The position numbers were made by a program, and so were the translations under genes. Of a stretch of 64,000 nt of DNA, positions 1 to 64,000 are shown piece by piece. Source of the stretch: Trichormus sp. M33_DOE_039 (GTDB lineage Bacteria > Cyanobacteriota > Cyanobacteriia > Cyanobacteriales > Nostocaceae); contig DVDT01000073.1 in the NCBI GenBank assembly GCA_015296085.1, positions 1 through 64,000 of the forward strand. The letters run 5' to 3'. Under the pieces are notes generated by a model that saw only the letters and a program-made list of their open reading frames with translations, ran no database searches and was not told the origin of the DNA. Numbering within the stretch: position 1 is the first letter of the stretch; each line of letters opens with the position of its first letter.

Positions 1-520
1 GGAGATTGCCTCTACATCCAGATTAGTTGATAATGCAGAAACAGATTCAATTGTTGCTGGTGTTTCTAGCTGTGGTTGAGTAGCGATCGCCTGTTCATCA
101 GTACTGATGGATAAAGTAGAAACAGGTTCAATTGTTGCTGATGTTTCTAGCTGTGGTTGAGTGGAGATAGCCTGTTCATCAGTTCTGATGGACAAAGTAG
201 AAACAGGTTCAATTGTTGCTGGTGTTTCTAACTTTGGTTGAGTAGCGATCGCTTGTACATCAGTGCTGGTGGATGAAGTAGAAACAGGTTCAATTGCTGC
301 TGGTGTTTCTAACTTTGCTTGAGTGGAGATTGCCTCTACATCCAGATTAGTTGATAATGCAGAAACAGATTCAATTGTTGCTGGTGTTTCTAGCTGTGGT
401 TGAGTAGCGATCGCCTGTTCATCAGTACTGATGGATAAAGTAGAAACAGGTTCAACTTCTGCTGATGTTTCTAACTTTGGTTGAGTAGCGATCGCCTGTT
501 CATCAATGTTAGTTGACGAT
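1..520 (-). repeat. 81-bp coding tandem repeats with a 324-bp higher-order period
   Basis: About six to seven in-frame 81-bp units lie inside the partial gene on this strand. Many units carry a HIP1 octamer (GCGATCGC), which encodes the Ala-Ile-Ala of the unit. The block starting at position 1 recurs essentially unchanged at 325, showing duplication of a four-unit segment. The array continues out of the window. Confidence 0.9.
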
Positions 521-876
521 GTAAAAACAGGCTGAATTGCTGCTAGTTTTTCTAATTGTAACTGACCAGGAACAGCATCTTTATCTAACTTACTTGGCGA
601 CGCGTTTAGTTCTGTGTCTGTATTAGAGTTATAATTTATATTGTTGCTAAAATTAGTTACATTTTTTAGCATATATTGTGCTATATATTCATCAAAATAT
701 AACTGATCTTCTTGACTTGAAAATAATGGCAACAAAAATTTTTTTGATAGGAATTTCTGTCCTAAAGGGCTTAATGTATGACCCAAAGGAGGTAGTGTTT
801 TTAGTAATTTAAATTTCTGCCCAATATTATATTTATTAAGTAAATATCTTTTATAATTCAAGGGATTAAATGGCAT
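1..876 (-). CDS. Repeat-rich protein of the injection-system locus (partial, C-terminus beyond left edge)
   Basis: An open frame on the minus strand starts at an ATG (876) and runs off the left edge without a stop, so at least 292 residues are encoded. The first ~110 residues are non-repetitive (MPFNPLNYKRYLLNKYNIG...). From about residue 120 it consists of a 27-residue unit of the type TDEQAIATQPQLETPATIEP, rich in Thr, Ser, Pro and acidic residues and probably disordered. The repeat period is 81 bp, and a four-unit block repeats exactly at an offset of 324 bp (positions 1 and 325). No Shine-Dalgarno is clear. It lies directly downstream of a tube-fold gene on the same strand, so it probably belongs to the injection-system operon, as a tether, cargo or length-variable spacer. 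I do not recognise a family. Confidence 0.75.
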   Translation of the reverse strand, partial: MPFNPLNYKRYLLNKYNIGQKFKLLKTLPPLGHTLSPLGQKFLSKKFLLPLFSSQEDQLYFDEYIAQYMLKNVTNFSNNINYNSNTDTELNASPSKLDKDAVPGQLQLEKLAAIQPVFTSSTNIDEQAIATQPKLETSAEVEPVSTLSISTDEQAIATQPQLETPATIESVSALSTNLDVEAISTQAKLETPAAIEPVSTSSTSTDVQAIATQPKLETPATIEPVSTLSIRTDEQAISTQPQLETSATIEPVSTLSISTDEQAIATQPQLETPATIESVSALSTNLDVEAIS

Positions 877-950
877 AATTTTTACTTTAATAACGAGAAT
901 TGATATTATTAACTGCCAATCAAATCAAAAGCTATGATTTCAGCAGAATA

Positions 951-1451
951 TTAGGTGATAAAATAACCAGAACTATGACGTTTGCTGAGATTGATTGCAC
1001 CTCCACCATCTGATTTAGCAATTTTTATTCCCTCATAAGTTAGGGTCAGTTCTTCAAGAGCTACACTATTACCAGAAGTTTGTAATGCTGGTGCTTTCCA
1101 ACCAACAGGAACAGCAGCAATTAGTGTCCAGCACTGCATAGTTTCTCCTGCTTGGTTAAAAAGTAGAATATTTACGTTACGGCGTTGTATTTTGGTTTGA
1201 TTTATCCACTCCCAGAATGCCATATCATCTGTTATCCCTCGCTTGAGAATAATATCAGAAAACTTTGGTTGGCCTAGTATGACTCTTTGTTGTTGATTAA
1301 CACCGCCTTCAAAAAACACTTCTTTATTAATTGTGACTCCCATACCAGAACATTCACTAAAAGAAGCACTGACATTACTTTGCATCTCTACATAAAAACG
1401 ATTAGCCGTTACGTAGTTTAATTCGTAATTAGTGCTATTATTTCTGACCAT
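951..1451 (-). CDS. Phage tail tube-like protein (gp19 fold), third copy
   Basis: This 166-residue protein has the T4 gp19-like tube fold of contractile injection systems. Family features include an early F-Y-V-E segment, S-E-C-S-G-M near residue 34, the I-I-L-K-R-G stretch before an acidic/aromatic F-W-E-W segment, and a late L-T-L-T-Y-E-G-I-K strand. Such proteins stack as the inner tube or act as an adaptor between tube and baseplate. It is the third tube-fold gene of the operon and is separated from the other two by the tail-assembly and pseudokinase genes, which suggests an adaptor role rather than the main tube. The start is an ATG at 1451, two bases after the stop of the 49-residue gene. 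Confidence 0.85.
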   Translation of the reverse strand: MVRNNSTNYELNYVTANRFYVEMQSNVSASFSECSGMGVTINKEVFFEGGVNQQQRVILGQPKFSDIILKRGITDDMAFWEWINQTKIQRRNVNILLFNQAGETMQCWTLIAAVPVGWKAPALQTSGNSVALEELTLTYEGIKIAKSDGGGAINLSKRHSSGYFIT

Positions 1452-1453
1452 GA

Positions 1454-1603
1454 TTATTGCATCCTATAATTTCTAGAGCGATCGCACTGGATTCGCAAAT
1501 CTTGCAACATTAATTCATAAACTTGATTACTTAGCTTTTGCAGCAATAATCTTTCTTGCAAAATTTGATTTGCTAAATGAGTAATTTCAGAATCTTTATT
1601 CAT
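1454..1603 (-). CDS. Small 49-residue protein of the injection-system operon
   Basis: An ATG at 1603 opens a 49-codon frame beginning MNKDSEITHLANQILQER and ending NYRMQ. Its stop lies two bases before the ATG of the next tube gene, so the two are probably translationally coupled. The sequence is helical and amphipathic, rich in Leu and Gln. Small proteins at this place are common in phage tail and extracellular injection-system operons (second half of a tail-assembly chaperone, DUF5908/DUF6760-type proteins), but I cannot match this one to a family from sequence alone. The tight spacing on both sides supports a real gene. Confidence 0.55.
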   Translation of the reverse strand: MNKDSEITHLANQILQERLLLQKLSNQVYELMLQDLRIQCDRSRNYRMQ

Positions 1604-1624
1604 AATTATTGTTTAATTACTGTC

Positions 1625-4009
1625 TTAATTGCCCTCTGGAACAAGTCCAGCTTCACGCAGTAAATCTTGCCCTTCATCAGTTTTAAGTACTTCAACAAAC
1701 TTAGATGCAGCTAAAGAAGATTGAGACCTTTTTGAACTAATGGGATAGACTACTGTCACAGCATAACTAAGGGGATAAAGTTTGTTAGCAAAAACCTGAG
1801 GATTTGGATGATAACTACCCTTGTCATTGCATAGATCAGTTTTTGAGTTGATATCCTTACCGTTATTTTGAATTAAAGTTTGTACTTCTTTTCCAGGCTG
1901 ACCTAGACTTAAAGGATAAACTGAACATTGACCAAACACTTTACTCAACAATCCAAATCCAATCCCAGCATTAATATTATTTTCAAAATCGCCTAGTATT
2001 CGGCTTCCTAGGGTGTCTCGTGTTTCTTGTCGAGTAATATATCCGCTAGCAATTAGTTCTTCAAAAATTTGAGCTTCTTCTGGGTAATCTTTAAATACTA
2101 CTTCTTTAAAGTGATTAACTACATCTATTTCTTGCGGTATATAGAGTTTTACTGGTAAGTTTGGTAATCGTTGATCTATTTCTTGCCAGTTAGTTATTTT
2201 ATTAGTATATAGTTTTCGCAATTGTTCAAAAGTAATTTTGCCATTTAAAGCTTCAGTAATACTTCCCTTTCTCTGGGAATCACTAAAAGGTACAAATATT
2301 ACTATGCCATCATAAGCAATAGTTTGATATTTAAAATCTTTGCTATCGAATTCATTATGCTGATTACTTCCTAAATTTTTAATTAAAAAATCAACTTCTT
2401 TATTTTGTAATTTTGTTAATGCTTGTTCGATGGATACCTCACGCTTATAAGTCAGCCTTAATCTCATACCACGTTCTTGAAGCTCTTCTTTAAATGTTTT
2501 ACCGAAAGCTACTAAACTAGTACGATTAATTCGCTTATTCTTGTCTATATAATATAAGGAATCCCATGTCCCTTCAGACCTTAATGCTGTGTAAGTAAAG
2601 CTGCCATTTGGTATATTATCTATATCTGTTATTTGAGAGTATTGATTAATATTTGGATTTATCACAAATTTTTCTCTATTTTTTCTCATAACCAGTAAAT
2701 ATACAGATATAAAACTAATAGTGCCAAATGTAATACCCAATAGAATAAACTTCAAGAAGCGTGAAATATTGATGATATATTTTTCTTTTATATCATCAAT
2801 TAATGGCTCATCTTGCTCTTGAGAAGATGATGGTATGTAAGGTAACGCCAACAGAAATTGACGAGCTTGTTCTGCATTAGAGAAGGAAGATTCAATCCCT
2901 AAAAGACGTAAAATAAATAACTTTAAAGCTTCATCTTTCTCGTTTAACCAACATTGCTCATTCTGTAGAGTAATTAACGGATATATTTTAGATATTTCTC
3001 GTCCTATTAACAAAGAATAGCTAATATATCCTAGGTCTTGTAAATCTTCTAAAAATGAATGTTCTCTTCGTGGGATACTATGTGGTTGAAATAAGTCTTG
3101 CCAAAGGGCTAAATCCTGTAAATAAATCAGAAATTGTGGAGTCTCTACTAACGAATTTTGTTCATTCACGACAATTAGTAGTGTATCAAGAGAAAGATTT
3201 CCATGAGGTAAACCATAATGTACTTCACCATTTGGTAAACGTACTCTTTGGTTGTGGAGAAACCACAGAGTTTGTAATACTTGTTTTAAAAATTCACGTA
3301 CCTGTTGAGAATTCATAGGATTGTTTTCCAGATACTCCCTGAGGGTGATGCTCTTATCAACAGGTTCATTAATCAGATAACAACGCCTCTCATCTCGTGG
3401 CGCGATCGCATCCCAAGGAACTAGCAAGCGGAAATCTTGTCCACCCCCATTCTTGAGGTTGATACTAGTTAATTCTTCAAAACTCTCCTTGCACTGTCTA
3501 GCTTCTTTTTGATTAAATTCTGCGTCAGGTATTAAGTATTCTTTAATTAAAACAGGTTTATTATTAGCAACTTGAATACCCTGATAAAAACGTACTCTAT
3601 TTAATTTGTTGCTGACATTATGACTAATAATTCGGTATCTTCCTCTTCTGCCCCGGATCTCATCATTTATTTGCAGAGGTGGAGTTTCAATTTGAACGTT
3701 TTGTTTTGAAGCTAATGGTGGAATAGTTTGACTTGCTACTCCAGTATAAAAATTATTTAAATCACTAGTAAATTCATTTATATCATTTACTTGCCGAGAG
3801 TCTATAATAGTCGCTCTAGGAGAATAACCTAGTAATACTTTATTTTCTTCATTTGTATCTTTTTTGTTAACAGGAATCTCTATTTTTTCGTATTCTTCTT
3901 TGAATCGTCGCTGCATGATCATAGAAGCATTAGCGACTGGATAACGAATATAGTTAGTAATCTCCCTAGCTTTAAGACTAATTGAGTTCACTAGCTCACT
4001 TAATTTCAT
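1625..4009 (-). CDS. Pseudokinase - transmembrane - PstS-like periplasmic domain fusion in the injection-system operon
   Basis: The 794-residue protein has three parts. Residues ~123-395 look like a protein-kinase fold: a VLIKEY segment (Lys ~156) at the beta-3 position and PHGNLSLDTLL (~268) at the catalytic loop, but with HGN in place of HRD and DLA in place of DFG, so it is probably inactive. Residues ~417-441 form one membrane helix followed by a basic MRKNREK. Residues ~465-794 resemble a phosphate-binding (PstS-type) substrate-binding domain, with a TYTALRSEGTW start and an FEQLRKLYTNKITNW segment. A strong ribosome site (AAAGGAGAG) precedes the ATG at 4009. Cyanobacterial contractile injection systems of this kind have been reported to be thylakoid-anchored, and a membrane-spanning sensor or anchor would fit here. 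That role is inference. Confidence 0.75.
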   Translation of the reverse strand: MKLSELVNSISLKAREITNYIRYPVANASMIMQRRFKEEYEKIEIPVNKKDTNEENKVLLGYSPRATIIDSRQVNDINEFTSDLNNFYTGVASQTIPPLASKQNVQIETPPLQINDEIRGRRGRYRIISHNVSNKLNRVRFYQGIQVANNKPVLIKEYLIPDAEFNQKEARQCKESFEELTSINLKNGGGQDFRLLVPWDAIAPRDERRCYLINEPVDKSITLREYLENNPMNSQQVREFLKQVLQTLWFLHNQRVRLPNGEVHYGLPHGNLSLDTLLIVVNEQNSLVETPQFLIYLQDLALWQDLFQPHSIPRREHSFLEDLQDLGYISYSLLIGREISKIYPLITLQNEQCWLNEKDEALKLFILRLLGIESSFSNAEQARQFLLALPYIPSSSQEQDEPLIDDIKEKYIINISRFLKFILLGITFGTISFISVYLLVMRKNREKFVINPNINQYSQITDIDNIPNGSFTYTALRSEGTWDSLYYIDKNKRINRTSLVAFGKTFKEELQERGMRLRLTYKREVSIEQALTKLQNKEVDFLIKNLGSNQHNEFDSKDFKYQTIAYDGIVIFVPFSDSQRKGSITEALNGKITFEQLRKLYTNKITNWQEIDQRLPNLPVKLYIPQEIDVVNHFKEVVFKDYPEEAQIFEELIASGYITRQETRDTLGSRILGDFENNINAGIGFGLLSKVFGQCSVYPLSLGQPGKEVQTLIQNNGKDINSKTDLCNDKGSYHPNPQVFANKLYPLSYAVTVVYPISSKRSQSSLAASKFVEVLKTDEGQDLLREAGLVPEGN

Positions 4010-4092
4010 TAGTCTTACTCTCCTTTACAATATATTGATTGGCTGTTATTTGTTAGTTAGATGATTTAACAAATAACAGCTAAATTTAAAGC

Positions 4093-4446
4093 TTAGTTTT
4101 CCATGTTTAAGGCTTCAGAGATAAAGCTGATCATTTCTGTCTCTTCAGCTTCATCTTGCTCTAATTCATTGATACGACGATAAAAATGATATAAATAATT
4201 GAGGTCAGCCGCAAAAAGACCTTCAATTATTGTCGGATTCACTTCTTCTAATGCTCCTAAACAAGTAATAACACGAGAAAGAATAATTACAGTAGAATAT
4301 GCCGGATTTGATTGAACACGAGGGTCACGTAAGGGAGTAATTTCATCCATTGCTTTAGCTAAACGCATTACCCCAATGCGATGTAAATTACCATCGTTAT
4401 CAAGATATCCTTTAGGTAAAGTAAACTCAAACTCTGTTTGTAACAT
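4093..4446 (-). CDS. Tail-assembly-type protein of the injection system
   Basis: The 117-residue protein begins MLQTEFEFTLPKGYLDNDG and continues with a helical middle and an acidic C-terminus. The start (short beta-rich segment F-x-L-P-x-G-Y-x-D-x-x-G-x-x-H followed by G-x-M-R-x-A) is typical of the phage tail-assembly proteins of the gpE/Mu gp41 type, which guide tube and tape-measure assembly. It sits six bases downstream of a tube gene on the same strand. In phages this protein is followed by a small second product made by frameshift; here the next gene is the pseudokinase fusion instead. Confidence 0.7.
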   Translation of the reverse strand: MLQTEFEFTLPKGYLDNDGNLHRIGVMRLAKAMDEITPLRDPRVQSNPAYSTVIILSRVITCLGALEEVNPTIIEGLFAADLNYLYHFYRRINELEQDEAEETEMISFISEALNMEN

Positions 4447-4452
4447 ATAAAT

Positions 4453-4944
4453 TCACTTTTCACGTGTGAACATTTCAACTGCTATTTCCATTTCTTCTAT
4501 TTCCAATTCCGCGCTATGGGAAATGAGATCAGTAGCTTTATAACTAACTGGCCAAGCACCACGGAACTGAAATCTTGCTTGTTCTTGACCCGCTTGATTG
4601 TAAATAGTCAAAGAACCATCACGAAGTTGCTTCGCCCAATTTCCTTTCTGAACTTCTTCAAACCATTTCCACAAAGTTACAGATTGAGTCATCCCACGAC
4701 TCAAAATAATATTGTTAGCTTTGATATTTCCGGGTACTTTAGTACGCACCATTAGACCTGATTTAGCCTGACCCCATCGTAAAGGAGTAACTTCACAAAC
4801 TTCTATAACATCTAGGCTACTTTTAAACCCTTTACATTCTAAAAAATAAGCATCTACTGGTTCAGAACTACCATCCAGTTTCAACTCAATATAAAAACGT
4901 GAATTTGTGAGTATTTCAGGGAAGTTTTGAATTAAGTTTGACAT
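4453..4944 (-). CDS. Phage tail tube-like protein (gp19 fold), second copy
   Basis: The 163-residue protein shares the gp19 tube pattern: N-terminal SRFYIELKLDG, a conserved ECKGF, the NNIILSRGMTQSVTLWKWFEEV block, and a closing strand with AELEIEEMEIAVEMF. It probably forms the tube initiator or adaptor ring next to the principal tube protein. A GGGGG ribosome site lies four bases before the ATG at 4944. It follows the first tube gene by 95 bp and precedes the tail-assembly protein. Confidence 0.85.
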   Translation of the reverse strand: MSNLIQNFPEILTNSRFYIELKLDGSSEPVDAYFLECKGFKSSLDVIEVCEVTPLRWGQAKSGLMVRTKVPGNIKANNIILSRGMTQSVTLWKWFEEVQKGNWAKQLRDGSLTIYNQAGQEQARFQFRGAWPVSYKATDLISHSAELEIEEMEIAVEMFTREK

Positions 4945-5039
4945 TTAACCCCCAAAGTAAGGAAGTAGGAATTAACAAACAGCAAAAATTCAAAGTTGCT
5001 TCTGACTTCTCATTTCCTACTCCCTAAGTTCGTTAACAA

Positions 5040-5510
5040 TTACTGCACTCTTTTGATGCCTTCATGCACTAAGGTAATAGTTTCATTTGCTACGTCATTA
5101 GAACTTGCTTCCAGCTTTGGCCCTTCATATTTTGTAGGATAAGCATTTTGTAATTCCCAACGAGCTTTCATTGAACCTGCTTGGTCATATACAGTGATAG
5201 AAGAAGCTTTACGATTTGATTGCCACTGTGATTGACCACCATCATTCTTATTACACTGTTCGTACCACTTATAAAGGTCTGTATTAGTAGTTGCTACAAC
5301 TTTTACGGTAACTGGAGTAAACTTGACACGAGTAGGAGCAGCCTGACGTAAGTTAATCGCACTTTTGCCTGAGCCTAATACTTTATCACCTCCTGCAGCT
5401 GGGTTTTCAGCACTTAAACCGGCAACTTCTAGAATTTGTTTATCTGTTAAACCATCGGCCTCAAAGTAAAACCTACAACTGACTAATAATTCATCTGTTG
5501 CTGTTGCCAT
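5040..5510 (-). CDS. Phage tail tube protein (gp19 fold), probable main inner-tube subunit
   Basis: The 156-residue protein follows the sheath gene directly, the classical order for sheath and main tube. It carries SCRFYFEADGL, a basic middle with VKFTPVTVKV, a DLYKWYEQC segment and the closing strand ETITLVHEGIKRV of T4-like tubes. GGAG lies seven bases before the ATG at 5510. It is expected to polymerise in the cytoplasm into the inner tube surrounded by the sheath. The assignment as main tube rather than adaptor rests on gene order. Confidence 0.88.
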   Translation of the reverse strand: MATATDELLVSCRFYFEADGLTDKQILEVAGLSAENPAAGGDKVLGSGKSAINLRQAAPTRVKFTPVTVKVVATTNTDLYKWYEQCNKNDGGQSQWQSNRKASSITVYDQAGSMKARWELQNAYPTKYEGPKLEASSNDVANETITLVHEGIKRVQ

Positions 5511-5557
5511 AATTCAACTCCAAAGTTCTAATTTTGAATTGCAAATTGTTTTATTTG

Positions 5558-5589
5558 TCATTAGTCAAACCCTTGCGAATGACTAATGA
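5558..5589. repeat. Hairpin between sheath and tube genes
   Basis: TCATTAGTCA at 5558 and TGACTAATGA at 5580 form a perfect 10-bp stem with a 12-nt loop. It lies between the sheath stop and the tube start, where a processing or attenuation hairpin could set the ratio of the two products. No run of T follows it, so a simple terminator is unlikely. Confidence 0.6.
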
Positions 5590-5610
5590 ATCTACTTGCC
5601 ATGAGTGCTT

Positions 5611-7269
5611 TTATTCTTCGTCTTGACTAGTCCATTGACTGATACGGAAGACAACAAATTCGGCTGGTCGGACTGGGCAAACTCCAACTTCTATATACAA
5701 CCGACCCAAAATCATCGTGTCAGGCGTGTTAATTGTCTCATCACATTTAACATAGAATGCTTGTTCAGGGGTAGCACCAAATAATGCACCTTCTCGCCAA
5801 ATACGTTCTAAGAAGTTGTTAACGGTACGACGTACTCTCGCCCATAAGTCTGCATCGTTTGGCTCGAACACAACCCATTGAGTCCCAAGTTCGATAGATT
5901 TTTCGATATAGCTCATCAGACGGCGGACGCTGATATAACGCCACTCGGTTTTTTCTGGTTCTACCAAAGTTCTAGCACCCCAAACTTTAATCCCTCGGTT
6001 GGGGAAGGTTCGGATACAGTTAATTCCTTGAGGGTTCAATAATTCTTGTTCACGGAAGTTGCAGTCGTAAGATAAACCGATAACACCACGAGGAGTTTCG
6101 TTCGCTGGTGCTTTGTAGACACCTCTAGTTTCATCGGTGCGTGACCAAATACCCATCATGTGACCACAAGGAGGAACAAGAATGGGTTTGCCATTTTTGC
6201 GAGGATTGGGAACTTGCAACCAAGGATAGTACAAAGCCGCAAACATAGAACGACGTTGAAAGTCATTCAACAGCCAATCACTTACCTGTTGCGGCTTTAA
6301 TTTGTCAGGCGGCGTATCTAAAACTACCATCCGGTTTGGGGGATTGGGTGCGGAGTTTTCGCACAAGCCAATCATCAGTTCCATAATGCCGTGGATTTGG
6401 TCTTCGTCCAACAAATCGGCTTGGTAGGCTCGCATCAAGTCAGGACAAGCAATAATCGTGACCTCATCAATTTCAAATAGCCCTTGAATACCTCTACGAT
6501 CATTGCGATCGCCTTGCACATATCGCGCTAAATTTTGTTGAGTAGGTAAAATTGGCGGTGGGCTAACTTCAAATTGACCATCTAGCGGACGACGAACTAA
6601 CGGCAGTCCTTTTTGTGTTAAGTCTACAACATTAACATATTGAGATTGTTGTAATGCCGTTACTACGTATATTCCCACTTCTGATTGGACATTGCGATCC
6701 ATTGTCAGGTTGTCAAACTTTTCCAGCTGTTCACCATTGCGCTTAACCGCCACTGAAAAAAACTCCGCAGGTACTGGTGCAAGAGCATTTGGGTCAGAGG
6801 GCGTGCTGGTTCTAGGCTCACTTGGCGAAATTTCGACATTAACTGAACCCTGCTCAACTTCTTCTGGTTTGAGACTAAATAGCAGAGAATCACGCTTACT
6901 ATTTGTCTTGAGTGTCAATGCAGTTGAGTCTGGGCCAGGTTGAGTAGTTTCTTCAGCTGGTTTTGGTAATTGAGTACCAATACTAACTACCCAACAACGA
7001 GCGCCCCCATTTAAAAACCAGCCGTTAACAGCAAAAGGTAAATAAGCATCGAAGTCTGTATAGCCGTCAGAATTTTCTTTAGCAAAATATTCTTGATACT
7101 GATTCCAACTAGTAACCAACATCGGCTTACCGATTTCAGCACCATTGCGTATTGCTTCACTAAAACCAACAAAGGCTGCAATGTTGGTTTGTACCCCTTC
7201 TATCGGGCGACTACCACGATCAATTTCTTCGACGTATACACCAGGGGCAAAGTAATCGAGTCTTGCCAT
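5611..7269 (-). CDS. Contractile sheath protein
   Basis: The 552-residue protein begins MARLDYFAPGVYVEEIDRGS, the hallmark start of phage tail sheath and injection-system sheath proteins, followed by IEGVQTNIAAFVGF. The C-terminal third contains the conserved sheath domain: GVYKAPANE (the strand joining neighbours), GIKVWGARTLV, YISVRRLMSYIEKSI and WVVFEPND. It forms the outer contractile cylinder. AGGAAG lies seven bases before the ATG at 7269. It is the first gene of the visible operon, so the promoter should lie in the gap to its right. The ~250 central residues are variable, as is normal for the family. Confidence 0.95.
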   Translation of the reverse strand: MARLDYFAPGVYVEEIDRGSRPIEGVQTNIAAFVGFSEAIRNGAEIGKPMLVTSWNQYQEYFAKENSDGYTDFDAYLPFAVNGWFLNGGARCWVVSIGTQLPKPAEETTQPGPDSTALTLKTNSKRDSLLFSLKPEEVEQGSVNVEISPSEPRTSTPSDPNALAPVPAEFFSVAVKRNGEQLEKFDNLTMDRNVQSEVGIYVVTALQQSQYVNVVDLTQKGLPLVRRPLDGQFEVSPPPILPTQQNLARYVQGDRNDRRGIQGLFEIDEVTIIACPDLMRAYQADLLDEDQIHGIMELMIGLCENSAPNPPNRMVVLDTPPDKLKPQQVSDWLLNDFQRRSMFAALYYPWLQVPNPRKNGKPILVPPCGHMMGIWSRTDETRGVYKAPANETPRGVIGLSYDCNFREQELLNPQGINCIRTFPNRGIKVWGARTLVEPEKTEWRYISVRRLMSYIEKSIELGTQWVVFEPNDADLWARVRRTVNNFLERIWREGALFGATPEQAFYVKCDETINTPDTMILGRLYIEVGVCPVRPAEFVVFRISQWTSQDEE

Positions 7270-7504
7270 ATAGGGTCTTCCTTAAATGGAGTTATGCAGG
7301 TAGTGCAGATTGCATTTTATTGATGTAATAACAGACCATACCCAAAATTCCCGTTGGAAATTTTTATTTCCAATCTATCAATAGCCTGATTATTACTACT
7401 GCAAGGGTAATAGTTTTATGTAAAATTGACTTATGCAGTTATCTTAGTAATCAATATTTTACTTTTTATAAAGATAAATATATAACGCCTGATTTATATG
7501 TAAT
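7270..7504. other. Leader and promoter region of the injection-system operon
   Basis: This AT-rich stretch precedes the sheath gene and should hold the operon promoter. I see no clear operator of the type found before the receptors. It ends at the inverted-repeat element at 7505. Confidence 0.4.
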
Positions 7505-7633
7505 TAACCCTGTTGTGTCACTATAGCGGTAGGAACTTCAATCCATTGTTTATAGGCTACTCCCCCAATTTTTATCTTCCTGGCTCACCCTGAATTTTAT
7601 TTTTCCTTCGCCTAAAGTGGTACAACAGGGTTA
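7505..7633. mobile_element. 129-bp inverted-repeat element (MITE-like or IS remnant)
   Basis: TAACCCTGTTGT at 7505 and ACAACAGGGTTA at 7622 are perfect 12-bp terminal inverted repeats, extendable with two mismatches to 17 bp. The interior has no reading frame. Size and structure suit a miniature transposable element or a deletion derivative of an insertion sequence. No convincing target-site duplication is visible. Confidence 0.6.
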
Positions 7634-7701
7634 GGTAAGTTTTGCCAATTGCATCAATTTTTTAGTTGATAGAGAATTCCATTGAATATCTCTCGCTTTG
7701 T

Positions 7702-7803
7702 TCAGTTGGTCGGTCGAGTCTGCTTCTTGGTCGGTAAAATATCTTGCAATAAGGGTTCAAAAATCTCCCATTCTGCATCAGTGAGGTTGCTGGAATACTC
7801 CAT
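7702..7803 (-). pseudogene. IS5-type transposase N-terminal remnant
   Basis: An ATG at 7803 starts MEYSSNLTDAEWEIFEPLLQ, the typical beginning (DUF4096 domain) of IS5-group transposases, but a stop follows after 33 residues at 7702 and no catalytic domain is present. It is a truncated insertion-sequence stub, close to the 129-bp inverted-repeat element to its left. Confidence 0.75.
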
Positions 7804-7905
7804 TAGCATTGGATTGTAGGTAGATGCTCACGAGTAACTTCATTCAAAACCTCATAAGATGTCAAACGGGTTCTATATACGTATTGCCAAAATTAACTAT
7901 AAATT

Positions 7906-7940
7906 GCCTTTTTGGGATATAAATTTGCCGTTTTTGGATA
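7906..7940 (-). promoter_or_regulatory. Twin operator of the ABC exporter (TATCC class)
   Basis: Read on the minus strand, TATCCAAAAACGGC (7940-7927) is followed by TATCCCAAAAAGGC (7919-7906), 21 bp apart and 102 bp before the exporter ATG. Each box differs at one base from the corresponding box before the cassette 8 receptor, in the same order and orientation relative to the gene. This points to control by an AraC-type regulator of the cassette 6-8 group. Confidence 0.75.
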
Positions 7941-8041
7941 GAGTTGACATCTTAAAAAAGAGTACGATTTATATATTTCAATCAAACTGCAATTGCAATT
8001 GCTGCCCAGAGAATATCACATCCTAATCTGTAACTCTAACG

Positions 8042-9865
8042 ATGACATCAAAATTTCAGCTTGTTCCCAACCAAAGCTCCCCACTCCAAAGATTACTCAA
8101 CTACGGACAAAACTATCGTGAACAAATTTATCAAGCCTCTACTTATTCTGTAATTAATACTATTTTAGATTTAGCACCACCTTGGTTAGTTGGTATTGCT
8201 GTAGATATATTAGTCCAAGAACAAGATTCCTTGATCGCTAAATTTGGTATTAAAGATGTATTATGGCAATTTGCTCTACTTTCATTAATCACCGTTATTG
8301 TTTGGATATTTGAATCACTTTCTCAGTACGCTTATGATAGACTTTGGCGAAATGTCGCTCAAAATATCCAGCATAGTTTACGTTTAGATGCTTATGATCA
8401 CTTACAACAATTAGAATCAGCTTATTTTGAAGACAGCAGTACAGGCGGTTTGATGTCAATTCTCAGCGATGATATCAACCAACTCGAAGACTTTTTGAAT
8501 GGGGGAGCGAATGAAATTATTCAAGTGACAACTTCATTGCTAATTTTAATTGGTGGCACGTTCTTCATTCTACCTATCAACATTACTCTAGCAGCAATGT
8601 TGCCTATGCCGTTTATTCTTTGGGGTTCATTGGTATATCAAAAACGGCTTGAACCTCGTTATGCTGATGTCAGAGAAAAAGTTAGTTTTCTCAACTCGCG
8701 GCTTGCTAATAATATTAGTGGAATTACAACAATTAAAAGTTTTACAGCAGAGAAGTATGAAAGTGCCAGACTAGCAGAAGAGAGTGAAGCTTATAGAAAA
8801 AGTAATTCCAAAGCAATTAAACTTTCTGCCGCTTTTATTCCTTTAATTAGAATGTTAGTTTTAGCAGGGTTTACGGCTTTACTATTTTTGGGAGGTATGG
8901 CTGCATATTCTGGAACAATATCTATAGGTAATTACAGCGTTTTACTGGTTCTCGTGCAAAGATTATTGTGGCCATTAGTCTTTTTAGGAGAAACTTTTGA
9001 CCACTATCAACGAGCAATGGCTTCTACTAGGCGTGTGATGGATTTGTTAGATACTCCCATTCAAATTACTACGGGAGATGTGCCTTTAGTTATAGACGAG
9101 GTACAGGGTGAAGTTTATTTTAAAAATGTGACTTTTGCTTATCGTAATAGTGAAGCAATAATTAAGGATCTATCGTTGCATATTCCTGCTGGACAAACTA
9201 TTGCAATTGTTGGTTCTACAGGCTCAGGTAAAAGCACTTTAGTGAAATTATTATTACGATTCTATGATGTTTCTAGCGGTGCAATTACTATTGATGGCAT
9301 TGATATTCAAAAGTTGAATTTATATGATTTACGTCGTAGTATTGGCTTAGTTAGTCAAGATGTATTTTTATTTCATGGTACAGTGGCAGAAAATATTGCC
9401 TACGGTACTTTTGAAGCTACTGATGAAGCAATCATTAATGCTGCAAAAGTAGCTGAAGCACATGATTTTATTATGCGGCTACCCCAAGGTTATGAAACAA
9501 TAGTTGGGGAACGAGGACAAAAGTTATCCGGGGGACAACGCCAACGTATCGCTATAGCTAGAGCAGTTTTGAAAAATCCGCCGATTTTGATTTTGGATGA
9601 AGCAACATCTGCGGTGGATAATGAGACAGAAGCAGCAATCCAACGTTCTTTAGAAAAGATTACCGTAAATCGGACGACTATTGCGATCGCTCACCGTCTT
9701 TCCACGATTCGTCACAGTCATTGCATATATGTGATGGATCATGGTCAAATTGTAGAACAGGGTACGCATGAAGAGTTAATCGCGCATAACGGGATTTATA
9801 ACAGTCTATGGCGCGTACAGTCTGGCATTGAGATATATGCAAAGGATGAAAATTCTCCAGAATGA
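8042..9865 (+). CDS. ABC exporter, single-chain membrane plus ATPase half-transporter
   Basis: The 607-residue protein is a type IV (MsbA-like) exporter half that should work as a homodimer in the inner membrane. The N-terminal ~330 residues hold six membrane helices. The ATPase has Walker A STGSGKST (~390), signature [14 protein letters not shown] (~494), Walker B ILILDEATS with an intact Glu, and a switch His in IAIAHRLST, so it looks fully active. Its setting at the edge of the siderophore cluster and the twin operator at 7906-7940 suggest export of a siderophore or a precursor, or release after uptake. The substrate is not shown by the sequence. No good ribosome site precedes the ATG. Confidence 0.85.
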   Translation: MTSKFQLVPNQSSPLQRLLNYGQNYREQIYQASTYSVINTILDLAPPWLVGIAVDILVQEQDSLIAKFGIKDVLWQFALLSLITVIVWIFESLSQYAYDRLWRNVAQNIQHSLRLDAYDHLQQLESAYFEDSSTGGLMSILSDDINQLEDFLNGGANEIIQVTTSLLILIGGTFFILPINITLAAMLPMPFILWGSLVYQKRLEPRYADVREKVSFLNSRLANNISGITTIKSFTAEKYESARLAEESEAYRKSNSKAIKLSAAFIPLIRMLVLAGFTALLFLGGMAAYSGTISIGNYSVLLVLVQRLLWPLVFLGETFDHYQRAMASTRRVMDLLDTPIQITTGDVPLVIDEVQGEVYFKNVTFAYRNSEAIIKDLSLHIPAGQTIAIVGSTGSGKSTLVKLLLRFYDVSSGAITIDGIDIQKLNLYDLRRSIGLVSQDVFLFHGTVAENIAYGTFEATDEAIINAAKVAEAHDFIMRLPQGYETIVGERGQKLSGGQRQRIAIARAVLKNPPILILDEATSAVDNETEAAIQRSLEKITVNRTTIAIAHRLSTIRHSHCIYVMDHGQIVEQGTHEELIAHNGIYNSLWRVQSGIEIYAKDENSPE

Positions 9866-9944
9866 TCACTGAGCAAATTCTAGCTGAAGCAAATCCCATC
9901 AGTGGCTGTGAAATTTTTTCATTGGAACTGCCTTGCCCGAAGGG

Positions 9945-9968
9945 GGCTTTGTTTCATGCAACAAAGCC
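9945..9968 (+). terminator. Hairpin after the ABC exporter gene
   Basis: GGCTTTGTT (9945) and AACAAAGCC (9960) form a perfect 9-bp stem with a six-base loop, about 80 bp after the exporter stop. An A-rich rather than T-rich stretch follows on this strand, so its role as a terminator is uncertain. Confidence 0.45.
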
Positions 9969-10075
9969 ATGAGCAAAAATACCAAGAACTGATTCTCAAA
10001 AACCTCCGGCAAAAAGCTCAGGCTCTTGGTTTAGAACTTATTCCTATTTCTCATTCTACCGAATGTGTTTCTTGA
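9956..10075 (+). pseudogene. Short 39-residue frame, possible transposase C-terminal remnant
   Basis: An ATG inside the hairpin at 9956 opens a frame of 39 residues (QKYQELILKNLRQKAQALG..., ending ECVS). The sequence is basic and helical, looking like the tail of a longer protein such as a transposase, but I cannot name the family. No ribosome site precedes it. Confidence 0.3.
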
Positions 10076-10127
10076 AAGCATTGGCTAATCTTCACAGTTG
10101 CGGGATCACCCTCACTGTAGCAAACCT

Positions 10128-10529
10128 TTATCTTTGGGTAGTGGAGAACGTGTCTGGTGTAGGAGGAATGCGTACTAAAAGATGCGATCGCAATATTCCA
10201 GGTAGTTTGGGGGGTAAGACATATCCGTCTTCACTTGCTTGATAAAGCTGGCTAAATTGCAACAAATCAGTTATGCTTTCTTCTGTCAAATCAACAAAAT
10301 GATAAGTATATTTTTTTGGACAAACAAAGCTGACAACACAAGAGCGTTTTTCCACACAAGTCCACAAACACCCCACAGACTGAATGTTGAGAGTGCTGTA
10401 AGTAGAATTATTTTTTTGTGCTTCCAGCAGCTTGAGGAATAGTTGATTTCCTTCAGCACGCTCGTCTGCTTCTTCGTGATCAAGAATAGCACTGCACGAT
10501 TTACAAACAAATAATGTATGAACTGTCAT
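10128..10529 (-). CDS. DUF1636-type Cys-rich metal-binding protein (copy 1)
   Basis: The 133-residue protein starts TVHTLFVCKSCSAI and carries the DUF1636 pattern: an N-terminal CKSC, then GCLWTC and a further Cys before VVS. The arrangement recalls thioredoxin-like [2Fe-2S] ferredoxins. In this copy the last Cys is five residues after CLWTC instead of three as in the two other copies. It lies 24 bp downstream of the cassette 1 binding protein on the same strand, so it is the fourth gene of that operon. A role in cytoplasmic iron release or as an iron-sulfur carrier is plausible but not shown. Confidence 0.8.
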   Translation of the reverse strand: MTVHTLFVCKSCSAILDHEEADERAEGNQLFLKLLEAQKNNSTYSTLNIQSVGCLWTCVEKRSCVVSFVCPKKYTYHFVDLTEESITDLLQFSQLYQASEDGYVLPPKLPGILRSHLLVRIPPTPDTFSTTQR

Positions 10530-10553
10530 AATTAAATATTTTTTTCACAAATT

Positions 10554-11555
10554 TCATGGTTGATTGATCAAATATTTAAATAAATCATCAACAATCGCAT
10601 TAGCAGCTAACATACCACTACCAATCCAGTAACTTGGAACTAGATAAACCTTATTTTCTTTCACAGCTTTCAAATTTTTCCAGATGGGATTTGATTGCAG
10701 TTGCTCTAAGTTCTTTTTAGCTGTTTCACTACCTTGGCGAGTATTTTGACCAGTCCAAATAAATATAACATCACCGTCCGCTTTTTCAATTAATTCAGTA
10801 CCAATAGAAACTTGCACGGGATTATCAAATAATTTTATTGCCTCGGATTCCTTGATATTTTGGGATTCGGGACGAGATAATCCTGCATCTTGCAAAACTT
10901 TTCCACAGAAAGAATCGAGTAAATATATATTAATGTTATTAGGGTATATCCGCACTACAGATACTTTGATTTTTGATAAATTATTACCCATCTTTTGCTT
11001 AAATTTTTCAAGACGACGGTAATAATTTTTCATAACTGTTTCAGCGACTTCCCGCTTACCTAATGCCAAACTGTAATTTGTAAATACCTCTTTCCATTGA
11101 CCGCTACTTTCAAATTTAAACAAAGCTGTTGGCGCAATTTTGGAAGTGATATTATAAATGTCTTGTTGATAGTCAAGACCTAAAATTAAATCTGGTTTGA
11201 GTGCGAGAATACTTTCTAAATTAGGTTCGCCAATCCCGATGTTTTTTACTTCTGTTAGATGCTCTTGCCAGTATGATGAAAAATCGGAAATCACACTACC
11301 AACAGGTTTAATACCTAGTGCGATCGCATTTTCTAAGGAAGCTGCATCTAACGTGACAACTCGCTCAAATTTTTCTGGAACACAGGTGATTCCCGCAGCG
11401 TGTTCTACCTGACGACACGCTGCGTTGGTAGTGTAATCACGAACAGGTAAAGAACCACCACGATGACAAGCTACAGCCAGCAGTAAACTCCAAAATATTA
11501 CTATGCCAAATCGCAACCAACGAATAAGTTTGATGTTGATATAACTGTCATTCAT
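10554..11555 (-). CDS. Cassette 1 periplasmic ferri-siderophore binding lipoprotein (FecB/FhuD type)
   Basis: The 333-residue protein has a lipoprotein signal with lipobox LAVAC near residue 30 and the two-lobed FecB/FhuD fold. Recognisable segments are CRQVEHAAGITCVP, FERVVTLDAASLENAIALG, ESILALKPDLILGLDY and the late VKENKVYLVPSYW. It should carry the iron complex from the outer-membrane receptor to the FecCD-E importer at 46274-49227, since no permease is found locally. The gene follows the cassette 1 receptor by 38 bp on the same strand. Confidence 0.9.
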   Translation of the reverse strand: MNDSYINIKLIRWLRFGIVIFWSLLLAVACHRGGSLPVRDYTTNAACRQVEHAAGITCVPEKFERVVTLDAASLENAIALGIKPVGSVISDFSSYWQEHLTEVKNIGIGEPNLESILALKPDLILGLDYQQDIYNITSKIAPTALFKFESSGQWKEVFTNYSLALGKREVAETVMKNYYRRLEKFKQKMGNNLSKIKVSVVRIYPNNINIYLLDSFCGKVLQDAGLSRPESQNIKESEAIKLFDNPVQVSIGTELIEKADGDVIFIWTGQNTRQGSETAKKNLEQLQSNPIWKNLKAVKENKVYLVPSYWIGSGMLAANAIVDDLFKYLINQP

Positions 11556-11593
11556 GATGGTATCTCATACCCCACACCTGATTTTCGTCAGAA

Positions 11594-14173
11594 TTAAAAT
11601 GTCACAGAAAAACTACCAATAACCGTTAATGGTGCGCCTGGTTCTATGGCAACTCTACCAAAATTTGATGCTTGGAAATATTTTTCATTAAACAGATTTT
11701 GGATATTAATCCCAGCCCGCCAATTATTACGTTGATAATAAATTGCTGCATCTGTTCTCAGATAGCTGGGGATAGTATAGGTATTGTCTGCATCACCTGG
11801 GCGATCGCCCACATAAAATAAGCCTAGACCAAAACCTAAACCCTGCAAACTACCGCGTTGCAATTCGTAAGTTGTCCATAAACTAGCTGTATTAAATGGG
11901 ACATTAGCTGGACGATTCCCCGCCAAACCACTGTTATCTTCAGTAATCTCGGCATCAATGTAAGAATAAGATGCGATCACATTCCAACCTGGACTAATTT
12001 CCCCTGCAACATTGAATTCAATACCTTGGTTACGTTGTTTTCCTACAGGAATGCTAAAGTCTGGATTAGCAGGATCAGTGGTACCAATATTCGATTTAGT
12101 AATATGATAAGCTGCTAAAGTAGCCGCTAATCTACCATCTAAAAATTCACCTTTTACTCCCACTTCGTATTGAGTTCCCCGTTCAGGTTCTAGAAATGAA
12201 CCATCTACTCTTATAGCAAAATTTGGTTGAAATGATTGGCTGTAACTAGCGTAAAGAGAAATAGGTTCAATAGGTTGATAAACAATACCTAATCTTGGGG
12301 TAATAGCTGTATCGTATTGATTAGATTCAGAACCATTCAAGAAACTTTTACTTTTTTGATCTACAATATCCAACCGTCCACCCACAAGAAATTTTAAATT
12401 ATCTGCAAACGCTATTTGGTTTTGCAAGAAAATTCCTAGACCATCGCTGGTATCTTGGTTATCACGCACAACGTTGGTTAATTCTTCTAAACCAGGTCTG
12501 GGTATGACATTGTAAACTGGATTGAATACATTAATACTTGGTGTTCGCCCTGCTGGTAATCGCTTCTGAGTTCCGCCTTGTGTAGCTCTAGCTAAGTCAA
12601 CACCAAACAAAAGAGTGTGATTAATTGAGCCTGTAGTAAACTTACCAACTAAATCAGTTTGCAGTGTGTAGGTTTCTGCATAGTCATCATTGGATCGAAA
12701 GTTCCGCGACAAAATACCTGTTGTTTCATTTAAGCTTAGAGGCTCTGCACGATAATCAAAAGTATCAGAACTCGCATATCGAAAAGCATTACGAATTTTC
12801 CAATTATCGTTAAAATTATGCTCTAAACGATAGCTCAAGCTGACTTCTTCAACTTTTCTCACATCATCTGGTTCACCAAAAAAACGCTCTAGAGGAGTGT
12901 CAAGAATACCCTCACCAAAAGCCAAAAATCCCCGATCAAATGGACGTTCATCATTGAGATAGTCAAATTGCAATGTTAAGTTAGTGGCTTTACCAATTTC
13001 CCATTTTAAAATGGGTGAAATGAAAAATCGTTGAGTATCTTGATTAAAATCACGGAATCCATTGGAAGTTTCGTAAACAGAGTTTAGCCTATATGACAAA
13101 GTTTTCTCGGAATTGAGTGGCCCAGAAATATCTATACTTGGACGAAATGTTGAGAAACTACCCACTGACAATTCAGCATTAAAAAATGGCTCTCTCAGAG
13201 GTTGCTTTGTAACTAAATTAATGACTCCTCCTGGTTCAACACCACCATATAAAACTGAAGCTGGCCCTTTGAGGACTTCTATACGCTCAACGTTTGCAGT
13301 TTCTCTAATACCACTTCGTCCATCTTTGAAACCATCAACTAAAATACCACCACCAAACAGACCTCCGCCAAAAAATCCCCGAATACCAATTTGGTCTGAT
13401 GTACCAGCAAACCCGCCATCTTGAAGTACACCACCAACGTTAAGCAGTGCGTCTCTTAAACGGGTGACTTTTTGATCCCTAATCACTTCTTCGGGAACTA
13501 CTTGAATAGTCTGAGGAATATCTCGTATGGGGGTATCAGTTCTAGTCCCAGTCGAAGCATTGGGTACACGGTATTTATCTTGCTGGCCTGTTACTACTAA
13601 TTCAATAGGTGCTTCATTTTGTGCAGATGGTTGTTCTGGCTGGGTTTCGCTACTAGGTTGCTGTTCTGGTTGTGGTGGGGTTTGAGTGGTAGTTACAGTT
13701 GGGACAACCCCGAAAACTAAACCCTCGTCACCATCAAATAACTCAACTTGCGGCGCACCACTTTCACCTGTTACTGTGAGGCGAATCGTGTTTGCATCTA
13801 AATTTGTAACTATAACTTCTGTAATTCCCGTAGTCGGTTTTTCTTGGCGGAATGTATCACCGCTAGATAGACGCAGTTGAGTGTTGCTTATATCTACAAT
13901 GTAATTATTGCCCTCACTTCTCACTACTGGTTGAAGCTTGTCACTTTGATTGGTTTCTAAAATTACATCAAGCCCTTTATCTGTAGGTTGTAATCTGATT
14001 TCTGTAATCAGAATAGGTGATTGAGCTAGCAGTTGTTTAACGTTGTTTCCAGGGTTAAGATAATCGGATTTTTCCTCTGTACTGATGCTTTTTATTTCTT
14101 CGCCAATAGCAGGTATAGTAACTAAAATCGAACTCAAACTGGCCATCCAAAGCAGTTGTTGCAACTTGATCAT
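11594..14173 (-). CDS. Cassette 1 TonB-dependent siderophore receptor with AMIN domain
   Basis: From the ATG at 14173 (GAGGAG just upstream; an in-frame GTG at 14182 is the alternative) 859 residues are encoded: signal peptide, AMIN domain (~53-157, with GLDVILETNQSDKLQP), a Pro/Gln-rich linker, TonB box PIELVVTG (~190), plug domain (RDIPQTIQVVPEEV, IRGFFGG, NVERIEVLKGPASVLYG, PGGVINLVTK) and a 22-strand-type barrel ending in VIGSFSVTF. The plug loop after IRGF is unusually Gly-rich (GGGLFGGG). The AMIN domain and linker are close to those of cassette 2 at DNA level. Confidence 0.93.
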   Translation of the reverse strand: MIKLQQLLWMASLSSILVTIPAIGEEIKSISTEEKSDYLNPGNNVKQLLAQSPILITEIRLQPTDKGLDVILETNQSDKLQPVVRSEGNNYIVDISNTQLRLSSGDTFRQEKPTTGITEVIVTNLDANTIRLTVTGESGAPQVELFDGDEGLVFGVVPTVTTTQTPPQPEQQPSSETQPEQPSAQNEAPIELVVTGQQDKYRVPNASTGTRTDTPIRDIPQTIQVVPEEVIRDQKVTRLRDALLNVGGVLQDGGFAGTSDQIGIRGFFGGGLFGGGILVDGFKDGRSGIRETANVERIEVLKGPASVLYGGVEPGGVINLVTKQPLREPFFNAELSVGSFSTFRPSIDISGPLNSEKTLSYRLNSVYETSNGFRDFNQDTQRFFISPILKWEIGKATNLTLQFDYLNDERPFDRGFLAFGEGILDTPLERFFGEPDDVRKVEEVSLSYRLEHNFNDNWKIRNAFRYASSDTFDYRAEPLSLNETTGILSRNFRSNDDYAETYTLQTDLVGKFTTGSINHTLLFGVDLARATQGGTQKRLPAGRTPSINVFNPVYNVIPRPGLEELTNVVRDNQDTSDGLGIFLQNQIAFADNLKFLVGGRLDIVDQKSKSFLNGSESNQYDTAITPRLGIVYQPIEPISLYASYSQSFQPNFAIRVDGSFLEPERGTQYEVGVKGEFLDGRLAATLAAYHITKSNIGTTDPANPDFSIPVGKQRNQGIEFNVAGEISPGWNVIASYSYIDAEITEDNSGLAGNRPANVPFNTASLWTTYELQRGSLQGLGFGLGLFYVGDRPGDADNTYTIPSYLRTDAAIYYQRNNWRAGINIQNLFNEKYFQASNFGRVAIEPGAPLTVIGSFSVTF

Positions 14174-14279
14174 TCTCCTCACCCACCAGTCAAAATCAGT
14201 TTCACCAAAAGTAACTAAAAATCTTTATCAATAACTTTACCGTGATTACAAAATCTATTTGAAGACTAAAAATTGTTGT

Positions 14280-14308
14280 AAACGGATTTTTTTCTTCTTC
14301 CAAACGGA
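14280..14308. promoter_or_regulatory. Twin operator before cassette 1 receptor (ACGGA class)
   Basis: AAACGGATTTTTTT at 14280 and AAACGGAGTTTTTT at 14302 are direct repeats 22 bp apart, about 107 bp upstream of the receptor ATG. They lie between the receptor and the regulator gene, where an AraC-type activator would bind as two adjacent sites. Confidence 0.75.
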
Positions 14309-14339
14309 GTTTTTTGCTAAAGTGAGATGTCGATAAATT

Positions 14340-15359
14340 TTAAATATATTCCTTGTATCTTTTAACTTGATATGCTTTTGGATTCACGCCGAATTTTTTC
14401 TTGAATGCAGAATTAAAGGAACTAGGACTAGCATAGCCAACTGCTTTAGCTACTTCTTGGACTTTCATGTGACCAGTATTTAACAGCATATATGCTTGCT
14501 GCATTCGATAATCGTGTAAATAACCAAAGACTGTTGTGCCAAAAATTTGACGAAAACCCTGCTTTAACTTGCAATCATTCAGTTTTACTTGTCGGGCTAT
14601 TTCTAATAATGAAGGTGGATATTTAAAGTTATTAATTAATATGTCTTTAGCTTGATAAATCCTTTCAATATCATCAGTTTTTATAAGTGATTTATCATCG
14701 GAATTTGACACAGATTCTGTAAACTGGCTAAATTGATGTGTCATCAATTCAATTGCTTTAGCTTCTAAATACAGACGTTTCATTATTCCATGAAAAGGAC
14801 AATTTAAAATCTGCTGTAGAGCTATCTGCATTTCTGGTGTTGTAATTCCCTGACGATAATAAGGTTGTATTTCACCACTCGCAGCAAATATTTGTAATTC
14901 TGAAGGAAGTTGTTGTAACTGATGAGGTTCAAAATCCTGAAAAAATTTTGCAGCTTCAAGGCAAATTTGCACTCTGACAACCTGCTGATTAGCTACATAT
15001 TCATCACTTTCTAGAATATTCGGTGTATATTCTATATAATTACGCCCTACAATTTCATTTGCCGAATTTGTTATACCTTGTAAAATTGTTTGATAGTTAC
15101 CCTTAATAAAAAAACTTAATGTTGTGGTATTAGAATGACCATGCTTGCCAATTTGAATAAAATTATCTGTAGGTTTAAATTCATAAATTCTAATTTTTAA
15201 ACCAGAACGAAGTGGCATATACCATTCCCGCCAAGCAAAATATTTTGTATCTGCTTGTGTATAGTTCTCATCAACACCGCAATTTGAGCTACAGAGATGA
15301 TTCTTTTGATGTTCTTCTAATACTTCTTCCCAATCTTGGTCACAGAACACTATTGTCAT
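14340..15359 (-). CDS. Cassette 1 AraC-family (PchR-type) regulator
   Basis: From the ATG at 15359 (a TTG at 15371 is possible; paralogues also begin MTI-) 339 residues are encoded. The N-terminal ~200 residues are the variable effector part, ending in the group-specific QILNCPFHGIMKRLYLE. The C-terminal AraC domain has a first helix-turn-helix with LNDCKLKQGFRQIFG and a second with AVGYASPSSFNSAFKKKFG. PchR relatives bind a ferri-siderophore and then activate the receptor gene. It belongs to the regulator group paired with ACGGA-class boxes and lies upstream of the receptor on the same strand. Confidence 0.9.
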   Translation of the reverse strand: MTIVFCDQDWEEVLEEHQKNHLCSSNCGVDENYTQADTKYFAWREWYMPLRSGLKIRIYEFKPTDNFIQIGKHGHSNTTTLSFFIKGNYQTILQGITNSANEIVGRNYIEYTPNILESDEYVANQQVVRVQICLEAAKFFQDFEPHQLQQLPSELQIFAASGEIQPYYRQGITTPEMQIALQQILNCPFHGIMKRLYLEAKAIELMTHQFSQFTESVSNSDDKSLIKTDDIERIYQAKDILINNFKYPPSLLEIARQVKLNDCKLKQGFRQIFGTTVFGYLHDYRMQQAYMLLNTGHMKVQEVAKAVGYASPSSFNSAFKKKFGVNPKAYQVKRYKEYI

Positions 15360-15530
15360 AGTTCTCAGCAATTAATATCTTACAGCTACAGTATTTGGTA
15401 TTTATTGAGATTATCTGTCATTATGCTACTATGTCTGTAGGCTAGATAGCAAACAATGTAAAATCTTTTACAAAATTCATTTACTTTTAAGGGAACACCA
15501 GGAAATAAATTATCCGAAACTGATGGTTTG

Positions 15531-15595
15531 GTAGGGTGCGTCAGTATGAATCATTTCTGGATATAGTTAGGTTCTATCGTACTGACGCACCCTAC
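15531..15595. repeat. Dispersed hairpin repeat (GTAGGGTGCGTCAGT family)
   Basis: GTAGGGTGCGTCAGT (15531) and ACTGACGCACCCTAC (15581) are perfect 15-bp inverted repeats 35 bp apart, forming a 65-bp hairpin between cassettes 1 and 2. Related copies occur at 19322 and 35462. It is a non-autonomous dispersed repeat, and the rest of the 300-bp gap holds nothing I can name. Confidence 0.8.
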
Positions 15596-15659
15596 ATTTT
15601 GGATATTCTTTTATCTGAAAGTCCCTAACCGAACTCTGGGTGTTGAATTTTCACTCAGG

Positions 15660-16631
15660 CTATGGCTGCACCAGATATTTAAATAAATCATCAAGTAGCT
15701 TATTGACTCCAAAAAAGCCGAATGTCCACCATCTATCTACTTGGACTTCATACACTTGATTCTTTTTTGTGGCTTTGAGCGCAGTTAAAAGAGGATTTTT
15801 GAAAAAAGCTCTTGACAAATGTTTCTTACTATTAATAACAAACAAAATATCGGCATCGTACTTATTTAATACCTCAACACTTGATACTAAAGTATCTTCT
15901 TTTTGGTTTGCTAATGTAGGTATAAGTTGAATACCAATATCCTGAAAAACTTGATTAAAGGTTTCATTGTCAGCAAATGTACCAAGTAAATTTTCATCAA
16001 ATAGATAAATGACAGATACTTCTATTTCTTTGAGTCGTTCACCAATGACACGTTGCAAATTTTTGACTCTTGCGTAGTATTGAGCAATTACTTGTTCTGC
16101 TTTCTCATTTTCACCTAACACTTGAGCAATAAAGCGGAGATTTCTTTTAAAAGAGTAATTCAATCCTGGCAAGTCTACAACCACGGTAGGTGCGATCGCA
16201 GATAATTCTTTATAAAGACTCCTTTGATATTCACGCATCAAAATCAAATCGGGTTTGAGCATCAAAACTCTTTCCAAATTAGGTTGATTTCCTACGCCAA
16301 CGATCTCAATCCCCGCCGCTTCATCATTGGTGACTCCACGAAATAAAAAATCATACTCTGGAAAAAAGCTAACTGTACCAATTGGTTTAACACCCAAAGA
16401 CAATACTGGGTCTAAAAGACTAACATCATTTAGTACAATTATTCGCTGTGGCTTGATGGGAATTATTGTTTCACCCAAAGCGTGTTTGACTAATTTTGTG
16501 GCTATCGGTAGAGGAGATGTAGGTAAGTTGTTGTCGCCTTGAATTGCATTTTGTGAAATATTACTATGGCAAGCTAAAAGCAAGACAATAGTTAAAACTC
16601 CTAGCAAAAATAATTTTAGGTGACGATACAC
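15660..16631 (-). CDS. Cassette 2 periplasmic ferri-siderophore binding lipoprotein (FecB/FhuD type)
   Basis: The 323-residue protein starts at GTG (16631, GAGAAAG upstream) with a lipobox LLLAC near residue 21. The family segments KPQRIIVLNDVSLLDPVLSLG, NLERVLMLKPDLILMREY and TKKNQVYEVQVDRWW are present. It alone of the eight paralogues lacks both Cys residues in the N-terminal motif (KLVKHALGETIIP in place of CR...H..G.TC.P), suggesting loss of a disulfide. It follows the cassette 2 receptor by 29 bp. Confidence 0.9.
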   Translation of the reverse strand: MYRHLKLFLLGVLTIVLLLACHSNISQNAIQGDNNLPTSPLPIATKLVKHALGETIIPIKPQRIIVLNDVSLLDPVLSLGVKPIGTVSFFPEYDFLFRGVTNDEAAGIEIVGVGNQPNLERVLMLKPDLILMREYQRSLYKELSAIAPTVVVDLPGLNYSFKRNLRFIAQVLGENEKAEQVIAQYYARVKNLQRVIGERLKEIEVSVIYLFDENLLGTFADNETFNQVFQDIGIQLIPTLANQKEDTLVSSVEVLNKYDADILFVINSKKHLSRAFFKNPLLTALKATKKNQVYEVQVDRWWTFGFFGVNKLLDDLFKYLVQP

Positions 16632-16660
16632 TTTAATGCTTTCTCCTCTTTATATGTTGG

Positions 16661-19249
16661 TTAAAACTCAAAGGAAATTGACCCGATAATTGTAAATGGT
16701 GCGCCCGGAATCACAGTATTTCTACCAAAATTAAATGACTCAATATACCTGATACCAAACAAGTTTTCGATATTGATAGCAGCTTTCCAATTATCTCGCT
16801 TGTAATAAATTGCAGCATCAGTTCGCAGATAACTAGGTAGTGTGAAAGTATCGTCAAACTCAGGGGTAGGAATATCACCACCTACTCTATCGGAAAGATA
16901 AAATAACCCTAAACCAAAGCCAAAACCTTGCAAATTGCCCTGGCGGAATTGATAAGTAGTCCACAAACTAGCTTTATGTTCAGGTACTTTAGGTACTCTA
17001 GAACCAACCCTCAAATCATTACTTTTTGTGACTGTGGCATCTGTATAACTATAAGCAGCAATAATATTCCATCCCGGCAAAATTTCACCAGATATATCTA
17101 ATTCAATTCCTCGACTTCTCTGTTCCCCAACAGGAATGCTAAAGCCATCAGGGTCATTGGGATCGGGCGTAGCAATATTTGTTCTAGTAATTTCATAAGC
17201 TGCTAATGTCGCTGAAAATTTTTCATTCAAATCTGCCTTGATTCCGACTTCATATTGATTACCACGTTCAGGGGGTAAAAATGTACCGTCAGCACGCTGG
17301 GCAAAATTGGGAACGAACGAGCGACTATAACTAGCATAAAGTGAAATCGGTTTAATTGGTTGGTAAACAACACCAATCCGAGGAGTAAAGGCTTCGTCAT
17401 ACTGAAGGGTACGAGTATCTGAAAGTCTATCAAACTGGTCTTGCTCCACAACGTCAAAACGACCACCCAGCATTAACTTGAATTTGTCTGAGAATGCTAT
17501 TTGATCTTGCAAATAAATACCTAATGAATCAGTTCTAGATTTGCCATCTCTAACTACATTGGTTAATTCAGACAGCGCAGGTCTGGGGATAACGTTGTAA
17601 ACCGGGTTAAAAATATTTATTGATGGAGTGAGTCCCCCAGGTAGCCGTCTTTGAGAACCATCGCTCTTTTGTCGAGCCAGATCAAATCCAAACAAGAGTG
17701 TATGTTCAATTGAACCTGTCTTAAATTTACCAACAATATCTGTTAGTAGAGAGTATGTCTCACGGTAATCATCATTAGAACGGAAATTGCGTGATAGTTC
17801 ACCAGTTGCTTCGTCAACTACCAGAGGCTGGGCGCGATAATCAAAAGTATCTTGTGAGGTATAGCGAAAGGCGTTGCGGAGGGTTAATTGGTCACTAAAA
17901 CGATGCTCTAAGCGGTATCCAACATTTACCTCTTCTACTGTGCGTTCATCTCCTGGTTCACCCAAGAATCTACTAGTAGGAATGTCAGCAATACCCCGTC
18001 CAAAAGCAACTATACCTTGATCCATTGTACGCTCATCGTTGACATAACTAACATCAAACAATATGTTAGTGTTCTCACCCAGTTTTAAATCAAAAACTGG
18101 CCCAAAAAAGACTCGCTCACTATTGACAAAATTTCGGAAACTACCAGCATTTTCGTAGGCAACGTTTAGTCGATATAGTAATGATTTATCTGTGTTAAGA
18201 GGGCTTGATAAATCAATGGTAGAACGATAGTAATTGTAGTTGCCTACAGATAAATCGGCAGAGTAATAAGGAGTAGCAAGAGGTTTTTTCGTTACTAAAT
18301 TAATGATTCCCCCTGGTTCAGAATTTCCATATAAAACAGAAGCTGGGCCTTTAAGAACTTCTATTTGCTCGATATTAGCAAGCTCTCGCAATACAAAGCC
18401 GGTTTCTCTTAAGCCATTACGAAAAGTAGAAATAAAATCGAAGCCTCTAAGATTGAAGTTGTCATTTGTCCCGCCAAAAGTATCACCTTCGACAATACCA
18501 CTCACGTTACGAATTGCATCTGTGAGTCGAATAACTTTCTGATCTTCTAAAACTTGTTTAGGAATTACTTGAATTGACTGGGGAATGTCCCGAATTGGGG
18601 TGTCTGTTCTAGTGGCTGCTGATGCTTCTGGGATACGATATGTATCTTGTTCACCCGTAACTACCAGTTCAATAGGTGCTTCATTTTGTGCAGATGGTTG
18701 TTCTGGCTGGGTTTCGTTAATAGGTTGCGGTTCTGGTGGCGTTGGTGTTTGAGTAGTGGTTACAGTTGGGACAACCCCGAAAACTAAACCCTCGTCACCA
18801 TCAAACAATTCGACTTGCGGCGCACCAGTTTCACCTGTTACTGTCACACGAATTGTATTTGCATCTAAATTTGTGACTATAACTTCACTAATTCCCGCAG
18901 TTGGTTTTTCCTGGCGGAATGTATCGCCGCTAGATATGCTCACTTGAGCATTGGGAATCTCAACAATATAGCTATTTCCCTCACTCTTGTTGGTCAGTTG
19001 CAGTTTATCTGATTGATTAGTGGCTAAAATTACCTCTATCCCTTTCTCAGTGGTTTGCAACTTGACATCTGTTACCTGAACCAGAGATTGAGCCAGCCAT
19101 TGTTGAATAGTAGTAGCAGGTTTTTCTATATCACTCAATTGAGAAATTTTTGATATTGGTTTTTGGTTATCTTCCGCTAACGCAGGGAGGTTAACCAATA
19201 CCAAACTCAATCCTGTCATCCAAGCTAGTTTTTGCAATTGATTTGACAT
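16661..19249 (-). CDS. Cassette 2 TonB-dependent siderophore receptor with AMIN domain
   Basis: From the ATG at 19249 (TTG at 19267 is the longer alternative) 862 residues are encoded. Order: signal peptide ending near LPALAED, AMIN domain (GIEVILATNQSDKLQ), linker with TPTPPEPQPINETQPEQP, TonB box PIELVVTGEQD, plug (RDIPQSIQVIPKQVLEDQK, LRGFDF, NIEQIEVLKGPASVLYG, PGGIINLVTKK) and barrel ending IIGSISFEF. The AMIN and linker DNA (about 18660-18960) is nearly the same as in cassette 1 (about 13600-13890), while plug loops and barrel differ, pointing to different ligands. Confidence 0.93.
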   Translation of the reverse strand: MSNQLQKLAWMTGLSLVLVNLPALAEDNQKPISKISQLSDIEKPATTIQQWLAQSLVQVTDVKLQTTEKGIEVILATNQSDKLQLTNKSEGNSYIVEIPNAQVSISSGDTFRQEKPTAGISEVIVTNLDANTIRVTVTGETGAPQVELFDGDEGLVFGVVPTVTTTQTPTPPEPQPINETQPEQPSAQNEAPIELVVTGEQDTYRIPEASAATRTDTPIRDIPQSIQVIPKQVLEDQKVIRLTDAIRNVSGIVEGDTFGGTNDNFNLRGFDFISTFRNGLRETGFVLRELANIEQIEVLKGPASVLYGNSEPGGIINLVTKKPLATPYYSADLSVGNYNYYRSTIDLSSPLNTDKSLLYRLNVAYENAGSFRNFVNSERVFFGPVFDLKLGENTNILFDVSYVNDERTMDQGIVAFGRGIADIPTSRFLGEPGDERTVEEVNVGYRLEHRFSDQLTLRNAFRYTSQDTFDYRAQPLVVDEATGELSRNFRSNDDYRETYSLLTDIVGKFKTGSIEHTLLFGFDLARQKSDGSQRRLPGGLTPSINIFNPVYNVIPRPALSELTNVVRDGKSRTDSLGIYLQDQIAFSDKFKLMLGGRFDVVEQDQFDRLSDTRTLQYDEAFTPRIGVVYQPIKPISLYASYSRSFVPNFAQRADGTFLPPERGNQYEVGIKADLNEKFSATLAAYEITRTNIATPDPNDPDGFSIPVGEQRSRGIELDISGEILPGWNIIAAYSYTDATVTKSNDLRVGSRVPKVPEHKASLWTTYQFRQGNLQGFGFGLGLFYLSDRVGGDIPTPEFDDTFTLPSYLRTDAAIYYKRDNWKAAINIENLFGIRYIESFNFGRNTVIPGAPFTIIGSISFEF

Positions 19250-19321
19250 CACTCTACTCACACGCAAATAAAGGACTGGGGACTGGGTATTGGGAAATCC
19301 TACTTAGAGATTTTTAAATCT

Positions 19322-19386
19322 GTAGGGTGTGTCAGTTACATTAACCCTAGACACATCTAGACATTATTCGTACTGACGCACCTGAC
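19322..19386. repeat. Dispersed hairpin repeat between operator and receptor of cassette 2
   Basis: GTAGGGTGTGTCAGT at 19322 and ACTGACGCACCTGAC at 19372 are an imperfect version of the inverted repeat at 15531. A GGACTGGGGACTGGG tandem stretch lies beside it (19274). Together they push the operator to 245 bp from the start codon, against about 90-120 bp in most cassettes. Confidence 0.7.
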
Positions 19387-19493
19387 TAACTACCCAATGC
19401 CTCATCTCCAATAGCTGTTATGTTTGTAATTAATAATTACTATCAAGAAGCTTACAGGAAAGCTCTGGTTTATAGTTAAGTGCGTTGAACGCT

Positions 19494-19521
19494 AGACGGA
19501 ATTTTTTGAACGCTAGACGGA
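19494..19521. promoter_or_regulatory. Twin operator before cassette 2 receptor (ACGGA class)
   Basis: AGACGGAATTTTTT (19494) and AGACGGAATTTTTG (19515) lie in a perfect 21-bp direct repeat that also includes GAACGCT before each box. This is the most exact tandem of the nine operators. Confidence 0.75.
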
Positions 19522-19630
19522 ATTTTTGTCTTTTTCCATGATGGAATCAGGTTACTATTACTTGTGTGTGCAGAAGTTTTCAAAATAAAGTTTTGATGCT
19601 AAAAATTCAGACTATTTAATCTTTCTGTTC

Positions 19631-20674
19631 TTACCCTATTAATTCATCAATATTCATAGATTGCCTGGAATTAGCTAGCAAAAACTCTTTGGGATTGATG
19701 CCAAATTTTTTTCTAAAAGCACTGGCAAAGTAGCTGCGACTAGTAAAACCAACGCTACGAGATGCTTTAGAGATACTTGTTTCTCCTGTGACTAACAATT
19801 TCCTAGCTTGCTCTAATCTATGATGATGTAAATAGCTAAATACCGTTGTACCAAATACTAAACGAAATCCACGTTTGAGAGTACAATCATTCAAGCCAAC
19901 TTGCCTAGATAAGTCCCTTAAGGAAGGAGGATTATCTAAATTACGCAATAAAACTTCTTTGGCATAGTGAATCCGTTCGACATCATCAGGCTTGAGAGAA
20001 AATTTATCTTGTTTACCTTGGCGTGCTGCTACATCTTCCTCAACCAGCAATACCATGAGTTCTAAAACTTTACTTTCTAAGTACATTCTTTTCATCATTC
20101 CCTGATAGGGACAATTTAAAATTTGTTGTAATGCTACTTCCATTGCTGGTGTATTAGTACCAGCGCGAGAGTAATATTCTTGATGGGATTGTCTAACCAA
20201 ATGAGCTAATTCCTGTGGTAGCTGATTTTTTTCTTTACCCATAAACAGGTAAAATATCTCTGGTTCTATGTGGACATTGATTTCAATGATTTTCCCTGAT
20301 TTAAATGCTTTAAATCTTTCCTTTGGTGCTAGTCCACTTCCAAATAATATGTTTTGTCCTTTACTAACAAAACAATTTTGTTCTTGGTAATATTTTGCTA
20401 GATAAAAACTGTATTCTAAAGGATGTTGTCGCTCAGGGTTTTTGATAACTAAATCTTCATGTAATTGATGTTCTGAAATTGCTAAGTGTAACCCATTCCG
20501 TAATTCTATTTCTCCCCAAAATCCTGTACCCAAATTTTGTGGGAATGGACAAAATGTATCAAATATATTCCAGGATTTTCCTAACATCGGGGAAAGCATC
20601 TGTACACTGGCTTCTGTTTCCGGTATATCTACAAATAATTCCCAAAATTCTTTTTGTGAAATGGTAATTGTCAT
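19631..20674 (-). CDS. Cassette 2 AraC-family (PchR-type) regulator
   Basis: From the ATG at 20674 (TTG at 20686 possible) 347 residues are encoded. The effector part contains QILNCPYQGMMKRMYLESK; the DNA-binding part has LNDCTLKRGFRLVFGTT and SVGFTSRSYFASAFRKKFG. It lies upstream of its receptor on the same strand and belongs to the ACGGA-box regulator group. The N-terminal part, with a CPFPQNLGTGFWGEIELRNG segment, is only weakly like that of cassette 1, as expected if the ligand differs. Confidence 0.9.
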   Translation of the reverse strand: MTITISQKEFWELFVDIPETEASVQMLSPMLGKSWNIFDTFCPFPQNLGTGFWGEIELRNGLHLAISEHQLHEDLVIKNPERQHPLEYSFYLAKYYQEQNCFVSKGQNILFGSGLAPKERFKAFKSGKIIEINVHIEPEIFYLFMGKEKNQLPQELAHLVRQSHQEYYSRAGTNTPAMEVALQQILNCPYQGMMKRMYLESKVLELMVLLVEEDVAARQGKQDKFSLKPDDVERIHYAKEVLLRNLDNPPSLRDLSRQVGLNDCTLKRGFRLVFGTTVFSYLHHHRLEQARKLLVTGETSISKASRSVGFTSRSYFASAFRKKFGINPKEFLLANSRQSMNIDELIG

Positions 20675-20998
20675 AACTGTGAGCAAGATATGTCAGTCAG
20701 TTTTCAATACAAAGCTGGTATGAGCAGCATTTATGAGCAAACACAGCAAATAACAGCTTATTGAAATTAATTAGCACTAGATTAATTAGAATAGCTTTTT
20801 ATTATACCGATTTTTGGTTGTTGATCATACTAATGCTTTGCATATTATTCTCAATTACTGAAGGGGAAATATTAAAATGCAATAAATAGGCATAATTAGC
20901 CGTAAAATACGAAAATTAGCTGATAAAAATTCTCTACTGCCCTCTGACAGCTTCTCAAATCAGCCGCCAAAATATGGCTTGTTTATAGCTAAAGTTTT
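20675..20998. other. Divergent intergenic region before the ABC pair
   Basis: The region separates the cassette 2 regulator (minus) from the ABC pair (plus). It is AT-rich. ATTAGC occurs twice 20 bp apart (20895 and 20915) within a larger imperfect repeat, which might be an operator, but it does not match the ACGGA or TATCC boxes. I see nothing else. Confidence 0.35.
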
Positions 20999-22780
20999 AT
21001 GAAAATCGGACTACAGCAATATTGGCACTTACTTGTAGACTATCTCAAGCCGCAAAAGGGTAGAGTAGTTAAGTTTGCGATCGCACTTCTTTTCAGCATC
21101 GCCTTACAAATCCTCAACCCCCAGATTTTACGCTATTTCATTGACACGGCGGTGAGTGGAGGCGATAGTCAAAAGTTATTCTTAGCGGCGTTGTTATTTA
21201 TTGGTGTAGCTTTAATTACCCAAGCAATGTCAATTACCGCCACATTCTACGGTGAAAACGTCGCCTGGACAGCTACTAACGCTTTGCGTGCAGATTTAGT
21301 AGAGCATTGTTTGACACTAGATTTATCCTTCCACAAATACCGTACACCCGGCGAATTAGTGGAACGCATAGACGGCGATGTGCAGAATTTATCAGAATTT
21401 TTCTCGAAATTTACTATTCACATCTTGGGTAATTTGCTCATGGTCTTGGGTGTGATAGTAGTGCTGTTTATAGAAGATTGGCGAGCCGGTGTAGCTATTT
21501 TATTATTTACTCTCATCGCCTTATCTACTCTGATTAAGTTGCGTAGCATTTCAGTTTTCCATTGGGGAGGTTATCGCCAATTCAGTGCTGAGTTTTTTGG
21601 CTTCTTAGGTGAACAGCTAACAGGGATGGAAGACATTCGTGCTAATGGTGCAAAAAATTATGTCATGCACCGCTTCTATACAATCATTCGCAACTGGCTA
21701 CCCATCTTTCATAAAGCCCGCTTTGCCGATACAATTCTTTGGGTGACAACTAACGGTATATTTACGTTAGGCAGTGTCGTTGCTCTCATCGTTGGTGCTT
21801 ACCTGTGGAGTCAACAGACAATTACCATCGGTACAGTTTACCTACTCTATTACTACACCAATATTCTCAGCGAACCGATTGAACAGATTCGCAACCAATT
21901 TGAAGACCTCCAGCAAGCAGATGCGAGTATTTACCGCATTACAGACTTATTGCAAGTCCAATCTCAATTACGTACAAGCGGCGAAAAATCACTTCCCCCA
22001 GGCGCGCTTTCTATAGCTTTTGATAATGTCTCTTTTGGGTACAATGACCGGGGATCGGGGACTAGGGACTGGGGACTAGGGACTGAAGATTTAGTATTGC
22101 AAGATGTATCTTTTAATTTACCTGCGGGTCAGGTTTTGGGGTTACTGGGACGCACAGGAAGCGGTAAGTCTACTTTGGCGCGATTACTTTTGAGATTGTA
22201 TGACCCGCAATTGGGTTCAATTAGGTTGGGGGGTGTACCTATCGACCAAACCCCACTCCCAGAACTACCGGAGAAAGTGGGATTAGTGACTCAAGATGTC
22301 CAACTTTTTCAAACCACAGTTCGCAATAACCTGACTTTTTTCAACCCTGACATTACTAGCGATCGCATCTATGAAACAATAGAAATGTTGGGCTTGTCAG
22401 AATGGTTGCGCTCTTTACCCAACGGCTTAGAGACAAACTTAGGCCCAGATAGTAGCGGCTTGTCAGCAGGACAGGCGCAGCTATTAGCCTTTACCCGTGT
22501 GTTTCTCAAAGATCCTGGTTTAGTAATTCTCGATGAAGCCTCTTCACGTCTTGACCCAATGACAGAAAGACTCATTGAAAAAGCTATAGATAAATTATTG
22601 ATGGGACGAACCGCCATTATTATTGCCCATCGTTTAGCCACCGTAGAAAGAGCCAATCAAATCTTAATTTTAGACAAAGGTAAAGTCAGTGAATACGGTG
22701 AACGCGAAGAACTAGCAAACAATCCTAATTCACGTTTTGCCCAATTATTAAAAGCTGGTTTAACAGATTTATTAGTTTAG
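20999..22780 (+). CDS. ABC exporter half A (degenerate signature) of a heterodimer-type pair
   Basis: The 593-residue protein has six N-terminal membrane helices and an ATPase with Walker A RTGSGKST (~383) and Walker B LVILDEASS with the catalytic Glu. The signature reads LSAGQAQ (~487) instead of LSGGQ. A GGGACT-type repeat (22049-22085) encodes an extra RGSGTRDWGLGTED stretch just before the ATPase strand. The next gene, 68 bp downstream, encodes the complementary half. The pair lies between cassette 2 and the scar region; a siderophore export role is inferred from place only. Confidence 0.87.
   Translation: MKIGLQQYWHLLVDYLKPQKGRVVKFAIALLFSIALQILNPQILRYFIDTAVSGGDSQKLFLAALLFIGVALITQAMSITATFYGENVAWTATNALRADLVEHCLTLDLSFHKYRTPGELVERIDGDVQNLSEFFSKFTIHILGNLLMVLGVIVVLFIEDWRAGVAILLFTLIALSTLIKLRSISVFHWGGYRQFSAEFFGFLGEQLTGMEDIRANGAKNYVMHRFYTIIRNWLPIFHKARFADTILWVTTNGIFTLGSVVALIVGAYLWSQQTITIGTVYLLYYYTNILSEPIEQIRNQFEDLQQADASIYRITDLLQVQSQLRTSGEKSLPPGALSIAFDNVSFGYNDRGSGTRDWGLGTEDLVLQDVSFNLPAGQVLGLLGRTGSGKSTLARLLLRLYDPQLGSIRLGGVPIDQTPLPELPEKVGLVTQDVQLFQTTVRNNLTFFNPDITSDRIYETIEMLGLSEWLRSLPNGLETNLGPDSSGLSAGQAQLLAFTRVFLKDPGLVILDEASSRLDPMTERLIEKAIDKLLMGRTAIIIAHRLATVERANQILILDKGKVSEYGEREELANNPNSRFAQLLKAGLTDLLV
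22049..22085 (+). repeat. GGGACT short tandem repeats inside the ABC exporter gene
   Basis: Several copies of GGGACT(A/G)GG follow one another in frame. This kind of short tandem repeat normally lies between genes in heterocystous cyanobacteria. Here it adds about 14 residues near the start of the ATPase domain without breaking the frame. Confidence 0.8.
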
Positions 22781-22848
22781 GGAACTAGAAATAATTCCAA
22801 ATCATATTTTACCTTTGCCCCATGCCCCATGCCCTATTCCCAAATATT

Positions 22849-24675
22849 ATGATTTCATCAAGCAAAAAACTTGCTGGTTGGCAATTATTATGGCAATTGA
22901 TTTGCTATAAACCAAAACTCTACTTAATTGATACTTGCTTCTGGATTTTTATTATGGGCTTACCTGCCCTACCTGGATTAATTATTCGAGAATTTTTTAA
23001 TAGTCTCACAGGTAAAGCTCAATTTGGTTTATCCCCTTGGGCATTTATTGCAGGTTTTGTTGCTTTAAATTTGGGGCATATTTTGGTGATATTTATAGGA
23101 CGCATCACCAAAACTCAGCACCGTTTCACCATGAGGTCATTACTGAGAAGAAATTTATTAGAACGTCTCTTAAATAATGCTCATGCTCAAATTAAGGTTA
23201 CTCATGATAATACTGAAAAATCTGTATCTCAGGGTGAAGTGATCAGCTACTTTCGAGATGATGCAGAACATATTGAAGATAATGTGGCATGGGTATCAGA
23301 AATATTTGGAGAAGGACTATTTGCTGTTCTTTCTTTAGTCATATTATTAAGTGTCAATATACCCATGACACTATTTGTTTTTCTCCCCTTAGTGGGAATG
23401 GTAGTAATTATTCAAAAAACCGAAACACGTATTAAAAAATATCGCCAAGCCAGCCGTCAAGCAACTCAACAAGTGACAGGAATTTTAGGAGAAATCTTTA
23501 GTTCTGTACAAGCGATTAAAGTTGCTGGTGCAGAACAAGATGTCCTCACTTACTTTCGCACTTTAAATGACAATCGGCGCGAGAGGATGGTTAAAGATAG
23601 CCTATTAAAAGCTATTCTCAATTCACTATTTCAAAATATGGTGAATTTCGGCACAGGTTTGATTTTAGTGATGGCTTCTTTTTTGATGCAAAGCGGCGGT
23701 AATCAATTAACAGTAGGTGACTTTGCCTTATTTGTTTATAACCTATCATTTGTCACAGGGTTTTTTGCTTCTGTAGGTGGCTTTATGGCTTTGTATAAGC
23801 AAACAGAAGTTGCTTTTGAACGTATGGCTGCTTTAATTTCTGGTGCATCAGCAGAGACTTTGGTAGCCCCAAATCAACTTTATTTGCAAGAATTGGGTAA
23901 AAGTAGAAAAAATTTACCTCAATTAGAACAACTTGTAGAAAATGAGAGCCATAATTTACAATCATTAAACCTATCAAATTTAACTTATATTTATCCTGGT
24001 ACTAATCAAGGAATTGTAGATATTAACTTACAAATACAACGGGGTAGTTTGACTGTCATTACTGGACGCATCGGCGCAGGAAAAACTACATTGCTCCGAG
24101 TATTATTAGGATTATTACCCAAACAAGCAGGAGAAATTTATTGGAATAATCATCTAGTTGTAGACCCTGCTAATTTTTTTGTACCGCCTCGCAGTGCGTA
24201 TACTCCCCAAATTCCCCAACTGTTCAGCTATTCCTTACGAGAAAATATTTTGTTGGGATTGTCTAAAGACGATACTGATATTGAAACAGCATTAAAAATG
24301 GCTGTATTTGAGCAAGATTTAGCAGCCATGAATGAGAAGTTAGAAACTTTAGTCGGAACAAAAGGAGTACGCCTTTCTGGTGGACAAATGCAACGGGTAG
24401 CGGCGGCGCGGATGTTTGTACGTCAGCCAGAATTGCTGGTATTTGATGACCTTTCTAGCGCGTTAGATGTGGAAACAGAATTAACATTATGGTCGCGGAT
24501 ATTTGCTAATACAACTGAGGAAAATTCTTGGACACCAACCTGTTTGGTAGTGTCTCATCGTCGTTCTGTTTTACGACGCGCTGATCAGATTATTGTGATG
24601 AAAGCTGGTAGGGTTGTAGCTCAAGGGAAGTTTGAAGAGATTTTAGCTGATGAGGAAGCGGATTGGATTTTTTAG
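22849..24675 (+). CDS. ABC exporter half B (Asp in place of catalytic Glu) of a heterodimer-type pair
   Basis: The ATG at 22849 gives 608 residues starting MISSSKKLAGWQLLWQL. An in-frame ATG at 22822 lies within a CCCCATG repeat and is less likely. Six membrane helices precede an ATPase with Walker A RIGAGKTT (~405), signature LSGGQMQRVAAARM (~508) and Walker B ELLVFDDLSS, in which the usual Glu is Asp. Together with the LSAGQ signature of half A this builds one degenerate and one canonical ATP site, as in heterodimeric exporters such as TM287/288. The last ~150 bp are duplicated at 25709. Confidence 0.87.
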   Translation: MISSSKKLAGWQLLWQLICYKPKLYLIDTCFWIFIMGLPALPGLIIREFFNSLTGKAQFGLSPWAFIAGFVALNLGHILVIFIGRITKTQHRFTMRSLLRRNLLERLLNNAHAQIKVTHDNTEKSVSQGEVISYFRDDAEHIEDNVAWVSEIFGEGLFAVLSLVILLSVNIPMTLFVFLPLVGMVVIIQKTETRIKKYRQASRQATQQVTGILGEIFSSVQAIKVAGAEQDVLTYFRTLNDNRRERMVKDSLLKAILNSLFQNMVNFGTGLILVMASFLMQSGGNQLTVGDFALFVYNLSFVTGFFASVGGFMALYKQTEVAFERMAALISGASAETLVAPNQLYLQELGKSRKNLPQLEQLVENESHNLQSLNLSNLTYIYPGTNQGIVDINLQIQRGSLTVITGRIGAGKTTLLRVLLGLLPKQAGEIYWNNHLVVDPANFFVPPRSAYTPQIPQLFSYSLRENILLGLSKDDTDIETALKMAVFEQDLAAMNEKLETLVGTKGVRLSGGQMQRVAAARMFVRQPELLVFDDLSSALDVETELTLWSRIFANTTEENSWTPTCLVVSHRRSVLRRADQIIVMKAGRVVAQGKFEEILADEEADWIF

Positions 24676-24764
24676 ATTTTTATATGTAGCCTGATTATTT
24701 CCAAAATAATTGCAATGAATTATTAATAGTGTATGCACAACTCGCTCTTAGAAAAAATTCAATA

Positions 24765-24918
24765 ATATAGGAATCCGACTTGATTATTGAAATTACTTAC
24801 TTAGGTAGGTAATAGGGAACAAGGTTGAGAGTTGGGGGAACAGGGTAAGAATGAATAAAAGTGTACTGATTTTTTATGTGCCAGCGCAGGCTACGCCAAC
24901 AGAAATCAAATATGATTC
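24765..24918. repeat. Left arm of a long inverted repeat
   Basis: This arm pairs with 26475-26617. The inner 46 bases (24870-24915) are a perfect reverse complement of 26479-26524. The outer part is similar with gaps (ATATAGGAATCC..ACTTGATT and GAAATTACTT blocks). The core includes the GGCGTAGCCTGCGC sequence of a dispersed cyanobacterial repeat. Confidence 0.85.
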
Positions 24919-25013
24919 CCATATCATGTTAGCTATCTAGCGGCAGTAGAATAATTTAAGCAGTGTAAAAATTTGATTTGCTCCGCATTTCCTTTTTCCA
25001 GTTCACTACGATA

Positions 25014-25445
25014 TTAACGAATCAAAACCAGTGTACCAGCTAAAATTAAACCAGTTCCTATCATTATTTGTGGAGTCAGTGATTCCTTGAGAAAAAGTGC
25101 TGAAAAAATAATTACCAACAGCAAACTTGACTTATCTAAAGGTGCGACTAAAGAAGCTTTTCCTATTTGTAAAGCACGAAAGTAAAATAACCAAGACAAA
25201 CCCGTCGATAACCCAGAAAAGACAAGAAATAATAGAGTTTTAGGAGAAATTATTAATAGTGTATCTAGTTGTCCTTTGGTAAAAACCCAACCCCAAACCA
25301 TAACTAAAATTACAACTGTGCGGATTGCGGTTGCTAAATTAGGGTTAATTGCTTCTACTCCTATCTTGCCAAAAATAGTAGTCAAGGCGGCAAAAAATGC
25401 TGATAACAGGGCGAATAATATAGCATTGGTTTCATGGAGAAGCAT
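25014..25445 (-). CDS. Small EamA/DMT-type membrane transporter
   Basis: The 143-residue protein is almost wholly membrane-embedded, with about five helices in the single-unit EamA pattern (ALLSAFFAALTTIFGKIGVEAINP, SGLSTGLSWLFYFRALQIG, LDKSSLLLVIIFSALFLKE). The length fits the short four-to-five-helix members of the drug/metabolite family, which dimerise. The ATG at 25445 is the natural start. It is the only apparently intact gene inside the inverted-repeat segment 24765-26617. The substrate is unknown. Confidence 0.8.
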   Translation of the reverse strand: MLLHETNAILFALLSAFFAALTTIFGKIGVEAINPNLATAIRTVVILVMVWGWVFTKGQLDTLLIISPKTLLFLVFSGLSTGLSWLFYFRALQIGKASLVAPLDKSSLLLVIIFSALFLKESLTPQIMIGTGLILAGTLVLIR

Positions 25446-25488
25446 TGAATATCTCTAAAAGTTTAGTACTTATTGATAAATAATATCA

Positions 25489-25707
25489 CTAATCCTGATG
25501 CCGCACTACAACTATAAAGAAACCCACTAAACTAACGAGCAACATACACACTGCACAAATCACATATAAAAACGCGATTCCTGCACCAGTACCGCTTCCA
25601 AATAATCCGCCAAATAAACCAACCAGAACACCACCTGATTGTAAAGCAGTATCACGTCCGTAATTTAGTGAAATTGGCATGATGAAAAATGGACATGAAC
25701 GCTTACG
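25489..25707 (-). pseudogene. C-terminal fragment of an MFS transporter
   Basis: The frame encodes MPISLNYGRDTALQSGG followed by a Gly-rich GLFGGLFGSGTGAGIAF and a last membrane helix ending in RHQD. This matches the end of 12-helix MFS exporters of the EntS-like group. Everything upstream of this last ~65 residues is missing and is replaced by a copy of the ABC gene end at 25709. MFS exporters are often used for siderophore secretion, so the loss may have removed an exporter from this cluster. Confidence 0.65.
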
Positions 25708-25708
25708 A

Positions 25709-25862
25709 AATTTCTTGGACACCAACTTGTCTTGTAGTGTCTCATCACCGTTCTGTTTGAAGATGCGCTGACTAGATTATTATGATGAAAACTGGTAGGG
25801 TCGTAGCTCAAGGGAAGTTTGAAGAGATTTTAGCTGATGAGCAAGCAGATTGGATTTTTTAG
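25709..25862 (+). pseudogene. Duplicated 3' end of the ABC exporter half B gene
   Basis: This stretch matches 24521-24675 at most positions, including the final AGGGAAGTTTGAAGAGATTT block and the stop. The copy carries a TGA in the former reading frame (after SHHRSV) and cannot be translated as an ABC domain. It is a duplication scar lying against the truncated MFS gene. Confidence 0.85.
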
Positions 25863-25946
25863 TTGCTGTGATTCATAGTAGTTGGTGTATCGCCTCAATG
25901 ATAGCAAAAATTGTTTCCTTTGCTTTGAGGGTTTTTTCTGCAAAAA

Positions 25947-26335
25947 CTACACTAGTACCTGATTGAGAGATTGCGTTAACTCAGCCAGTTCCTCATCACT
26001 CAAATGCAGTGCTATCTGACGATAGCCAACTCCATCTTTGACAATATCAATCTCATCCCGTTGTAAATACGCTTCAAACTCAGTCAACAAGCTAACGACA
26101 AAGGCTGTGAAATGGCGTTGATGATCTGCACCTGTTAGGGTGGCTAGTTCTTCTGGTAAAAGCTCAGTGTTTTGCTCTTGCAGGCTGTAAAACTTTTCTA
26201 CAGTACCCCGAATAGGATGTTCTGCTACAACGGTCAGGAGTTCTGCCTGTACAAGCTTTTGGAAATGACGATACAACGTTGCTTGAGGGATGTAGTATTT
26301 CGCACAATTATCGTGATGAAAGATGGCGATCGCCT
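25947..26335 (-). pseudogene. Winged-helix (ArsR-like) regulator lacking its N-terminus
   Basis: The frame contains the recognition helix and wing (IPQATLYRHFQKLVQAELL, HPIRGTVEKFYSL) and a helical C-terminal part ending ELTQSLNQVLV. Related full-length regulators have about 30-40 further residues before the recognition helix. Here an in-frame TAG stands at about 26335 and no ATG follows before the domain; the only usable start is a TTG at 26276 inside the recognition helix. It is therefore most likely a truncated gene, though the 109-residue piece might still be made. Confidence 0.6.
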
Positions 26336-26474
26336 ACAAAAGCTTGCAGAATCTTTAATCGGACAGGATGGAGAATTAGGTCTGCTTTACTACCACTCAA
26401 AGTTTTAGAGAAATAAACGTTATTGTTAATGGCAATATTATCAATAATGATAATATCGTCAAGCAATTGTATTA

Positions 26475-26617
26475 GGAGTCATATTTGATTTCTGTTGGCG
26501 TAGCCTGCGCTGGCACATAAAAACTCAGTAAATCTCTCGACTCACCTTTTGCTTGTTAAGAGTTCCCTACCTACGCAAGTAATTTCAAAATCAAGTAGGA
26601 TTCCTATATTTCAATTT
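26475..26617. repeat. Right arm of the long inverted repeat
   Basis: This is the reverse-complement partner of 24765-24918. Its outer end reaches the stop region of the cassette 3 binding-protein gene at 26611. Confidence 0.85.
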
Positions 26618-27576
26618 GTTGTCAGTAAGTATTTTGCTAAATCATCGAGAATAGCATTAGCTGAAAGGATGCTACCATGTACCCAATAACCAGAATCAAC
26701 TTGATAAACTTTTTGATTTTTCACTACATTTAGTGTTTGCCACAAAGGTGTTTTCTGATATTCTTGAAAAGCCTCTGTTGCTCCTGGATCTACAGCTATA
26801 AATAAAGCATCTGCATCAAGTAAGTCTAGACGTTCTAAATTCAGAAGTATCAAATAATCATCAGGACTTTTAATCAATTGACTTTGATGAGGCGGCATAG
26901 AAATTCCAACTGCATTGACAATACCACCAGGAAATGAAAATTGTGAACTAAATTCAGGAACTTTCATCCCGCCGTGAATACGGCTAACAGTAACTTCTAG
27001 TTTCCCAAATTTATTTTCTAATTGCTCTCTAATAGTTTGAAGTCGCTGTTCGTATTGAGTGAGCAATTTTTCAACTTTTTCACTTTTATTGACCACTTTA
27101 CCGATTTCTCTTAATGGCGTTTGCCAATCAGATTGAAAATGTTTGACTTGCACTGTGGGAGCTATTTTCGACAATAATGGATAATTTTCTGGCTGTATCC
27201 CATAAACACTTACAATTAAATCTGGATTTAATTGCAATACTTTTTCTAGATTAATTTCTCCGGTTTTTCCTATATAGCTTATCCCTGCAATTTTCTCTTT
27301 AAGAAGATTAACTTTGCTGTCAAAGAAGACATGATTTGCTGTTCCTATGGGTTTTGAATCTAATGCTACCAAAGCTTCTAATGCTATTTGGTCAACGACA
27401 ATAATGCGTTGCGGGTTGGGGGGAACACAAGTTTCTCCTAATTCATGCTTAATTAATCGACATTCTAATGCTGGTGATTGTTTATCTACTAAGTTCGGGT
27501 GTGAATAGCGATAACAAGCAGTAACTATCACCAAGATTATTATGAGTAACAAGTAACGGGAATTACGCAATTTCAC
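26611..27576 (-). CDS. Cassette 3 periplasmic ferri-siderophore binding lipoprotein (FecB/FhuD type)
   Basis: The 321-residue protein starts at GTG (27576, GAGAGGAAAA upstream) and has lipobox IVTAC near residue 21. Family segments are CRLIKHELGETCVPPNPQRI, NLEKVLQLNPDLIVSVYG and VKNQKVYQVDSGYW. It is most like the cassette 4 protein, with which it shares VSR.HGG.K.PEF.SQFSFPG and NLER.DLLDAD, so the two probably recognise related ligands. It follows the cassette 3 receptor by 29 bp. Confidence 0.9.
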   Translation of the reverse strand: MKLRNSRYLLLIIILVIVTACYRYSHPNLVDKQSPALECRLIKHELGETCVPPNPQRIIVVDQIALEALVALDSKPIGTANHVFFDSKVNLLKEKIAGISYIGKTGEINLEKVLQLNPDLIVSVYGIQPENYPLLSKIAPTVQVKHFQSDWQTPLREIGKVVNKSEKVEKLLTQYEQRLQTIREQLENKFGKLEVTVSRIHGGMKVPEFSSQFSFPGGIVNAVGISMPPHQSQLIKSPDDYLILLNLERLDLLDADALFIAVDPGATEAFQEYQKTPLWQTLNVVKNQKVYQVDSGYWVHGSILSANAILDDLAKYLLTTN

Positions 27577-27605
27577 ACTATTTTTCCTCTCAATTATTTG
27601 AGAAT

Positions 27606-30212
27606 TTAGAATTTGATCGAGACAGTTCCCAAAACTGTAAATGGTGCGCCAGGAGAGAGTAAAAAGCCAGCAGAATCATAGTAACGGGTGTCAAATAGGT
27701 TTTTAAAGTTCAAACCAATTTGATAATTGTCTCGCCGATAGAAAATAGTAGCATCTGTTCTGACAAAGGAAGGAATGGTAATGGTATTTGGTAAAGTTGC
27801 TTCTCTGTCACCTACGAAAAATAGTCCTCCACCAAAACCTAAACCCTTTAAATTACCTGTTTGAATTTGGTAGGTTGTCCATAAACTAGCACTATTTCTG
27901 GGTGCATTGGCTAATCTATCTCCAACTGGGAGGCTATTATCTTTACTGACATAGGCATCATTATGAGCATAAGAAGCAATCACATTCCAACCTGGTAAAA
28001 TCTCCCCAGCTATATCTAGTTCAATACCTCGACTCTTGACTTCTCCAGCAGCAATAGTAAAATCTGGATTGTTTAAATCTGTTGTCGAGACATTGTTCTT
28101 AGTAATCTCATAAACTGCTAATGTTGCTGTCAGCTTATCATCTAAAAATTCACCTTTAATTCCTACTTCGTATTGTGTACCAGTTTCTGGTTCTAATGGC
28201 CGACCACCAAAAGCTATGGCGTATTCATTTGGTTTAAATGCACGAGTGTAACTGGCGTAAAGTGATAGATTTTCTGTTGGTTGATATACTAACCCAATTC
28301 GTGGGGAAAATTTCTCATAATAACGCTCTGTAATGTCAGTCTGAGTGCTATTGATAATATCAGGCTTATATTCGTCTCGGAAATTGACAAAATCTAATCT
28401 TCCACCCATTAATAGCTTGAAATTAGGTAGTAATGCGACTTGATCTTGGAAGTAAAGACCTACTCTATATGTATTAGTATTACCCTCGAAACCTTCCTCA
28501 AATGTAGTGGGAATAGCTGCGCCATATACTGGATTTAAAATGTCCAAAGATGGTACGTTATAAGAAATGAAAAATGGATAGCCAAACTCACTTCTACCTA
28601 ACTCAAAACCTAATAGCACTTCATGTTCAATTGAGCCTGTTTTAAATTTACCGATTAAGTCATTTTGCCAAGAATAATCTCTAGAGTAATCACCTACTTT
28701 GTTATATCTTCTAGCAACTGTGCGACCATCATCAGCAAACGGGTTTTCAAAGTCAACTGGCTGAAAGTTGGAACGTGCTGTGTCAACTGTTTGTACAGAA
28801 ACCGCACTGCGGAATCGCCAATTTTGGCTGAATCGATGATCTAGGCTGACATTGACCCTATTTCCATAGAGTTCATAACTATCGCTGGGTTCGCCAAAGT
28901 TAAAGCTAATTGGTAAATCAAAAGTTCTAGCTATTGGTGGTAAACCTCTGTCATAGGACTGGTTGAGGTTAACGTATTCATATTGCAAATCGAAATTTGT
29001 GCGATCGCTTAACTTTACACTTAAGCTAGGAGCAAAGGTATAAAGTTCTTTATAAGCGAAATCTCTAAATCCACCAGAGTTTTCATAAGCAGCCACAAAA
29101 CGATACAAAATATTATTATCTGGTGTGAGGGGGCCGGAAATATCTATTTCTGGTCGATAGTAACTATAGCTACCAGCAGAAAATGTTGCCGAATAATAAG
29201 GTGTGCTAAGTGGCTGTTTCGTGACATAGTTGACAATACCCCCAGGCTCTAGTTGTCCATATAATACCGAAGCCGGGCCTTTCAGCACTTCTATTCTTTC
29301 TAGAGTGGCGGTGTCAGTAAAAGAGGTGAAACTATCATGTCTAAAACTATTTCTCAGGTTAGCATTGGTATCAAATCCCCGAATGGTATAGCCATCAGTG
29401 CTGGAAGCATAATCTGTTTTGACTGTGACACCACTAACGTTACGCAATACATCTGAAACCCGTTGCACTTTTTGATCTTCAATTACCTGTCGGGGAATAA
29501 CCTGAATGGCTTGGGGAATTTCTAGTAAAGGTGTATCAGTTTTCGTAGCAGTTGATGCTGCTTGTACGCGATATCTGTCTTGTTCTCCCGTTACCACCAA
29601 TTCAATTGGCTCTTGGTTCTCACCTGTGGTTTCATCAGGTTTAATTTCACTTGTGGGTTGTTCTGCTGGTATTTCCGTAGTGGGTTGATTCGCTTGTGGT
29701 TGTTCTGGTGGCGTTGTGGAAGTTGTTGCAGGTGTGACACCAAATATTAAACCTGCATCACTATCAAATAGTTCATAGCTAGGCCTTCCCGTTTCACCTA
29801 TAATAGTGATTCTAATAGTATTACTGTCTTGATTAATGACTGTAACCTCAGTAATTCCCGCAAATGGTTTTTCTTGACGGAATATGTTCCCGGAAGGCAA
29901 ACTCAATTGAGCATTAGTAATATCAGCAATGAAGGTATTCCCATTACTATTATTTGCTACTTGCAATTGCTCGCCTTGCCTTGTCTCTAAAATTACTTCT
30001 ATGCCTTTATCTGTAGTATCAATCCGTACTTTATCAATCAGAATTGGAGACTGGGGAGTTTGAGATATTGAATCTGTGGGAGTTCTAGCGGTATGACTTT
30101 TCTGAGATAACGAAAGATGATTTTGGCTTGTTTCATTTCCCCAAGCTGGTTGAACAGCAAAGACTACCCCTGTTAACCATAAACTGATCAATAGTTGCGG
30201 TTGTTTCCACAT
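27606..30212 (-). CDS. Cassette 3 TonB-dependent siderophore receptor with AMIN domain
   Basis: The ATG at 30212 (MWKQPQLLISLWLTG) matches the start of the cassette 4 receptor (MRRQPQLLMGLWLAG), so it is preferred over the GTG at 30248; 868 residues. Order: signal peptide ending PAWG, AMIN domain (GIEVILETRQGEQLQ), long Thr/Pro/Glu linker, TonB box PIELVVTGEQD, plug (LEIPQAIQVIPRQV, IRGFDTN, LERIEVLKGPASVLYG, PGGIVNYVTKQ) and barrel ending VLGTVSIKF. Confidence 0.93.
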   Translation of the reverse strand: MWKQPQLLISLWLTGVVFAVQPAWGNETSQNHLSLSQKSHTARTPTDSISQTPQSPILIDKVRIDTTDKGIEVILETRQGEQLQVANNSNGNTFIADITNAQLSLPSGNIFRQEKPFAGITEVTVINQDSNTIRITIIGETGRPSYELFDSDAGLIFGVTPATTSTTPPEQPQANQPTTEIPAEQPTSEIKPDETTGENQEPIELVVTGEQDRYRVQAASTATKTDTPLLEIPQAIQVIPRQVIEDQKVQRVSDVLRNVSGVTVKTDYASSTDGYTIRGFDTNANLRNSFRHDSFTSFTDTATLERIEVLKGPASVLYGQLEPGGIVNYVTKQPLSTPYYSATFSAGSYSYYRPEIDISGPLTPDNNILYRFVAAYENSGGFRDFAYKELYTFAPSLSVKLSDRTNFDLQYEYVNLNQSYDRGLPPIARTFDLPISFNFGEPSDSYELYGNRVNVSLDHRFSQNWRFRSAVSVQTVDTARSNFQPVDFENPFADDGRTVARRYNKVGDYSRDYSWQNDLIGKFKTGSIEHEVLLGFELGRSEFGYPFFISYNVPSLDILNPVYGAAIPTTFEEGFEGNTNTYRVGLYFQDQVALLPNFKLLMGGRLDFVNFRDEYKPDIINSTQTDITERYYEKFSPRIGLVYQPTENLSLYASYTRAFKPNEYAIAFGGRPLEPETGTQYEVGIKGEFLDDKLTATLAVYEITKNNVSTTDLNNPDFTIAAGEVKSRGIELDIAGEILPGWNVIASYAHNDAYVSKDNSLPVGDRLANAPRNSASLWTTYQIQTGNLKGLGFGGGLFFVGDREATLPNTITIPSFVRTDATIFYRRDNYQIGLNFKNLFDTRYYDSAGFLLSPGAPFTVLGTVSIKF

Positions 30213-30317
30213 AAGCTTTATCCCACACCACAAGCGGCTGTTAGCCACCTAAATTAAGAATCTTTTTCAAAAACGATACATGGAATTGATTTGATTTTGA
30301 AGGCTTATGTGAATCCC

Positions 30318-30345
30318 AAACGGATTTTTTTGAGCTAGAAACGGA
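30318..30345. promoter_or_regulatory. Twin operator before cassette 3 receptor (ACGGA class)
   Basis: AAACGGATTTTTTT (30318) and AAACGGATTTTTAG (30339) are 21 bp apart and 106 bp upstream of the receptor ATG. The first is preceded by ATCCC, giving ATCCCAAACGG, which resembles the TATCCCAAAACGG box of cassette 8 and links the two operator classes. Confidence 0.75.
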
Positions 30346-30391
30346 TTTTTAGGATAGTCTGACAGCAAGTAGCTGTATTTAATTGCAGATA

Positions 30392-31375
30392 TCAAGCTTT
30401 AATTAACAAATCATAAGATTTGGGATTCGTGCCAAATTGCTTACGAAAAGCAGCAGCAAAACGACTTTGATTTGCATAACCAACAGCACGCGCTATTTGT
30501 TTAACACTCATCTTACTTTCTAGGAGTAATTGCCGTGCCTTTTCCATTCTTTGTTGTTGTAAATAGCTAAACGCAGTTGTACCCAACACTTGGCGAAAAC
30601 CTAATTTGAGTTTGTAGTCATTTAATCCTACTTTCCGCGCAAGTTCTAGCAAGGAAGGTGGATTATCGAGATTTTGCGTTAAAATTTCCTTGGCATAATG
30701 AATTCGGGCAATATCATCTCTTTGCAGGACAATTGCTTTTGTGTAATTTTTCTCAATGTTGATTAGTTGTTCTACTTTTAAAGCAATTAGTTCTAAACAT
30801 TTACTTTCTAGATAAATTTTTTTAGTTAACCCTGTGAAGGGACAATTGATAATTTGTTCCAGTGCAACCCTCATTTCTGGCGTGGTTTGGCTGATTTGAC
30901 GATAGGGTTGTTCGCTTGGCTCAATTACTCTTTGCAAGGTTTTTGGCGATTTTTTTATATCACTGCTAATAAAACTGTTTAATAATTCAGGGGATTCTAA
31001 ATGTATATCAACTTTTAAAAGCCGTTGTTGACCTAAAACTTCCCATTGTCTATCTTTATATATACCACTACCTAAAAGAAAATTTTGTCCACTATCAGTT
31101 TCATTCCAGTATCCTAATAAATGAAAGCCAAATTCTAAACATCCAATAAAATCTTCTTCTGATGTGCCGTTCAGAATTAAATCATCATAAAATTCGGTAT
31201 CGATAATTAATAAACTTATATCCCTTAATTCAATCCAACGTTCATAGCCACGACCTAATTGTTTGGGACACCAGTTAATAACATCATTTGGGTCTGATAG
31301 GTCTCCTGGTTTAGCATTTTGATTGTATTGTATCCACAATTCTTGGTAATCTGCGAGTGAAATACTATTCCCCAT
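30392..31375 (-). CDS. Cassette 3 AraC-family (PchR-type) regulator
   Basis: The 327-residue protein starts MGNSISLADYQELWIQYNQN and is the close paralogue of the cassette 4 regulator (MANIISLADYQEFW). It contains QIINCPFTGLTKKIYLESK, LNDYKLKLGFRQVLGTT and AVGYANQSRFAAAFRKQFG. The two genes stand head to head, 341 bp apart, each followed by its own receptor. It belongs to the ACGGA-box group. Confidence 0.9.
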   Translation of the reverse strand: MGNSISLADYQELWIQYNQNAKPGDLSDPNDVINWCPKQLGRGYERWIELRDISLLIIDTEFYDDLILNGTSEEDFIGCLEFGFHLLGYWNETDSGQNFLLGSGIYKDRQWEVLGQQRLLKVDIHLESPELLNSFISSDIKKSPKTLQRVIEPSEQPYRQISQTTPEMRVALEQIINCPFTGLTKKIYLESKCLELIALKVEQLINIEKNYTKAIVLQRDDIARIHYAKEILTQNLDNPPSLLELARKVGLNDYKLKLGFRQVLGTTAFSYLQQQRMEKARQLLLESKMSVKQIARAVGYANQSRFAAAFRKQFGTNPKSYDLLIKA

Positions 31376-31716
31376 GCTTTTCCTAAACTTACCTCCATGG
31401 TGATTGAATGCAAGATTTTATAGAGAAATATTCTCAAATATTCTTAGAAAGAGTTTACCAGTGTTCAGCAATAGTGTCTAGAGATGAATGAAGCTGAAGC
31501 GGAAAGTATACTTCTTGTATGTAAAGGGGTAACAAAGAGGCGAAAGCATAGCCAGTAGAGGAGTATGACGGTTTTAGGGTAAAGCTGGTCGTTTGGGAAT
31601 CATCTCTCGGTAGACAACACTATTGCATTCTGATAAACTGACTTTCAAAGCTATTTGAGAAAGCTTATCTATAGCCTTATCAGTTAATTGAGATGAGGTG
31701 TTTTGTAGGGTAGCGC
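31376..31716. other. Intergenic region between the head-to-head regulators
   Basis: This 341-bp stretch must hold the promoters of both the cassette 3 and the cassette 4 regulators. It is the symmetry centre of the mirror-image cassettes. I found no box of the receptor-operator type and no reading frame worth reporting. Confidence 0.4.
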
Positions 31717-32703
31717 ATGGCGAATATTATTTCACTCGCAGATTACCAAGAATTTTGGAGAGAACGCAATCAAAACACTAGGCAACCAGACCCATCAGAC
31801 CCATCTGATATTATTAATATATGTCCTCAACAATTTGGTAGTGGATATGAACGTTGGATTGAACTGCGGGACATTAGTTTATTAATTATTGATGCGGAAT
31901 TTCATCATGATTTAGTGATAGAAAAAAACTCTTCAGATAGTTGTATTGATGGGCTGGAATTTGGATTCCATCTCTCAGGTTATTGGAATAATATTCATGC
32001 TGGAAAAAATTTCTTTCAAAGTGGATATTTTCACCAGAATCAGGAATCAGAACTTTTGCGATCGCAGCGACTTTTAAAAGTAGATATCCATCCCGAATCC
32101 CCTGAATTACTGCATAGTTTCATTACAGGTGGCTTAAATCCCATATCGCCGAAAATTATTAAAAATCTCCTTGAACCTGATCAAGAGCCATATTTTCAAA
32201 TAGATTATACCACTCCAGAAATGCGAGTCGCCCTAGAACAAATTATCAATTGTCCCTTTACCGGCTTAACCAAAAAAATTTATTTAGAAAGTAAATGTTT
32301 AGAAATAATTGCCTTGAAGCTGGAACAATTAGCCGCCAGAGAAGATAGTTCTACAAAAGGCACTGCTTTAAAAAGAGATGATATTGATAGAATCCACTAT
32401 GCCAAGGAAATTTTAACCGAAAATTTAGACAATCCTCCTTCTTTAATAGAACTAGCCAGACAAGTAGGATTAAACGACTATAAACTTAAGTTAGGCTTTC
32501 GCCAAGTCTTTGGTACAACTGCATTCAGTTATTTACACCAACAACGCATGGAAAAAGCACGCCAATTACTTTTAGAAGGCCAAATGAATGTCAAAGAGGT
32601 AGCGCGTGCTGTTGGCTATACCAATCAAAGCCATTTTGCTACAGCTTTTCGTAAGCAATTTGGTACTAACCCTAAATCCTATGATTTGCTACTGAGAGCC
32701 TAA
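31717..32703 (+). CDS. Cassette 4 AraC-family (PchR-type) regulator
   Basis: The 328-residue protein shares most of its sequence with the cassette 3 regulator, including FGSGYERWIELRDISLLIID near the N-terminus and the QIINCPFTGLTKKIYLESK segment. Its DNA-binding helices are LNDYKLKLGFRQVFGTT and AVGYTNQSHFATAFRKQFG. It lies upstream of the only plus-strand receptor of the cluster. High similarity in both effector and DNA-binding parts means cross-talk with cassette 3 is likely. Confidence 0.9.
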   Translation: MANIISLADYQEFWRERNQNTRQPDPSDPSDIINICPQQFGSGYERWIELRDISLLIIDAEFHHDLVIEKNSSDSCIDGLEFGFHLSGYWNNIHAGKNFFQSGYFHQNQESELLRSQRLLKVDIHPESPELLHSFITGGLNPISPKIIKNLLEPDQEPYFQIDYTTPEMRVALEQIINCPFTGLTKKIYLESKCLEIIALKLEQLAAREDSSTKGTALKRDDIDRIHYAKEILTENLDNPPSLIELARQVGLNDYKLKLGFRQVFGTTAFSYLHQQRMEKARQLLLEGQMNVKEVARAVGYTNQSHFATAFRKQFGTNPKSYDLLLRA

Positions 32704-32736
32704 AATACAGCTATTATCTGTTAGTTTTAGTAAAAA

Positions 32737-32764
32737 TCCGTCTTTGGTTCAAAAAAATCCGTCT
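32737..32764 (-). promoter_or_regulatory. Twin operator before cassette 4 receptor (ACGGA class)
   Basis: AAAAATCCGTCTTTGG and AAAAATCCGTCTTCGG repeat at 21-bp spacing (TCCGT at 32737 and 32758), 117 bp before the receptor ATG. Read on the minus strand they are AAGACGGATTTTT, the same type and orientation relative to the gene as in the minus-strand cassettes. Confidence 0.75.
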
Positions 32765-32880
32765 TCGGTTCAATCAGGTCTTCAAAATCACCTTCATTGT
32801 AGATTAAGCTTCTTGAAAAAGATTCTTAGCTATCAAAATTACACCCTCTGGGATGAGAGGCTGGTCTAGGTGAGGAGATT

Positions 32881-35451
32881 ATGAGAAGACAACCGCAATT
32901 ATTGATGGGTTTATGGTTAGCAGGGGTAGTAATTACTGTCCAACCAGCTTGGGGTAGTGGAAATCCTCCCTTGTCAGAAGGCGGTAATACCTCTACAAAC
33001 CCTCAAAGATTACTATCTCAAGTATCCACACCTCAATCTCCAATTCTGATCAATGGAGTGCGGATTGATACAACAAACCAAGGCATAGAAGTAATTTTAG
33101 AAACTAAGCAAGGCGAAAAATTACAAATAGTAAATAGTAGTTTAGGGAATAGCTTAATAGCTGAGATTACCAATGCTCAACTAAGTTTGCCTTCAGGAAA
33201 TACATTTCGGCAAGAAAAACCTTTTGCGGGTATTACTGAAGTTACAGTTATTAACCAAGACAGTAATACTATCAGAATCACTGTCACAGGTGAGGTAGGA
33301 ACACCCACTTATGAACTATTCGATAGTGATGCAGGTTTGATATTAAGTGTGACACCTATATCACCTTCCGCATCTCAACCAGAAACGCTACAACAGCCAC
33401 CAGAGGAGAAACCAAATACAGAAAATCCTACAACACAACCAACAGCTGAAACTGATACACCTATTGAACTGGTAGTTACAGGTGAACAGGATAGATATCG
33501 AGTCACGGAAGCATCAACCGCCACAAAATTGGATGTACCACTGCGGGATGTTCCAGCATCAGTGCAAGTCATACCCAAAGAAGTCATTCAAGATAGACAA
33601 GTCATCAGACTTAACGAACTATCAGATAACGTCAGTGGTGTACGTCCTCAAGAAACCTATGGCGGACTAGCATCTCAAGGGTATTTCATTCGTGGTTTTG
33701 GCACAAGTTTTGAAACCTTGCGCGATGGCTTTAGAGATTTTGGCTTTTTTAGTCCCCGTGATGTCGCTAATATTGAGCGTGTAGAATTTCTCAAAGGCCC
33801 TGCATCAGTTCTCTATGGTAGTGCTACTAGTCCTGGTGGTGTTGTTAACACAATTACTAAAAAGCCACTTGCAGACCCTTTTTATCAACTTAATGGCACT
33901 ATTGGTAATAACGACTTTTACCGCACATCAATTGATTTTTCTGGGCCTTTATTAGAAAATCGTGCTGCACTCTACCGTATCAATACAGCTTACGAAAATG
34001 CGAAAAGTTTCCGTGATTTCGTAGAAAATGAAAGCACCTTTATTGCTCCAATTATTACCGTAAAAGCTGGAGAAAGAACCAATCTTACCTTTGGTTATGA
34101 ATACCAAAAGTATGACTACACTTTTGAAAGGGGTTTCCCTTCGGATAATTCAGTAGTTTTTGACCTCCCTATCAATCGTTTTTTAGGTGAGCCTAACTTG
34201 AACAGAGGTGAAGCAACATCTAATAATTTCACCTATTCACTAGAAAGTGAATTTGGTGAAAATAATGACTGGAAATTCCGCCAAGCATTCAACGTTATTA
34301 ACGTTAGCGGTAATACGAGAGGAGCGCAAGCAAGGTTTGTCCGAGATGATGGAAGAACTGTAGCGCGAAGATATCGCAATGTTGATGAAGAGCAAAATAA
34401 CTTATCATTTCAAAATGAAATTAGCGGCAAATTTAACACTGGTTCAATTCGCCATAATGTGCTTGTAGGTGTGGAATTATCTCGTTATAAATACGCTTAT
34501 GATTTTTTTAGTGGCAACATTGCCGATTTAGATATTTTTAACCCTGTTTATGGCGCACCAGCACCAACAAATTTGAATAGAGATAATACTGAATATGGTG
34601 CAGATAATGTTGCATTGTATTTTCAGAATTTAATAGAACTGACACCCCAAATTAAATTGCTGGCGGGTGGTCGTTTTGACTGGGTTGACTCTTTTAATAC
34701 AAACTTACAAACTGGCACAACAGATAAAGTTTCCGACTCTGAATTTTCGCCACGAGTTGGTATAGTTTATCAGCCTACGGAATCTACATCAATTTATGGC
34801 AGTTGGACAAATTCCTTTAACCCACAAATATTTGGTACAACTCGCAATCTTGAACCTTTTAAACCAGAAACCGCAGAACAATTTGAAATCGGAATTAAGC
34901 AAGAGTTGTTTGACAAGCGTTTATCAGCAACTTTAGCTTATTTTGATATCACCAAGAAGAATGTTTTGACCACAGACCCGGAAGATGAAGACTTCCAAAT
35001 TCAAACAGGGGAGCAAAAAAGCCGAGGTGTAGAGTTAGATATTGTAGGAGAAATTCTCCCTGGTTGGAAAATCATTGGCACGTATACTTACACTGATGCT
35101 TATATCAGCCAAGATAATGATGCGGGCTTACTGAATAATAGATTAACAGGTGTACCTTACAATAGTGCAAGTTTATGGACTACCTATGAACTGCAACAAG
35201 GTAATTTGCAAGGTTTAGGATTAGGACTTGGTGTTGTTTACGTTGGTGAACGGGAGGCGAGTTTACCAAATAATCTCAAAATTCCTTCTTATGTGAGAAC
35301 AGATGCAAGTATTTTCTATAAACGGGATAATTGGCGTGCTGCGCTCAATTTTAAGAATCTTTTTGATACTAAATACTATGAGTCTCAAGGATTTTTTATT
35401 GTTCCCGCAGCACCTTTTACTGTTTTAGGAACTGTTTCTTTTGAGTTTTGA
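32881..35451 (+). CDS. Cassette 4 TonB-dependent siderophore receptor with AMIN domain
   Basis: The 856-residue protein starts at ATG 32881, with GTGAGGAG upstream. Order: signal peptide ending PAWG, AMIN domain (GIEVILETKQGEKLQ), linker, TonB box PIELVVTGEQD, plug (RDVPASVQVIPKEV, IRGFGTS, NIERVEFLKGPASVLYG, GGVVNTITKK) and barrel ending VLGTVSFEF. It pairs with the cassette 3 receptor in AMIN and signal peptide but its barrel and plug loops are distinct. Confidence 0.93.
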   Translation: MRRQPQLLMGLWLAGVVITVQPAWGSGNPPLSEGGNTSTNPQRLLSQVSTPQSPILINGVRIDTTNQGIEVILETKQGEKLQIVNSSLGNSLIAEITNAQLSLPSGNTFRQEKPFAGITEVTVINQDSNTIRITVTGEVGTPTYELFDSDAGLILSVTPISPSASQPETLQQPPEEKPNTENPTTQPTAETDTPIELVVTGEQDRYRVTEASTATKLDVPLRDVPASVQVIPKEVIQDRQVIRLNELSDNVSGVRPQETYGGLASQGYFIRGFGTSFETLRDGFRDFGFFSPRDVANIERVEFLKGPASVLYGSATSPGGVVNTITKKPLADPFYQLNGTIGNNDFYRTSIDFSGPLLENRAALYRINTAYENAKSFRDFVENESTFIAPIITVKAGERTNLTFGYEYQKYDYTFERGFPSDNSVVFDLPINRFLGEPNLNRGEATSNNFTYSLESEFGENNDWKFRQAFNVINVSGNTRGAQARFVRDDGRTVARRYRNVDEEQNNLSFQNEISGKFNTGSIRHNVLVGVELSRYKYAYDFFSGNIADLDIFNPVYGAPAPTNLNRDNTEYGADNVALYFQNLIELTPQIKLLAGGRFDWVDSFNTNLQTGTTDKVSDSEFSPRVGIVYQPTESTSIYGSWTNSFNPQIFGTTRNLEPFKPETAEQFEIGIKQELFDKRLSATLAYFDITKKNVLTTDPEDEDFQIQTGEQKSRGVELDIVGEILPGWKIIGTYTYTDAYISQDNDAGLLNNRLTGVPYNSASLWTTYELQQGNLQGLGLGLGVVYVGEREASLPNNLKIPSYVRTDASIFYKRDNWRAALNFKNLFDTKYYESQGFFIVPAAPFTVLGTVSFEF

Positions 35452-35461
35452 TGTTGGGTAT

Positions 35462-35569
35462 TAGGGTGTGTCTAATTTAGCCGTAACGCACTATAATCAT
35501 GCAGTACGTTACGGCTAAATTAGACTATCGTTAATGCTAGAAATATTACATAGCCGTAACACACCCTAC
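35462..35569. repeat. Nested hairpin repeat between cassette 4 receptor and binding protein
   Basis: An outer TAGGGTGTGT / ACACCCTA pair encloses a perfect 18-bp inner inverted repeat (35471-35488 and 35507-35524) containing TAGCCGTAACG. It is related to the repeats at 15531 and 19322. It separates the binding-protein gene from its receptor by 147 bp, against 8-70 bp elsewhere, and may reduce readthrough. Confidence 0.8.
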
Positions 35570-35598
35570 TTATACATCATGGTGATAAAATATATAAA

Positions 35599-36573
35599 AT
35601 GGAAAAAGATTTTTATTATTATTTTAAGCTAAGTTTAGCAATAGTAATTTCATGCTTTATCAGCATTGCTTGCTATAACAGTAATTTATATAGTAATTTC
35701 CATCATCGAACATCATCAAATTCAGAATGTCGATTAATTAAACATGAATTAGGTGAGACTTGTATACCTCCAAATCCCCAGCGTATTATTGTTACCGATC
35801 AAGTTGCGTTAGAAGCTGTAATTGCATTAGGATTAAAACCTATAGGTGCTCCTGATACTAGTTATGTAGCTAGTAAATCTAGTTTTCTCAAGGACAAAAT
35901 TTCTGGTATAACTTATATCGGTAAAGAACATCAGTTTAATTTAGAAAAAATATTAGATTTACATCCAGATTTAATTATTAGCTTATATGGAATTAGTTCC
36001 ACAAATTATCAATTGTTTTCAAAAATAGCTCCTACAGTGCAATTTAAATATGTTCATGCACGATGGCAACAATCTTTACAACAAATTGCTGACGTATTAG
36101 GGAGGGCGGAAAAAGCGGAAAAATTATTAATTGAGTACAAACAGCGATTAACAAAATTCCGCAGTATTTTCCAGAATAAAATTAATCACATCAAAGTATC
36201 TGTCAGCCGTTTTCATGGGGGTGTAAAGCTACCTGAGTTTCGTTCTCAATTTTCCTTCCCTGGCAGTATTTTGTACGAACTCGGTATTTCTATGCCAGAC
36301 GCTCAAAGTCAGTTAATTAAAACTCCTGATGATACTTTAGTCATCCTCAACTTAGAACGGATAGATTTACTTGATGCTGATGTTTTATTTGTAGCTGTCG
36401 ATCCTGGTGCTAGGGATTTATTCCAGAAATATCAAAATACTCGTCTTTGGCAAACTCTGAATGTAGTCCAGAATCAGCGAGTTTATAGTGTTGATTCTAG
36501 TTACTGGATTTTTGGTAGTATTCTCTCAGCTAATGCCATAGTTGATGATTTATTTAAGTATTTACTAAAATAA
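35599..36573 (+). CDS. Cassette 4 periplasmic ferri-siderophore binding lipoprotein (FecB/FhuD type)
   Basis: The 324-residue protein has a lipobox SIAC near residue 25. It contains CRLIKHELGETCIPPNPQRI, NLEKILDLHPDLIISLYG and VQNQRVYSVDSSYW. It closely resembles the cassette 3 protein. The gene is the last of the only plus-strand cassette and converges on the unknown gene at 36590. Confidence 0.9.
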   Translation: MEKDFYYYFKLSLAIVISCFISIACYNSNLYSNFHHRTSSNSECRLIKHELGETCIPPNPQRIIVTDQVALEAVIALGLKPIGAPDTSYVASKSSFLKDKISGITYIGKEHQFNLEKILDLHPDLIISLYGISSTNYQLFSKIAPTVQFKYVHARWQQSLQQIADVLGRAEKAEKLLIEYKQRLTKFRSIFQNKINHIKVSVSRFHGGVKLPEFRSQFSFPGSILYELGISMPDAQSQLIKTPDDTLVILNLERIDLLDADVLFVAVDPGARDLFQKYQNTRLWQTLNVVQNQRVYSVDSSYWIFGSILSANAIVDDLFKYLLK

Positions 36574-36589
36574 CCATAATTAATTGCAT

Positions 36590-37339
36590 CTACCAAAAAT
36601 CATGTTCGATAGGTTCTGAACCAATCAGAAAATCAAAATTACCTTCACCTCTGCTTTGTTTAAGTGTTTCCATGATTTTTTGTGGGCTATCGTAGGGGCC
36701 ACTAACATAGCATGGTTTTCCATCACGACCGCATTCAATACGAATGCTTCCATCCCAGTTTCCGAGGTGAGAACGTGATTTTTCAAAATCTTTGTGTGGT
36801 TGAAATCCTAAGCTTTGTGCATATTCATAAGCACTAAATATCATCCCTTGAGCGACTTCCAGGGAAACCTCTTGCGGTTTTTCAGGAAATGGCTGGAATA
36901 ATAGTTCTGCAAACTCTTGAAATTCTCTTTTGTCTAATGTACGGGGTTCTGTAGCATCTTTAATCCCTAAGCACCAGACATCTAGAAGATAACTACAAAC
37001 TGCGATTTGATTGTACCGAACAGTTCTAGCAATAACCACTAATCCTAAACCGCGCTCAATAGACCCATTGTTCTTGGCAGGTACAATATTGTCCAGCAGG
37101 TTTTTGATGCTATTGTCTGAAGAGTCTTTAGGTAATAAGTGGACTAGATTATCGCTTGCTAAACACTTGTAAACGGGGTCTAATTCACCTTTTTCCAATT
37201 TATCTAATGTGGTTTGCTCTGCTTGATTTTTCAGTACTGCATTAACGTCTGATACTTTAATACCTAGTTTTCTAGCTATTTGTTTGGGTGTTAAATTTAA
37301 TGCCCGTAAATCATCAACTTGTTGTTGTATTTCTGTCAT
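36590..37339 (-). CDS. Uncharacterised helix-turn-helix protein
   Basis: The 249-residue protein begins with a helix-turn-helix-like segment (LTPKQIARKLGIKVSDVNAVL, residues ~16-36). The rest is a soluble domain of unknown fold with GSIERGLGLVVIARTVRYNQ and a C-terminal IRIECGRDGKPCYVSGPYD. I do not recognise a family with confidence. It sits between cassettes 4 and 5, has no operator of the receptor type and shares no promoter with a cassette. Its relation to iron uptake is unknown. Confidence 0.65.
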   Translation of the reverse strand: MTEIQQQVDDLRALNLTPKQIARKLGIKVSDVNAVLKNQAEQTTLDKLEKGELDPVYKCLASDNLVHLLPKDSSDNSIKNLLDNIVPAKNNGSIERGLGLVVIARTVRYNQIAVCSYLLDVWCLGIKDATEPRTLDKREFQEFAELLFQPFPEKPQEVSLEVAQGMIFSAYEYAQSLGFQPHKDFEKSRSHLGNWDGSIRIECGRDGKPCYVSGPYDSPQKIMETLKQSRGEGNFDFLIGSEPIEHDFW

Positions 37340-37575
37340 AAAGCACCACTTTCTATAAAAAATATATGCAAAATTATTAAATCAAATATCGTTTTTATTA
37401 ATTTAATTTCCAAAAATTAATTATATTTTGATCATAATACTTAAACAAATAAAAAAACTCGTGAAAAATATATCTCAATACGTGGTAAATAGATAGTAAG
37501 CTTAAGACTCTGTAACAATTTTACCCAAATACTTGAGGACTCTTAAAACTAGCACTCAGCATTTTCCAGCTATCT

Positions 37576-38631
37576 CTATGGTTTTAAGGTATTCAATAGT
37601 AAAAGTGATGGCAGTTGTTCTAATATCAGAAAATTAGCCATAGGTGCGCCAATTACACCGCCCCATAGAGTGTAGTCTACAAAGTAAACTCGTCCTTCTC
37701 TCCAGGCTCGTGAATTGTGCAAGAGGGGATTTTTAGCCCATTTTTCCTTGAGTTCTTGGAGGGGAACTTTGTAAGTAGATTCACCATTCCAGTTATCTAA
37801 CCAAGTAGTAACAATGACAATATCTGCGTCGAGTTGAGCCAAAGTTTCTAGGTTAATCTGTGGTCTTACCCCTAATTTTCGTTCTATATTTGGCAGGAAG
37901 ACGGGTTGAAAGCCAATTTTTTCGAGGATTTTAATAGTATCTCCGTTATATACAACCTCTATATAGTCCATTGCTTGACTACAAGCAATATTCAGCACTC
38001 GCGGATGGGTTTTGACGAGAGGAGCTAATTGAGTGCGGACTGTAGCAAGTTGTTGCTGTTGTGCGGTAATGATTGATGAGATGTTTTTCTGAGTGTTAAG
38101 AGCTTTAGCAATAATTTTAATGTTTTCCTGCCAGCTTTGATCATTATCTACTAAGACAGTTGGCGCGATCGCAGACAATAACTTATTTTCCTGAAAGTTC
38201 ATGCCTAAAATCAAATCGGGTTTGAGTAGAGTCAAAGCTTCTAGAGATGGCTGGGAGCGATCGCCTAAATTAATCGGTTGACTGGTGACAAAATTTCCTA
38301 AATAGGGAATCTGTTGGCTAGGATTATCGAATTGGGGCGATCGCACTAAATAAGCATCGGCATAAGCAGCAGGTTGCACATCCAAAGCTAACACCAGACT
38401 CAACATCTTCGGGTCGAGAACCGCTATTTTCTGGGGTTTACCGCAAATCTTGGTTTTTCCTACTGCATGTTCTACCACTCGACAATTAGTAGACTGTGGG
38501 ACATTATTTTCTAACTTGGTTTTATCAGCCATACCACCTTGACAAGCTGTAATCAAGATGGCTGTGACTAAAACCAAGGCAATGTATTTATATAATAAAG
38601 CGATCGCATTTTGGCAAGTTTCCAACAACAT
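37576..38631 (-). CDS. Cassette 5 periplasmic ferri-siderophore binding lipoprotein (FecB/FhuD type)
   Basis: From the ATG at 38631 (TTG at 38652 possible) 351 residues are encoded, with lipobox LITAC near residue 30. Family segments are CRVVEHAVGKTKICGKPQK, SLEALTLLKPDLILGMNF and WREGRVYFVDYTLWGG. The second N-terminal Cys is shifted by two residues relative to the paralogues (KTKIC, not TC). It contains INLETLAQLDADIVIVTTWL in the C-lobe. It starts 23 bp after the cassette 5 receptor stop. Confidence 0.9.
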   Translation of the reverse strand: MLLETCQNAIALLYKYIALVLVTAILITACQGGMADKTKLENNVPQSTNCRVVEHAVGKTKICGKPQKIAVLDPKMLSLVLALDVQPAAYADAYLVRSPQFDNPSQQIPYLGNFVTSQPINLGDRSQPSLEALTLLKPDLILGMNFQENKLLSAIAPTVLVDNDQSWQENIKIIAKALNTQKNISSIITAQQQQLATVRTQLAPLVKTHPRVLNIACSQAMDYIEVVYNGDTIKILEKIGFQPVFLPNIERKLGVRPQINLETLAQLDADIVIVTTWLDNWNGESTYKVPLQELKEKWAKNPLLHNSRAWREGRVYFVDYTLWGGVIGAPMANFLILEQLPSLLLLNTLKP

Positions 38632-38654
38632 TATCAACTCAACAAAAATCAAGG

Positions 38655-41234
38655 TTAGAACTGAATTGAAAACGAGCCGATAACGGTAAAAGGCGCACCA
38701 GGATAGATTGTATTTCTGGCTTGAGATGTTTCATAGTAAGTTTCATTGAAAAGATTGCGGAAATTTAGGGCTAACCTCCAGTTATCTCGTTTGTAATATA
38801 TTGCTGAATCGGTTCGGAAATAGCTGGACAAAACGCTGGTATTTTCCACGTCGGCGTATCTATCTCCCACATAATAAAGTCCTAAACCAAAGCCCAAACC
38901 TTTTAAATCACCGCTTTGCAGTTCATAGCTTGTCCACAAACTTGCAGCGTGTTCCGGTACATTATCAATGCGATTGCCTACGGGAATGGTATTGTCCTTG
39001 GAGGTAATTGCATCGGTGTATGTGTAGGATGCAATGATATTCCAACCTGGCAGAATTTCACCACTAATATCTAATTCAATCCCTCTACTTCTTTGTTCTC
39101 CAACCTGCACAGATAAATTGGGATCGTTGGGGTCGGAAGTCACAACATTAGTTTTAGTAATCTCGTAGGCTGCTAGGGTTGCTGAAAGTTTTTCGCTAAT
39201 ATCTGCCTTGATACCAACTTCGTACTGCGTTCCTCTTGTTGGCTTAAAAGGTTCGTTGCTTGCCGAACGACCAAAAAAGCGATCGGGTTTAAAGGATTGA
39301 GAATAACTGGCATAGAGAGAAATCGGTTGAATTGGTTGATAAACTATCCCAATCCGGGGACTAAAAGCACTGAGAGATTCTTCACTCGCTGTTTCTGAGA
39401 AACCTTCTTCTTTTCTTTGGAAGGCATCAAAGCGACCACCAACTAAGACCTTGAGATTATCTGCAACAGTAATTTGGTCTTGGAAGTAAATCCCTAGAGT
39501 ATCTCTTTGAGTTGTGTAAGAGAAAGTGCTTTCATCAGGTGTAGCAGGGAGTTCTACATCATAATTAGGATTAAAAATGTCCAGCAATATGGGGTCTGCC
39601 ACATCGAATGAGGTGTATTTCCAGGTGTTGCGTCTTAACTCCACCCCAATTAAAGGTTGATGGACAATCGATCCCGTCTTGAACTTGCCAACTACTTCTG
39701 TTTGTAGGGTATAAATGTCTCGGATGAACTCATCACGACTCACGTATATTGGGGCGAACTGGTCATCAATTAAGTCATAACCACCATAGGTGTAAGTACC
39801 AGATGATTTACCAGAAACAAAGGAAAACGCATTACGCAGCTGCCAGTCTTTGCTAAATTCATGCTCTAATCGATAGCCAATCCGAAAAGTGCTATCGTCA
39901 TAAACGTGGGGCAGACCAATGAAACGACTAATGGGGATAGGCGCAGGTCGATCGCCAATGGAAGGAAGCCCGCGATCAAAAAGATAATCGTTGTGTTGGT
40001 ATTCTAAGTCAAAGGTTAAAGAAGTGCGATCGCTAATATTCCAAGTAATTACAGGTGCGACAAATACCCGTTCTAGAAAGTTATAATCGCGAAAACTTCC
40101 AGAATTTTGATAAGCCACATTCAAGCGATACAACAGTGAACCATCATCTGTCAGTGGCCCCGAAATATCAAAACTAGGGCGATAAAAGGCATAATTACCC
40201 ACATTCAACTCAGCCGCATAATAAGGAGTTCTTAGGGGTTGTTTGGTGACAACATTGATAATTCCTCCTGGTTCAACCTGACCGAATAGCACCGAAGCCG
40301 GCCCTTTGAGAACTTCGATGCGATCAATGTTAGCTGTGTCTACCTGGGAATAAAAGTCAGTATCATTAAAACCATTACGGAAGTTGCCATCCTGATCGAA
40401 ACCACGAACTCTATATCCACCTGCATCGGTACCACCATAATTACCTTGTTTGTTGACACCACTAACATTTTCCAAGGCTTCTTGTAGGCGCGTCGTCTTT
40501 TGGTCTTCTAAAATTTGACGCGGAATCACTTGAATCGAACCAGGAATATCGCGCACAGGAGTATCGGTTTTAGTCGCAGTTGAAGCGTTTGGTACCCGAT
40601 ATCTGTCTTGTTCTCCCGTTACAACCAATTCAATCGGTTCATCCTGCTGTGCTGCGGGTTCTTCTGGAGGTGTCTGGCTTTCTGGTGGTTCCACCGTTTG
40701 CGGTGTTTGGGGTGTTTGTGCTGCTGTTGTTGGTGATGCTACTTCAAAAATCAACCCTGCATTATCATCAAATAACTCCACCGCAGGTAAAGATGTCTCA
40801 CCCACTACTGTTAACCGCACAGTATTTGCGTCAATATTAGTAACTGTGATCTCAGCAATTCCCTCTATGGGTTTTTCTGAGCGATATGTAAAAGCATCTC
40901 CGTTGGGTAGTTGTAATTGTCCACCAGTAATCTCTGCAATAAAATTGTTTCCCGTGCTGCGATTGGTAATTTGCAGTTTTTCCCCTTGGGTGGTTTCTAA
41001 AATTACATCCAATCCTTTGGCTGTGGAATTGGCTTTTACTCCTGTAATGAGAATAATAGTTTCTTGGGTGGTGGTTGGTGTTTGTGCCAAAATGCGAGTA
41101 TTAAATTGGCTTTTATCCTCGCCTACTGTCTCGGCTTTTGTGGGAGTGGCGAATAAAATAGCGATCGCCAACGGCGCAAACGAAGCGATCGCACTTGTTA
41201 GCAGCAAGCTTGAAAACCATTTATCTAATCTCAT
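38655..41234 (-). CDS. Cassette 5 TonB-dependent siderophore receptor with AMIN domain
   Basis: The 859-residue protein starts at ATG 41234. Order: signal peptide, AMIN domain (GLDVILETTQGEKLQ, LPNGDAFTYRSEKPIEG), linker rich in TPQ and PPE, TonB box PIELVVTGEQD, plug (RDIPGSIQVIPRQILEDQK, VRGFDQD, NIDRIEVLKGPASVLFG, PGGIINVVTKQ) and barrel ending VIGSFSIQF. Its AMIN domain is of the TYRSEKPIEG type shared with cassettes 7 and 8, while its operator and regulator belong to the cassette 1-5 group, so the modules have been reshuffled. Confidence 0.93.
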   Translation of the reverse strand: MRLDKWFSSLLLTSAIASFAPLAIAILFATPTKAETVGEDKSQFNTRILAQTPTTTQETIILITGVKANSTAKGLDVILETTQGEKLQITNRSTGNNFIAEITGGQLQLPNGDAFTYRSEKPIEGIAEITVTNIDANTVRLTVVGETSLPAVELFDDNAGLIFEVASPTTAAQTPQTPQTVEPPESQTPPEEPAAQQDEPIELVVTGEQDRYRVPNASTATKTDTPVRDIPGSIQVIPRQILEDQKTTRLQEALENVSGVNKQGNYGGTDAGGYRVRGFDQDGNFRNGFNDTDFYSQVDTANIDRIEVLKGPASVLFGQVEPGGIINVVTKQPLRTPYYAAELNVGNYAFYRPSFDISGPLTDDGSLLYRLNVAYQNSGSFRDYNFLERVFVAPVITWNISDRTSLTFDLEYQHNDYLFDRGLPSIGDRPAPIPISRFIGLPHVYDDSTFRIGYRLEHEFSKDWQLRNAFSFVSGKSSGTYTYGGYDLIDDQFAPIYVSRDEFIRDIYTLQTEVVGKFKTGSIVHQPLIGVELRRNTWKYTSFDVADPILLDIFNPNYDVELPATPDESTFSYTTQRDTLGIYFQDQITVADNLKVLVGGRFDAFQRKEEGFSETASEESLSAFSPRIGIVYQPIQPISLYASYSQSFKPDRFFGRSASNEPFKPTRGTQYEVGIKADISEKLSATLAAYEITKTNVVTSDPNDPNLSVQVGEQRSRGIELDISGEILPGWNIIASYTYTDAITSKDNTIPVGNRIDNVPEHAASLWTSYELQSGDLKGLGFGLGLYYVGDRYADVENTSVLSSYFRTDSAIYYKRDNWRLALNFRNLFNETYYETSQARNTIYPGAPFTVIGSFSIQF

Positions 41235-41389
41235 TTATCTACCCACATGAAATCAAACTACTTGTCCGTAACTCAAGCGGACAGCTATTAAAAGAATATT
41301 TTTGGAATTACCAGCTAAAATCTTATTAGTAAGTATTGTCAAGAATTTTACGGAAAGTAGAGGGAACGCTCAAGTCTAGTATGTTCTCC

Positions 41390-41418
41390 AAACGGAATTT
41401 TTCGGTTCTTGAAACGGA
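41390..41418. promoter_or_regulatory. Twin operator before cassette 5 receptor (ACGGA class)
   Basis: AAACGGAATTTTTCGG (41390) and AAACGGAATTTTTTCGG (41412) are 22 bp apart, 156 bp before the receptor ATG. They lie between the receptor and the PepSY gene, so the receptor can be controlled apart from the PepSY gene. Confidence 0.75.
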
Positions 41419-41513
41419 ATTTTTTCGGAAAAAAACGCTAGTACATAACTCAAGTAAATATTAGAAAATCGCCATTTTCTGGGAATTTTGGCTGTAAAGA
41501 GGTATTTAGCAAT

Positions 41514-42632
41514 CTAAGTTTTTAAATTTACAGGGCTGACATCTTGAGATTTTAGGAATTTAGGCCGATAACGCCACATTGCAAAGCCAGTGACAAACAA
41601 TACAGTAGGAGCAAGACCAACGAAAATATAGAGAATACGAGTTGCTAGTCCGCCAAAAGTACCGTAATGTAGGGGGATAAAAGCATCTAGCACTTTATCA
41701 CCAACAGAAAGCGATCGCGAACTCCGAACATACAACACCTTTCCTGTGTATTGATCTAAATACACTCTGCTACGCCAAACTTCTTTTTCTTCAGCAAATC
41801 TTTTACCCACTCTAAATACAGACTCTGGGCTAGTGGGAAAAGAAATATAAGTAGTAGTAGCTTCTGGTAAAGCTTGATCAGCGCGCTGCAAAATTTCTCC
41901 TAAAGCTAATGTTGATTTCCCTAGAATCGGTTGAGATTTAGGTTCTATCGGTTTCGCAGAAAAAGTAGCAGCATAAATCACAGGTTCAGAGTAAGAGTAA
42001 AAATTCCAACAAAATCCTGTGAAACCAGCAATTCCCAAAAATACTGCGGCGATCGCTCCTACTACTTTATGGATATCAAAATTTTTACGTTTGATATGAC
42101 CATTCCATTTGATTTTGAACCCTGCAATTAGCTTTCGCCAACCCGGCCAGAGAATCATCCCTGTAATGCTGAGGATTAACATTAACAATGCTGCTATCCC
42201 CACAATCATCATTCCAATATCGCCAGCCAGTAAAGAATAGTGAAGTTTGTAAATCATACTCATGATGGTGTATTCACTATTGCGATCGCCTAAAATTTTA
42301 CCTGTGTATGGATTGACAATTACTTCTAATGTCGGTTTATGTGGAGATTGCAATTCGATGTGTATTGGTTGGTTGGGTTTTTGGGGTAATTGCAAAAAAC
42401 TAAAACTTAAGCTGGGATCGGGATAGGCTAGTTTCACATTATCAATAACAGATAATATTGACACCTGTTGCTGTTGGGGTGTGATTTTGCTAAACTGTAA
42501 TTCCAACAAAAAATGACTAATTTCTTCCTGAAAAACTAGTAAGCTACCTGTGAAGCCAACTACCATAATAATTAACCCAACAGCTAATCCTAAATAACGG
42601 TGTATTTGGAAAGCCAAATTGCGAAATTTCAT
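41514..42632 (-). CDS. PepSY-type membrane protein, possible siderophore reductase
   Basis: The ATG at 42632 (MKFRNLAFQIHRYLG; TTG at 42653 less likely) gives 372 residues with four membrane helices around two periplasmic PepSY-like segments (LEVIVNPYTGKILG and RVYLDQYTGKVLY). Conserved His residues occur in or near helices (IHRYLG, KLHYSLL, IHKVVG, PLHYG), as expected for heme binding in the FegA/PiuB/FoxB group, some members of which reduce ferri-siderophores. It is the only such gene in the cluster and lies between the cassette 5 regulator and receptor. Confidence 0.8.
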   Translation of the reverse strand: MKFRNLAFQIHRYLGLAVGLIIMVVGFTGSLLVFQEEISHFLLELQFSKITPQQQQVSILSVIDNVKLAYPDPSLSFSFLQLPQKPNQPIHIELQSPHKPTLEVIVNPYTGKILGDRNSEYTIMSMIYKLHYSLLAGDIGMMIVGIAALLMLILSITGMILWPGWRKLIAGFKIKWNGHIKRKNFDIHKVVGAIAAVFLGIAGFTGFCWNFYSYSEPVIYAATFSAKPIEPKSQPILGKSTLALGEILQRADQALPEATTTYISFPTSPESVFRVGKRFAEEKEVWRSRVYLDQYTGKVLYVRSSRSLSVGDKVLDAFIPLHYGTFGGLATRILYIFVGLAPTVLFVTGFAMWRYRPKFLKSQDVSPVNLKT

Positions 42633-42725
42633 ATTAAAGCTATTTATTCTCAATATTTAATAACCGCAAAGTCATATCAAATTCTAGGGTGAATTTGGCT
42701 CTATGTTTGGCAGATAAACTTTGTG

Positions 42726-43724
42726 CTAAACAGCGTTTTTGCGGGAGTAAACGCTAGGCTTGACACCAAACTTCTTATAAAAAGCTGTCATAAAAGCACT
42801 GCGGCTAGAATAACCTACATATTGAGCTACTTGATTGACATTCAATTTTGCATCCAAAAGTAATTCTTGCGCTCGTTCCATGCGATAGTTATGTAAATAA
42901 CCAAAGACAGTTGTACCGAATATTTGCTGAAAGCCTTTTTTAAGAGTGCAATCATTCAGATTGACTTGCCGTGCTAATGCTATTAATGTTGGTGGATTAG
43001 TAAAATTATTAATCAGAATATCTCTAGCTTGATAAATACTATCAATCTGTATTGGCTTGAGACTAATATTTGTATCAAATGGTGGTGAATCTTGTAAATC
43101 TTCCAATCGAATTGCCATTAATTCTAAAACTTTAGCCTCTAAATATAGTTGCTTTGTTAAAGCTTGATAAGGACAATTTAATATCTGTTGTAAAATTGTT
43201 TGCATTTGTGGGGTTGTCCTACCAATTTGAAATAAATTTATTTCACTATCGGCTTTTTCAATAATGTTTCTAAGATTGACTGGTAATGTATCAAAATGAG
43301 GAATTGTCAAACTTTTAAACAAAGAATATTCAATATGAACATCTAACTTTAACATCCTTTCTTGTGCTTCCCACTCCTGATATCCTCTTTCACCATTATC
43401 AACAGCCAATGATACAAAATTTTGTCCTGTTTTGACATCTCTATTATGATCGCTATGATTGAAAATACTAAAACCTAATTCTAAATAAGTACAATTTTGA
43501 TTTGGTGTAGTGACAACAACTAAATCTTCTTGCAACTTATAATCATCTATCAACAGAGAAATTCCGGGTCGTACGTGATACCAATATCTATAACCATGAC
43601 TTATGCCTTTGGGATCATGTAGTCGAAATTCATAAGTTATTGGTTGAAAATGACTGTTATTATCAAGTGAAGTTGACGGCAATAAATGATAACAATCTGC
43701 CGATTCTTCTAAAACAAGGGTCAC
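42726..43724 (-). CDS. Cassette 5 AraC-family (PchR-type) regulator
   Basis: The GTG at 43724 (GGAG about 12 bases upstream) begins VTLVLEE, aligning with the MTI- starts of other cassettes; a TTG at 43745 would add seven residues. The product has 332 residues with QILNCPYQALTKQLYLEAK, LNDCTLKKGFQQIFGTT and YVGYSSRSAFMTAFYKKFG. It is of the ACGGA-box group and precedes PepSY and the receptor on the same strand. Confidence 0.88.
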   Translation of the reverse strand: MTLVLEESADCYHLLPSTSLDNNSHFQPITYEFRLHDPKGISHGYRYWYHVRPGISLLIDDYKLQEDLVVVTTPNQNCTYLELGFSIFNHSDHNRDVKTGQNFVSLAVDNGERGYQEWEAQERMLKLDVHIEYSLFKSLTIPHFDTLPVNLRNIIEKADSEINLFQIGRTTPQMQTILQQILNCPYQALTKQLYLEAKVLELMAIRLEDLQDSPPFDTNISLKPIQIDSIYQARDILINNFTNPPTLIALARQVNLNDCTLKKGFQQIFGTTVFGYLHNYRMERAQELLLDAKLNVNQVAQYVGYSSRSAFMTAFYKKFGVKPSVYSRKNAV

Positions 43725-43903
43725 GTCGATTCGCTCCGACTTCAAAATACTCTACGAGCAGGCTTGCACCTACAAAAGTTATGGAATTTGGAATTGCTCA
43801 ATAAAATAGATGACAATTAATAAGGGAATTCCAACTAAAGAAAATATCCCATCGTAAGAGGATGTTTGAAAATTGTTTCGCTGTGTTTTTAAACACTTAT
43901 TTA

Positions 43904-43933
43904 TCCCCCCTAACCCCCCTTGAAAAAGGGGGG
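43904..43933. repeat. C-run/G-run hairpin repeat
   Basis: ACCCCCCTTGAAAAAGGGGGG forms a stem of six to seven G-C pairs, a motif common between cyanobacterial genes. The surrounding 400 bp between the cassette 5 regulator and the DUF1636 gene holds no other feature I can support. Confidence 0.6.
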
Positions 43934-44124
43934 AACTAGACCTCTAAGGGTTAGCAGAGGAAGCAGAGGGAGATCAGGATTTTTATTGACATCTTTGCTC
44001 TTGATTATTAAATATTTTAATTTCTGGAAGTCCCTAAGATTAATTGTCTACAAATGAGTATTAAAAGTTATGAAATTAACTTAATCAAGTAGGGCAACAC
44101 TAGGTGTAGGGTTGCCAATAGCAA

Positions 44125-44517
44125 CTAATCTTCAGGCTTTGTCAGTACAGAAGGAATACTTGCAAAAATAGCAGATTCTAACTCTTTTGGGAGTTTTTCC
44201 CACATAAACGCCCCTTTACGATTATTAATATACATCTGTGTAAACTCCAGTAAGGCCGAAGCATTTTCTGTATCTGGAGGTAGATCCACAAGTAAATAGG
44301 TAGGCTTTTCCGGGCTGGAAACTGCTACAACACAGCCACGACTACAAGCCCACAAACATCCTACAGGATTAATTTCCAGGTCTTCTATTGCGAATTTTTC
44401 TGTGGATAAAGCGGTCAGTTTATCAAGTAGAATACTGCCATCACAAACCTGATTTTCGGCTAATTCCTCAGATGAACGGTGACAAGATTTGCAAACAAAT
44501 AAGGTATGTTTGATCAT
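44125..44517 (-). CDS. DUF1636-type Cys-rich metal-binding protein (copy 2)
   Basis: The ATG at 44517 gives 130 residues starting MIKHTLFVCKSC; the longer TTG start at 44544 is less likely. Cys pattern: CKSC near the N-terminus and GCLWACSRGC in the middle, followed by a PTYLLVDL strand. It lies 67 bp downstream of exbD on the same strand, so it probably shares the ExbB-ExbD transcript. Copies 1 and 3 instead follow binding-protein genes. Confidence 0.8.
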   Translation of the reverse strand: MIKHTLFVCKSCHRSSEELAENQVCDGSILLDKLTALSTEKFAIEDLEINPVGCLWACSRGCVVAVSSPEKPTYLLVDLPPDTENASALLEFTQMYINNRKGAFMWEKLPKELESAIFASIPSVLTKPED

Positions 44518-44584
44518 GGTTTTAATATGTGTTGATGATGGCAATAAAGAACCCCACGCCCGGTCAACCTTGATGTGATGACAA

Positions 44585-44989
44585 CTACTGCTTTTGAGTA
44601 GCGATCGCTAACTTAGCACCTTTAACCTGTCGAACTTGATCCATGACAGCAACAACCTTACCATGACCGACCCGTTCATCAGCATTAATCACCACCAAAG
44701 TATCAGCATTAGAACCAACCACATTACGAATTTGTTCCGCCAAAGAATCAACTAGTACAGGTTGACGATTCAAACTAACTGCCCCTTGCTCGTCAACTGT
44801 AATCGTAATCTTAGCTGGGACTTGCTGTTGATTGGATGTAGCCGCCTTGGGTAAATTGACAGGTAAACCTTCAGAGCGAGTTAAAAACAGCGTTGACATG
44901 ATAAAAAATGTCAAAATCGCAAAAATCACGTCAATCATCGGCACAATATTAATCTGTGCGGGGATATCGGGTTCATCTTGCAGACGCAT
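44585..44989 (-). CDS. exbD: ExbD-type biopolymer transport protein
   Basis: The ATG at 44989 (AAGGGG upstream) gives 134 residues: a short cytoplasmic tail MRLQDEPDIPAQINIVP, one membrane helix with the essential Asp of the family (IVPMIDVIFAILTFFIM) and a periplasmic domain. With ExbB it forms the proton-driven motor that energises TonB and thereby all receptors of this cluster. The gene overlaps exbB by 17 bp. An in-frame ATG at 45010 would lie further inside exbB. Confidence 0.92.
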   Translation of the reverse strand: MRLQDEPDIPAQINIVPMIDVIFAILTFFIMSTLFLTRSEGLPVNLPKAATSNQQQVPAKITITVDEQGAVSLNRQPVLVDSLAEQIRNVVGSNADTLVVINADERVGHGKVVAVMDQVRQVKGAKLAIATQKQ

Positions 44990-45626
44990 AGGTTTTTTCC
45001 CCTTTTTCATAGCGGCGACGATAGAGCAATTCTAACTGTCCACCATACTCTTGAAACAAAGCCATCTGCCGAGTATAAAGTCCCCGAAAAGAATTCGCGA
45101 AAAATAGTGTAAAGATAGCAACAATTAATCCGGCAGCTGTTGATACTAAAGCTTCACTGATCCCTGCAGTCACACCTGCGGTTTTTGTCCCACCAACATC
45201 ACCAATATCCAAAGAAGCAAAAGAAGTAATCAAACCTAAAACTGTACCCAGTAAACCTAACAGTGGTGCTAAACCGATAATCGTATCAAAAATATTTTGA
45301 AAGCGTTTGAGGATTGGAATCTCCGCCTGCGCCTCACTTTCCAAAGCCAAACGAAACTCCTCCGGCGTTGGTTCCTCCAACTCCAATGCTGCCAAAAACA
45401 CCCTAGCTAGAGGTAAATCTGCATTTTGTCGGAGTAGATCAATCGCACCCACTACATTGTCTAAGCGATAGAGTTTTAATACTTCTTTGACGACACGACC
45501 TTGACGGTTATTGAGTTTCAGCCAAAATCGCACACGTTCAATAATCAATGCTACTGCCAAGATTGAAAAGCCCAATAGCGGCCACATCACTACGCCGCCA
45601 GCCACAAACAGATTCTTAATTCCCAT
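44973..45626 (-). CDS. exbB: ExbB/MotA-TolQ-type proton channel protein
   Basis: The ATG at 45626 with GAGG six bases upstream gives 217 residues starting MGIKNLFVAGGVVMWPLLG; an in-frame ATG at 45668 lacks a ribosome site. Three membrane helices are seen, with the family blocks FDTIIGLAPLLGLLGTVLGL and AGISEALVSTAAGLIVAI. It is the only ExbB in the window and so the candidate energiser for eight receptors. No tonB gene lies nearby. Confidence 0.92.
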   Translation of the reverse strand: MGIKNLFVAGGVVMWPLLGFSILAVALIIERVRFWLKLNNRQGRVVKEVLKLYRLDNVVGAIDLLRQNADLPLARVFLAALELEEPTPEEFRLALESEAQAEIPILKRFQNIFDTIIGLAPLLGLLGTVLGLITSFASLDIGDVGGTKTAGVTAGISEALVSTAAGLIVAIFTLFFANSFRGLYTRQMALFQEYGGQLELLYRRRYEKGEKTYASAR

Positions 45627-46273
45627 GCCAAGCCTCGTAACGCCAACAACAGAAAAACTACATAGCATCGTCAGATAAATTGAGAGTTATTGTCAAGATA
45701 TTTTCCAGAACTTTGCTAAACTTATGCAATTAGGCTGATAGCATTTCTCTAGAAAAAATCGCTATAAAACTCTATTATGCAAGGCTTTAGGCATTAAATA
45801 CAGTTAAGAGCTTGACTAAATAATCACTTGATATTTCTAACTAAGCATCTTACTATGTCTAAGTTAGTAATATTAAATTGCAATAAATTATGACCTTTTT
45901 ATGACCTTTTCGGGCATAGCTGTGGAGCCGAGTTCTAAAGAAACTAAGGCTCTCAGGTATTTTCTGATGTGAAGTCTAGTGGGTTCGATAAAGTTGCATA
46001 TGGAGGATGCGATATGAGCCTAAAGTTACGCAATCATCACCCCAATCACAACCAACAGCAACTTGACGACTGCGACAGATTCCAGAACGAAGGACTCGGC
46101 TGATAATGCTAGCAGCTTCAGGAGTGCCTTGTATCGTTCTCCTCAACAATCTCCTACTCAACCTGTATCAGAATGCTCCCACCCATACTAAGAATAAAAA
46201 TTAATAATTTTGTGGATAGAAAATAATGGTTGGCTAAACCTGAATCATCTGTTCCCTCTTTACCAACAAAAGA
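45627..46273. other. Divergent region between exbBD and the FecCD-E importer
   Basis: This 647-bp gap should contain the promoters for both transcription units. It is AT-rich at 45690-45900. A short plus-strand frame at 46014-46103 has a good ribosome site. No operator of the ACGGA or TATCC class was found on either strand, so the shared importer and motor are probably controlled differently from the receptors, for example by Fur. Confidence 0.4.
46014..46103 (+). CDS. Possible 29-residue His/Asn-rich peptide
   Basis: GGAGG stands nine bases before an ATG at 46014 that opens MSLKLRNHHPNHNQQQLDD..., ending after 29 residues with TGA. The His-rich stretch could bind metal. It lies 170 bp upstream of the first permease gene. 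Its shortness makes it uncertain. Confidence 0.25.
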   Translation: MSLKLRNHHPNHNQQQLDDCDRFQNEGLG

Positions 46274-47305
46274 ATGACAAGAGCAACTACAGCATCACCT
46301 AGAAACTGGAAAATACCCCAAATCTCACCATTAGCAGGCCTCATTTTGGGAATAATGATCCTGTTAATTTGCTTAGTGTACAGTGTCACTTTAGGGGCAG
46401 CAGAAATACCTTTAAATAAGATTCTAGAATCTTTCATCCTATTTGATGGTTCTTATGAACATTTAGTGATTCAGACGGTGAGATTACCGCGATCGCTCGT
46501 TGCACTGCTGGTAGGATCATCTTTGGCAGTTGCCGGTGCATTAATGCAAGGTTTGACACGCAACCCCTTAGCAGATCCAGGTATTTTGGGTATTGAGTCA
46601 GGAGCAGCATTGGCTGTAGTTACCACAATTTTTGTGTTTGGTAGCTCCTCTTTGAGTGTTTTAACGATTGTGGCCTTTTTGGGTGCAGGGGCGACAGCAA
46701 TGTTAGTCTACCTCCTGGGTTCTCTAGGAAAGGGAGGAGCTACCCCACTGAATCTGACAGTCGCAGGTGCAGCTTTGACGGCTCTGATTTCTTCCCTCAC
46801 CACAGCTATTCTCATCGTCAGTCAACGCACCTTAGAAGAAATTAGATTTTGGTTAGCAGGTTCTTTGGCTGGACGAGATTTTGACATCTTATTATCAGCC
46901 TTACCTTTCGTCGTTATTGGTTTAGTAATTGCTTTTGTCCTGGGTAGACAAATTACAACCATGAGTCTGGGTGAAGATGTGGCTAAAGGTTTAGGTCAAG
47001 AGACTGCTTGGGTCAAAATCACTACAGCTATCAGCGTAGTTTTACTAGCGGGAAGTTCCGTATCTCTAGCCGGGCCAATCGGCTTTATTGGCTTAGTCGT
47101 TCCCCATATGGTGAGATTTTTTATCAAAGCTGACTACCGTTGGATTTTGCCATACTCCGCAGTAGTCGGTGCAACTTTACTGTTAGTTGCAGATGTGGCA
47201 GCGCGTGTCCTCCTCAAACCCCAGGAATTACCCGTGGGAGTCATGACAGCCTTAGTTGGCGCACCCTTTTTTGTCTACTTGGCTAAATCAAAGGTAAAAA
47301 AATGA
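46274..47305 (+). CDS. Ferri-siderophore ABC importer permease 1 (FecCD family)
   Basis: The 343-residue protein is a FecCD/BtuC-type permease with about ten membrane helices. Family markers are [57 protein letters not shown] and the C-terminal GAPFFVYL. It should form a heterodimer with the next gene product and import iron complexes delivered by any of the eight binding proteins. Its TGA overlaps the ATG of the second permease, indicating coupled translation. Confidence 0.93.
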
Positions 47306-48342
47306 AGTTGGATTGGCTTGTTATCCGTTCCGAAACGATATCTTTGCGGATTGACCCCCGTGTACCACCAATGCTCTTATGTTTGGCAGTGGCAGTTTTG
47401 GTGGCGATGGTGATGAATTTAGGACGGGGTGAATATCCGATTTCTCCCTTAGATATCGTCAAAACTGTCTTGGGCATAGATACAGGCAACCCAGATCACG
47501 CTTTTGTAATTTATAACCTGCGTCTACCCCGTACCCTGGTAGCCGTCATGGTGGGTATGGCATTGGCCGTTTCTGGGACTATCTTTCAAGGCATCACACG
47601 TAACCCATTAGCTGATCCCGGTATTATTGGCATCAATGCGGGAGCAAGTCTAGCAGCCGTTTCCGTCATTGTCTTATTTCCATCAACACCCATTTACACT
47701 TTGCCTTTATCAGCATTTTTGGGTGCTTTATTGATGGCTGGTTTAATTTACTCCTTGGCTTGGAATAATGGTAGTTCCCCCGTTTTGTTTATTTTAATGG
47801 GCGTAGGATTGTCTGCGATCGCTGGAGCTTTTACCAGTTTATTAATTACCTTTGGCGATATTTATAGCGTCAGCGATGCCTTGGTATGGTTAGCTGGTAG
47901 TGTCTACGGACGCACCTGGGAACAAGTCTTTTCCTTCTTACCTTGGTTAATCGTTTTTGTACCAATGGCGTTGATATTAGCCAGACATTTAAACATTTTA
48001 AATTTGGGAGATGATGTTGCTAAAGGTTTAGGTACTCGCGTGGAATGGCAACGGGGTTTACTGGTGCTAGTCGGTGTCGCCTTAGCAGGTGCAGGAGTCG
48101 CCACAGCAGGCATGATTGGTTTTGTAGGATTAATTGCACCCCACTTAGGAAGACAGTTAGTAGGGACAAATCATGAAGGATTGCTCCCTACCTCTGCATT
48201 GTTGGGAGGAATGATTGTTGTAGTGGCAGATTTACTAGGAAGAACCCTCTTTGCACCTATCGAAATTCCTTGTGGGGTAGTGACTGCTGCTGTCGGCGCG
48301 CCTTATTTTCTCTATTTGTTAATTCGTAATCGCAAAAAATAG
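47302..48342 (+). CDS. Ferri-siderophore ABC importer permease 2 (FecCD family)
   Basis: The 346-residue protein shows the same family blocks as the first permease ([66 protein letters not shown]). The two are only moderately alike, as expected for a heterodimeric channel. It overlaps the upstream gene by four bases and is followed by the ATPase. Confidence 0.93.
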
Positions 48343-48396
48343 TTTTGGGGATTGGGGATTGAGGATTGGGAAAAAACGAGTTTTTATGAATTTAAA

Positions 48397-49227
48397 ATGG
48401 TAACAAATATGAAAGGATTATCAACGAAAGGTTTATCTTTAGCTTATGATGGTGCGCCAATTATCCATGACCTTAATTTAGCAATTCCTACTGGAAAAGT
48501 TAGTGCTTTAGTGGGTGCAAATGGTTGTGGTAAATCAACTTTATTACGAGGTTTAGCCAGATTACTCAAACCCTATGGCGGTACAGTATATCTGGATGGA
48601 CAATCTATTTTTAATCTTTCCACTAAGGAAGTAGCACAGCAATTAGGGATTTTACCTCAAAGTCCAGTTGCGCCAGAAGGATTAACAGTCAGAGACTTAG
48701 TAGCACAAGGACGTTATCCCTATCAAAATTGGTTGCAGCAGTGGTCACAAAAAGATGAAAGAATTGTCCAACAGGCATTAGAGATTACAGATTTGTTAAC
48801 TTTGTCCGATAGATCCTTAGATACTTTATCTGGTGGACAAAGACAACGTGCTTGGATAGCAATGGCACTAGCACAAGATACAGATATATTACTGTTAGAT
48901 GAACCAACTACTTTTTTAGATTTGGCACATCAAATAGAAGTTTTAGATTTGTTATATGAATTGAACCAACATCAATCAAGAACTATTGTCATGGTACTGC
49001 ATGATTTAAATCAGGCTTGTCGTTATGCCGATTATTTGGTTGCAGTCAAACAAGGCAGAATTTTTACGGCTGGAGAACCAAAACAGGTGATGACTGAGGA
49101 AATGGTTAAAGAGGTTTTTGGTTTAGAATGTCGTATTGTTGCTGACCCAGTTGTAGGAACACCGATGTGTGTACCAATAGGACGCAAGGGAGAAAAGCAA
49201 TTGCAAGCAAATTCTTCTAATTTTTAG
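48397..49227 (+). CDS. Ferri-siderophore ABC importer ATPase (FecE/FhuC type)
   Basis: The ATG at 48397 ([12 protein letters not shown]) or 48409 gives about 275 residues; an upstream TTG frame at 48352 would read through a GGGGATT repeat and is not likely. Walker [13 protein letters not shown]-loop [10 protein letters not shown], signature [17 protein letters not shown], Walker [15 protein letters not shown] and switch His VLHDLNQ are all intact. It drives the two-permease importer and completes the only Fec-type import complex in the window. Confidence 0.93.
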
Positions 49228-49583
49228 TAGATAGATAGAAAATTTTAGTAATTAATTTTTGAAAAATCCTACTCAAAAATGTTGAAAATTCTGACGAAAG
49301 AACAATACGATGAATGCGAACAGCCTAAAAATTTAGGTTCTTCCAGACTAGATAAACTGAGTTCGGGGTAAGAGGTTAATTCTATTTTAGTTATTGCGTA
49401 TCATCTGATTCACTGAATTGGCTGATTCCTAATTGGTCTATTCACTCACAAGTCCTTGCTCTTTAGTGGCTGTTTTCATCACAGCAACATACTTTCCTGC
49501 TTACTTTCCATTCCACCTCTCTTTCAAGCTAGTGTCAGCGATCGCCATCTCTTGTCTAAAAATTTGAGATAATCGAAGATTGC
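49228..49583. other. Convergent intergenic region
   Basis: Between the importer ATPase (plus) and the cassette 6 binding protein (minus) lie 356 bp with a HIP1 octamer near 49539. I see no gene, clear hairpin or operator here. Confidence 0.4.
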
Positions 49584-50576
49584 CTAAGGTGTGTTGACCA
49601 GGTATTTAAACAAATCATCAATTACAGCCTCAGCAGCCAGCAAAGTCCCTCCTAACCATGTAGTATCATCCACAAAGTAGACATGGTTATGTTGTACGGC
49701 TCGCAGTTTTTGCCATAGCGGTTTTGCTTGAATTGTTTTGAGTAATTCCTTTTTATCTATATCTCCAGTCATCACAAATAAAATATCCCCATCTATTTGG
49801 GCTAAATTTTCTTCGGAAATATTCTCAATTCTGCCAAAATTTGAATTCACATCTTGGGCTTTGGGGCGTTGTAATCCCACATCATTTAAAATCCAGCCGT
49901 CAAAGGAGTTTTTTACATAACTAATTATTCCATCTTTACCTATGTATGCAACAGCAACTTCTTGATTTTGATAACGGCTACCTAAAGCAATCTTCAATTT
50001 TTTAATTCGCTGATAATATTGTTCCCAAGCTGCTTGTGCGACTTCTTCTTTACCCAGGATTTGAGCGACGAAATTAAAGTGTTCTTGCCAAGATTTTTGC
50101 AGATTTTGCCAGTCACCTAAGACGGTAGGTGCAATTTTTGACAATAGAGGATAAATTTCTTTAACCGGTTCCCAACCCACGATTAAATCGGGTTTAAGTA
50201 TCAATATTTTTTCTAAATTTGGTTGAAGTTGACTGCCTACTGGTTTGATTCCTGCTGTTCTATTTTTTAAATATTTAGGAAATAAATAATCTGGCGAAAC
50301 ATCTGCCGCAAGATACATAGTACTTGCAATTGGTTTTACATCAAGAGTTAGTGCATTACCTAATGTGAATTGAGATATGCTCACAATTCGTTGGGGATGA
50401 TGAGGAATACAAGTTTTTCCCATTGCGTGTTGAACTATTCGACAGTTCACAGAGGGCAAAGAAACACTAAGGCTAGGTACAGTATGAGTAAATCTATTGC
50501 TACAGGATTTTATTAGCAGAATATTTAGACTAATAATTAAAAATAGGATGATTGCAGTGTTAATCTTCTTGGGCAT
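49584..50576 (-). CDS. Cassette 6 periplasmic ferri-siderophore binding lipoprotein (FecB/FhuD type)
   Basis: The 330-residue protein has a lipobox LIKSC near residue 25 and the segments CRIVQHAMGKTCIPHHPQRI, NLEKILILKPDLIVGWEP and VQHNHVYFVDDTTW. It shares the C-lobe DVGLQRPKAQ segment with cassette 7 (DVGLQRPKSQ), so these two probably handle related ligands. It follows the cassette 6 receptor by 70 bp. Confidence 0.9.
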   Translation of the reverse strand: MPKKINTAIILFLIISLNILLIKSCSNRFTHTVPSLSVSLPSVNCRIVQHAMGKTCIPHHPQRIVSISQFTLGNALTLDVKPIASTMYLAADVSPDYLFPKYLKNRTAGIKPVGSQLQPNLEKILILKPDLIVGWEPVKEIYPLLSKIAPTVLGDWQNLQKSWQEHFNFVAQILGKEEVAQAAWEQYYQRIKKLKIALGSRYQNQEVAVAYIGKDGIISYVKNSFDGWILNDVGLQRPKAQDVNSNFGRIENISEENLAQIDGDILFVMTGDIDKKELLKTIQAKPLWQKLRAVQHNHVYFVDDTTWLGGTLLAAEAVIDDLFKYLVNTP

Positions 50577-50646
50577 TGGAAAAACATTTATTGATAAATC
50601 CCTTCCAGTAAATTGAGAAGGGATTGAGGGAATTTTTTTGCTGTAA

Positions 50647-53229
50647 TTAAAACTGAAAAGAAACAGTTCCTTGGACTACAAATGGCTCACCAGGGTATAC
50701 ATTTGCTCTGTTTAATGCAGAATCAAAATAATCAACATCGAATAGGTTCTTGAAATTGAGGGCGGCACGGAATCTTTCTCGCTTGTAAAAAATGGTAGCA
50801 TCAGTACGCACATAGCTGGGTAATTCAAAGGTATTTGGTAAAGTTCCTTGGCGATCGCTAACATAAAATAGTCCTAAACCAAAACCTAATCCTTGCAAAC
50901 TACCAGATGAGATTTCGTAGGTTGTCCAGAGGCTAGCAGAGTGTTGTGGTACATTATTCAAGCGATCGCCAACTGGCAAGTCGTTGTCTTTTGTAACTAT
51001 GGCATCGGTTAAACCATAGCTAGCAATTATGTTCCAACCGGGTAAGATTTCACCGGATATGTCAAATTCAATACCTCTACTCCGTTGTTCGCCTACCTGA
51101 ATCGAAAAGTCTGGATCTCTGGGGTCGGTAGTAGCTACGTTAGAACGGGTCAATTCAAAGAAGGCGAGGGTTGCAGAAAGTCTGTCAGTCAAATCTGCTT
51201 TGATCCCGACTTCGTACTGAGTCCCCCGTTCTGGCTGAAACAATTCACCATCCAAGCTTCTACCAGTCGATGGCAGAAATGAACGGCTGTAGCTAGCGTA
51301 AAGTGAAATTGGTTTAATTGGTTGATAAACAATCCCTACTCGTGGACTGAAAGCTTCTTGTTGTTGCGACTCTTTACTGCCACTCACCAGCAGATCCTCA
51401 CTAGTCTGCTGTACGATATCAAAGCGACCTCCCAGCACCAGCTTCAAGTTTTCAGCTAGAGTCACTTGATCCTGAATATAAAATCCATATAAGTTAGTAG
51501 AACTATCAAACTCGAATGGATTCCCTGGCTTGACAATTGGTTGATTGTAAATTGGGTTGAACACATCGATAGATGGAGCAAAACCATCATCAGGATATCT
51601 GTCTTGGTTAACCTGTCTAAAGTAGTTAAACCCGATGACTAATTGATGATTAATACTACCTGTGGTAAAGTTACCCGCTGTGTAGGTATCAAAGTTAAAG
51701 TTACTGTAGTTACTCTCGCCTTCACTATAAATTCTGTTCAAGGTACGGTTATCTGCATCTAAACTTACTGGTAGTATCCAGTCCTTGCGCGTCCGACTGA
51801 ACCAGGTAGCCTTAAAAGCACTACGTAATTGCCAATCATCACTCAAACGATGTTCCAGGTCATAACCAACTCGAAATACACTGGAATTATCTGTGCTGAA
51901 TGGTTCAGAAAAGTTGCGATCGCGGCGAATTTCTCCCAAAGGATTCGGTAATACGCTACCGACAGCTGGTAAACCCATCTGACCCTGATCTTTAGGGCGA
52001 TCGATATATTCTGCTGCTAATGTGAGTTTAGTGCGATCGCTAATTAGCCAAGTCAGTGTGGGAGCAATGACATACTCTTGTGCATCATAGAAATCAACAA
52101 AGCTTTCCGTTGTCTGAGCAGAGGCATTCAAGCGATATAACAAGGTTTTATTGTCATTCAAAGGGCCTGAAAGGTCAATCGTACCACGGTAGAAATTGTA
52201 GCTACCAGCCGAAAATTCAACTGAATAGTAAGGTTCTGCAAGCGGTTTTTTGGTAACAAGGTTAACCACACCTCCCAGCGTCCCTTGTCCGTAGAGAACA
52301 GAGGCCGGCCCCTTCAGCACCTCAATCCTCTCGATAGTCGTAGTATTAAAACCAAGAGATGAATTGTTGGGGTCTCTTAACCCATCTGTGAGGATATCAT
52401 CATCCGACGCAAAACCTCGAATTAGAGGTATTGAAAAGAAACCCCTAGTTGATGAATTAACTCCCTGCGATACACCCGATACGTTTCTGAGTGCTTCGCG
52501 CAAGTTCGTTACCTGTTGATCCTCTAGCACTTGTCGAGGAACTACCTGAATTGATTGAGGAATATCGCGTAATGGCGTATCGGTTTTTGTAGCAGTAGTC
52601 ACATTCGGTACACGATAGCCATCTTGCTCTCCCGTTACCACTAATTCAATCGGATCATCTTGCTGTGCTGCTGATGCTTCTGGCGGTTGCTGTGTAGATG
52701 ATGCGGTTATTGCTACTCCAAAAATTAAACCTTGGTCACTATCAAATAACTCAACTTTTGGCTGACTTGCTTCACCTGTCACTATCAGTCGGATAGTATT
52801 TGTATCTACATTAGTTACAGTCAACACTGTAATTCCACTAGCTGGGTTTTCTTGGCGACATTCATCACCCGACGGTAACATCAACTGTGCATTAGGGATA
52901 TCTGCAATAAAGTTATTTCCCTCACTCCGAGTCACAGGTTGTAACTTATCTGAACCTGTAGTTTCTAAAATGACTTCTAGTTCCTGTTGGCTGGAATTCA
53001 GCTTGACTCCTGTTACCTTTACTACCTCTACATTGTTAGACTCTTGCGCTAACAATGTCGCCATACTAGTAGAGAATTTTTCTCTTTGGTTGAGTGTTAG
53101 TAGTTGTTCATCCCTTCTCACCCTGCTGACAAGTTTGATGAGAGTTTCTGCTTGTGCTGGTTCAACTAGAACTACAGTAAGGATCATCAACCAAAATCTT
53201 AAATCAAAAATAGGCGATCGCTTGACCAT
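50647..53229 (-). CDS. Cassette 6 TonB-dependent siderophore receptor with AMIN domain
   Basis: The ATG at 53229 has GAGGAG eight bases upstream and gives 860 residues; a GTG at 53250 is the longer option. Order: signal peptide ending PAQAET, AMIN domain (ELEVILETTGSDKLQP; a Cys in DECRQEN is unusual), short linker, TonB box PIELVVTGEQD, plug (RDIPQSIQVVPRQVLEDQQ, IRGFASD, IERIEVLKGPASVLYG, GGVVNLVTKK) and barrel ending VQGTVSFQF. The linker is the shortest of the eight. Confidence 0.93.
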   Translation of the reverse strand: MVKRSPIFDLRFWLMILTVVLVEPAQAETLIKLVSRVRRDEQLLTLNQREKFSTSMATLLAQESNNVEVVKVTGVKLNSSQQELEVILETTGSDKLQPVTRSEGNNFIADIPNAQLMLPSGDECRQENPASGITVLTVTNVDTNTIRLIVTGEASQPKVELFDSDQGLIFGVAITASSTQQPPEASAAQQDDPIELVVTGEQDGYRVPNVTTATKTDTPLRDIPQSIQVVPRQVLEDQQVTNLREALRNVSGVSQGVNSSTRGFFSIPLIRGFASDDDILTDGLRDPNNSSLGFNTTTIERIEVLKGPASVLYGQGTLGGVVNLVTKKPLAEPYYSVEFSAGSYNFYRGTIDLSGPLNDNKTLLYRLNASAQTTESFVDFYDAQEYVIAPTLTWLISDRTKLTLAAEYIDRPKDQGQMGLPAVGSVLPNPLGEIRRDRNFSEPFSTDNSSVFRVGYDLEHRLSDDWQLRSAFKATWFSRTRKDWILPVSLDADNRTLNRIYSEGESNYSNFNFDTYTAGNFTTGSINHQLVIGFNYFRQVNQDRYPDDGFAPSIDVFNPIYNQPIVKPGNPFEFDSSTNLYGFYIQDQVTLAENLKLVLGGRFDIVQQTSEDLLVSGSKESQQQEAFSPRVGIVYQPIKPISLYASYSRSFLPSTGRSLDGELFQPERGTQYEVGIKADLTDRLSATLAFFELTRSNVATTDPRDPDFSIQVGEQRSRGIEFDISGEILPGWNIIASYGLTDAIVTKDNDLPVGDRLNNVPQHSASLWTTYEISSGSLQGLGFGLGLFYVSDRQGTLPNTFELPSYVRTDATIFYKRERFRAALNFKNLFDVDYFDSALNRANVYPGEPFVVQGTVSFQF

Positions 53230-53318
53230 TCCCACACTCCTCATATACACCCAACTTATAGAAAATAGTTCTCAATTAGGTCGTATAACAGAGTCTAGGG
53301 ATTTTTCATCATCTGGTC

Positions 53319-53355
53319 TATCCGCAAAAGCAGCACAATTATCCACAAAAGGCGG
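53319..53355. promoter_or_regulatory. Twin operator before cassette 6 receptor (TATCC class)
   Basis: TATCCGCAAAAGC (53319) and TATCCACAAAAGGC (53340) are direct repeats 21 bp apart, 90 bp before the receptor ATG. They match the boxes of cassettes 7 and 8 in position and orientation. Confidence 0.7.
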
Positions 53356-53434
53356 TTTGTCAGCATTTCCCCAGAAAAACCAAGATCCATCCAGATTCCC
53401 AACTTTTTCAAAAAGTCGGTCGGGGATCTCAGAG

Positions 53435-54418
53435 TCACACCACGCCCTTAAGACAATCGCTGGGGGAAATCCCAAATTTACGTTTAAAATTTACAGAAAA
53501 CCGCCCTAAATGTGAATACCCCACCGCATTTGCTACTTCTGCTATACTCATCCCTCTTTCATATAAAAGTAGTCGTGCTTGTTCCATGCGATATTGATGC
53601 AAATATTGAAAAGTGCTAACACCAAAAACTTTTTGAAAACCCACTTTTAATTGATATTCGCTAATTCCCACTTTTGCTGCTAATTCCGACAATGAAGGTG
53701 GGTTGTCTAGATGGCGTTCTAAAATATTTTTTGCATGATATATTCGTTCAATAATATGTCGTTTTAAGGTCTTTTGATGATTAGAACTTATTTCCTCTAT
53801 CTTATCTTGTTGCAGCCGCAAAGCTATTAATTCCATCACCTTACTCTCTAAGTAAATCCTTTTAAATAAACCTTCAAAGGGACATTGTATAATTTGCTGT
53901 AATACTACCTGCATTTGAGTAGTAATTTTGCCAACTCCGACGTAATTTTCTTGGTCGAATTTACGGAATAAACGTTTTAATTCTGGAGTGATGGCATTAT
54001 CTTGAATATCAAGGAATGCCTTAAGTGAATCTGCTTCTATATGAATATCAATAGTTTTCATTGCTTGAGAATATTGTACTGATGCTTGTGCAGCCATCCC
54101 ACAACCAGATAAAGCGGTTTCACCAACACGAACTGAGCAATTTTCTAAACTACAGTTAAGATTACCCGCAAGAAAAAACGACAACTGCAAACAATGTTCA
54201 CGTTCTGGCAATTCCACAGTTACGGGTTCGCGCCATTGATATTCTGAGATTGTGAGAACAAGCCCTGTACGTAACTCTATATCTTGAAGATATCCCTCAG
54301 CGTATTCGTTGAGATATTGAGAGAAGCTTTCACAACAACCTTTCAAGTTAACCGTTTGACTTGATGCTACAGGTTGCAGTAAATTTGAGTAATCTTCAAG
54401 CGAAACTTTCATGCTCAT
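53435..54418 (-). CDS. Cassette 6 AraC-family (PchR-type) regulator
   Basis: The 327-residue protein starts MSMKVSLEDYSNLLQP. It contains QIIQCPFEGLFKRIYLESK, a first DNA-binding helix with VGISEYQLKVGFQKVFG and a second with AVGYSHLGRFSVNFKRKFG. These helices place it with cassettes 7 and 8, whose receptors carry TATCC-class boxes. The effector part has SFFLAGNLNCSLENCSV, unlike other cassettes. Confidence 0.9.
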   Translation of the reverse strand: MSMKVSLEDYSNLLQPVASSQTVNLKGCCESFSQYLNEYAEGYLQDIELRTGLVLTISEYQWREPVTVELPEREHCLQLSFFLAGNLNCSLENCSVRVGETALSGCGMAAQASVQYSQAMKTIDIHIEADSLKAFLDIQDNAITPELKRLFRKFDQENYVGVGKITTQMQVVLQQIIQCPFEGLFKRIYLESKVMELIALRLQQDKIEEISSNHQKTLKRHIIERIYHAKNILERHLDNPPSLSELAAKVGISEYQLKVGFQKVFGVSTFQYLHQYRMEQARLLLYERGMSIAEVANAVGYSHLGRFSVNFKRKFGISPSDCLKGVV

Positions 54419-54648
54419 GGAAGTTGAAGAACAGAAATGCTAACCTTTAACTAGGTTTTTTATTAAAAATAATTTGCAACAATTATATCATGATTTAGGT
54501 AGCATCCTCATTTTTTCAAACTACTCATACAGGATTAATCACTCCTCCGACAGTAAAAATTTCGCTCTTCTCAGAGGAGTAGGTTATGTGCGTAGGTGCA
54601 TTCGCGGATTGTCTCGTAGAGAGGCGGCCTGTCTGGATATCACGAGAA

Positions 54649-55626
54649 TTAAAGGTTATTGACGAGGTATTTCTCCAGGTCATCAAGTATGGCATTAATC
54701 GCAAAAATATCTGGACTATGCCAGTGCATCCCTACAAAATAAACTTTATTTTTTTGCAAAACTTTGAGTTTTGACCATAAAGGACTTTGTTTAAGCTTAT
54801 TTAACGTCTTTTTATCATCTTCTCTTTCCCAAGACACAAAGAAGAGAACATCACCATCAATATCAGACATCTTTTCTTTAGATATATTTTCTATATAGAA
54901 TAAATCTCCCCTTTGTGATTTGGGACGTTGTAGACCAACATCTTTCAAAACTGAGCCAGAGAAATGCTTTTCTCCATAAGACCAAATGCCAGATTCTGAA
55001 GCTGTATTGGCAATGGATACTTGAAGGGTATTGCGGCGATCGCCTAAAGCTTGCTTGATTTTTTCCACCCGTTGCCAATATTTATCTATCAATTGCTTAC
55101 TCACTTCTTCTTTGTCCAGAACTTTAGCCAGTTCCTTGAACGTATCTATCCAGGGAGGTGGAGGAAAGGGTGTATTGAGAACTACTGTCGGTGCAATGTA
55201 AGACAACTGCTTGTAAATTGCTGGCGATTGAGAAACGTTATAAGAATCATAAATAATGAGATCTGGTTTTAATCTCAAAATCTTTTCTAGATTCGGGTTA
55301 TTATAACTTCCTACAGATTCTACTCGCTCAACTTTACCTTGCAGATATTTTGGCATCGGAAAACCTGGAACAATAGTCGATGCAATTGGTCGGATACCTA
55401 ATGCCCAGGTATTTTCAAAACTATCAAGCGTTACTACCCGTTTGGGGTTGCGAGGAATGCAAGTGCTACCCATTATATGTTGCACGGTGCGGCAATTCTC
55501 AACAGGCTGTTTATAGCTAGTAATATTGGAATCGTGATTTGTCTTACAAGCCGAAACCAGTATTACTATTAAGACACCTAAAAGCAGTAGATATTTGAAG
55601 TGATGCCAAGAAATTCTTGTGAACAT
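54649..55626 (-). CDS. Cassette 7 periplasmic ferri-siderophore binding lipoprotein (FecB/FhuD type)
   Basis: The 325-residue protein has a lipobox LVSAC near residue 27 and the segments CRTVQHIMGSTCIPRNPKRV, NLEKILRLKPDLIIYDSY and LQKNKVYFVGMHW. The gene begins only eight bases after the cassette 7 receptor stop, the tightest spacing of the eight pairs. Confidence 0.9.
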   Translation of the reverse strand: MFTRISWHHFKYLLLLGVLIVILVSACKTNHDSNITSYKQPVENCRTVQHIMGSTCIPRNPKRVVTLDSFENTWALGIRPIASTIVPGFPMPKYLQGKVERVESVGSYNNPNLEKILRLKPDLIIYDSYNVSQSPAIYKQLSYIAPTVVLNTPFPPPPWIDTFKELAKVLDKEEVSKQLIDKYWQRVEKIKQALGDRRNTLQVSIANTASESGIWSYGEKHFSGSVLKDVGLQRPKSQRGDLFYIENISKEKMSDIDGDVLFFVSWEREDDKKTLNKLKQSPLWSKLKVLQKNKVYFVGMHWHSPDIFAINAILDDLEKYLVNNL

Positions 55627-55634
55627 CTAACAAC

Positions 55635-58346
55635 CTAAAACCTCCATGAAATCGATCCTTGAACAGTGAAAGGTTCGCCTGGATCGACAAATGTTCCAGA
55701 ACCACTAGCTTGATAATAATCAACATTGAAGAGATTACGGAAATTTACGGCAGCACGGAATTGTTCGCGTTCATAGAAAACTGCTGCATCTGTACGGAAG
55801 TAACTAGGAACCTCGAAAGTATTAGCCAAATCTGCTGCTCTGTCTCCAACATAATAAAAGCCTAATCCCAATCCCAGCCCTTGCAAATCACCTTGTTGGA
55901 TTCTGTAGGTTGTCCAAAGATTAAATGAGTGTTCGGGAGCAGAAAATAAGCGATTACCCACTGGAATTATATTATCTTTCGTAACTCTAGCATCAGTGTA
56001 AGCATAGCCTGCAATAATATTCCATCCTGGTAAAATTTCGCCACTAATATCTAACTCAATTCCTCGACTGTTTTGTTCTCCAGTTTGAACCGAAAAGTCA
56101 GGATTATCAGGATCGACTGTCGTCACATTGGAGCGCGTCAAATCATAAAAGGCCAGGGTAGCCGAAAGTCTGTCATTCACATCTGCTTTAATACCCACTT
56201 CATACTGGGTTCCTCGTTCTGGGAGGAATGCTGCTCCCGTAGCAGATCTACCAATTGTCGGAGCAAAAGATCGCGCGTAACTAGCATATAAAGAAATGGA
56301 CGGAATGGGTTGGTAAACAATTCCGACACGTGGACTAAATGCGGTGTCTGATTGACTAGTTTCTAGATCCGTAAGTCGATTAATTTTGCGCTCCTCCAAG
56401 ATATCCACTCGTCCACCTAGCAGAAGCTTCAAGTTTTCAGCGAAAGTAATTTGATCTTGGAGATAAATGCCAAGGGTATCTCTGGTTGTAAACTGAACGA
56501 AGTTACGACCAGTAGAAACAACTGTTTGATCGTAGACTGGATTGAAAATGTCTACCGGATTAGCAGGAATTCCAAATTCAAAACTGAGATCAGTTATATT
56601 TCGACTCAAACTAACGCCAAATAAAAGTTGGTGATTGATGGAGCCAGTGCTGAATTTACCCAGTAAATTGGTATCTAGATAATAGAAATCATAAAATTGA
56701 CTGCCAATAGAAGCACTTCGATTTAGCGTGCGATTATCATCTGCTAGACTAGTGGGAGAAATAGCATAAGGCGCTCCACCGCGATCGTCATCATCCGCGA
56801 ACACATAGCGGAAGGCATTACGCAGCTTCCAACTTTCGCTAAATCGATGCTCTAAGCTATACCCAATTCTGCCTTGAATTGTCAGGTTTTCCGTTAATCG
56901 ACCTATGGCGTTAAAACTACGACGCACTCTACCATTGGGGTTCGGCAGTATACTACCCACTGCTGGTAATCCACTCGATGACTGTCCATTTCTTTCCAAT
57001 CTGTTGACATCACCCTCGATTACTAGGTCTGTATTTTTACCCAGGTTAAAGCTCAAACTGGGAGCAATAGAAAACTTTCTAGCTTGGTTAAAGTCAATGA
57101 AACTCTGGGTACTGCGATAACCAATATTCAAGCGGTAGAGAGCCATTTTAGAATCATTCAACGGCCCTGAAAAATCGATCGCTCCCTGATAGTCGTCAAA
57201 ACTACCAATAGTCGCGCTAATTTCGTAGAATGGATCGCGCAATGGTTGTTTAGTAACGAAGTTGACAGTACCGCCAATACCACTAAATCCAGTTTCGCCA
57301 TACAAAACAGACGCAGGCCCCTTTAAAACTTCTAAGCGTTCTATATTGACAAAGCCGCCATCTGAAGTAATTTGTGGATCGGGAAGTCCATTGACGAGAG
57401 AGTTTGAATATACCTCAAAGCCTCGAATCGTAAAATAGTCTCTACTTGCAGTTGAGCTAGAAATTGAGGTGACACCGCTAACGTTTTCCAAGCCATCTGT
57501 AATGCTTCTGGCGTTGCGATCGCGCAATACTTCTTTTGGTACAACTTGAATTGACTGGGGAATATCTCGCAATGGGGTATCTGTTTTCGTTCCCACTGAG
57601 GTATCTGGTACGCGATAGTTGTCTTGCTCCCCTGTCACTACCAACTCAATTGGCTCGTCCTGTTGCGCTGCGGGTTGTTCTTCGGGTGTCTCTGTTGCTG
57701 GTTGTTCTTCTGTTTGTGGTGTTTGGGGTTGCTGTGCAGATGTTGTTGTAGAGACTACTGCAAAAATTAACCCTTCATCTCCATCAAATAACTCAACCGC
57801 AGGTACAATCTTCTCCCCAGCCACAGTTACCCGCACAGTATTAGCATCAATATTTGTAACTGTGATTTGAGTAATTCCCTCAATGGGTTTCTCCGAGTTA
57901 AATGTGAAAGCATCCCCATTGGGTAAACGTAACTGAGCATTAGGGATATCTGCAATAAAGTTATTACCCTCACTGCGATTTGTAACTTGCAGTTGTTCCC
58001 CTTGGGTTGTCTCTAAAATTACCTCCACACCTTTATCTGTGGGATTTGCCTTGACTCCTGTAATGAGTACAGTTGATTGAGTATCAGGAGTGGGTGATTG
58101 AGAAAATAAATCTTTAGCGCTAGTAGCGGGAAAATCGGTTTCGCTGACTGTTTTGATTCTGGTGACAACTGTATCTTGCTCTTTGTATGATGCTAATACC
58201 TGTTCAGGTTGAGCAAGTACACTACTGCAAATCCCGACTAGACTCGCCATCGAACAAAGATAAATGTCGAGCGTTGGCGATCGCCACTCCCAAAGGGGGT
58301 ATCGCGCACAGCACTTGTTATGATCAGCAAAATGCCAACTTTTCAT
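55635..58346 (-). CDS. Cassette 7 TonB-dependent siderophore receptor with AMIN domain
   Basis: The ATG at 58346 (GGGGAG upstream; GTG at 58358 possible) gives 903 residues, about 40 more than the paralogues. The excess is at the N-terminus, where a HIP1-containing repeat (58266-58317) is translated before the hydrophobic signal segment. Then follow AMIN (GVEVILETTQGEQLQ), linker, TonB box PIELVVTGEQD, plug (RDIPQSIQVVPKEVLRDRN, IRGFEVY, NIERLEVLKGPASVLYG, GGTVNFVTKQ) and barrel ending VQGSISWRF. Confidence 0.92.
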   Translation of the reverse strand: MKSWHFADHNKCCARYPLWEWRSPTLDIYLCSMASLVGICSSVLAQPEQVLASYKEQDTVVTRIKTVSETDFPATSAKDLFSQSPTPDTQSTVLITGVKANPTDKGVEVILETTQGEQLQVTNRSEGNNFIADIPNAQLRLPNGDAFTFNSEKPIEGITQITVTNIDANTVRVTVAGEKIVPAVELFDGDEGLIFAVVSTTTSAQQPQTPQTEEQPATETPEEQPAAQQDEPIELVVTGEQDNYRVPDTSVGTKTDTPLRDIPQSIQVVPKEVLRDRNARSITDGLENVSGVTSISSSTASRDYFTIRGFEVYSNSLVNGLPDPQITSDGGFVNIERLEVLKGPASVLYGETGFSGIGGTVNFVTKQPLRDPFYEISATIGSFDDYQGAIDFSGPLNDSKMALYRLNIGYRSTQSFIDFNQARKFSIAPSLSFNLGKNTDLVIEGDVNRLERNGQSSSGLPAVGSILPNPNGRVRRSFNAIGRLTENLTIQGRIGYSLEHRFSESWKLRNAFRYVFADDDDRGGAPYAISPTSLADDNRTLNRSASIGSQFYDFYYLDTNLLGKFSTGSINHQLLFGVSLSRNITDLSFEFGIPANPVDIFNPVYDQTVVSTGRNFVQFTTRDTLGIYLQDQITFAENLKLLLGGRVDILEERKINRLTDLETSQSDTAFSPRVGIVYQPIPSISLYASYARSFAPTIGRSATGAAFLPERGTQYEVGIKADVNDRLSATLAFYDLTRSNVTTVDPDNPDFSVQTGEQNSRGIELDISGEILPGWNIIAGYAYTDARVTKDNIIPVGNRLFSAPEHSFNLWTTYRIQQGDLQGLGLGLGFYYVGDRAADLANTFEVPSYFRTDAAVFYEREQFRAAVNFRNLFNVDYYQASGSGTFVDPGEPFTVQGSISWRF
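58266..58317. repeat. HIP1-containing dispersed repeat inside the signal region of the cassette 7 receptor
   Basis: The stretch contains GGCGATCGCC followed by ACTCCCAAAGGGGGTATCGC, a pattern common in intergenic repeats of Nostoc-like genomes. Here it is translated (minus strand) as RYPLWEWRSPTLD. Confidence 0.65.
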
Positions 58347-58439
58347 ACCACTCCCCACACCACTAAAACAATACTACTTATTGCGTATCTTTCTTAATTG
58401 CAATAAGCCAGAGTGTAGAGGAATTGAACTAGTCGAGTC

Positions 58440-58470
58440 TATCCCAAAACAATACTTATAGTCCCGAAAC
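58440..58470. promoter_or_regulatory. Twin operator before cassette 7 receptor (TATCC class)
   Basis: TATCCCAAAAC (58440) and TAGTCCCGAAAC (58459) are about 20 bp apart, 94 bp before the receptor ATG. The boxes overlap the 3' end of the regulator gene, and the second is the weakest match of the class. Confidence 0.6.
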
Positions 58471-59454
58471 AAGGTTTCTACCCAAAAAACATTCTTTTGG
58501 CGTGATACCGAACTTGCGTTTAAAGGCAGCAGCGAAATGTCCTAAATGAGAATAGCCGACAATGTTAGCAACTTCCGCAACTGTAAAATCACTATTCTGT
58601 AACAACTGATGGGCTTGTTCCATACGCTGATTTGTCAGATAAGCAAACACCGTTGTCCCAAACTGCATCTGAAACCCTTTTTGCAAGGTACTCTCGCTCA
58701 CACCTACTGTTTGTGCTAACTCTGACAATAAGGGTGGATTTTCTAAACGAGCTTGTAAAATTTCTTTGGCATAATGGATTTTGGCAATAGTGTCTCTTTT
58801 TAATCGCGGTGGTAATTGCCTGACCTTATTGTCTTCTAAAAAAGGAGCTAACTGCAAAGCCATCAATTCTATTACCTTACCCTGTAAATACATCCGCTTG
58901 GTTGTCCCCTGATAAGGACAGTTAAGAATTTGCAGCACCACACCTTGAATAGCTGGATTAGTTTTGGGATAAATTAATGTTTGCCAATCGCTTTCTTTTG
59001 CCAAAAATTGCAACTGAGGTAACATTTCTCCATCCTTTCCAGGGAAAAAAGTCCTCAGCAAATGGGTTGGCATGATAATATCGACACCCAAAATCCTTTG
59101 GGAATGACAATAAGCTGAATCAGCTTGGCGTTGAACGCCACCACCAGAAATAAATGTGTGTCCTCCCCCAACTTGGCCACAAGTGTCTGTGTACATCCCT
59201 AAAGCTAAAGCACCAAACTGGAAAGGATGATTACTTTCTGGAATTTTCAGTATTATGTCGTGGTCATATTCTTTATCGATAATAATTAGCCAAAGTTCAG
59301 GATAAACTTCAATTGCTCGATAGTACCCTCTACCAAGCTGTTTGGGTATTTCCTCAAGATGTTCATATGGTTCTAACGCTGGGTAGCATGTATTATTTTC
59401 CTTGCTTTTCTCCAACAGTTCATCGTAGTCTTTGATTGTTAAGGTGATTGTCAT
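58456..59454 (-). CDS. Cassette 7 AraC-family (PchR-type) regulator
   Basis: The ATG at 59454 (TTG at 59463 possible) gives 332 residues starting MTITLTIKDYDELLEK. It contains QILNCPYQGTTKRMYLQGK, VGVSESTLQKGFQMQFGTT and IVGYSHLGHFAAAFKRKFG. The second DNA-binding part is nearly that of cassette 8. Its gene ends across the receptor operator, so the two genes are packed tightly. Confidence 0.9.
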   Translation of the reverse strand: MTITLTIKDYDELLEKSKENNTCYPALEPYEHLEEIPKQLGRGYYRAIEVYPELWLIIIDKEYDHDIILKIPESNHPFQFGALALGMYTDTCGQVGGGHTFISGGGVQRQADSAYCHSQRILGVDIIMPTHLLRTFFPGKDGEMLPQLQFLAKESDWQTLIYPKTNPAIQGVVLQILNCPYQGTTKRMYLQGKVIELMALQLAPFLEDNKVRQLPPRLKRDTIAKIHYAKEILQARLENPPLLSELAQTVGVSESTLQKGFQMQFGTTVFAYLTNQRMEQAHQLLQNSDFTVAEVANIVGYSHLGHFAAAFKRKFGITPKECFLGRNLVSGL

Positions 59455-59550
59455 TGCTAGCAATTATCAAGATTTAATGATAATTAATCTCAATAATTTT
59501 ACCATTAAGTTGAGTGATAGTAATGCAAAAGAGAAAGACTTTAGCTAGTT

Positions 59551-59922
59551 TTACCCAGGCGGAATTTGCGCGAAAATAGCAGCTTGTAACACCTCTGGCA
59601 ATTGTTTCCAAGCTATATTGCCTTTGCGACTCTTGATATACAATTGCATAAATTCCAGTAATGATGCTGCGCTTTCTTCTGGAGTCAAATTGACGAAAAG
59701 ATAAGTGGGTTTGTCTGGATGGGTAGCAGCTACAACACAGCCGTGATTACAAGCCCACAAACATTCAACGGGTTTAATATCCAGTTCATGAAATGAGAAT
59801 TTTTCTCCATATAAATCATTGAGTTTATTAAGTAAAATCGTACCATCGAAAGGGGGATTTTCTGGTCGTTCTTGGGAGGAATGATGACAGGATTTACAGA
59901 CAAATAGGTTATATTTCGGCAT
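59551..59922 (-). CDS. DUF1636-type Cys-rich metal-binding protein (copy 3)
   Basis: The ATG at 59922 gives 123 residues starting MPKYNLFVCKSCHHSSQ; a longer frame would run well into the binding-protein gene. Cys pattern: CKSC and ECLWACNHGC, followed by PTYLFVNL. It overlaps the end of the cassette 8 binding-protein gene by 14 bp, so the two are translationally coupled, giving the order receptor, binding protein, DUF1636 as in cassette 1. Confidence 0.82.
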   Translation of the reverse strand: MPKYNLFVCKSCHHSSQERPENPPFDGTILLNKLNDLYGEKFSFHELDIKPVECLWACNHGCVVAATHPDKPTYLFVNLTPEESAASLLEFMQLYIKSRKGNIAWKQLPEVLQAAIFAQIPPG

Positions 59923-60904
59923 GATTTTCAAGAATGTTAAAGATGTATTTATCAAGGTCATCAAGCATTGCATAAGCTGCAAGCATATTTAGCCCACGCC
60001 AAACAGAAAAATCTACGAGATAAACTTGATGTTGCTGGACAGCGTTGATTTTAGACCATAAAGGCTTTTGCTGAAGCTGTTTAATGACGGAGTAATCATC
60101 TTTTTTTAGCGGTGCAATAAACAGAATATCGCTGTTAATATTGGGTAATAGTTCTTCTGAAATTATTAAATCATTGTCACCAGATCCTGAAAAAATAGGA
60201 TTTAAGAGGCCAATATCATGCAAAATTCCCCCCGCAAAAGATTTTTGACGAGTGATCACTAATCGCCCCGCAGAAACATAAGCAAATGATGTGCTAATTT
60301 GATGATGATTATTACTAATTGCCTTTTTTAATTGCTGAACACGGTGGTAATAGTTATTTATTAGTTGAATGCCCATTTCTGTTCTGTTTAAAATTCTGGC
60401 AGTATCTTGAATGTGTTGTTTCCAATTTCCTTTAGTCTCTATCCAAGGTAAAATTACTGTCGGTGCAATTTGTGATGCATATTTATAAACGTCTTTCAAG
60501 AATGGCTGAGAAACAACAATAATTAAATCGGGATGGAGTAATGCAAGTTTTTCTAAATTAATTTGACCGCTGGAACTACGTAAAATTTCTACTCCATCTG
60601 CTTTTTCTTGAAAGTAACGAAAGTCATCTTCTATTTCAGTTGTAATCCAAGTGGCGATCGGTTTGATGTCTAAAGCCAAAACAGCTGCAAAACTATTGAA
60701 ATCTAAGGTGACAATTCGTTGTGGGTTGAGGGGAATACAAGTTTCTCCTCTGGCGTGTTGTACTACTCGACATTCTAGACTTGGTTGTGGAGAGTGTGAA
60801 GTTGCAACTTCATCAGAAACACTTTTGCTACAAGCGCAAACAAGTGTAAATATCGTAATTAATAGACATAGCACAGAGGTGAGACGGTAAAGAAACCTGT
60901 TCAT
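59909..60904 (-). CDS. Cassette 8 periplasmic ferri-siderophore binding lipoprotein (FecB/FhuD type)
   Basis: The 331-residue protein has a lipobox LVCAC near residue 25 and the segments CRVVQHARGETCIPLNPQRI, NLEKLALLHPDLIIVVSQ and VQQHQVYLVDFSVW. It starts 15 bp after the cassette 8 receptor and overlaps the DUF1636 gene downstream. Confidence 0.9.
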   Translation of the reverse strand: MNRFLYRLTSVLCLLITIFTLVCACSKSVSDEVATSHSPQPSLECRVVQHARGETCIPLNPQRIVTLDFNSFAAVLALDIKPIATWITTEIEDDFRYFQEKADGVEILRSSSGQINLEKLALLHPDLIIVVSQPFLKDVYKYASQIAPTVILPWIETKGNWKQHIQDTARILNRTEMGIQLINNYYHRVQQLKKAISNNHHQISTSFAYVSAGRLVITRQKSFAGGILHDIGLLNPIFSGSGDNDLIISEELLPNINSDILFIAPLKKDDYSVIKQLQQKPLWSKINAVQQHQVYLVDFSVWRGLNMLAAYAMLDDLDKYIFNILENHAEI

Positions 60905-60919
60905 GAAAACCTTAACTGT

Positions 60920-63532
60920 TCAAAACTCCCAAGAAATAGTTCCCTGAACTGTAAATGGCGCACCAGGAGAGACGCGCAAGCGACTAAAAGCATTTTCAAA
61001 ATAGTCTACGTTGAAGAGGTTTTTGATATTGATTGCAGCACGCAATCTGTCTTTTTTGTAGAAAATAGCAGCATCTGTAGTGAAATAACTAGGTACTTCA
61101 AATGTATTTCCAGTGTCTCCGGCGCGATCGCCTACATAAAACAATCCTAATCCAAAGCCTAAACCCTGCAAATTACCTCGTTGAATTTCATAGGTTGTCC
61201 ATAAGCTAGCAGCATGGGGAGTTGTCCGTTGCACGCGGTTGCCTACGGGAATAGTATTATCTTCGGTGACACGAGCATCATTGTAAGCATAACTCGCAAA
61301 GACATTCCATCCCGGTAAAATTTCACCTGTAAGACTCAGTTCAATACCTTGGCTGCGCTGTTCTCCAGTTTGAATCGAAAAGCCTACGTTATTTGGGTCT
61401 TCAGTTAAAATATTTGATTGGGTAATGTCATAGAAAGCGAGTGTAGCCGAAAGCCGACTATGCAAATCTGCTTTCACCCCAACTTCGTACTGTGTACCCC
61501 TTGTCGGCTCAAAGTCACTACCATCAAAGGCTTGACCAATAGCTGGTTCAAAGGAGCGACTGTAGTTAGCATAAAGGGAAATGGGTGGAATTGGTTGATA
61601 GACAATGCCCACACGGGGACTAAAGGCACTTCCTGATTGACTTGTTTCTGTATCGGCGAGAAAATCTTTGTTATTTTGGGTGAAGGTATCAAATCTACCA
61701 CTGATGAGTAACTTCAAGTTATCGGCGATCGCCACCTGATCTTGTATGATAATGCCAAGTTCATCAGTGACGGTATTAGTATCAAGCTCAAATGTGACTG
61801 CTCCCGCCGGTTGACCGTAAATCGGATTAAATAAGTCAATGGGTGCGCCCGATCTACTGGTAAATTTTAAAGTATTGTTCAGCCTTCCTAGATCAATACC
61901 AAATAGTAATTGATGCTCGATTGCACCTGTCGCAAATTTGCCGATAACATTTGTTGTTAGTCTATAGTCACGATAGCGATCATTGGAATCGTTAGCTGTT
62001 CTTAGTAGCGTGCGATTATCGTCTAAAAGCCTTGTCCCAATATTGACACCAGTACTATCGTAGTTCAGATATCCATACCGAAAAGAATTATTTAATGACC
62101 AATTCTCATTAAATTTATGCTCTAATCTATATCCAATCCTGGCAGTTGTGACATCAAGCTCACCTTCATTGGTAATGCGGCTACGGGGTATATCACCATT
62201 AGGATTAGAAAATATAGTTCCAATCGCAGGTAAGCCCAAATTGTAATTCTCTTGCTCTAGATTCTTATAAATTCCTTCAATGGTCAGATTCGTATTCTTG
62301 CTCAGTTCCAGACTCAAAACCGGCGCAATTACTAAGTTTCTAGTTTGGCTCAGATCAGTGAAAAATCCTTGATCTCTGTAAGATGCGTTCAGCCGATATA
62401 GTGCTTTTTTCTCATCATCTAGTGGCCCCGATAAATCCACCTCACCACGATAAAAATCAAAACTACCCACAGTTGCTTCAACAAAGTAGTAAGGATCTCG
62501 TAAAGGCTGTTTGGTGACGAAGTTGACTGTTCCACCGGGAGATGTTGAACCCAGTAAAACTGAGTTTGGGCCTAGAAGAATTTCGATATTTTCGATTCCT
62601 GTCAAATCAGGCCCCACATTAGAGGCTAAACCGTTAGTCTCCTTAATCCCATTCACAGTAGGTTGACTAAAAAAGCCTCGTACTTGCAATCGCAACGAGT
62701 CAAAATTAGAAGGTGCTGCGTTACGCACACTGGGAGCATTCAGCAGCGCGCTAGATATGTCGGCGCGTTGATCCCGCAACACTTGTTGGGGAATAATCTG
62801 AATCGATTGGGGAATATCTCGCACTGGTGTATCTGTCCGCGTTGTAGTTGAAGCATTGGGGACACGATATCTATCCTGCTCTCCCGTGACTACTAACTCG
62901 ATTGGTTCATCCTGTTGTGTTGCTGCTTCTTCTAGTGGTGTTTCACTTGCTGGCTGTTCTTGGGGTTGCTGCATTGCCGTTGTTGTAGATACAACTGCAA
63001 AAATCAGCCCTTCATCTCCATCAAATAATTCAACTGTGGGCAAAGTGTTCTCACCCAATACCATAACTCGTATATTATTAGCATCAATATTTATTACGGT
63101 GATTTCAGTAATTCCAGCAAGCGGTTTTTCCGAACGGAATGTGAAAGCTTCTCCTGAAGATAAACGTAACTGAGCATTGGGAATATCTGCAATAAAGTTA
63201 TTACCCTCACTACGATTTGTGATTTGCAGTTGATCTCCTTGGGTTGTTTCTAAAATTACCTCGACACCTTTGTCTGTGGGATTTGCTTTTACACCCGTGA
63301 TGGTAATAGCTGCTGCTGGAGTTGCAGGAGAATTGGTTGGTGTTGGTGATTGAGACAACAAACCATTAATGCTAGTAACTGGGGCTTTAAATTCCCCTAG
63401 TTCAATGATTTCTGGATTTTCCCCTTTCACCTCAGCCACAGCCGTTTGGGCGGTAGCACAATTAATAAAATATCCTAATAAACTAATACCTAACCAAAAA
63501 CGCACATTTGGTAGAAATGTCAAGTTAGTCAC
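60920..63532 (-). CDS. Cassette 8 TonB-dependent receptor with AMIN domain and divergent plug motif
   Basis: A GTG at 63532 (VTNLTFLPNVRFWLG; GGAGAAGGGC upstream) or at 63544 gives about 870 residues. Order: signal peptide, AMIN (GVEVILETTQGDQLQ), linker, TonB box PIELVVTGEQD, plug and barrel ending VQGTISWEF. The plug motif reads NIEILLGPNSVLLGSTSPGG where all other cassettes have EVLKGPASVLYG or EFLKGPASVLYG, and the preceding helix has SALLNAPSVRNAAPS. It may therefore gate or bind differently. Confidence 0.92.
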   Translation of the reverse strand: MTNLTFLPNVRFWLGISLLGYFINCATAQTAVAEVKGENPEIIELGEFKAPVTSINGLLSQSPTPTNSPATPAAAITITGVKANPTDKGVEVILETTQGDQLQITNRSEGNNFIADIPNAQLRLSSGEAFTFRSEKPLAGITEITVINIDANNIRVMVLGENTLPTVELFDGDEGLIFAVVSTTTAMQQPQEQPASETPLEEAATQQDEPIELVVTGEQDRYRVPNASTTTRTDTPVRDIPQSIQIIPQQVLRDQRADISSALLNAPSVRNAAPSNFDSLRLQVRGFFSQPTVNGIKETNGLASNVGPDLTGIENIEILLGPNSVLLGSTSPGGTVNFVTKQPLRDPYYFVEATVGSFDFYRGEVDLSGPLDDEKKALYRLNASYRDQGFFTDLSQTRNLVIAPVLSLELSKNTNLTIEGIYKNLEQENYNLGLPAIGTIFSNPNGDIPRSRITNEGELDVTTARIGYRLEHKFNENWSLNNSFRYGYLNYDSTGVNIGTRLLDDNRTLLRTANDSNDRYRDYRLTTNVIGKFATGAIEHQLLFGIDLGRLNNTLKFTSRSGAPIDLFNPIYGQPAGAVTFELDTNTVTDELGIIIQDQVAIADNLKLLISGRFDTFTQNNKDFLADTETSQSGSAFSPRVGIVYQPIPPISLYANYSRSFEPAIGQAFDGSDFEPTRGTQYEVGVKADLHSRLSATLAFYDITQSNILTEDPNNVGFSIQTGEQRSQGIELSLTGEILPGWNVFASYAYNDARVTEDNTIPVGNRVQRTTPHAASLWTTYEIQRGNLQGLGFGLGLFYVGDRAGDTGNTFEVPSYFTTDAAIFYKKDRLRAAINIKNLFNVDYFENAFSRLRVSPGAPFTVQGTISWEF

Positions 63533-63618
63533 GCCCTTCTCCACACCAGTAAACGAAATTATTGCGTAAACTTCTCAGTTATATAGAGGTAGTTTAGAGA
63601 AATAGGCGCGATCGCGTC

Positions 63619-63651
63619 TATCCAAAAATGGCGTTAATATCCCAAAACGGC
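63619..63651. promoter_or_regulatory. Twin operator before cassette 8 receptor (TATCC class)
   Basis: TATCCAAAAATGGC (63619) and TATCCCAAAACGGC (63638) are direct repeats 19 bp apart, 87 bp before the receptor start. The same two boxes, each with one base changed, precede the ABC exporter at 8042. Confidence 0.75.
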
Positions 63652-63652
63652 A

Positions 63653-64000
63653 TTAGGAAGGAGAAATAGATTTTTTACCTAACAAACACTCGCTAGGTGT
63701 AATCCCAAACTGACGTTTAAAAGCCGCAGCAAAATGTCCCAAATGAGAATAACCCAATAAATTCGCCACTTCCGCTACAGTTACCCCACCATTTCGTAGC
63801 AGTTGTTCGGCGCGTTCTAAACGCTTATGTGTTAGATAATTAAATACAGTTGTACCAAATAATGCCTTAAATCCATAGCGCAAAGTTCTGTCACTAATTC
63901 CTACCATTTGTGCTAATTCCGTTAATGACGGTGGATTTTCTAAACGAAAGTGCAGAATTTCCCTAGCGTGGTGAATGCGGTTAACAGTTGTGGTTTTAAG
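63653..64000 (-). CDS. Cassette 8 AraC-family (PchR-type) regulator (partial, N-terminus beyond right edge)
   Basis: The frame is open to the right edge and encodes the last 115 residues. Visible parts are VNRIHHAREILHFRLENPPS, a first DNA-binding helix with VGISDRTLRYGFKALFG and a second with LLGYSHLGHFAAAFKRQFG, ending in LLGKKSISPS. An internal ATG at 63907 is not the start. Its binding helices assign it to the TATCC-box group, and it is the best candidate to control both the cassette 8 receptor and the exporter at 8042. Confidence 0.88.
   Translation of the reverse strand, partial: LKTTTVNRIHHAREILHFRLENPPSLTELAQMVGISDRTLRYGFKALFGTTVFNYLTHKRLERAEQLLRNGGVTVAEVANLLGYSHLGHFAAAFKRQFGITPSECLLGKKSISPS

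Follow-up and report, generated by a model that had tools for sequence, protein, structure and literature searches.

Helix residues of AraC-type regulators appear to predict letters of twin operators in cyanobacterial siderophore cassettes

The window analysed here, the first 64,000 nucleotides of contig DVDT01000073.1 of the cyanobacterium Trichormus sp. M33_DOE_039 (GCA_015296085.1), contains eight siderophore cassettes, each with an AraC-type regulator, a TonB-dependent receptor and a twin repeat between them. The receptor gene adjoins the regulator gene in all eight, and all eight regulators score above the Pfam cut-off for HTH_18, which places them in the AraC/XylS family. Every receptor carries the Pfam barrel, plug and AMIN domains, and receptor 2 in addition matches the TonB-dependent siderophore receptor model TIGR01783 (431 bits). 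Except in cassette 4 (plus strand), regulator, putative operator and receptor lie on the minus strand.

Cassette 1 consists of receptor 11594..14182, putative operator 14274..14313 (ACTCCGTTT / AATCCGTTT) and regulator 14340..15371 (helix motifs LNDCKLK and ASPSSF; HTH_18 68.5 bits), while cassette 2 comprises receptor 16661..19267, putative operator 19486..19526 (ATTCCGTCTAGCGTTC in both copies) and regulator 19631..20686 (LNDCTLK, TSRSYF; 69.4 bits). In cassette 3, the receptor (27606..30248) is followed by the putative operator (30310..30350) and the regulator (30392..31375; LNDYKLK, ANQSRF; 88 bits); in cassette 4, the order on the plus strand is regulator (31717..32703; LNDYKLK, TNQSHF; 85.2 bits), putative operator (32732..32772) and receptor (32881..35451). 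Cassette 5 has a PepSY_TM gene (41514-42653; Pfam PepSY_TM) between its putative operator (41382..41424) and its regulator (42726..43745; LNDCTLK, SSRSAF; 71.6 bits), with the receptor at 38655..41234. The putative operators of the last three cassettes are of the GGATA type: cassette 6 at 53316..53355 (receptor 50647..53250; regulator 53435..54418, ISEYQLK, SHLGRF, 83.5 bits), cassette 7 at 58437..58472 (receptor 55635..58358; regulator 58456..59463, VSESTLQ, SHLGHF, 83.4 bits) and cassette 8 at 63616..63652 (receptor 60920..63544; regulator 63653..64000 and on to contig position 64654, ISDRTLR, SHLGHF, 85.5 bits over the full gene, L001). The gene end of regulator 7 runs into the first box of its cassette. 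All helix motifs are as a preceding sequence-only reading of this DNA had written them. Its count of eight cassettes is correct for the window, yet it did not list a ninth twin box of the GGATA type (7904..7942, plus strand), upstream of an ABC-transporter gene (8042-9865, plus strand), and its series goes on past cassette 8: cassettes 9 and 10 follow shortly beyond the window's right edge, cassette 11 is on another contig, and their helices and boxes fit the same pattern. This genome encodes 11 such regulators; two relatives have 17 and 22.

Twin direct boxes, proposed at 19-22 bp for each receptor, are present in 8/8 cassettes between regulator and receptor, with lags of 22, 21, 21, 21, 22, 21, 20 and 19 bp for cassettes 1-8. 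The AnACGGA(A/T)TTT boxes described for cassettes 1-5 exist as well, together with a second box half that had been left unused, and their degenerate letter is the exact base specified by the residue-base code described below. A single box type for these five cassettes does not hold for cassette 1, which is mixed (ACTCCG and AATCCG). In a wider first set, 171 of 208 regulators (duplicates included) were receptor-adjacent; the 37 without a downstream receptor were removed, as were 28 of the 171 pairs for identical regulator ends, leaving 143. Of these 143 pairs, 75 have a near-perfect repeat with a lag of 21 or 22 bp, compared with about 0.05 per lag in shuffles, and in the shuffled controls that had been called for, run as Markov-chain shuffles, 6.3 of 143 pairs reach a twin-site score of 18. 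Genome-wide motif counting was dropped as support. Across the 7.0-Mb genome, the pattern TCCGYYT-N13..16-TCCGYYT matches 8 times, five of these being the operators of cassettes 1-5, compared with 13 for the reversed-pattern control, and TTTNNRGATAGAC has 18 matches, 5 of them in promoters of cassettes 6-10, compared with 18. Match numbers do not exceed the controls, while five matches per pattern lie in cassette promoters; hence location is enriched and count is not. In the proposed comparison with frequency elsewhere, twin sites scoring at least 18 precede 193/249 regulator-adjacent receptors versus 50/869 other genes, and some of these 50 sites look real. A figure of 44/63 'lone receptors' with a twin site was set aside because many of these had lost their regulator through duplicate removal or a cut locus. 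GGATA-type sites are poorly resolved (twin score at least 14 in 20 of 48 such regulators, none in 4), and these regulators were handled apart because a TCCG-anchored search missed or misplaced many of their sites.

Box class goes with the DNA-binding helices, as had been claimed, at the locus as well as in held-out regulators and beyond relatedness. Among the window cassettes, box identity correlates with the helices (Mantel rho 0.80, p 0.006) rather than with the sensor domain (rho 0.19, p 0.21). The division into two box classes is valid as a coarse view, but the finer pattern is a per-residue code in two halves, and a blind residue-base scan supports the reading that HTH1 goes with the left and HTH2 with the right half of the box. 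For its first run, 34 of the 143 pairs were removed for scores below 18 and three more by a length filter (106 used; another filter left 107 for the HTH2 comparison below), while a second run used 191 regulators. Recognition-helix positions rank top, and column 255 with base -1 leads both runs; of the 20 highest-ranking pairs, 12 fall within the 20 helix columns, where each helix couples solely to its own half, and 8 lie outside the recognition helices, mostly in the sensor domain. Natural mixed regulators are found too: L137 combines VNQRKLK with SHLSHF, the second copy of its site reads AGTCCGTCTATGGATA, and L119 and L062 are close variants of it. Such regulators are better evidence for a shared register than cassette 3, which had been proposed as a bridge to one ancestral site. 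That proposal is weak, because the resemblance is confined to the second copy and GGG right halves recur with cassette 3's own helix type, NQSRF.

The HTH1 residues at MarA positions 42/43 probably set the base before TCCG. In our numbering, 255/256 correspond to MarA W42/H43 and 304 to MarA Q91; columns 255, 258 and 259 align with MarA W42, Q45 and R46. With both site copies tabulated, Cys-Thr at 255/256 is accompanied by T (123/126), Tyr-Lys by A (61/62), Phe-Lys by A (23/26), Arg-Lys by G (45/46) and Asn-Lys by C (20/22), so that a single position pair is associated with all four bases. In this genome, regulator 2 is of the Cys-Thr type, regulators 3 and 4 of the Tyr-Lys type and regulator 11 of the Asn-Lys type. 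Cys-Lys occurs with several bases (C 15, A 6, G 1), and less common pairs, Tyr-Thr and Tyr-Ala among them, show no regular pattern. As a general rule, His255 for C was too loose and was rejected, and 7 of the 16 held-out misses fall on His255. Held-out regulators scarcely exercised the Asn rule: a single case (Asn-Ala) had both bases wrong.

The right half seems to be set by HTH2 residues less strictly than the left by HTH1. In tables over both site copies, Arg304 goes with C (173/180), Leu304 with A (39/44) and Asp303 with C (27/30), while Pro304 for G was rejected as a general rule (27/48), since it breaks down outside the Arg255 class. On held-out sites, the HTH2 rules gave a clear gain over the commonest base at +9 (90/164 versus 51/164) and, with three residues, at +11 (71/98 versus 31/98), were barely better at +13 (108/152 versus 101/152) and no better at +7 and +8. 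In single-column accuracy for base +13, sensor-domain column 103 ranks above 304.

The residue-base rules were fixed in writing before held-out regulators were scored. The held-out regulators came from 80 stretches picked by hand among the candidates listed, of which the best 7 per genome were scored. Eleven of 127 regulators were dropped for lack of a receptor, 14 of 116 for at least 90% identity to training, 18 of 102 pairs for lack of a scorable site and 22 of 84 for lack of a written prediction. Some of the genomes are the same strains as first-set contigs; the identity cut-off of 90% takes out regulators that recur, but strains common to both sets stay in. Of the 124 bases predicted, the written rules had 108 right (shuffles averaged 38.9 and reached at most 66). 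With classes refined on all data, the comparison within genomes gave 197 of 218 correct (shuffles: mean 86.8, maximum 120). That a residue predicts its base regardless of evolutionary distance was found for HTH1 and base -1, and more weakly for HTH2.

The same data bear on linkage, i.e., inheritance of regulator and box as a block, in which case any regulator column would correlate with the box without reading it. Cassettes do travel as blocks, the sensor domain correlates weakly with box identity across all 11 cassettes of this genome (rho 0.26, p 0.06), and some sensor-domain columns are coupled to bases; however, coupling is strongest in recognition-helix columns. The base is shared by distant backgrounds of the same helix class (agreement in 76-94% of comparisons, with classes refined on all data) and not by closer ones of another class (7-22% below 75% background identity, on the same refined classes); the exception is three other-class pairs above 75% identity, which agree at 83%. 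A conflict test kept 31 regulators: in each, the nearest relative by sensor domain falls in another class, the two predictions differ, and at least 4 same-class bases at <50% identity are there to learn from. It, like the second run of the scan, started from 191 regulators, as 2 of 193 with gapped ends were left out. Here, again with the refined classes, the code was right for 54 of 62 bases and the nearest relative for 4 of 62. With about 31 base changes on the sensor-domain tree of 187 regulators in addition, linkage alone is very improbable.

Promoter layout speaks to how the sites might be used. TANNNT, a candidate -10, occurs at +46 in 99/191 cases (expected 6.4) and a Fur-like inverted repeat in 142/185. 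As improbable as linkage alone is a real code whose regulators repress or chiefly control themselves, given that twin sites precede 193/249 receptors versus 12/269 regulator genes, that they lie upstream of the -10, and that IutR relatives are reported as activators (PMC11221513). Least probable is that the boxes belong to Fur, a sigma factor or a second activator while the local AraC protein binds elsewhere: the Fur-like repeat does occur in the same promoters, but as a separate element downstream of the boxes, and boxes of one genome vary among cassettes in step with the helices of the adjacent regulator.

The residue-base code is our preferred explanation, with a probability of roughly 0.87 for the whole. 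Each cassette would be a self-contained siderophore-uptake unit, in which two monomers of a PchR/IutR-type AraC regulator, probably under ligand control, would occupy a pair of direct sites separated by about two turns of the DNA helix, upstream of the TonB-dependent receptor gene. The left half of each site, made up of an A-tract, a variable base and TCC[G/C], would be contacted by the monomer's first helix-turn-helix, and the right half, at about +8 to +13, by its second. TCC would be fixed by helix residues that hardly vary, and the variable bases would be chosen by a few that do: 255/256 for the base before TCC, 304 for base +13, and 303, 305 and 306 for bases +9 to +12. Once bound, the two monomers probably activate a promoter with its -10 at a fixed distance, and the Fur-like repeat near the start would hold it off when iron is plentiful. 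In duplicated cassettes, helix residues and boxes would change together, so that paralogues would be insulated from each other.

The AraC family ranks among the largest regulator families of bacteria, and because its sites are asymmetric and degenerate, operators are difficult to predict. In these cassettes, regulator-receptor adjacency hands over the operator, duplication provides many paralogues and one position pair spans all four bases, which together make an AraC code decidable by few swaps. A few regulator amino acids appear to predict site letters, suggesting a simple recognition code, and such a code would let one match a regulator to the system under its control where many siderophore systems coexist. 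More tentatively, and at somewhat less than even odds, a modular two-helix code may set operators nearly letter by letter across the AraC family, with cassette duplication opening insulated channels. The same helix positions may predict operators of AraC regulators outside cyanobacteria. Among 10 plasmid loci (one cyanobacterial), too small a sample for a verdict and analysed without shuffle control, the best repeat lag is 21 in Azospirillum, two Shinella, Spirosoma and Pseudoalteromonas; the Spirosoma locus has Phe-Lys with A before TCCCG, which fits the code.

PchR of Pseudomonas aeruginosa, a siderophore-responsive AraC activator of its receptor gene with a PchR-box, resembles the present regulators by description. 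No AraC-family recognition code, and nothing relevant on base contacts of AraC itself, was found in open-licence PubMed Central, the scope of the search. IutR1-3 of Synechocystis PCC 6803 are likewise PchR-like AraC proteins adjoining TonB-dependent transporter genes; they bind TBDT promoters and are termed activators (PMC11221513). Their motifs were derived from ChIP-seq with HOMER; the text does not use the term 'direct repeat', and its passages on IutR1-3 state no residue-base rule (PMC11221513). In MarA, W42, Q45 and R46 of helix 3 are described as base contacts whose mutation alters specificity, in line with the positions found here, but those variants are laboratory-made, in one helix of one monomeric protein, and represent no natural code (PMC3315485). 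Comparative-genomic residue-base correlations reported for the MerR, GntR and IclR families (PMC5045206, PMC4494728, PMC8222616) are kindred in approach and concern families other than AraC. A close likeness is to the LacI family, for which Camas, Alm and Poyatos (2010; PMC2978694) used local regulation to infer residue-base rules that apply family-wide and regardless of distance, as here. The LacI code, as presented there, links two residues to two bases (PMC2978694), whereas the AraC code would involve two helices per monomer, several positions and two site halves, and its rules were fixed before testing.

The window belongs to a host genome of 7.0 Mb and contains eight cassettes, in each of which an AraC regulator is located upstream of a TonB-dependent receptor in the same orientation. 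The receptors comprise 856-907 residues with AMIN, plug and barrel domains in all eight, and the single receptor compared with NCBIfam was assigned to the siderophore type by TIGR01783. Cassettes 9 and 10 are found just to the right of the window (C44, the same contig, 65947-74676; 5947-14676 in the fetched stretch L001), followed by a short receptor-like piece (C44 75279-75743) that, judged by eye, may be a remnant; cassette 11 is located on another contig of the same genome. Interspersed with the cassettes are an ExbB-type gene at 44973-45668 and, at 46274-49227, a transporter of FecCD-FecCD-ATPase composition, which probably constitute shared energising and inner-membrane uptake parts. In cassette 5, a PepSY_TM gene (41514-42653) is interposed between the regulator on one side and the operator and receptor on the other, and a phage tail sheath-like protein near the left edge (5611-7269; Pfam Phage_sheath_1 and 1C) is apparently unrelated to the cassettes. 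Among the best 80 matches to the regulators, 78 of 79 named loci have cyanobacterial titles and one is a metagenome bin labelled Gracilibacteria.

All eight receptor promoters contain the twin direct repeats described in the sequence-only reading, with lags of 22, 21, 21, 21, 22, 21, 20 and 19 bp in cassettes 1-8. A motif-free check determined self-similarity at each lag from 13 to 59 within at most 430 bp around the receptor start in 143 regulator-receptor pairs (208 regulators, 171 of them paired, 28 duplicates dropped). With at least 11 of 12 letters matching, lag 21 was detected in 51 pairs, lag 22 in 24 and lag 20 in five; dinucleotide shuffles yielded at most 0.05 passing pairs for lags 20-22, and the remaining lags reached 0-3 in the real data. 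The lag-21 and lag-22 pairs are 75 distinct pairs of the 143. Twin sites show specificity for receptors: they precede 193 of the 249 receptors that have a regulator beside them (a count separate from the 193 sites of the base -1 analysis) versus 12 of 269 regulator genes and 50 of 869 other genes. A ninth twin box, of the GGATA type, is present at 7904-7942 (+ strand), upstream of an ABC transporter gene (8042-9865) for which similar boxes exist in three other fetched loci (L021, L121, L128); by eye, its letters fit best to regulators 8 or 10.

Box identity in the eight window cassettes tracks the identity of 20 helix residues (Mantel rho 0.80, p 0.006) and does not track sensor-domain identity (rho 0.19, p 0.21); extending the comparison to 11 cassettes gives rho 0.61 (p 0.0014) for the helices and 0.26 (p 0.06) for the sensor domain, with box registers positioned by hand in all these comparisons. 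The earlier proposal that two box classes follow the helices is borne out by these correlations and holds outside the window, beyond the sequence available to that reading, where cassettes 9 and 10 combine HLG helices with GGATA-type boxes, and cassette 11 combines INDN/NQS helices with TCCG-type boxes. Two classes do not exhaust the relationship, since a column-base scan revealed a finer per-residue code underneath. The scan register was anchored on TCCG, and base -1, immediately before TCCG, was excluded from the site score except for a minor copy-likeness term that includes it. Across profile columns and 26 base positions in 106 regulators, column 255/base -1 ranked first (1.42 bits) and column 304/base +13 second; when 326 usable columns were scanned over 191 regulators, the pairs ranked 255/-1, 256/-1, 304/+13, 259/-1, 306/+9, 308/+12 and 303/+10. 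Twelve of the 20 best pairs fall on the 20 helix columns, and among these, columns of the first helix-turn-helix (HTH1) couple only to -1 and +2 and those of the second (HTH2) only to +9 to +13; the other eight involve columns 79, 111, 158, 201, 205, 103, 301 and 318. Columns 255 and 303 align with AraC residues 209 and 257 (K-12 reading frame), which we take to be known DNA contacts. Columns 255, 258 and 259 align with MarA Trp42, Gln45 and Arg46 (numbered as in the paper, which runs two residues longer than the K-12 record), the base-contacting residues of MarA helix 3 according to PMC3315485.

For residues 255-256, considering both copies of 193 sites, base -1 is T with Cys-Thr (123/126) and Phe-Thr (9/10), A with Tyr-Lys (61/62) and Phe-Lys (23/26), G with Arg-Lys (45/46) and Arg-Thr (11/16), and C with Asn-Lys (20/22), His-Lys (15/22) and Cys-Lys (15/22), while less frequent pairs are irregular. 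For HTH2 (191 regulators), base +13 is C with Arg304 (173/180), A with Leu304 (39/44), G with Pro304 (27/48) and mixed with Gln304; Asp303 is associated with C at +10 (27/30), and among Arg304 regulators Gly305 is associated with A at +11 (35/38). The two halves are modular: for combinations represented by three or more regulators, the HTH1 class fits base -1 in 62-100% irrespective of HTH2, and Arg304 or Leu304 fits +13 in 75-100% irrespective of HTH1. The Pro304 rule breaks outside the Arg255 class. The GGATA-type regulators (cassettes 6-10) are the code's least resolved part; a twin score of at least 14 is reached in 20 of 48.

The HTH1 rules were fixed in writing before 291 genomes of the class were searched and 80 stretches picked from the list. 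These provided 127 new regulators, 116 with a receptor downstream, 102 less than 90% identical to training (median best identity 54%), 84 with a scorable twin site and 62 with a prediction. Base -1 was correct in 108/124 bases and in both copies for 50/62 regulators, compared to a mean of 38.9 and a maximum of 66 in 10,000 label shuffles; below 60% identity to training, 62/76 bases were correct. Misses in bases were His 7/16, Arg 3/18, Cys 2/50, Phe 2/12, Asn 2/2 and Tyr 0/26, and thus support for the Asn rule derives from the training data. The held-out set also added a refinement: when Cys, Phe or Tyr is followed by Thr, Ser or Ile at 256, base -1 is mostly T. The HTH2 rules learned on training were weaker here, with 108/152 at +13 versus 101 by constant C, 90/164 at +9 versus 51, and no gain at +8 and +7.

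Ancestry was weighed against the code using the refined classes. Regulators of the same class agree at base -1 in 76-94% across all background-identity levels, and those of unlike class in 7-22% below 75% background identity; three unlike-class pairs closer than this agree in 83%. The sensor-domain tree of 187 regulators contains approx. 31 base changes and 33 residue-class changes, and sister pairs share the base in 51/52 cases within a class and in 3/7 between classes. For 31 regulators whose nearest sensor-domain relative belongs to another class with a differing prediction, the code was correct for 54/62 bases and the nearest relative for 4/62. Permuting regulators within 21 genomes with at least three pairs reduced agreement from 197/218 to a mean of 86.8 (maximum 120), a comparison that used the refined rules and is not a held-out test.

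A TANNNT hexamer starts exactly 46 bp past T0, the T of TCCG, of the second box in 99/191 promoters versus 6.4 expected per offset, and a second group at 35-37 bp is about one helical turn nearer. Arg304 regulators have only the far hexamer in 69/90 cases, and the near one accompanies Pro304 in 18/24 and Leu304 in 15/22; two promoter geometries are associated with residue 304. Mostly 54-58 bp past the same T0, receptor promoters contain an inverted repeat resembling TGANAATNATTNTCA, which we take to be a Fur consensus. At least 9 of its 12 defined letters match in 142/185 promoters versus 2/185 immediately upstream and 16 in shuffles; the repeat is present in six of the eight window promoters and weaker in cassettes 7 and 8. 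This arrangement suggests that receptor expression would require two conditions: low iron, upon which Fur would leave the promoter, and occupancy of the twin box by a regulator loaded with its ligand. The analysis establishes the sites, their spacing and the covariation, while contact with the bases, activation, ligand control and insulation of paralogues are what we infer. Relatives in Synechocystis, termed activators in PMC11221513, bind TBDT promoters in gel-shift and yeast one-hybrid assays.

The 21-bp lag is also found in some of nine non-cyanobacterial plasmid loci (the tenth is from a cyanobacterium), a sample too small for rules. Such repeats, identified without a shuffle control, occur beside PchR-like regulators on plasmids of Azospirillum (L284), Shinella (L290, L293) and Spirosoma (L286), in the regulator-receptor gap in the first three loci and in a divergent intergenic stretch in L286. 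As regards precedents, residue-base correlation studies exist for other families, namely MerR, GntR and IclR. No comparable AraC code was found in searches of the open-licence literature. A recognition code of similar kind, linking residues to bases, has been reported for the LacI family (PMC2978694).
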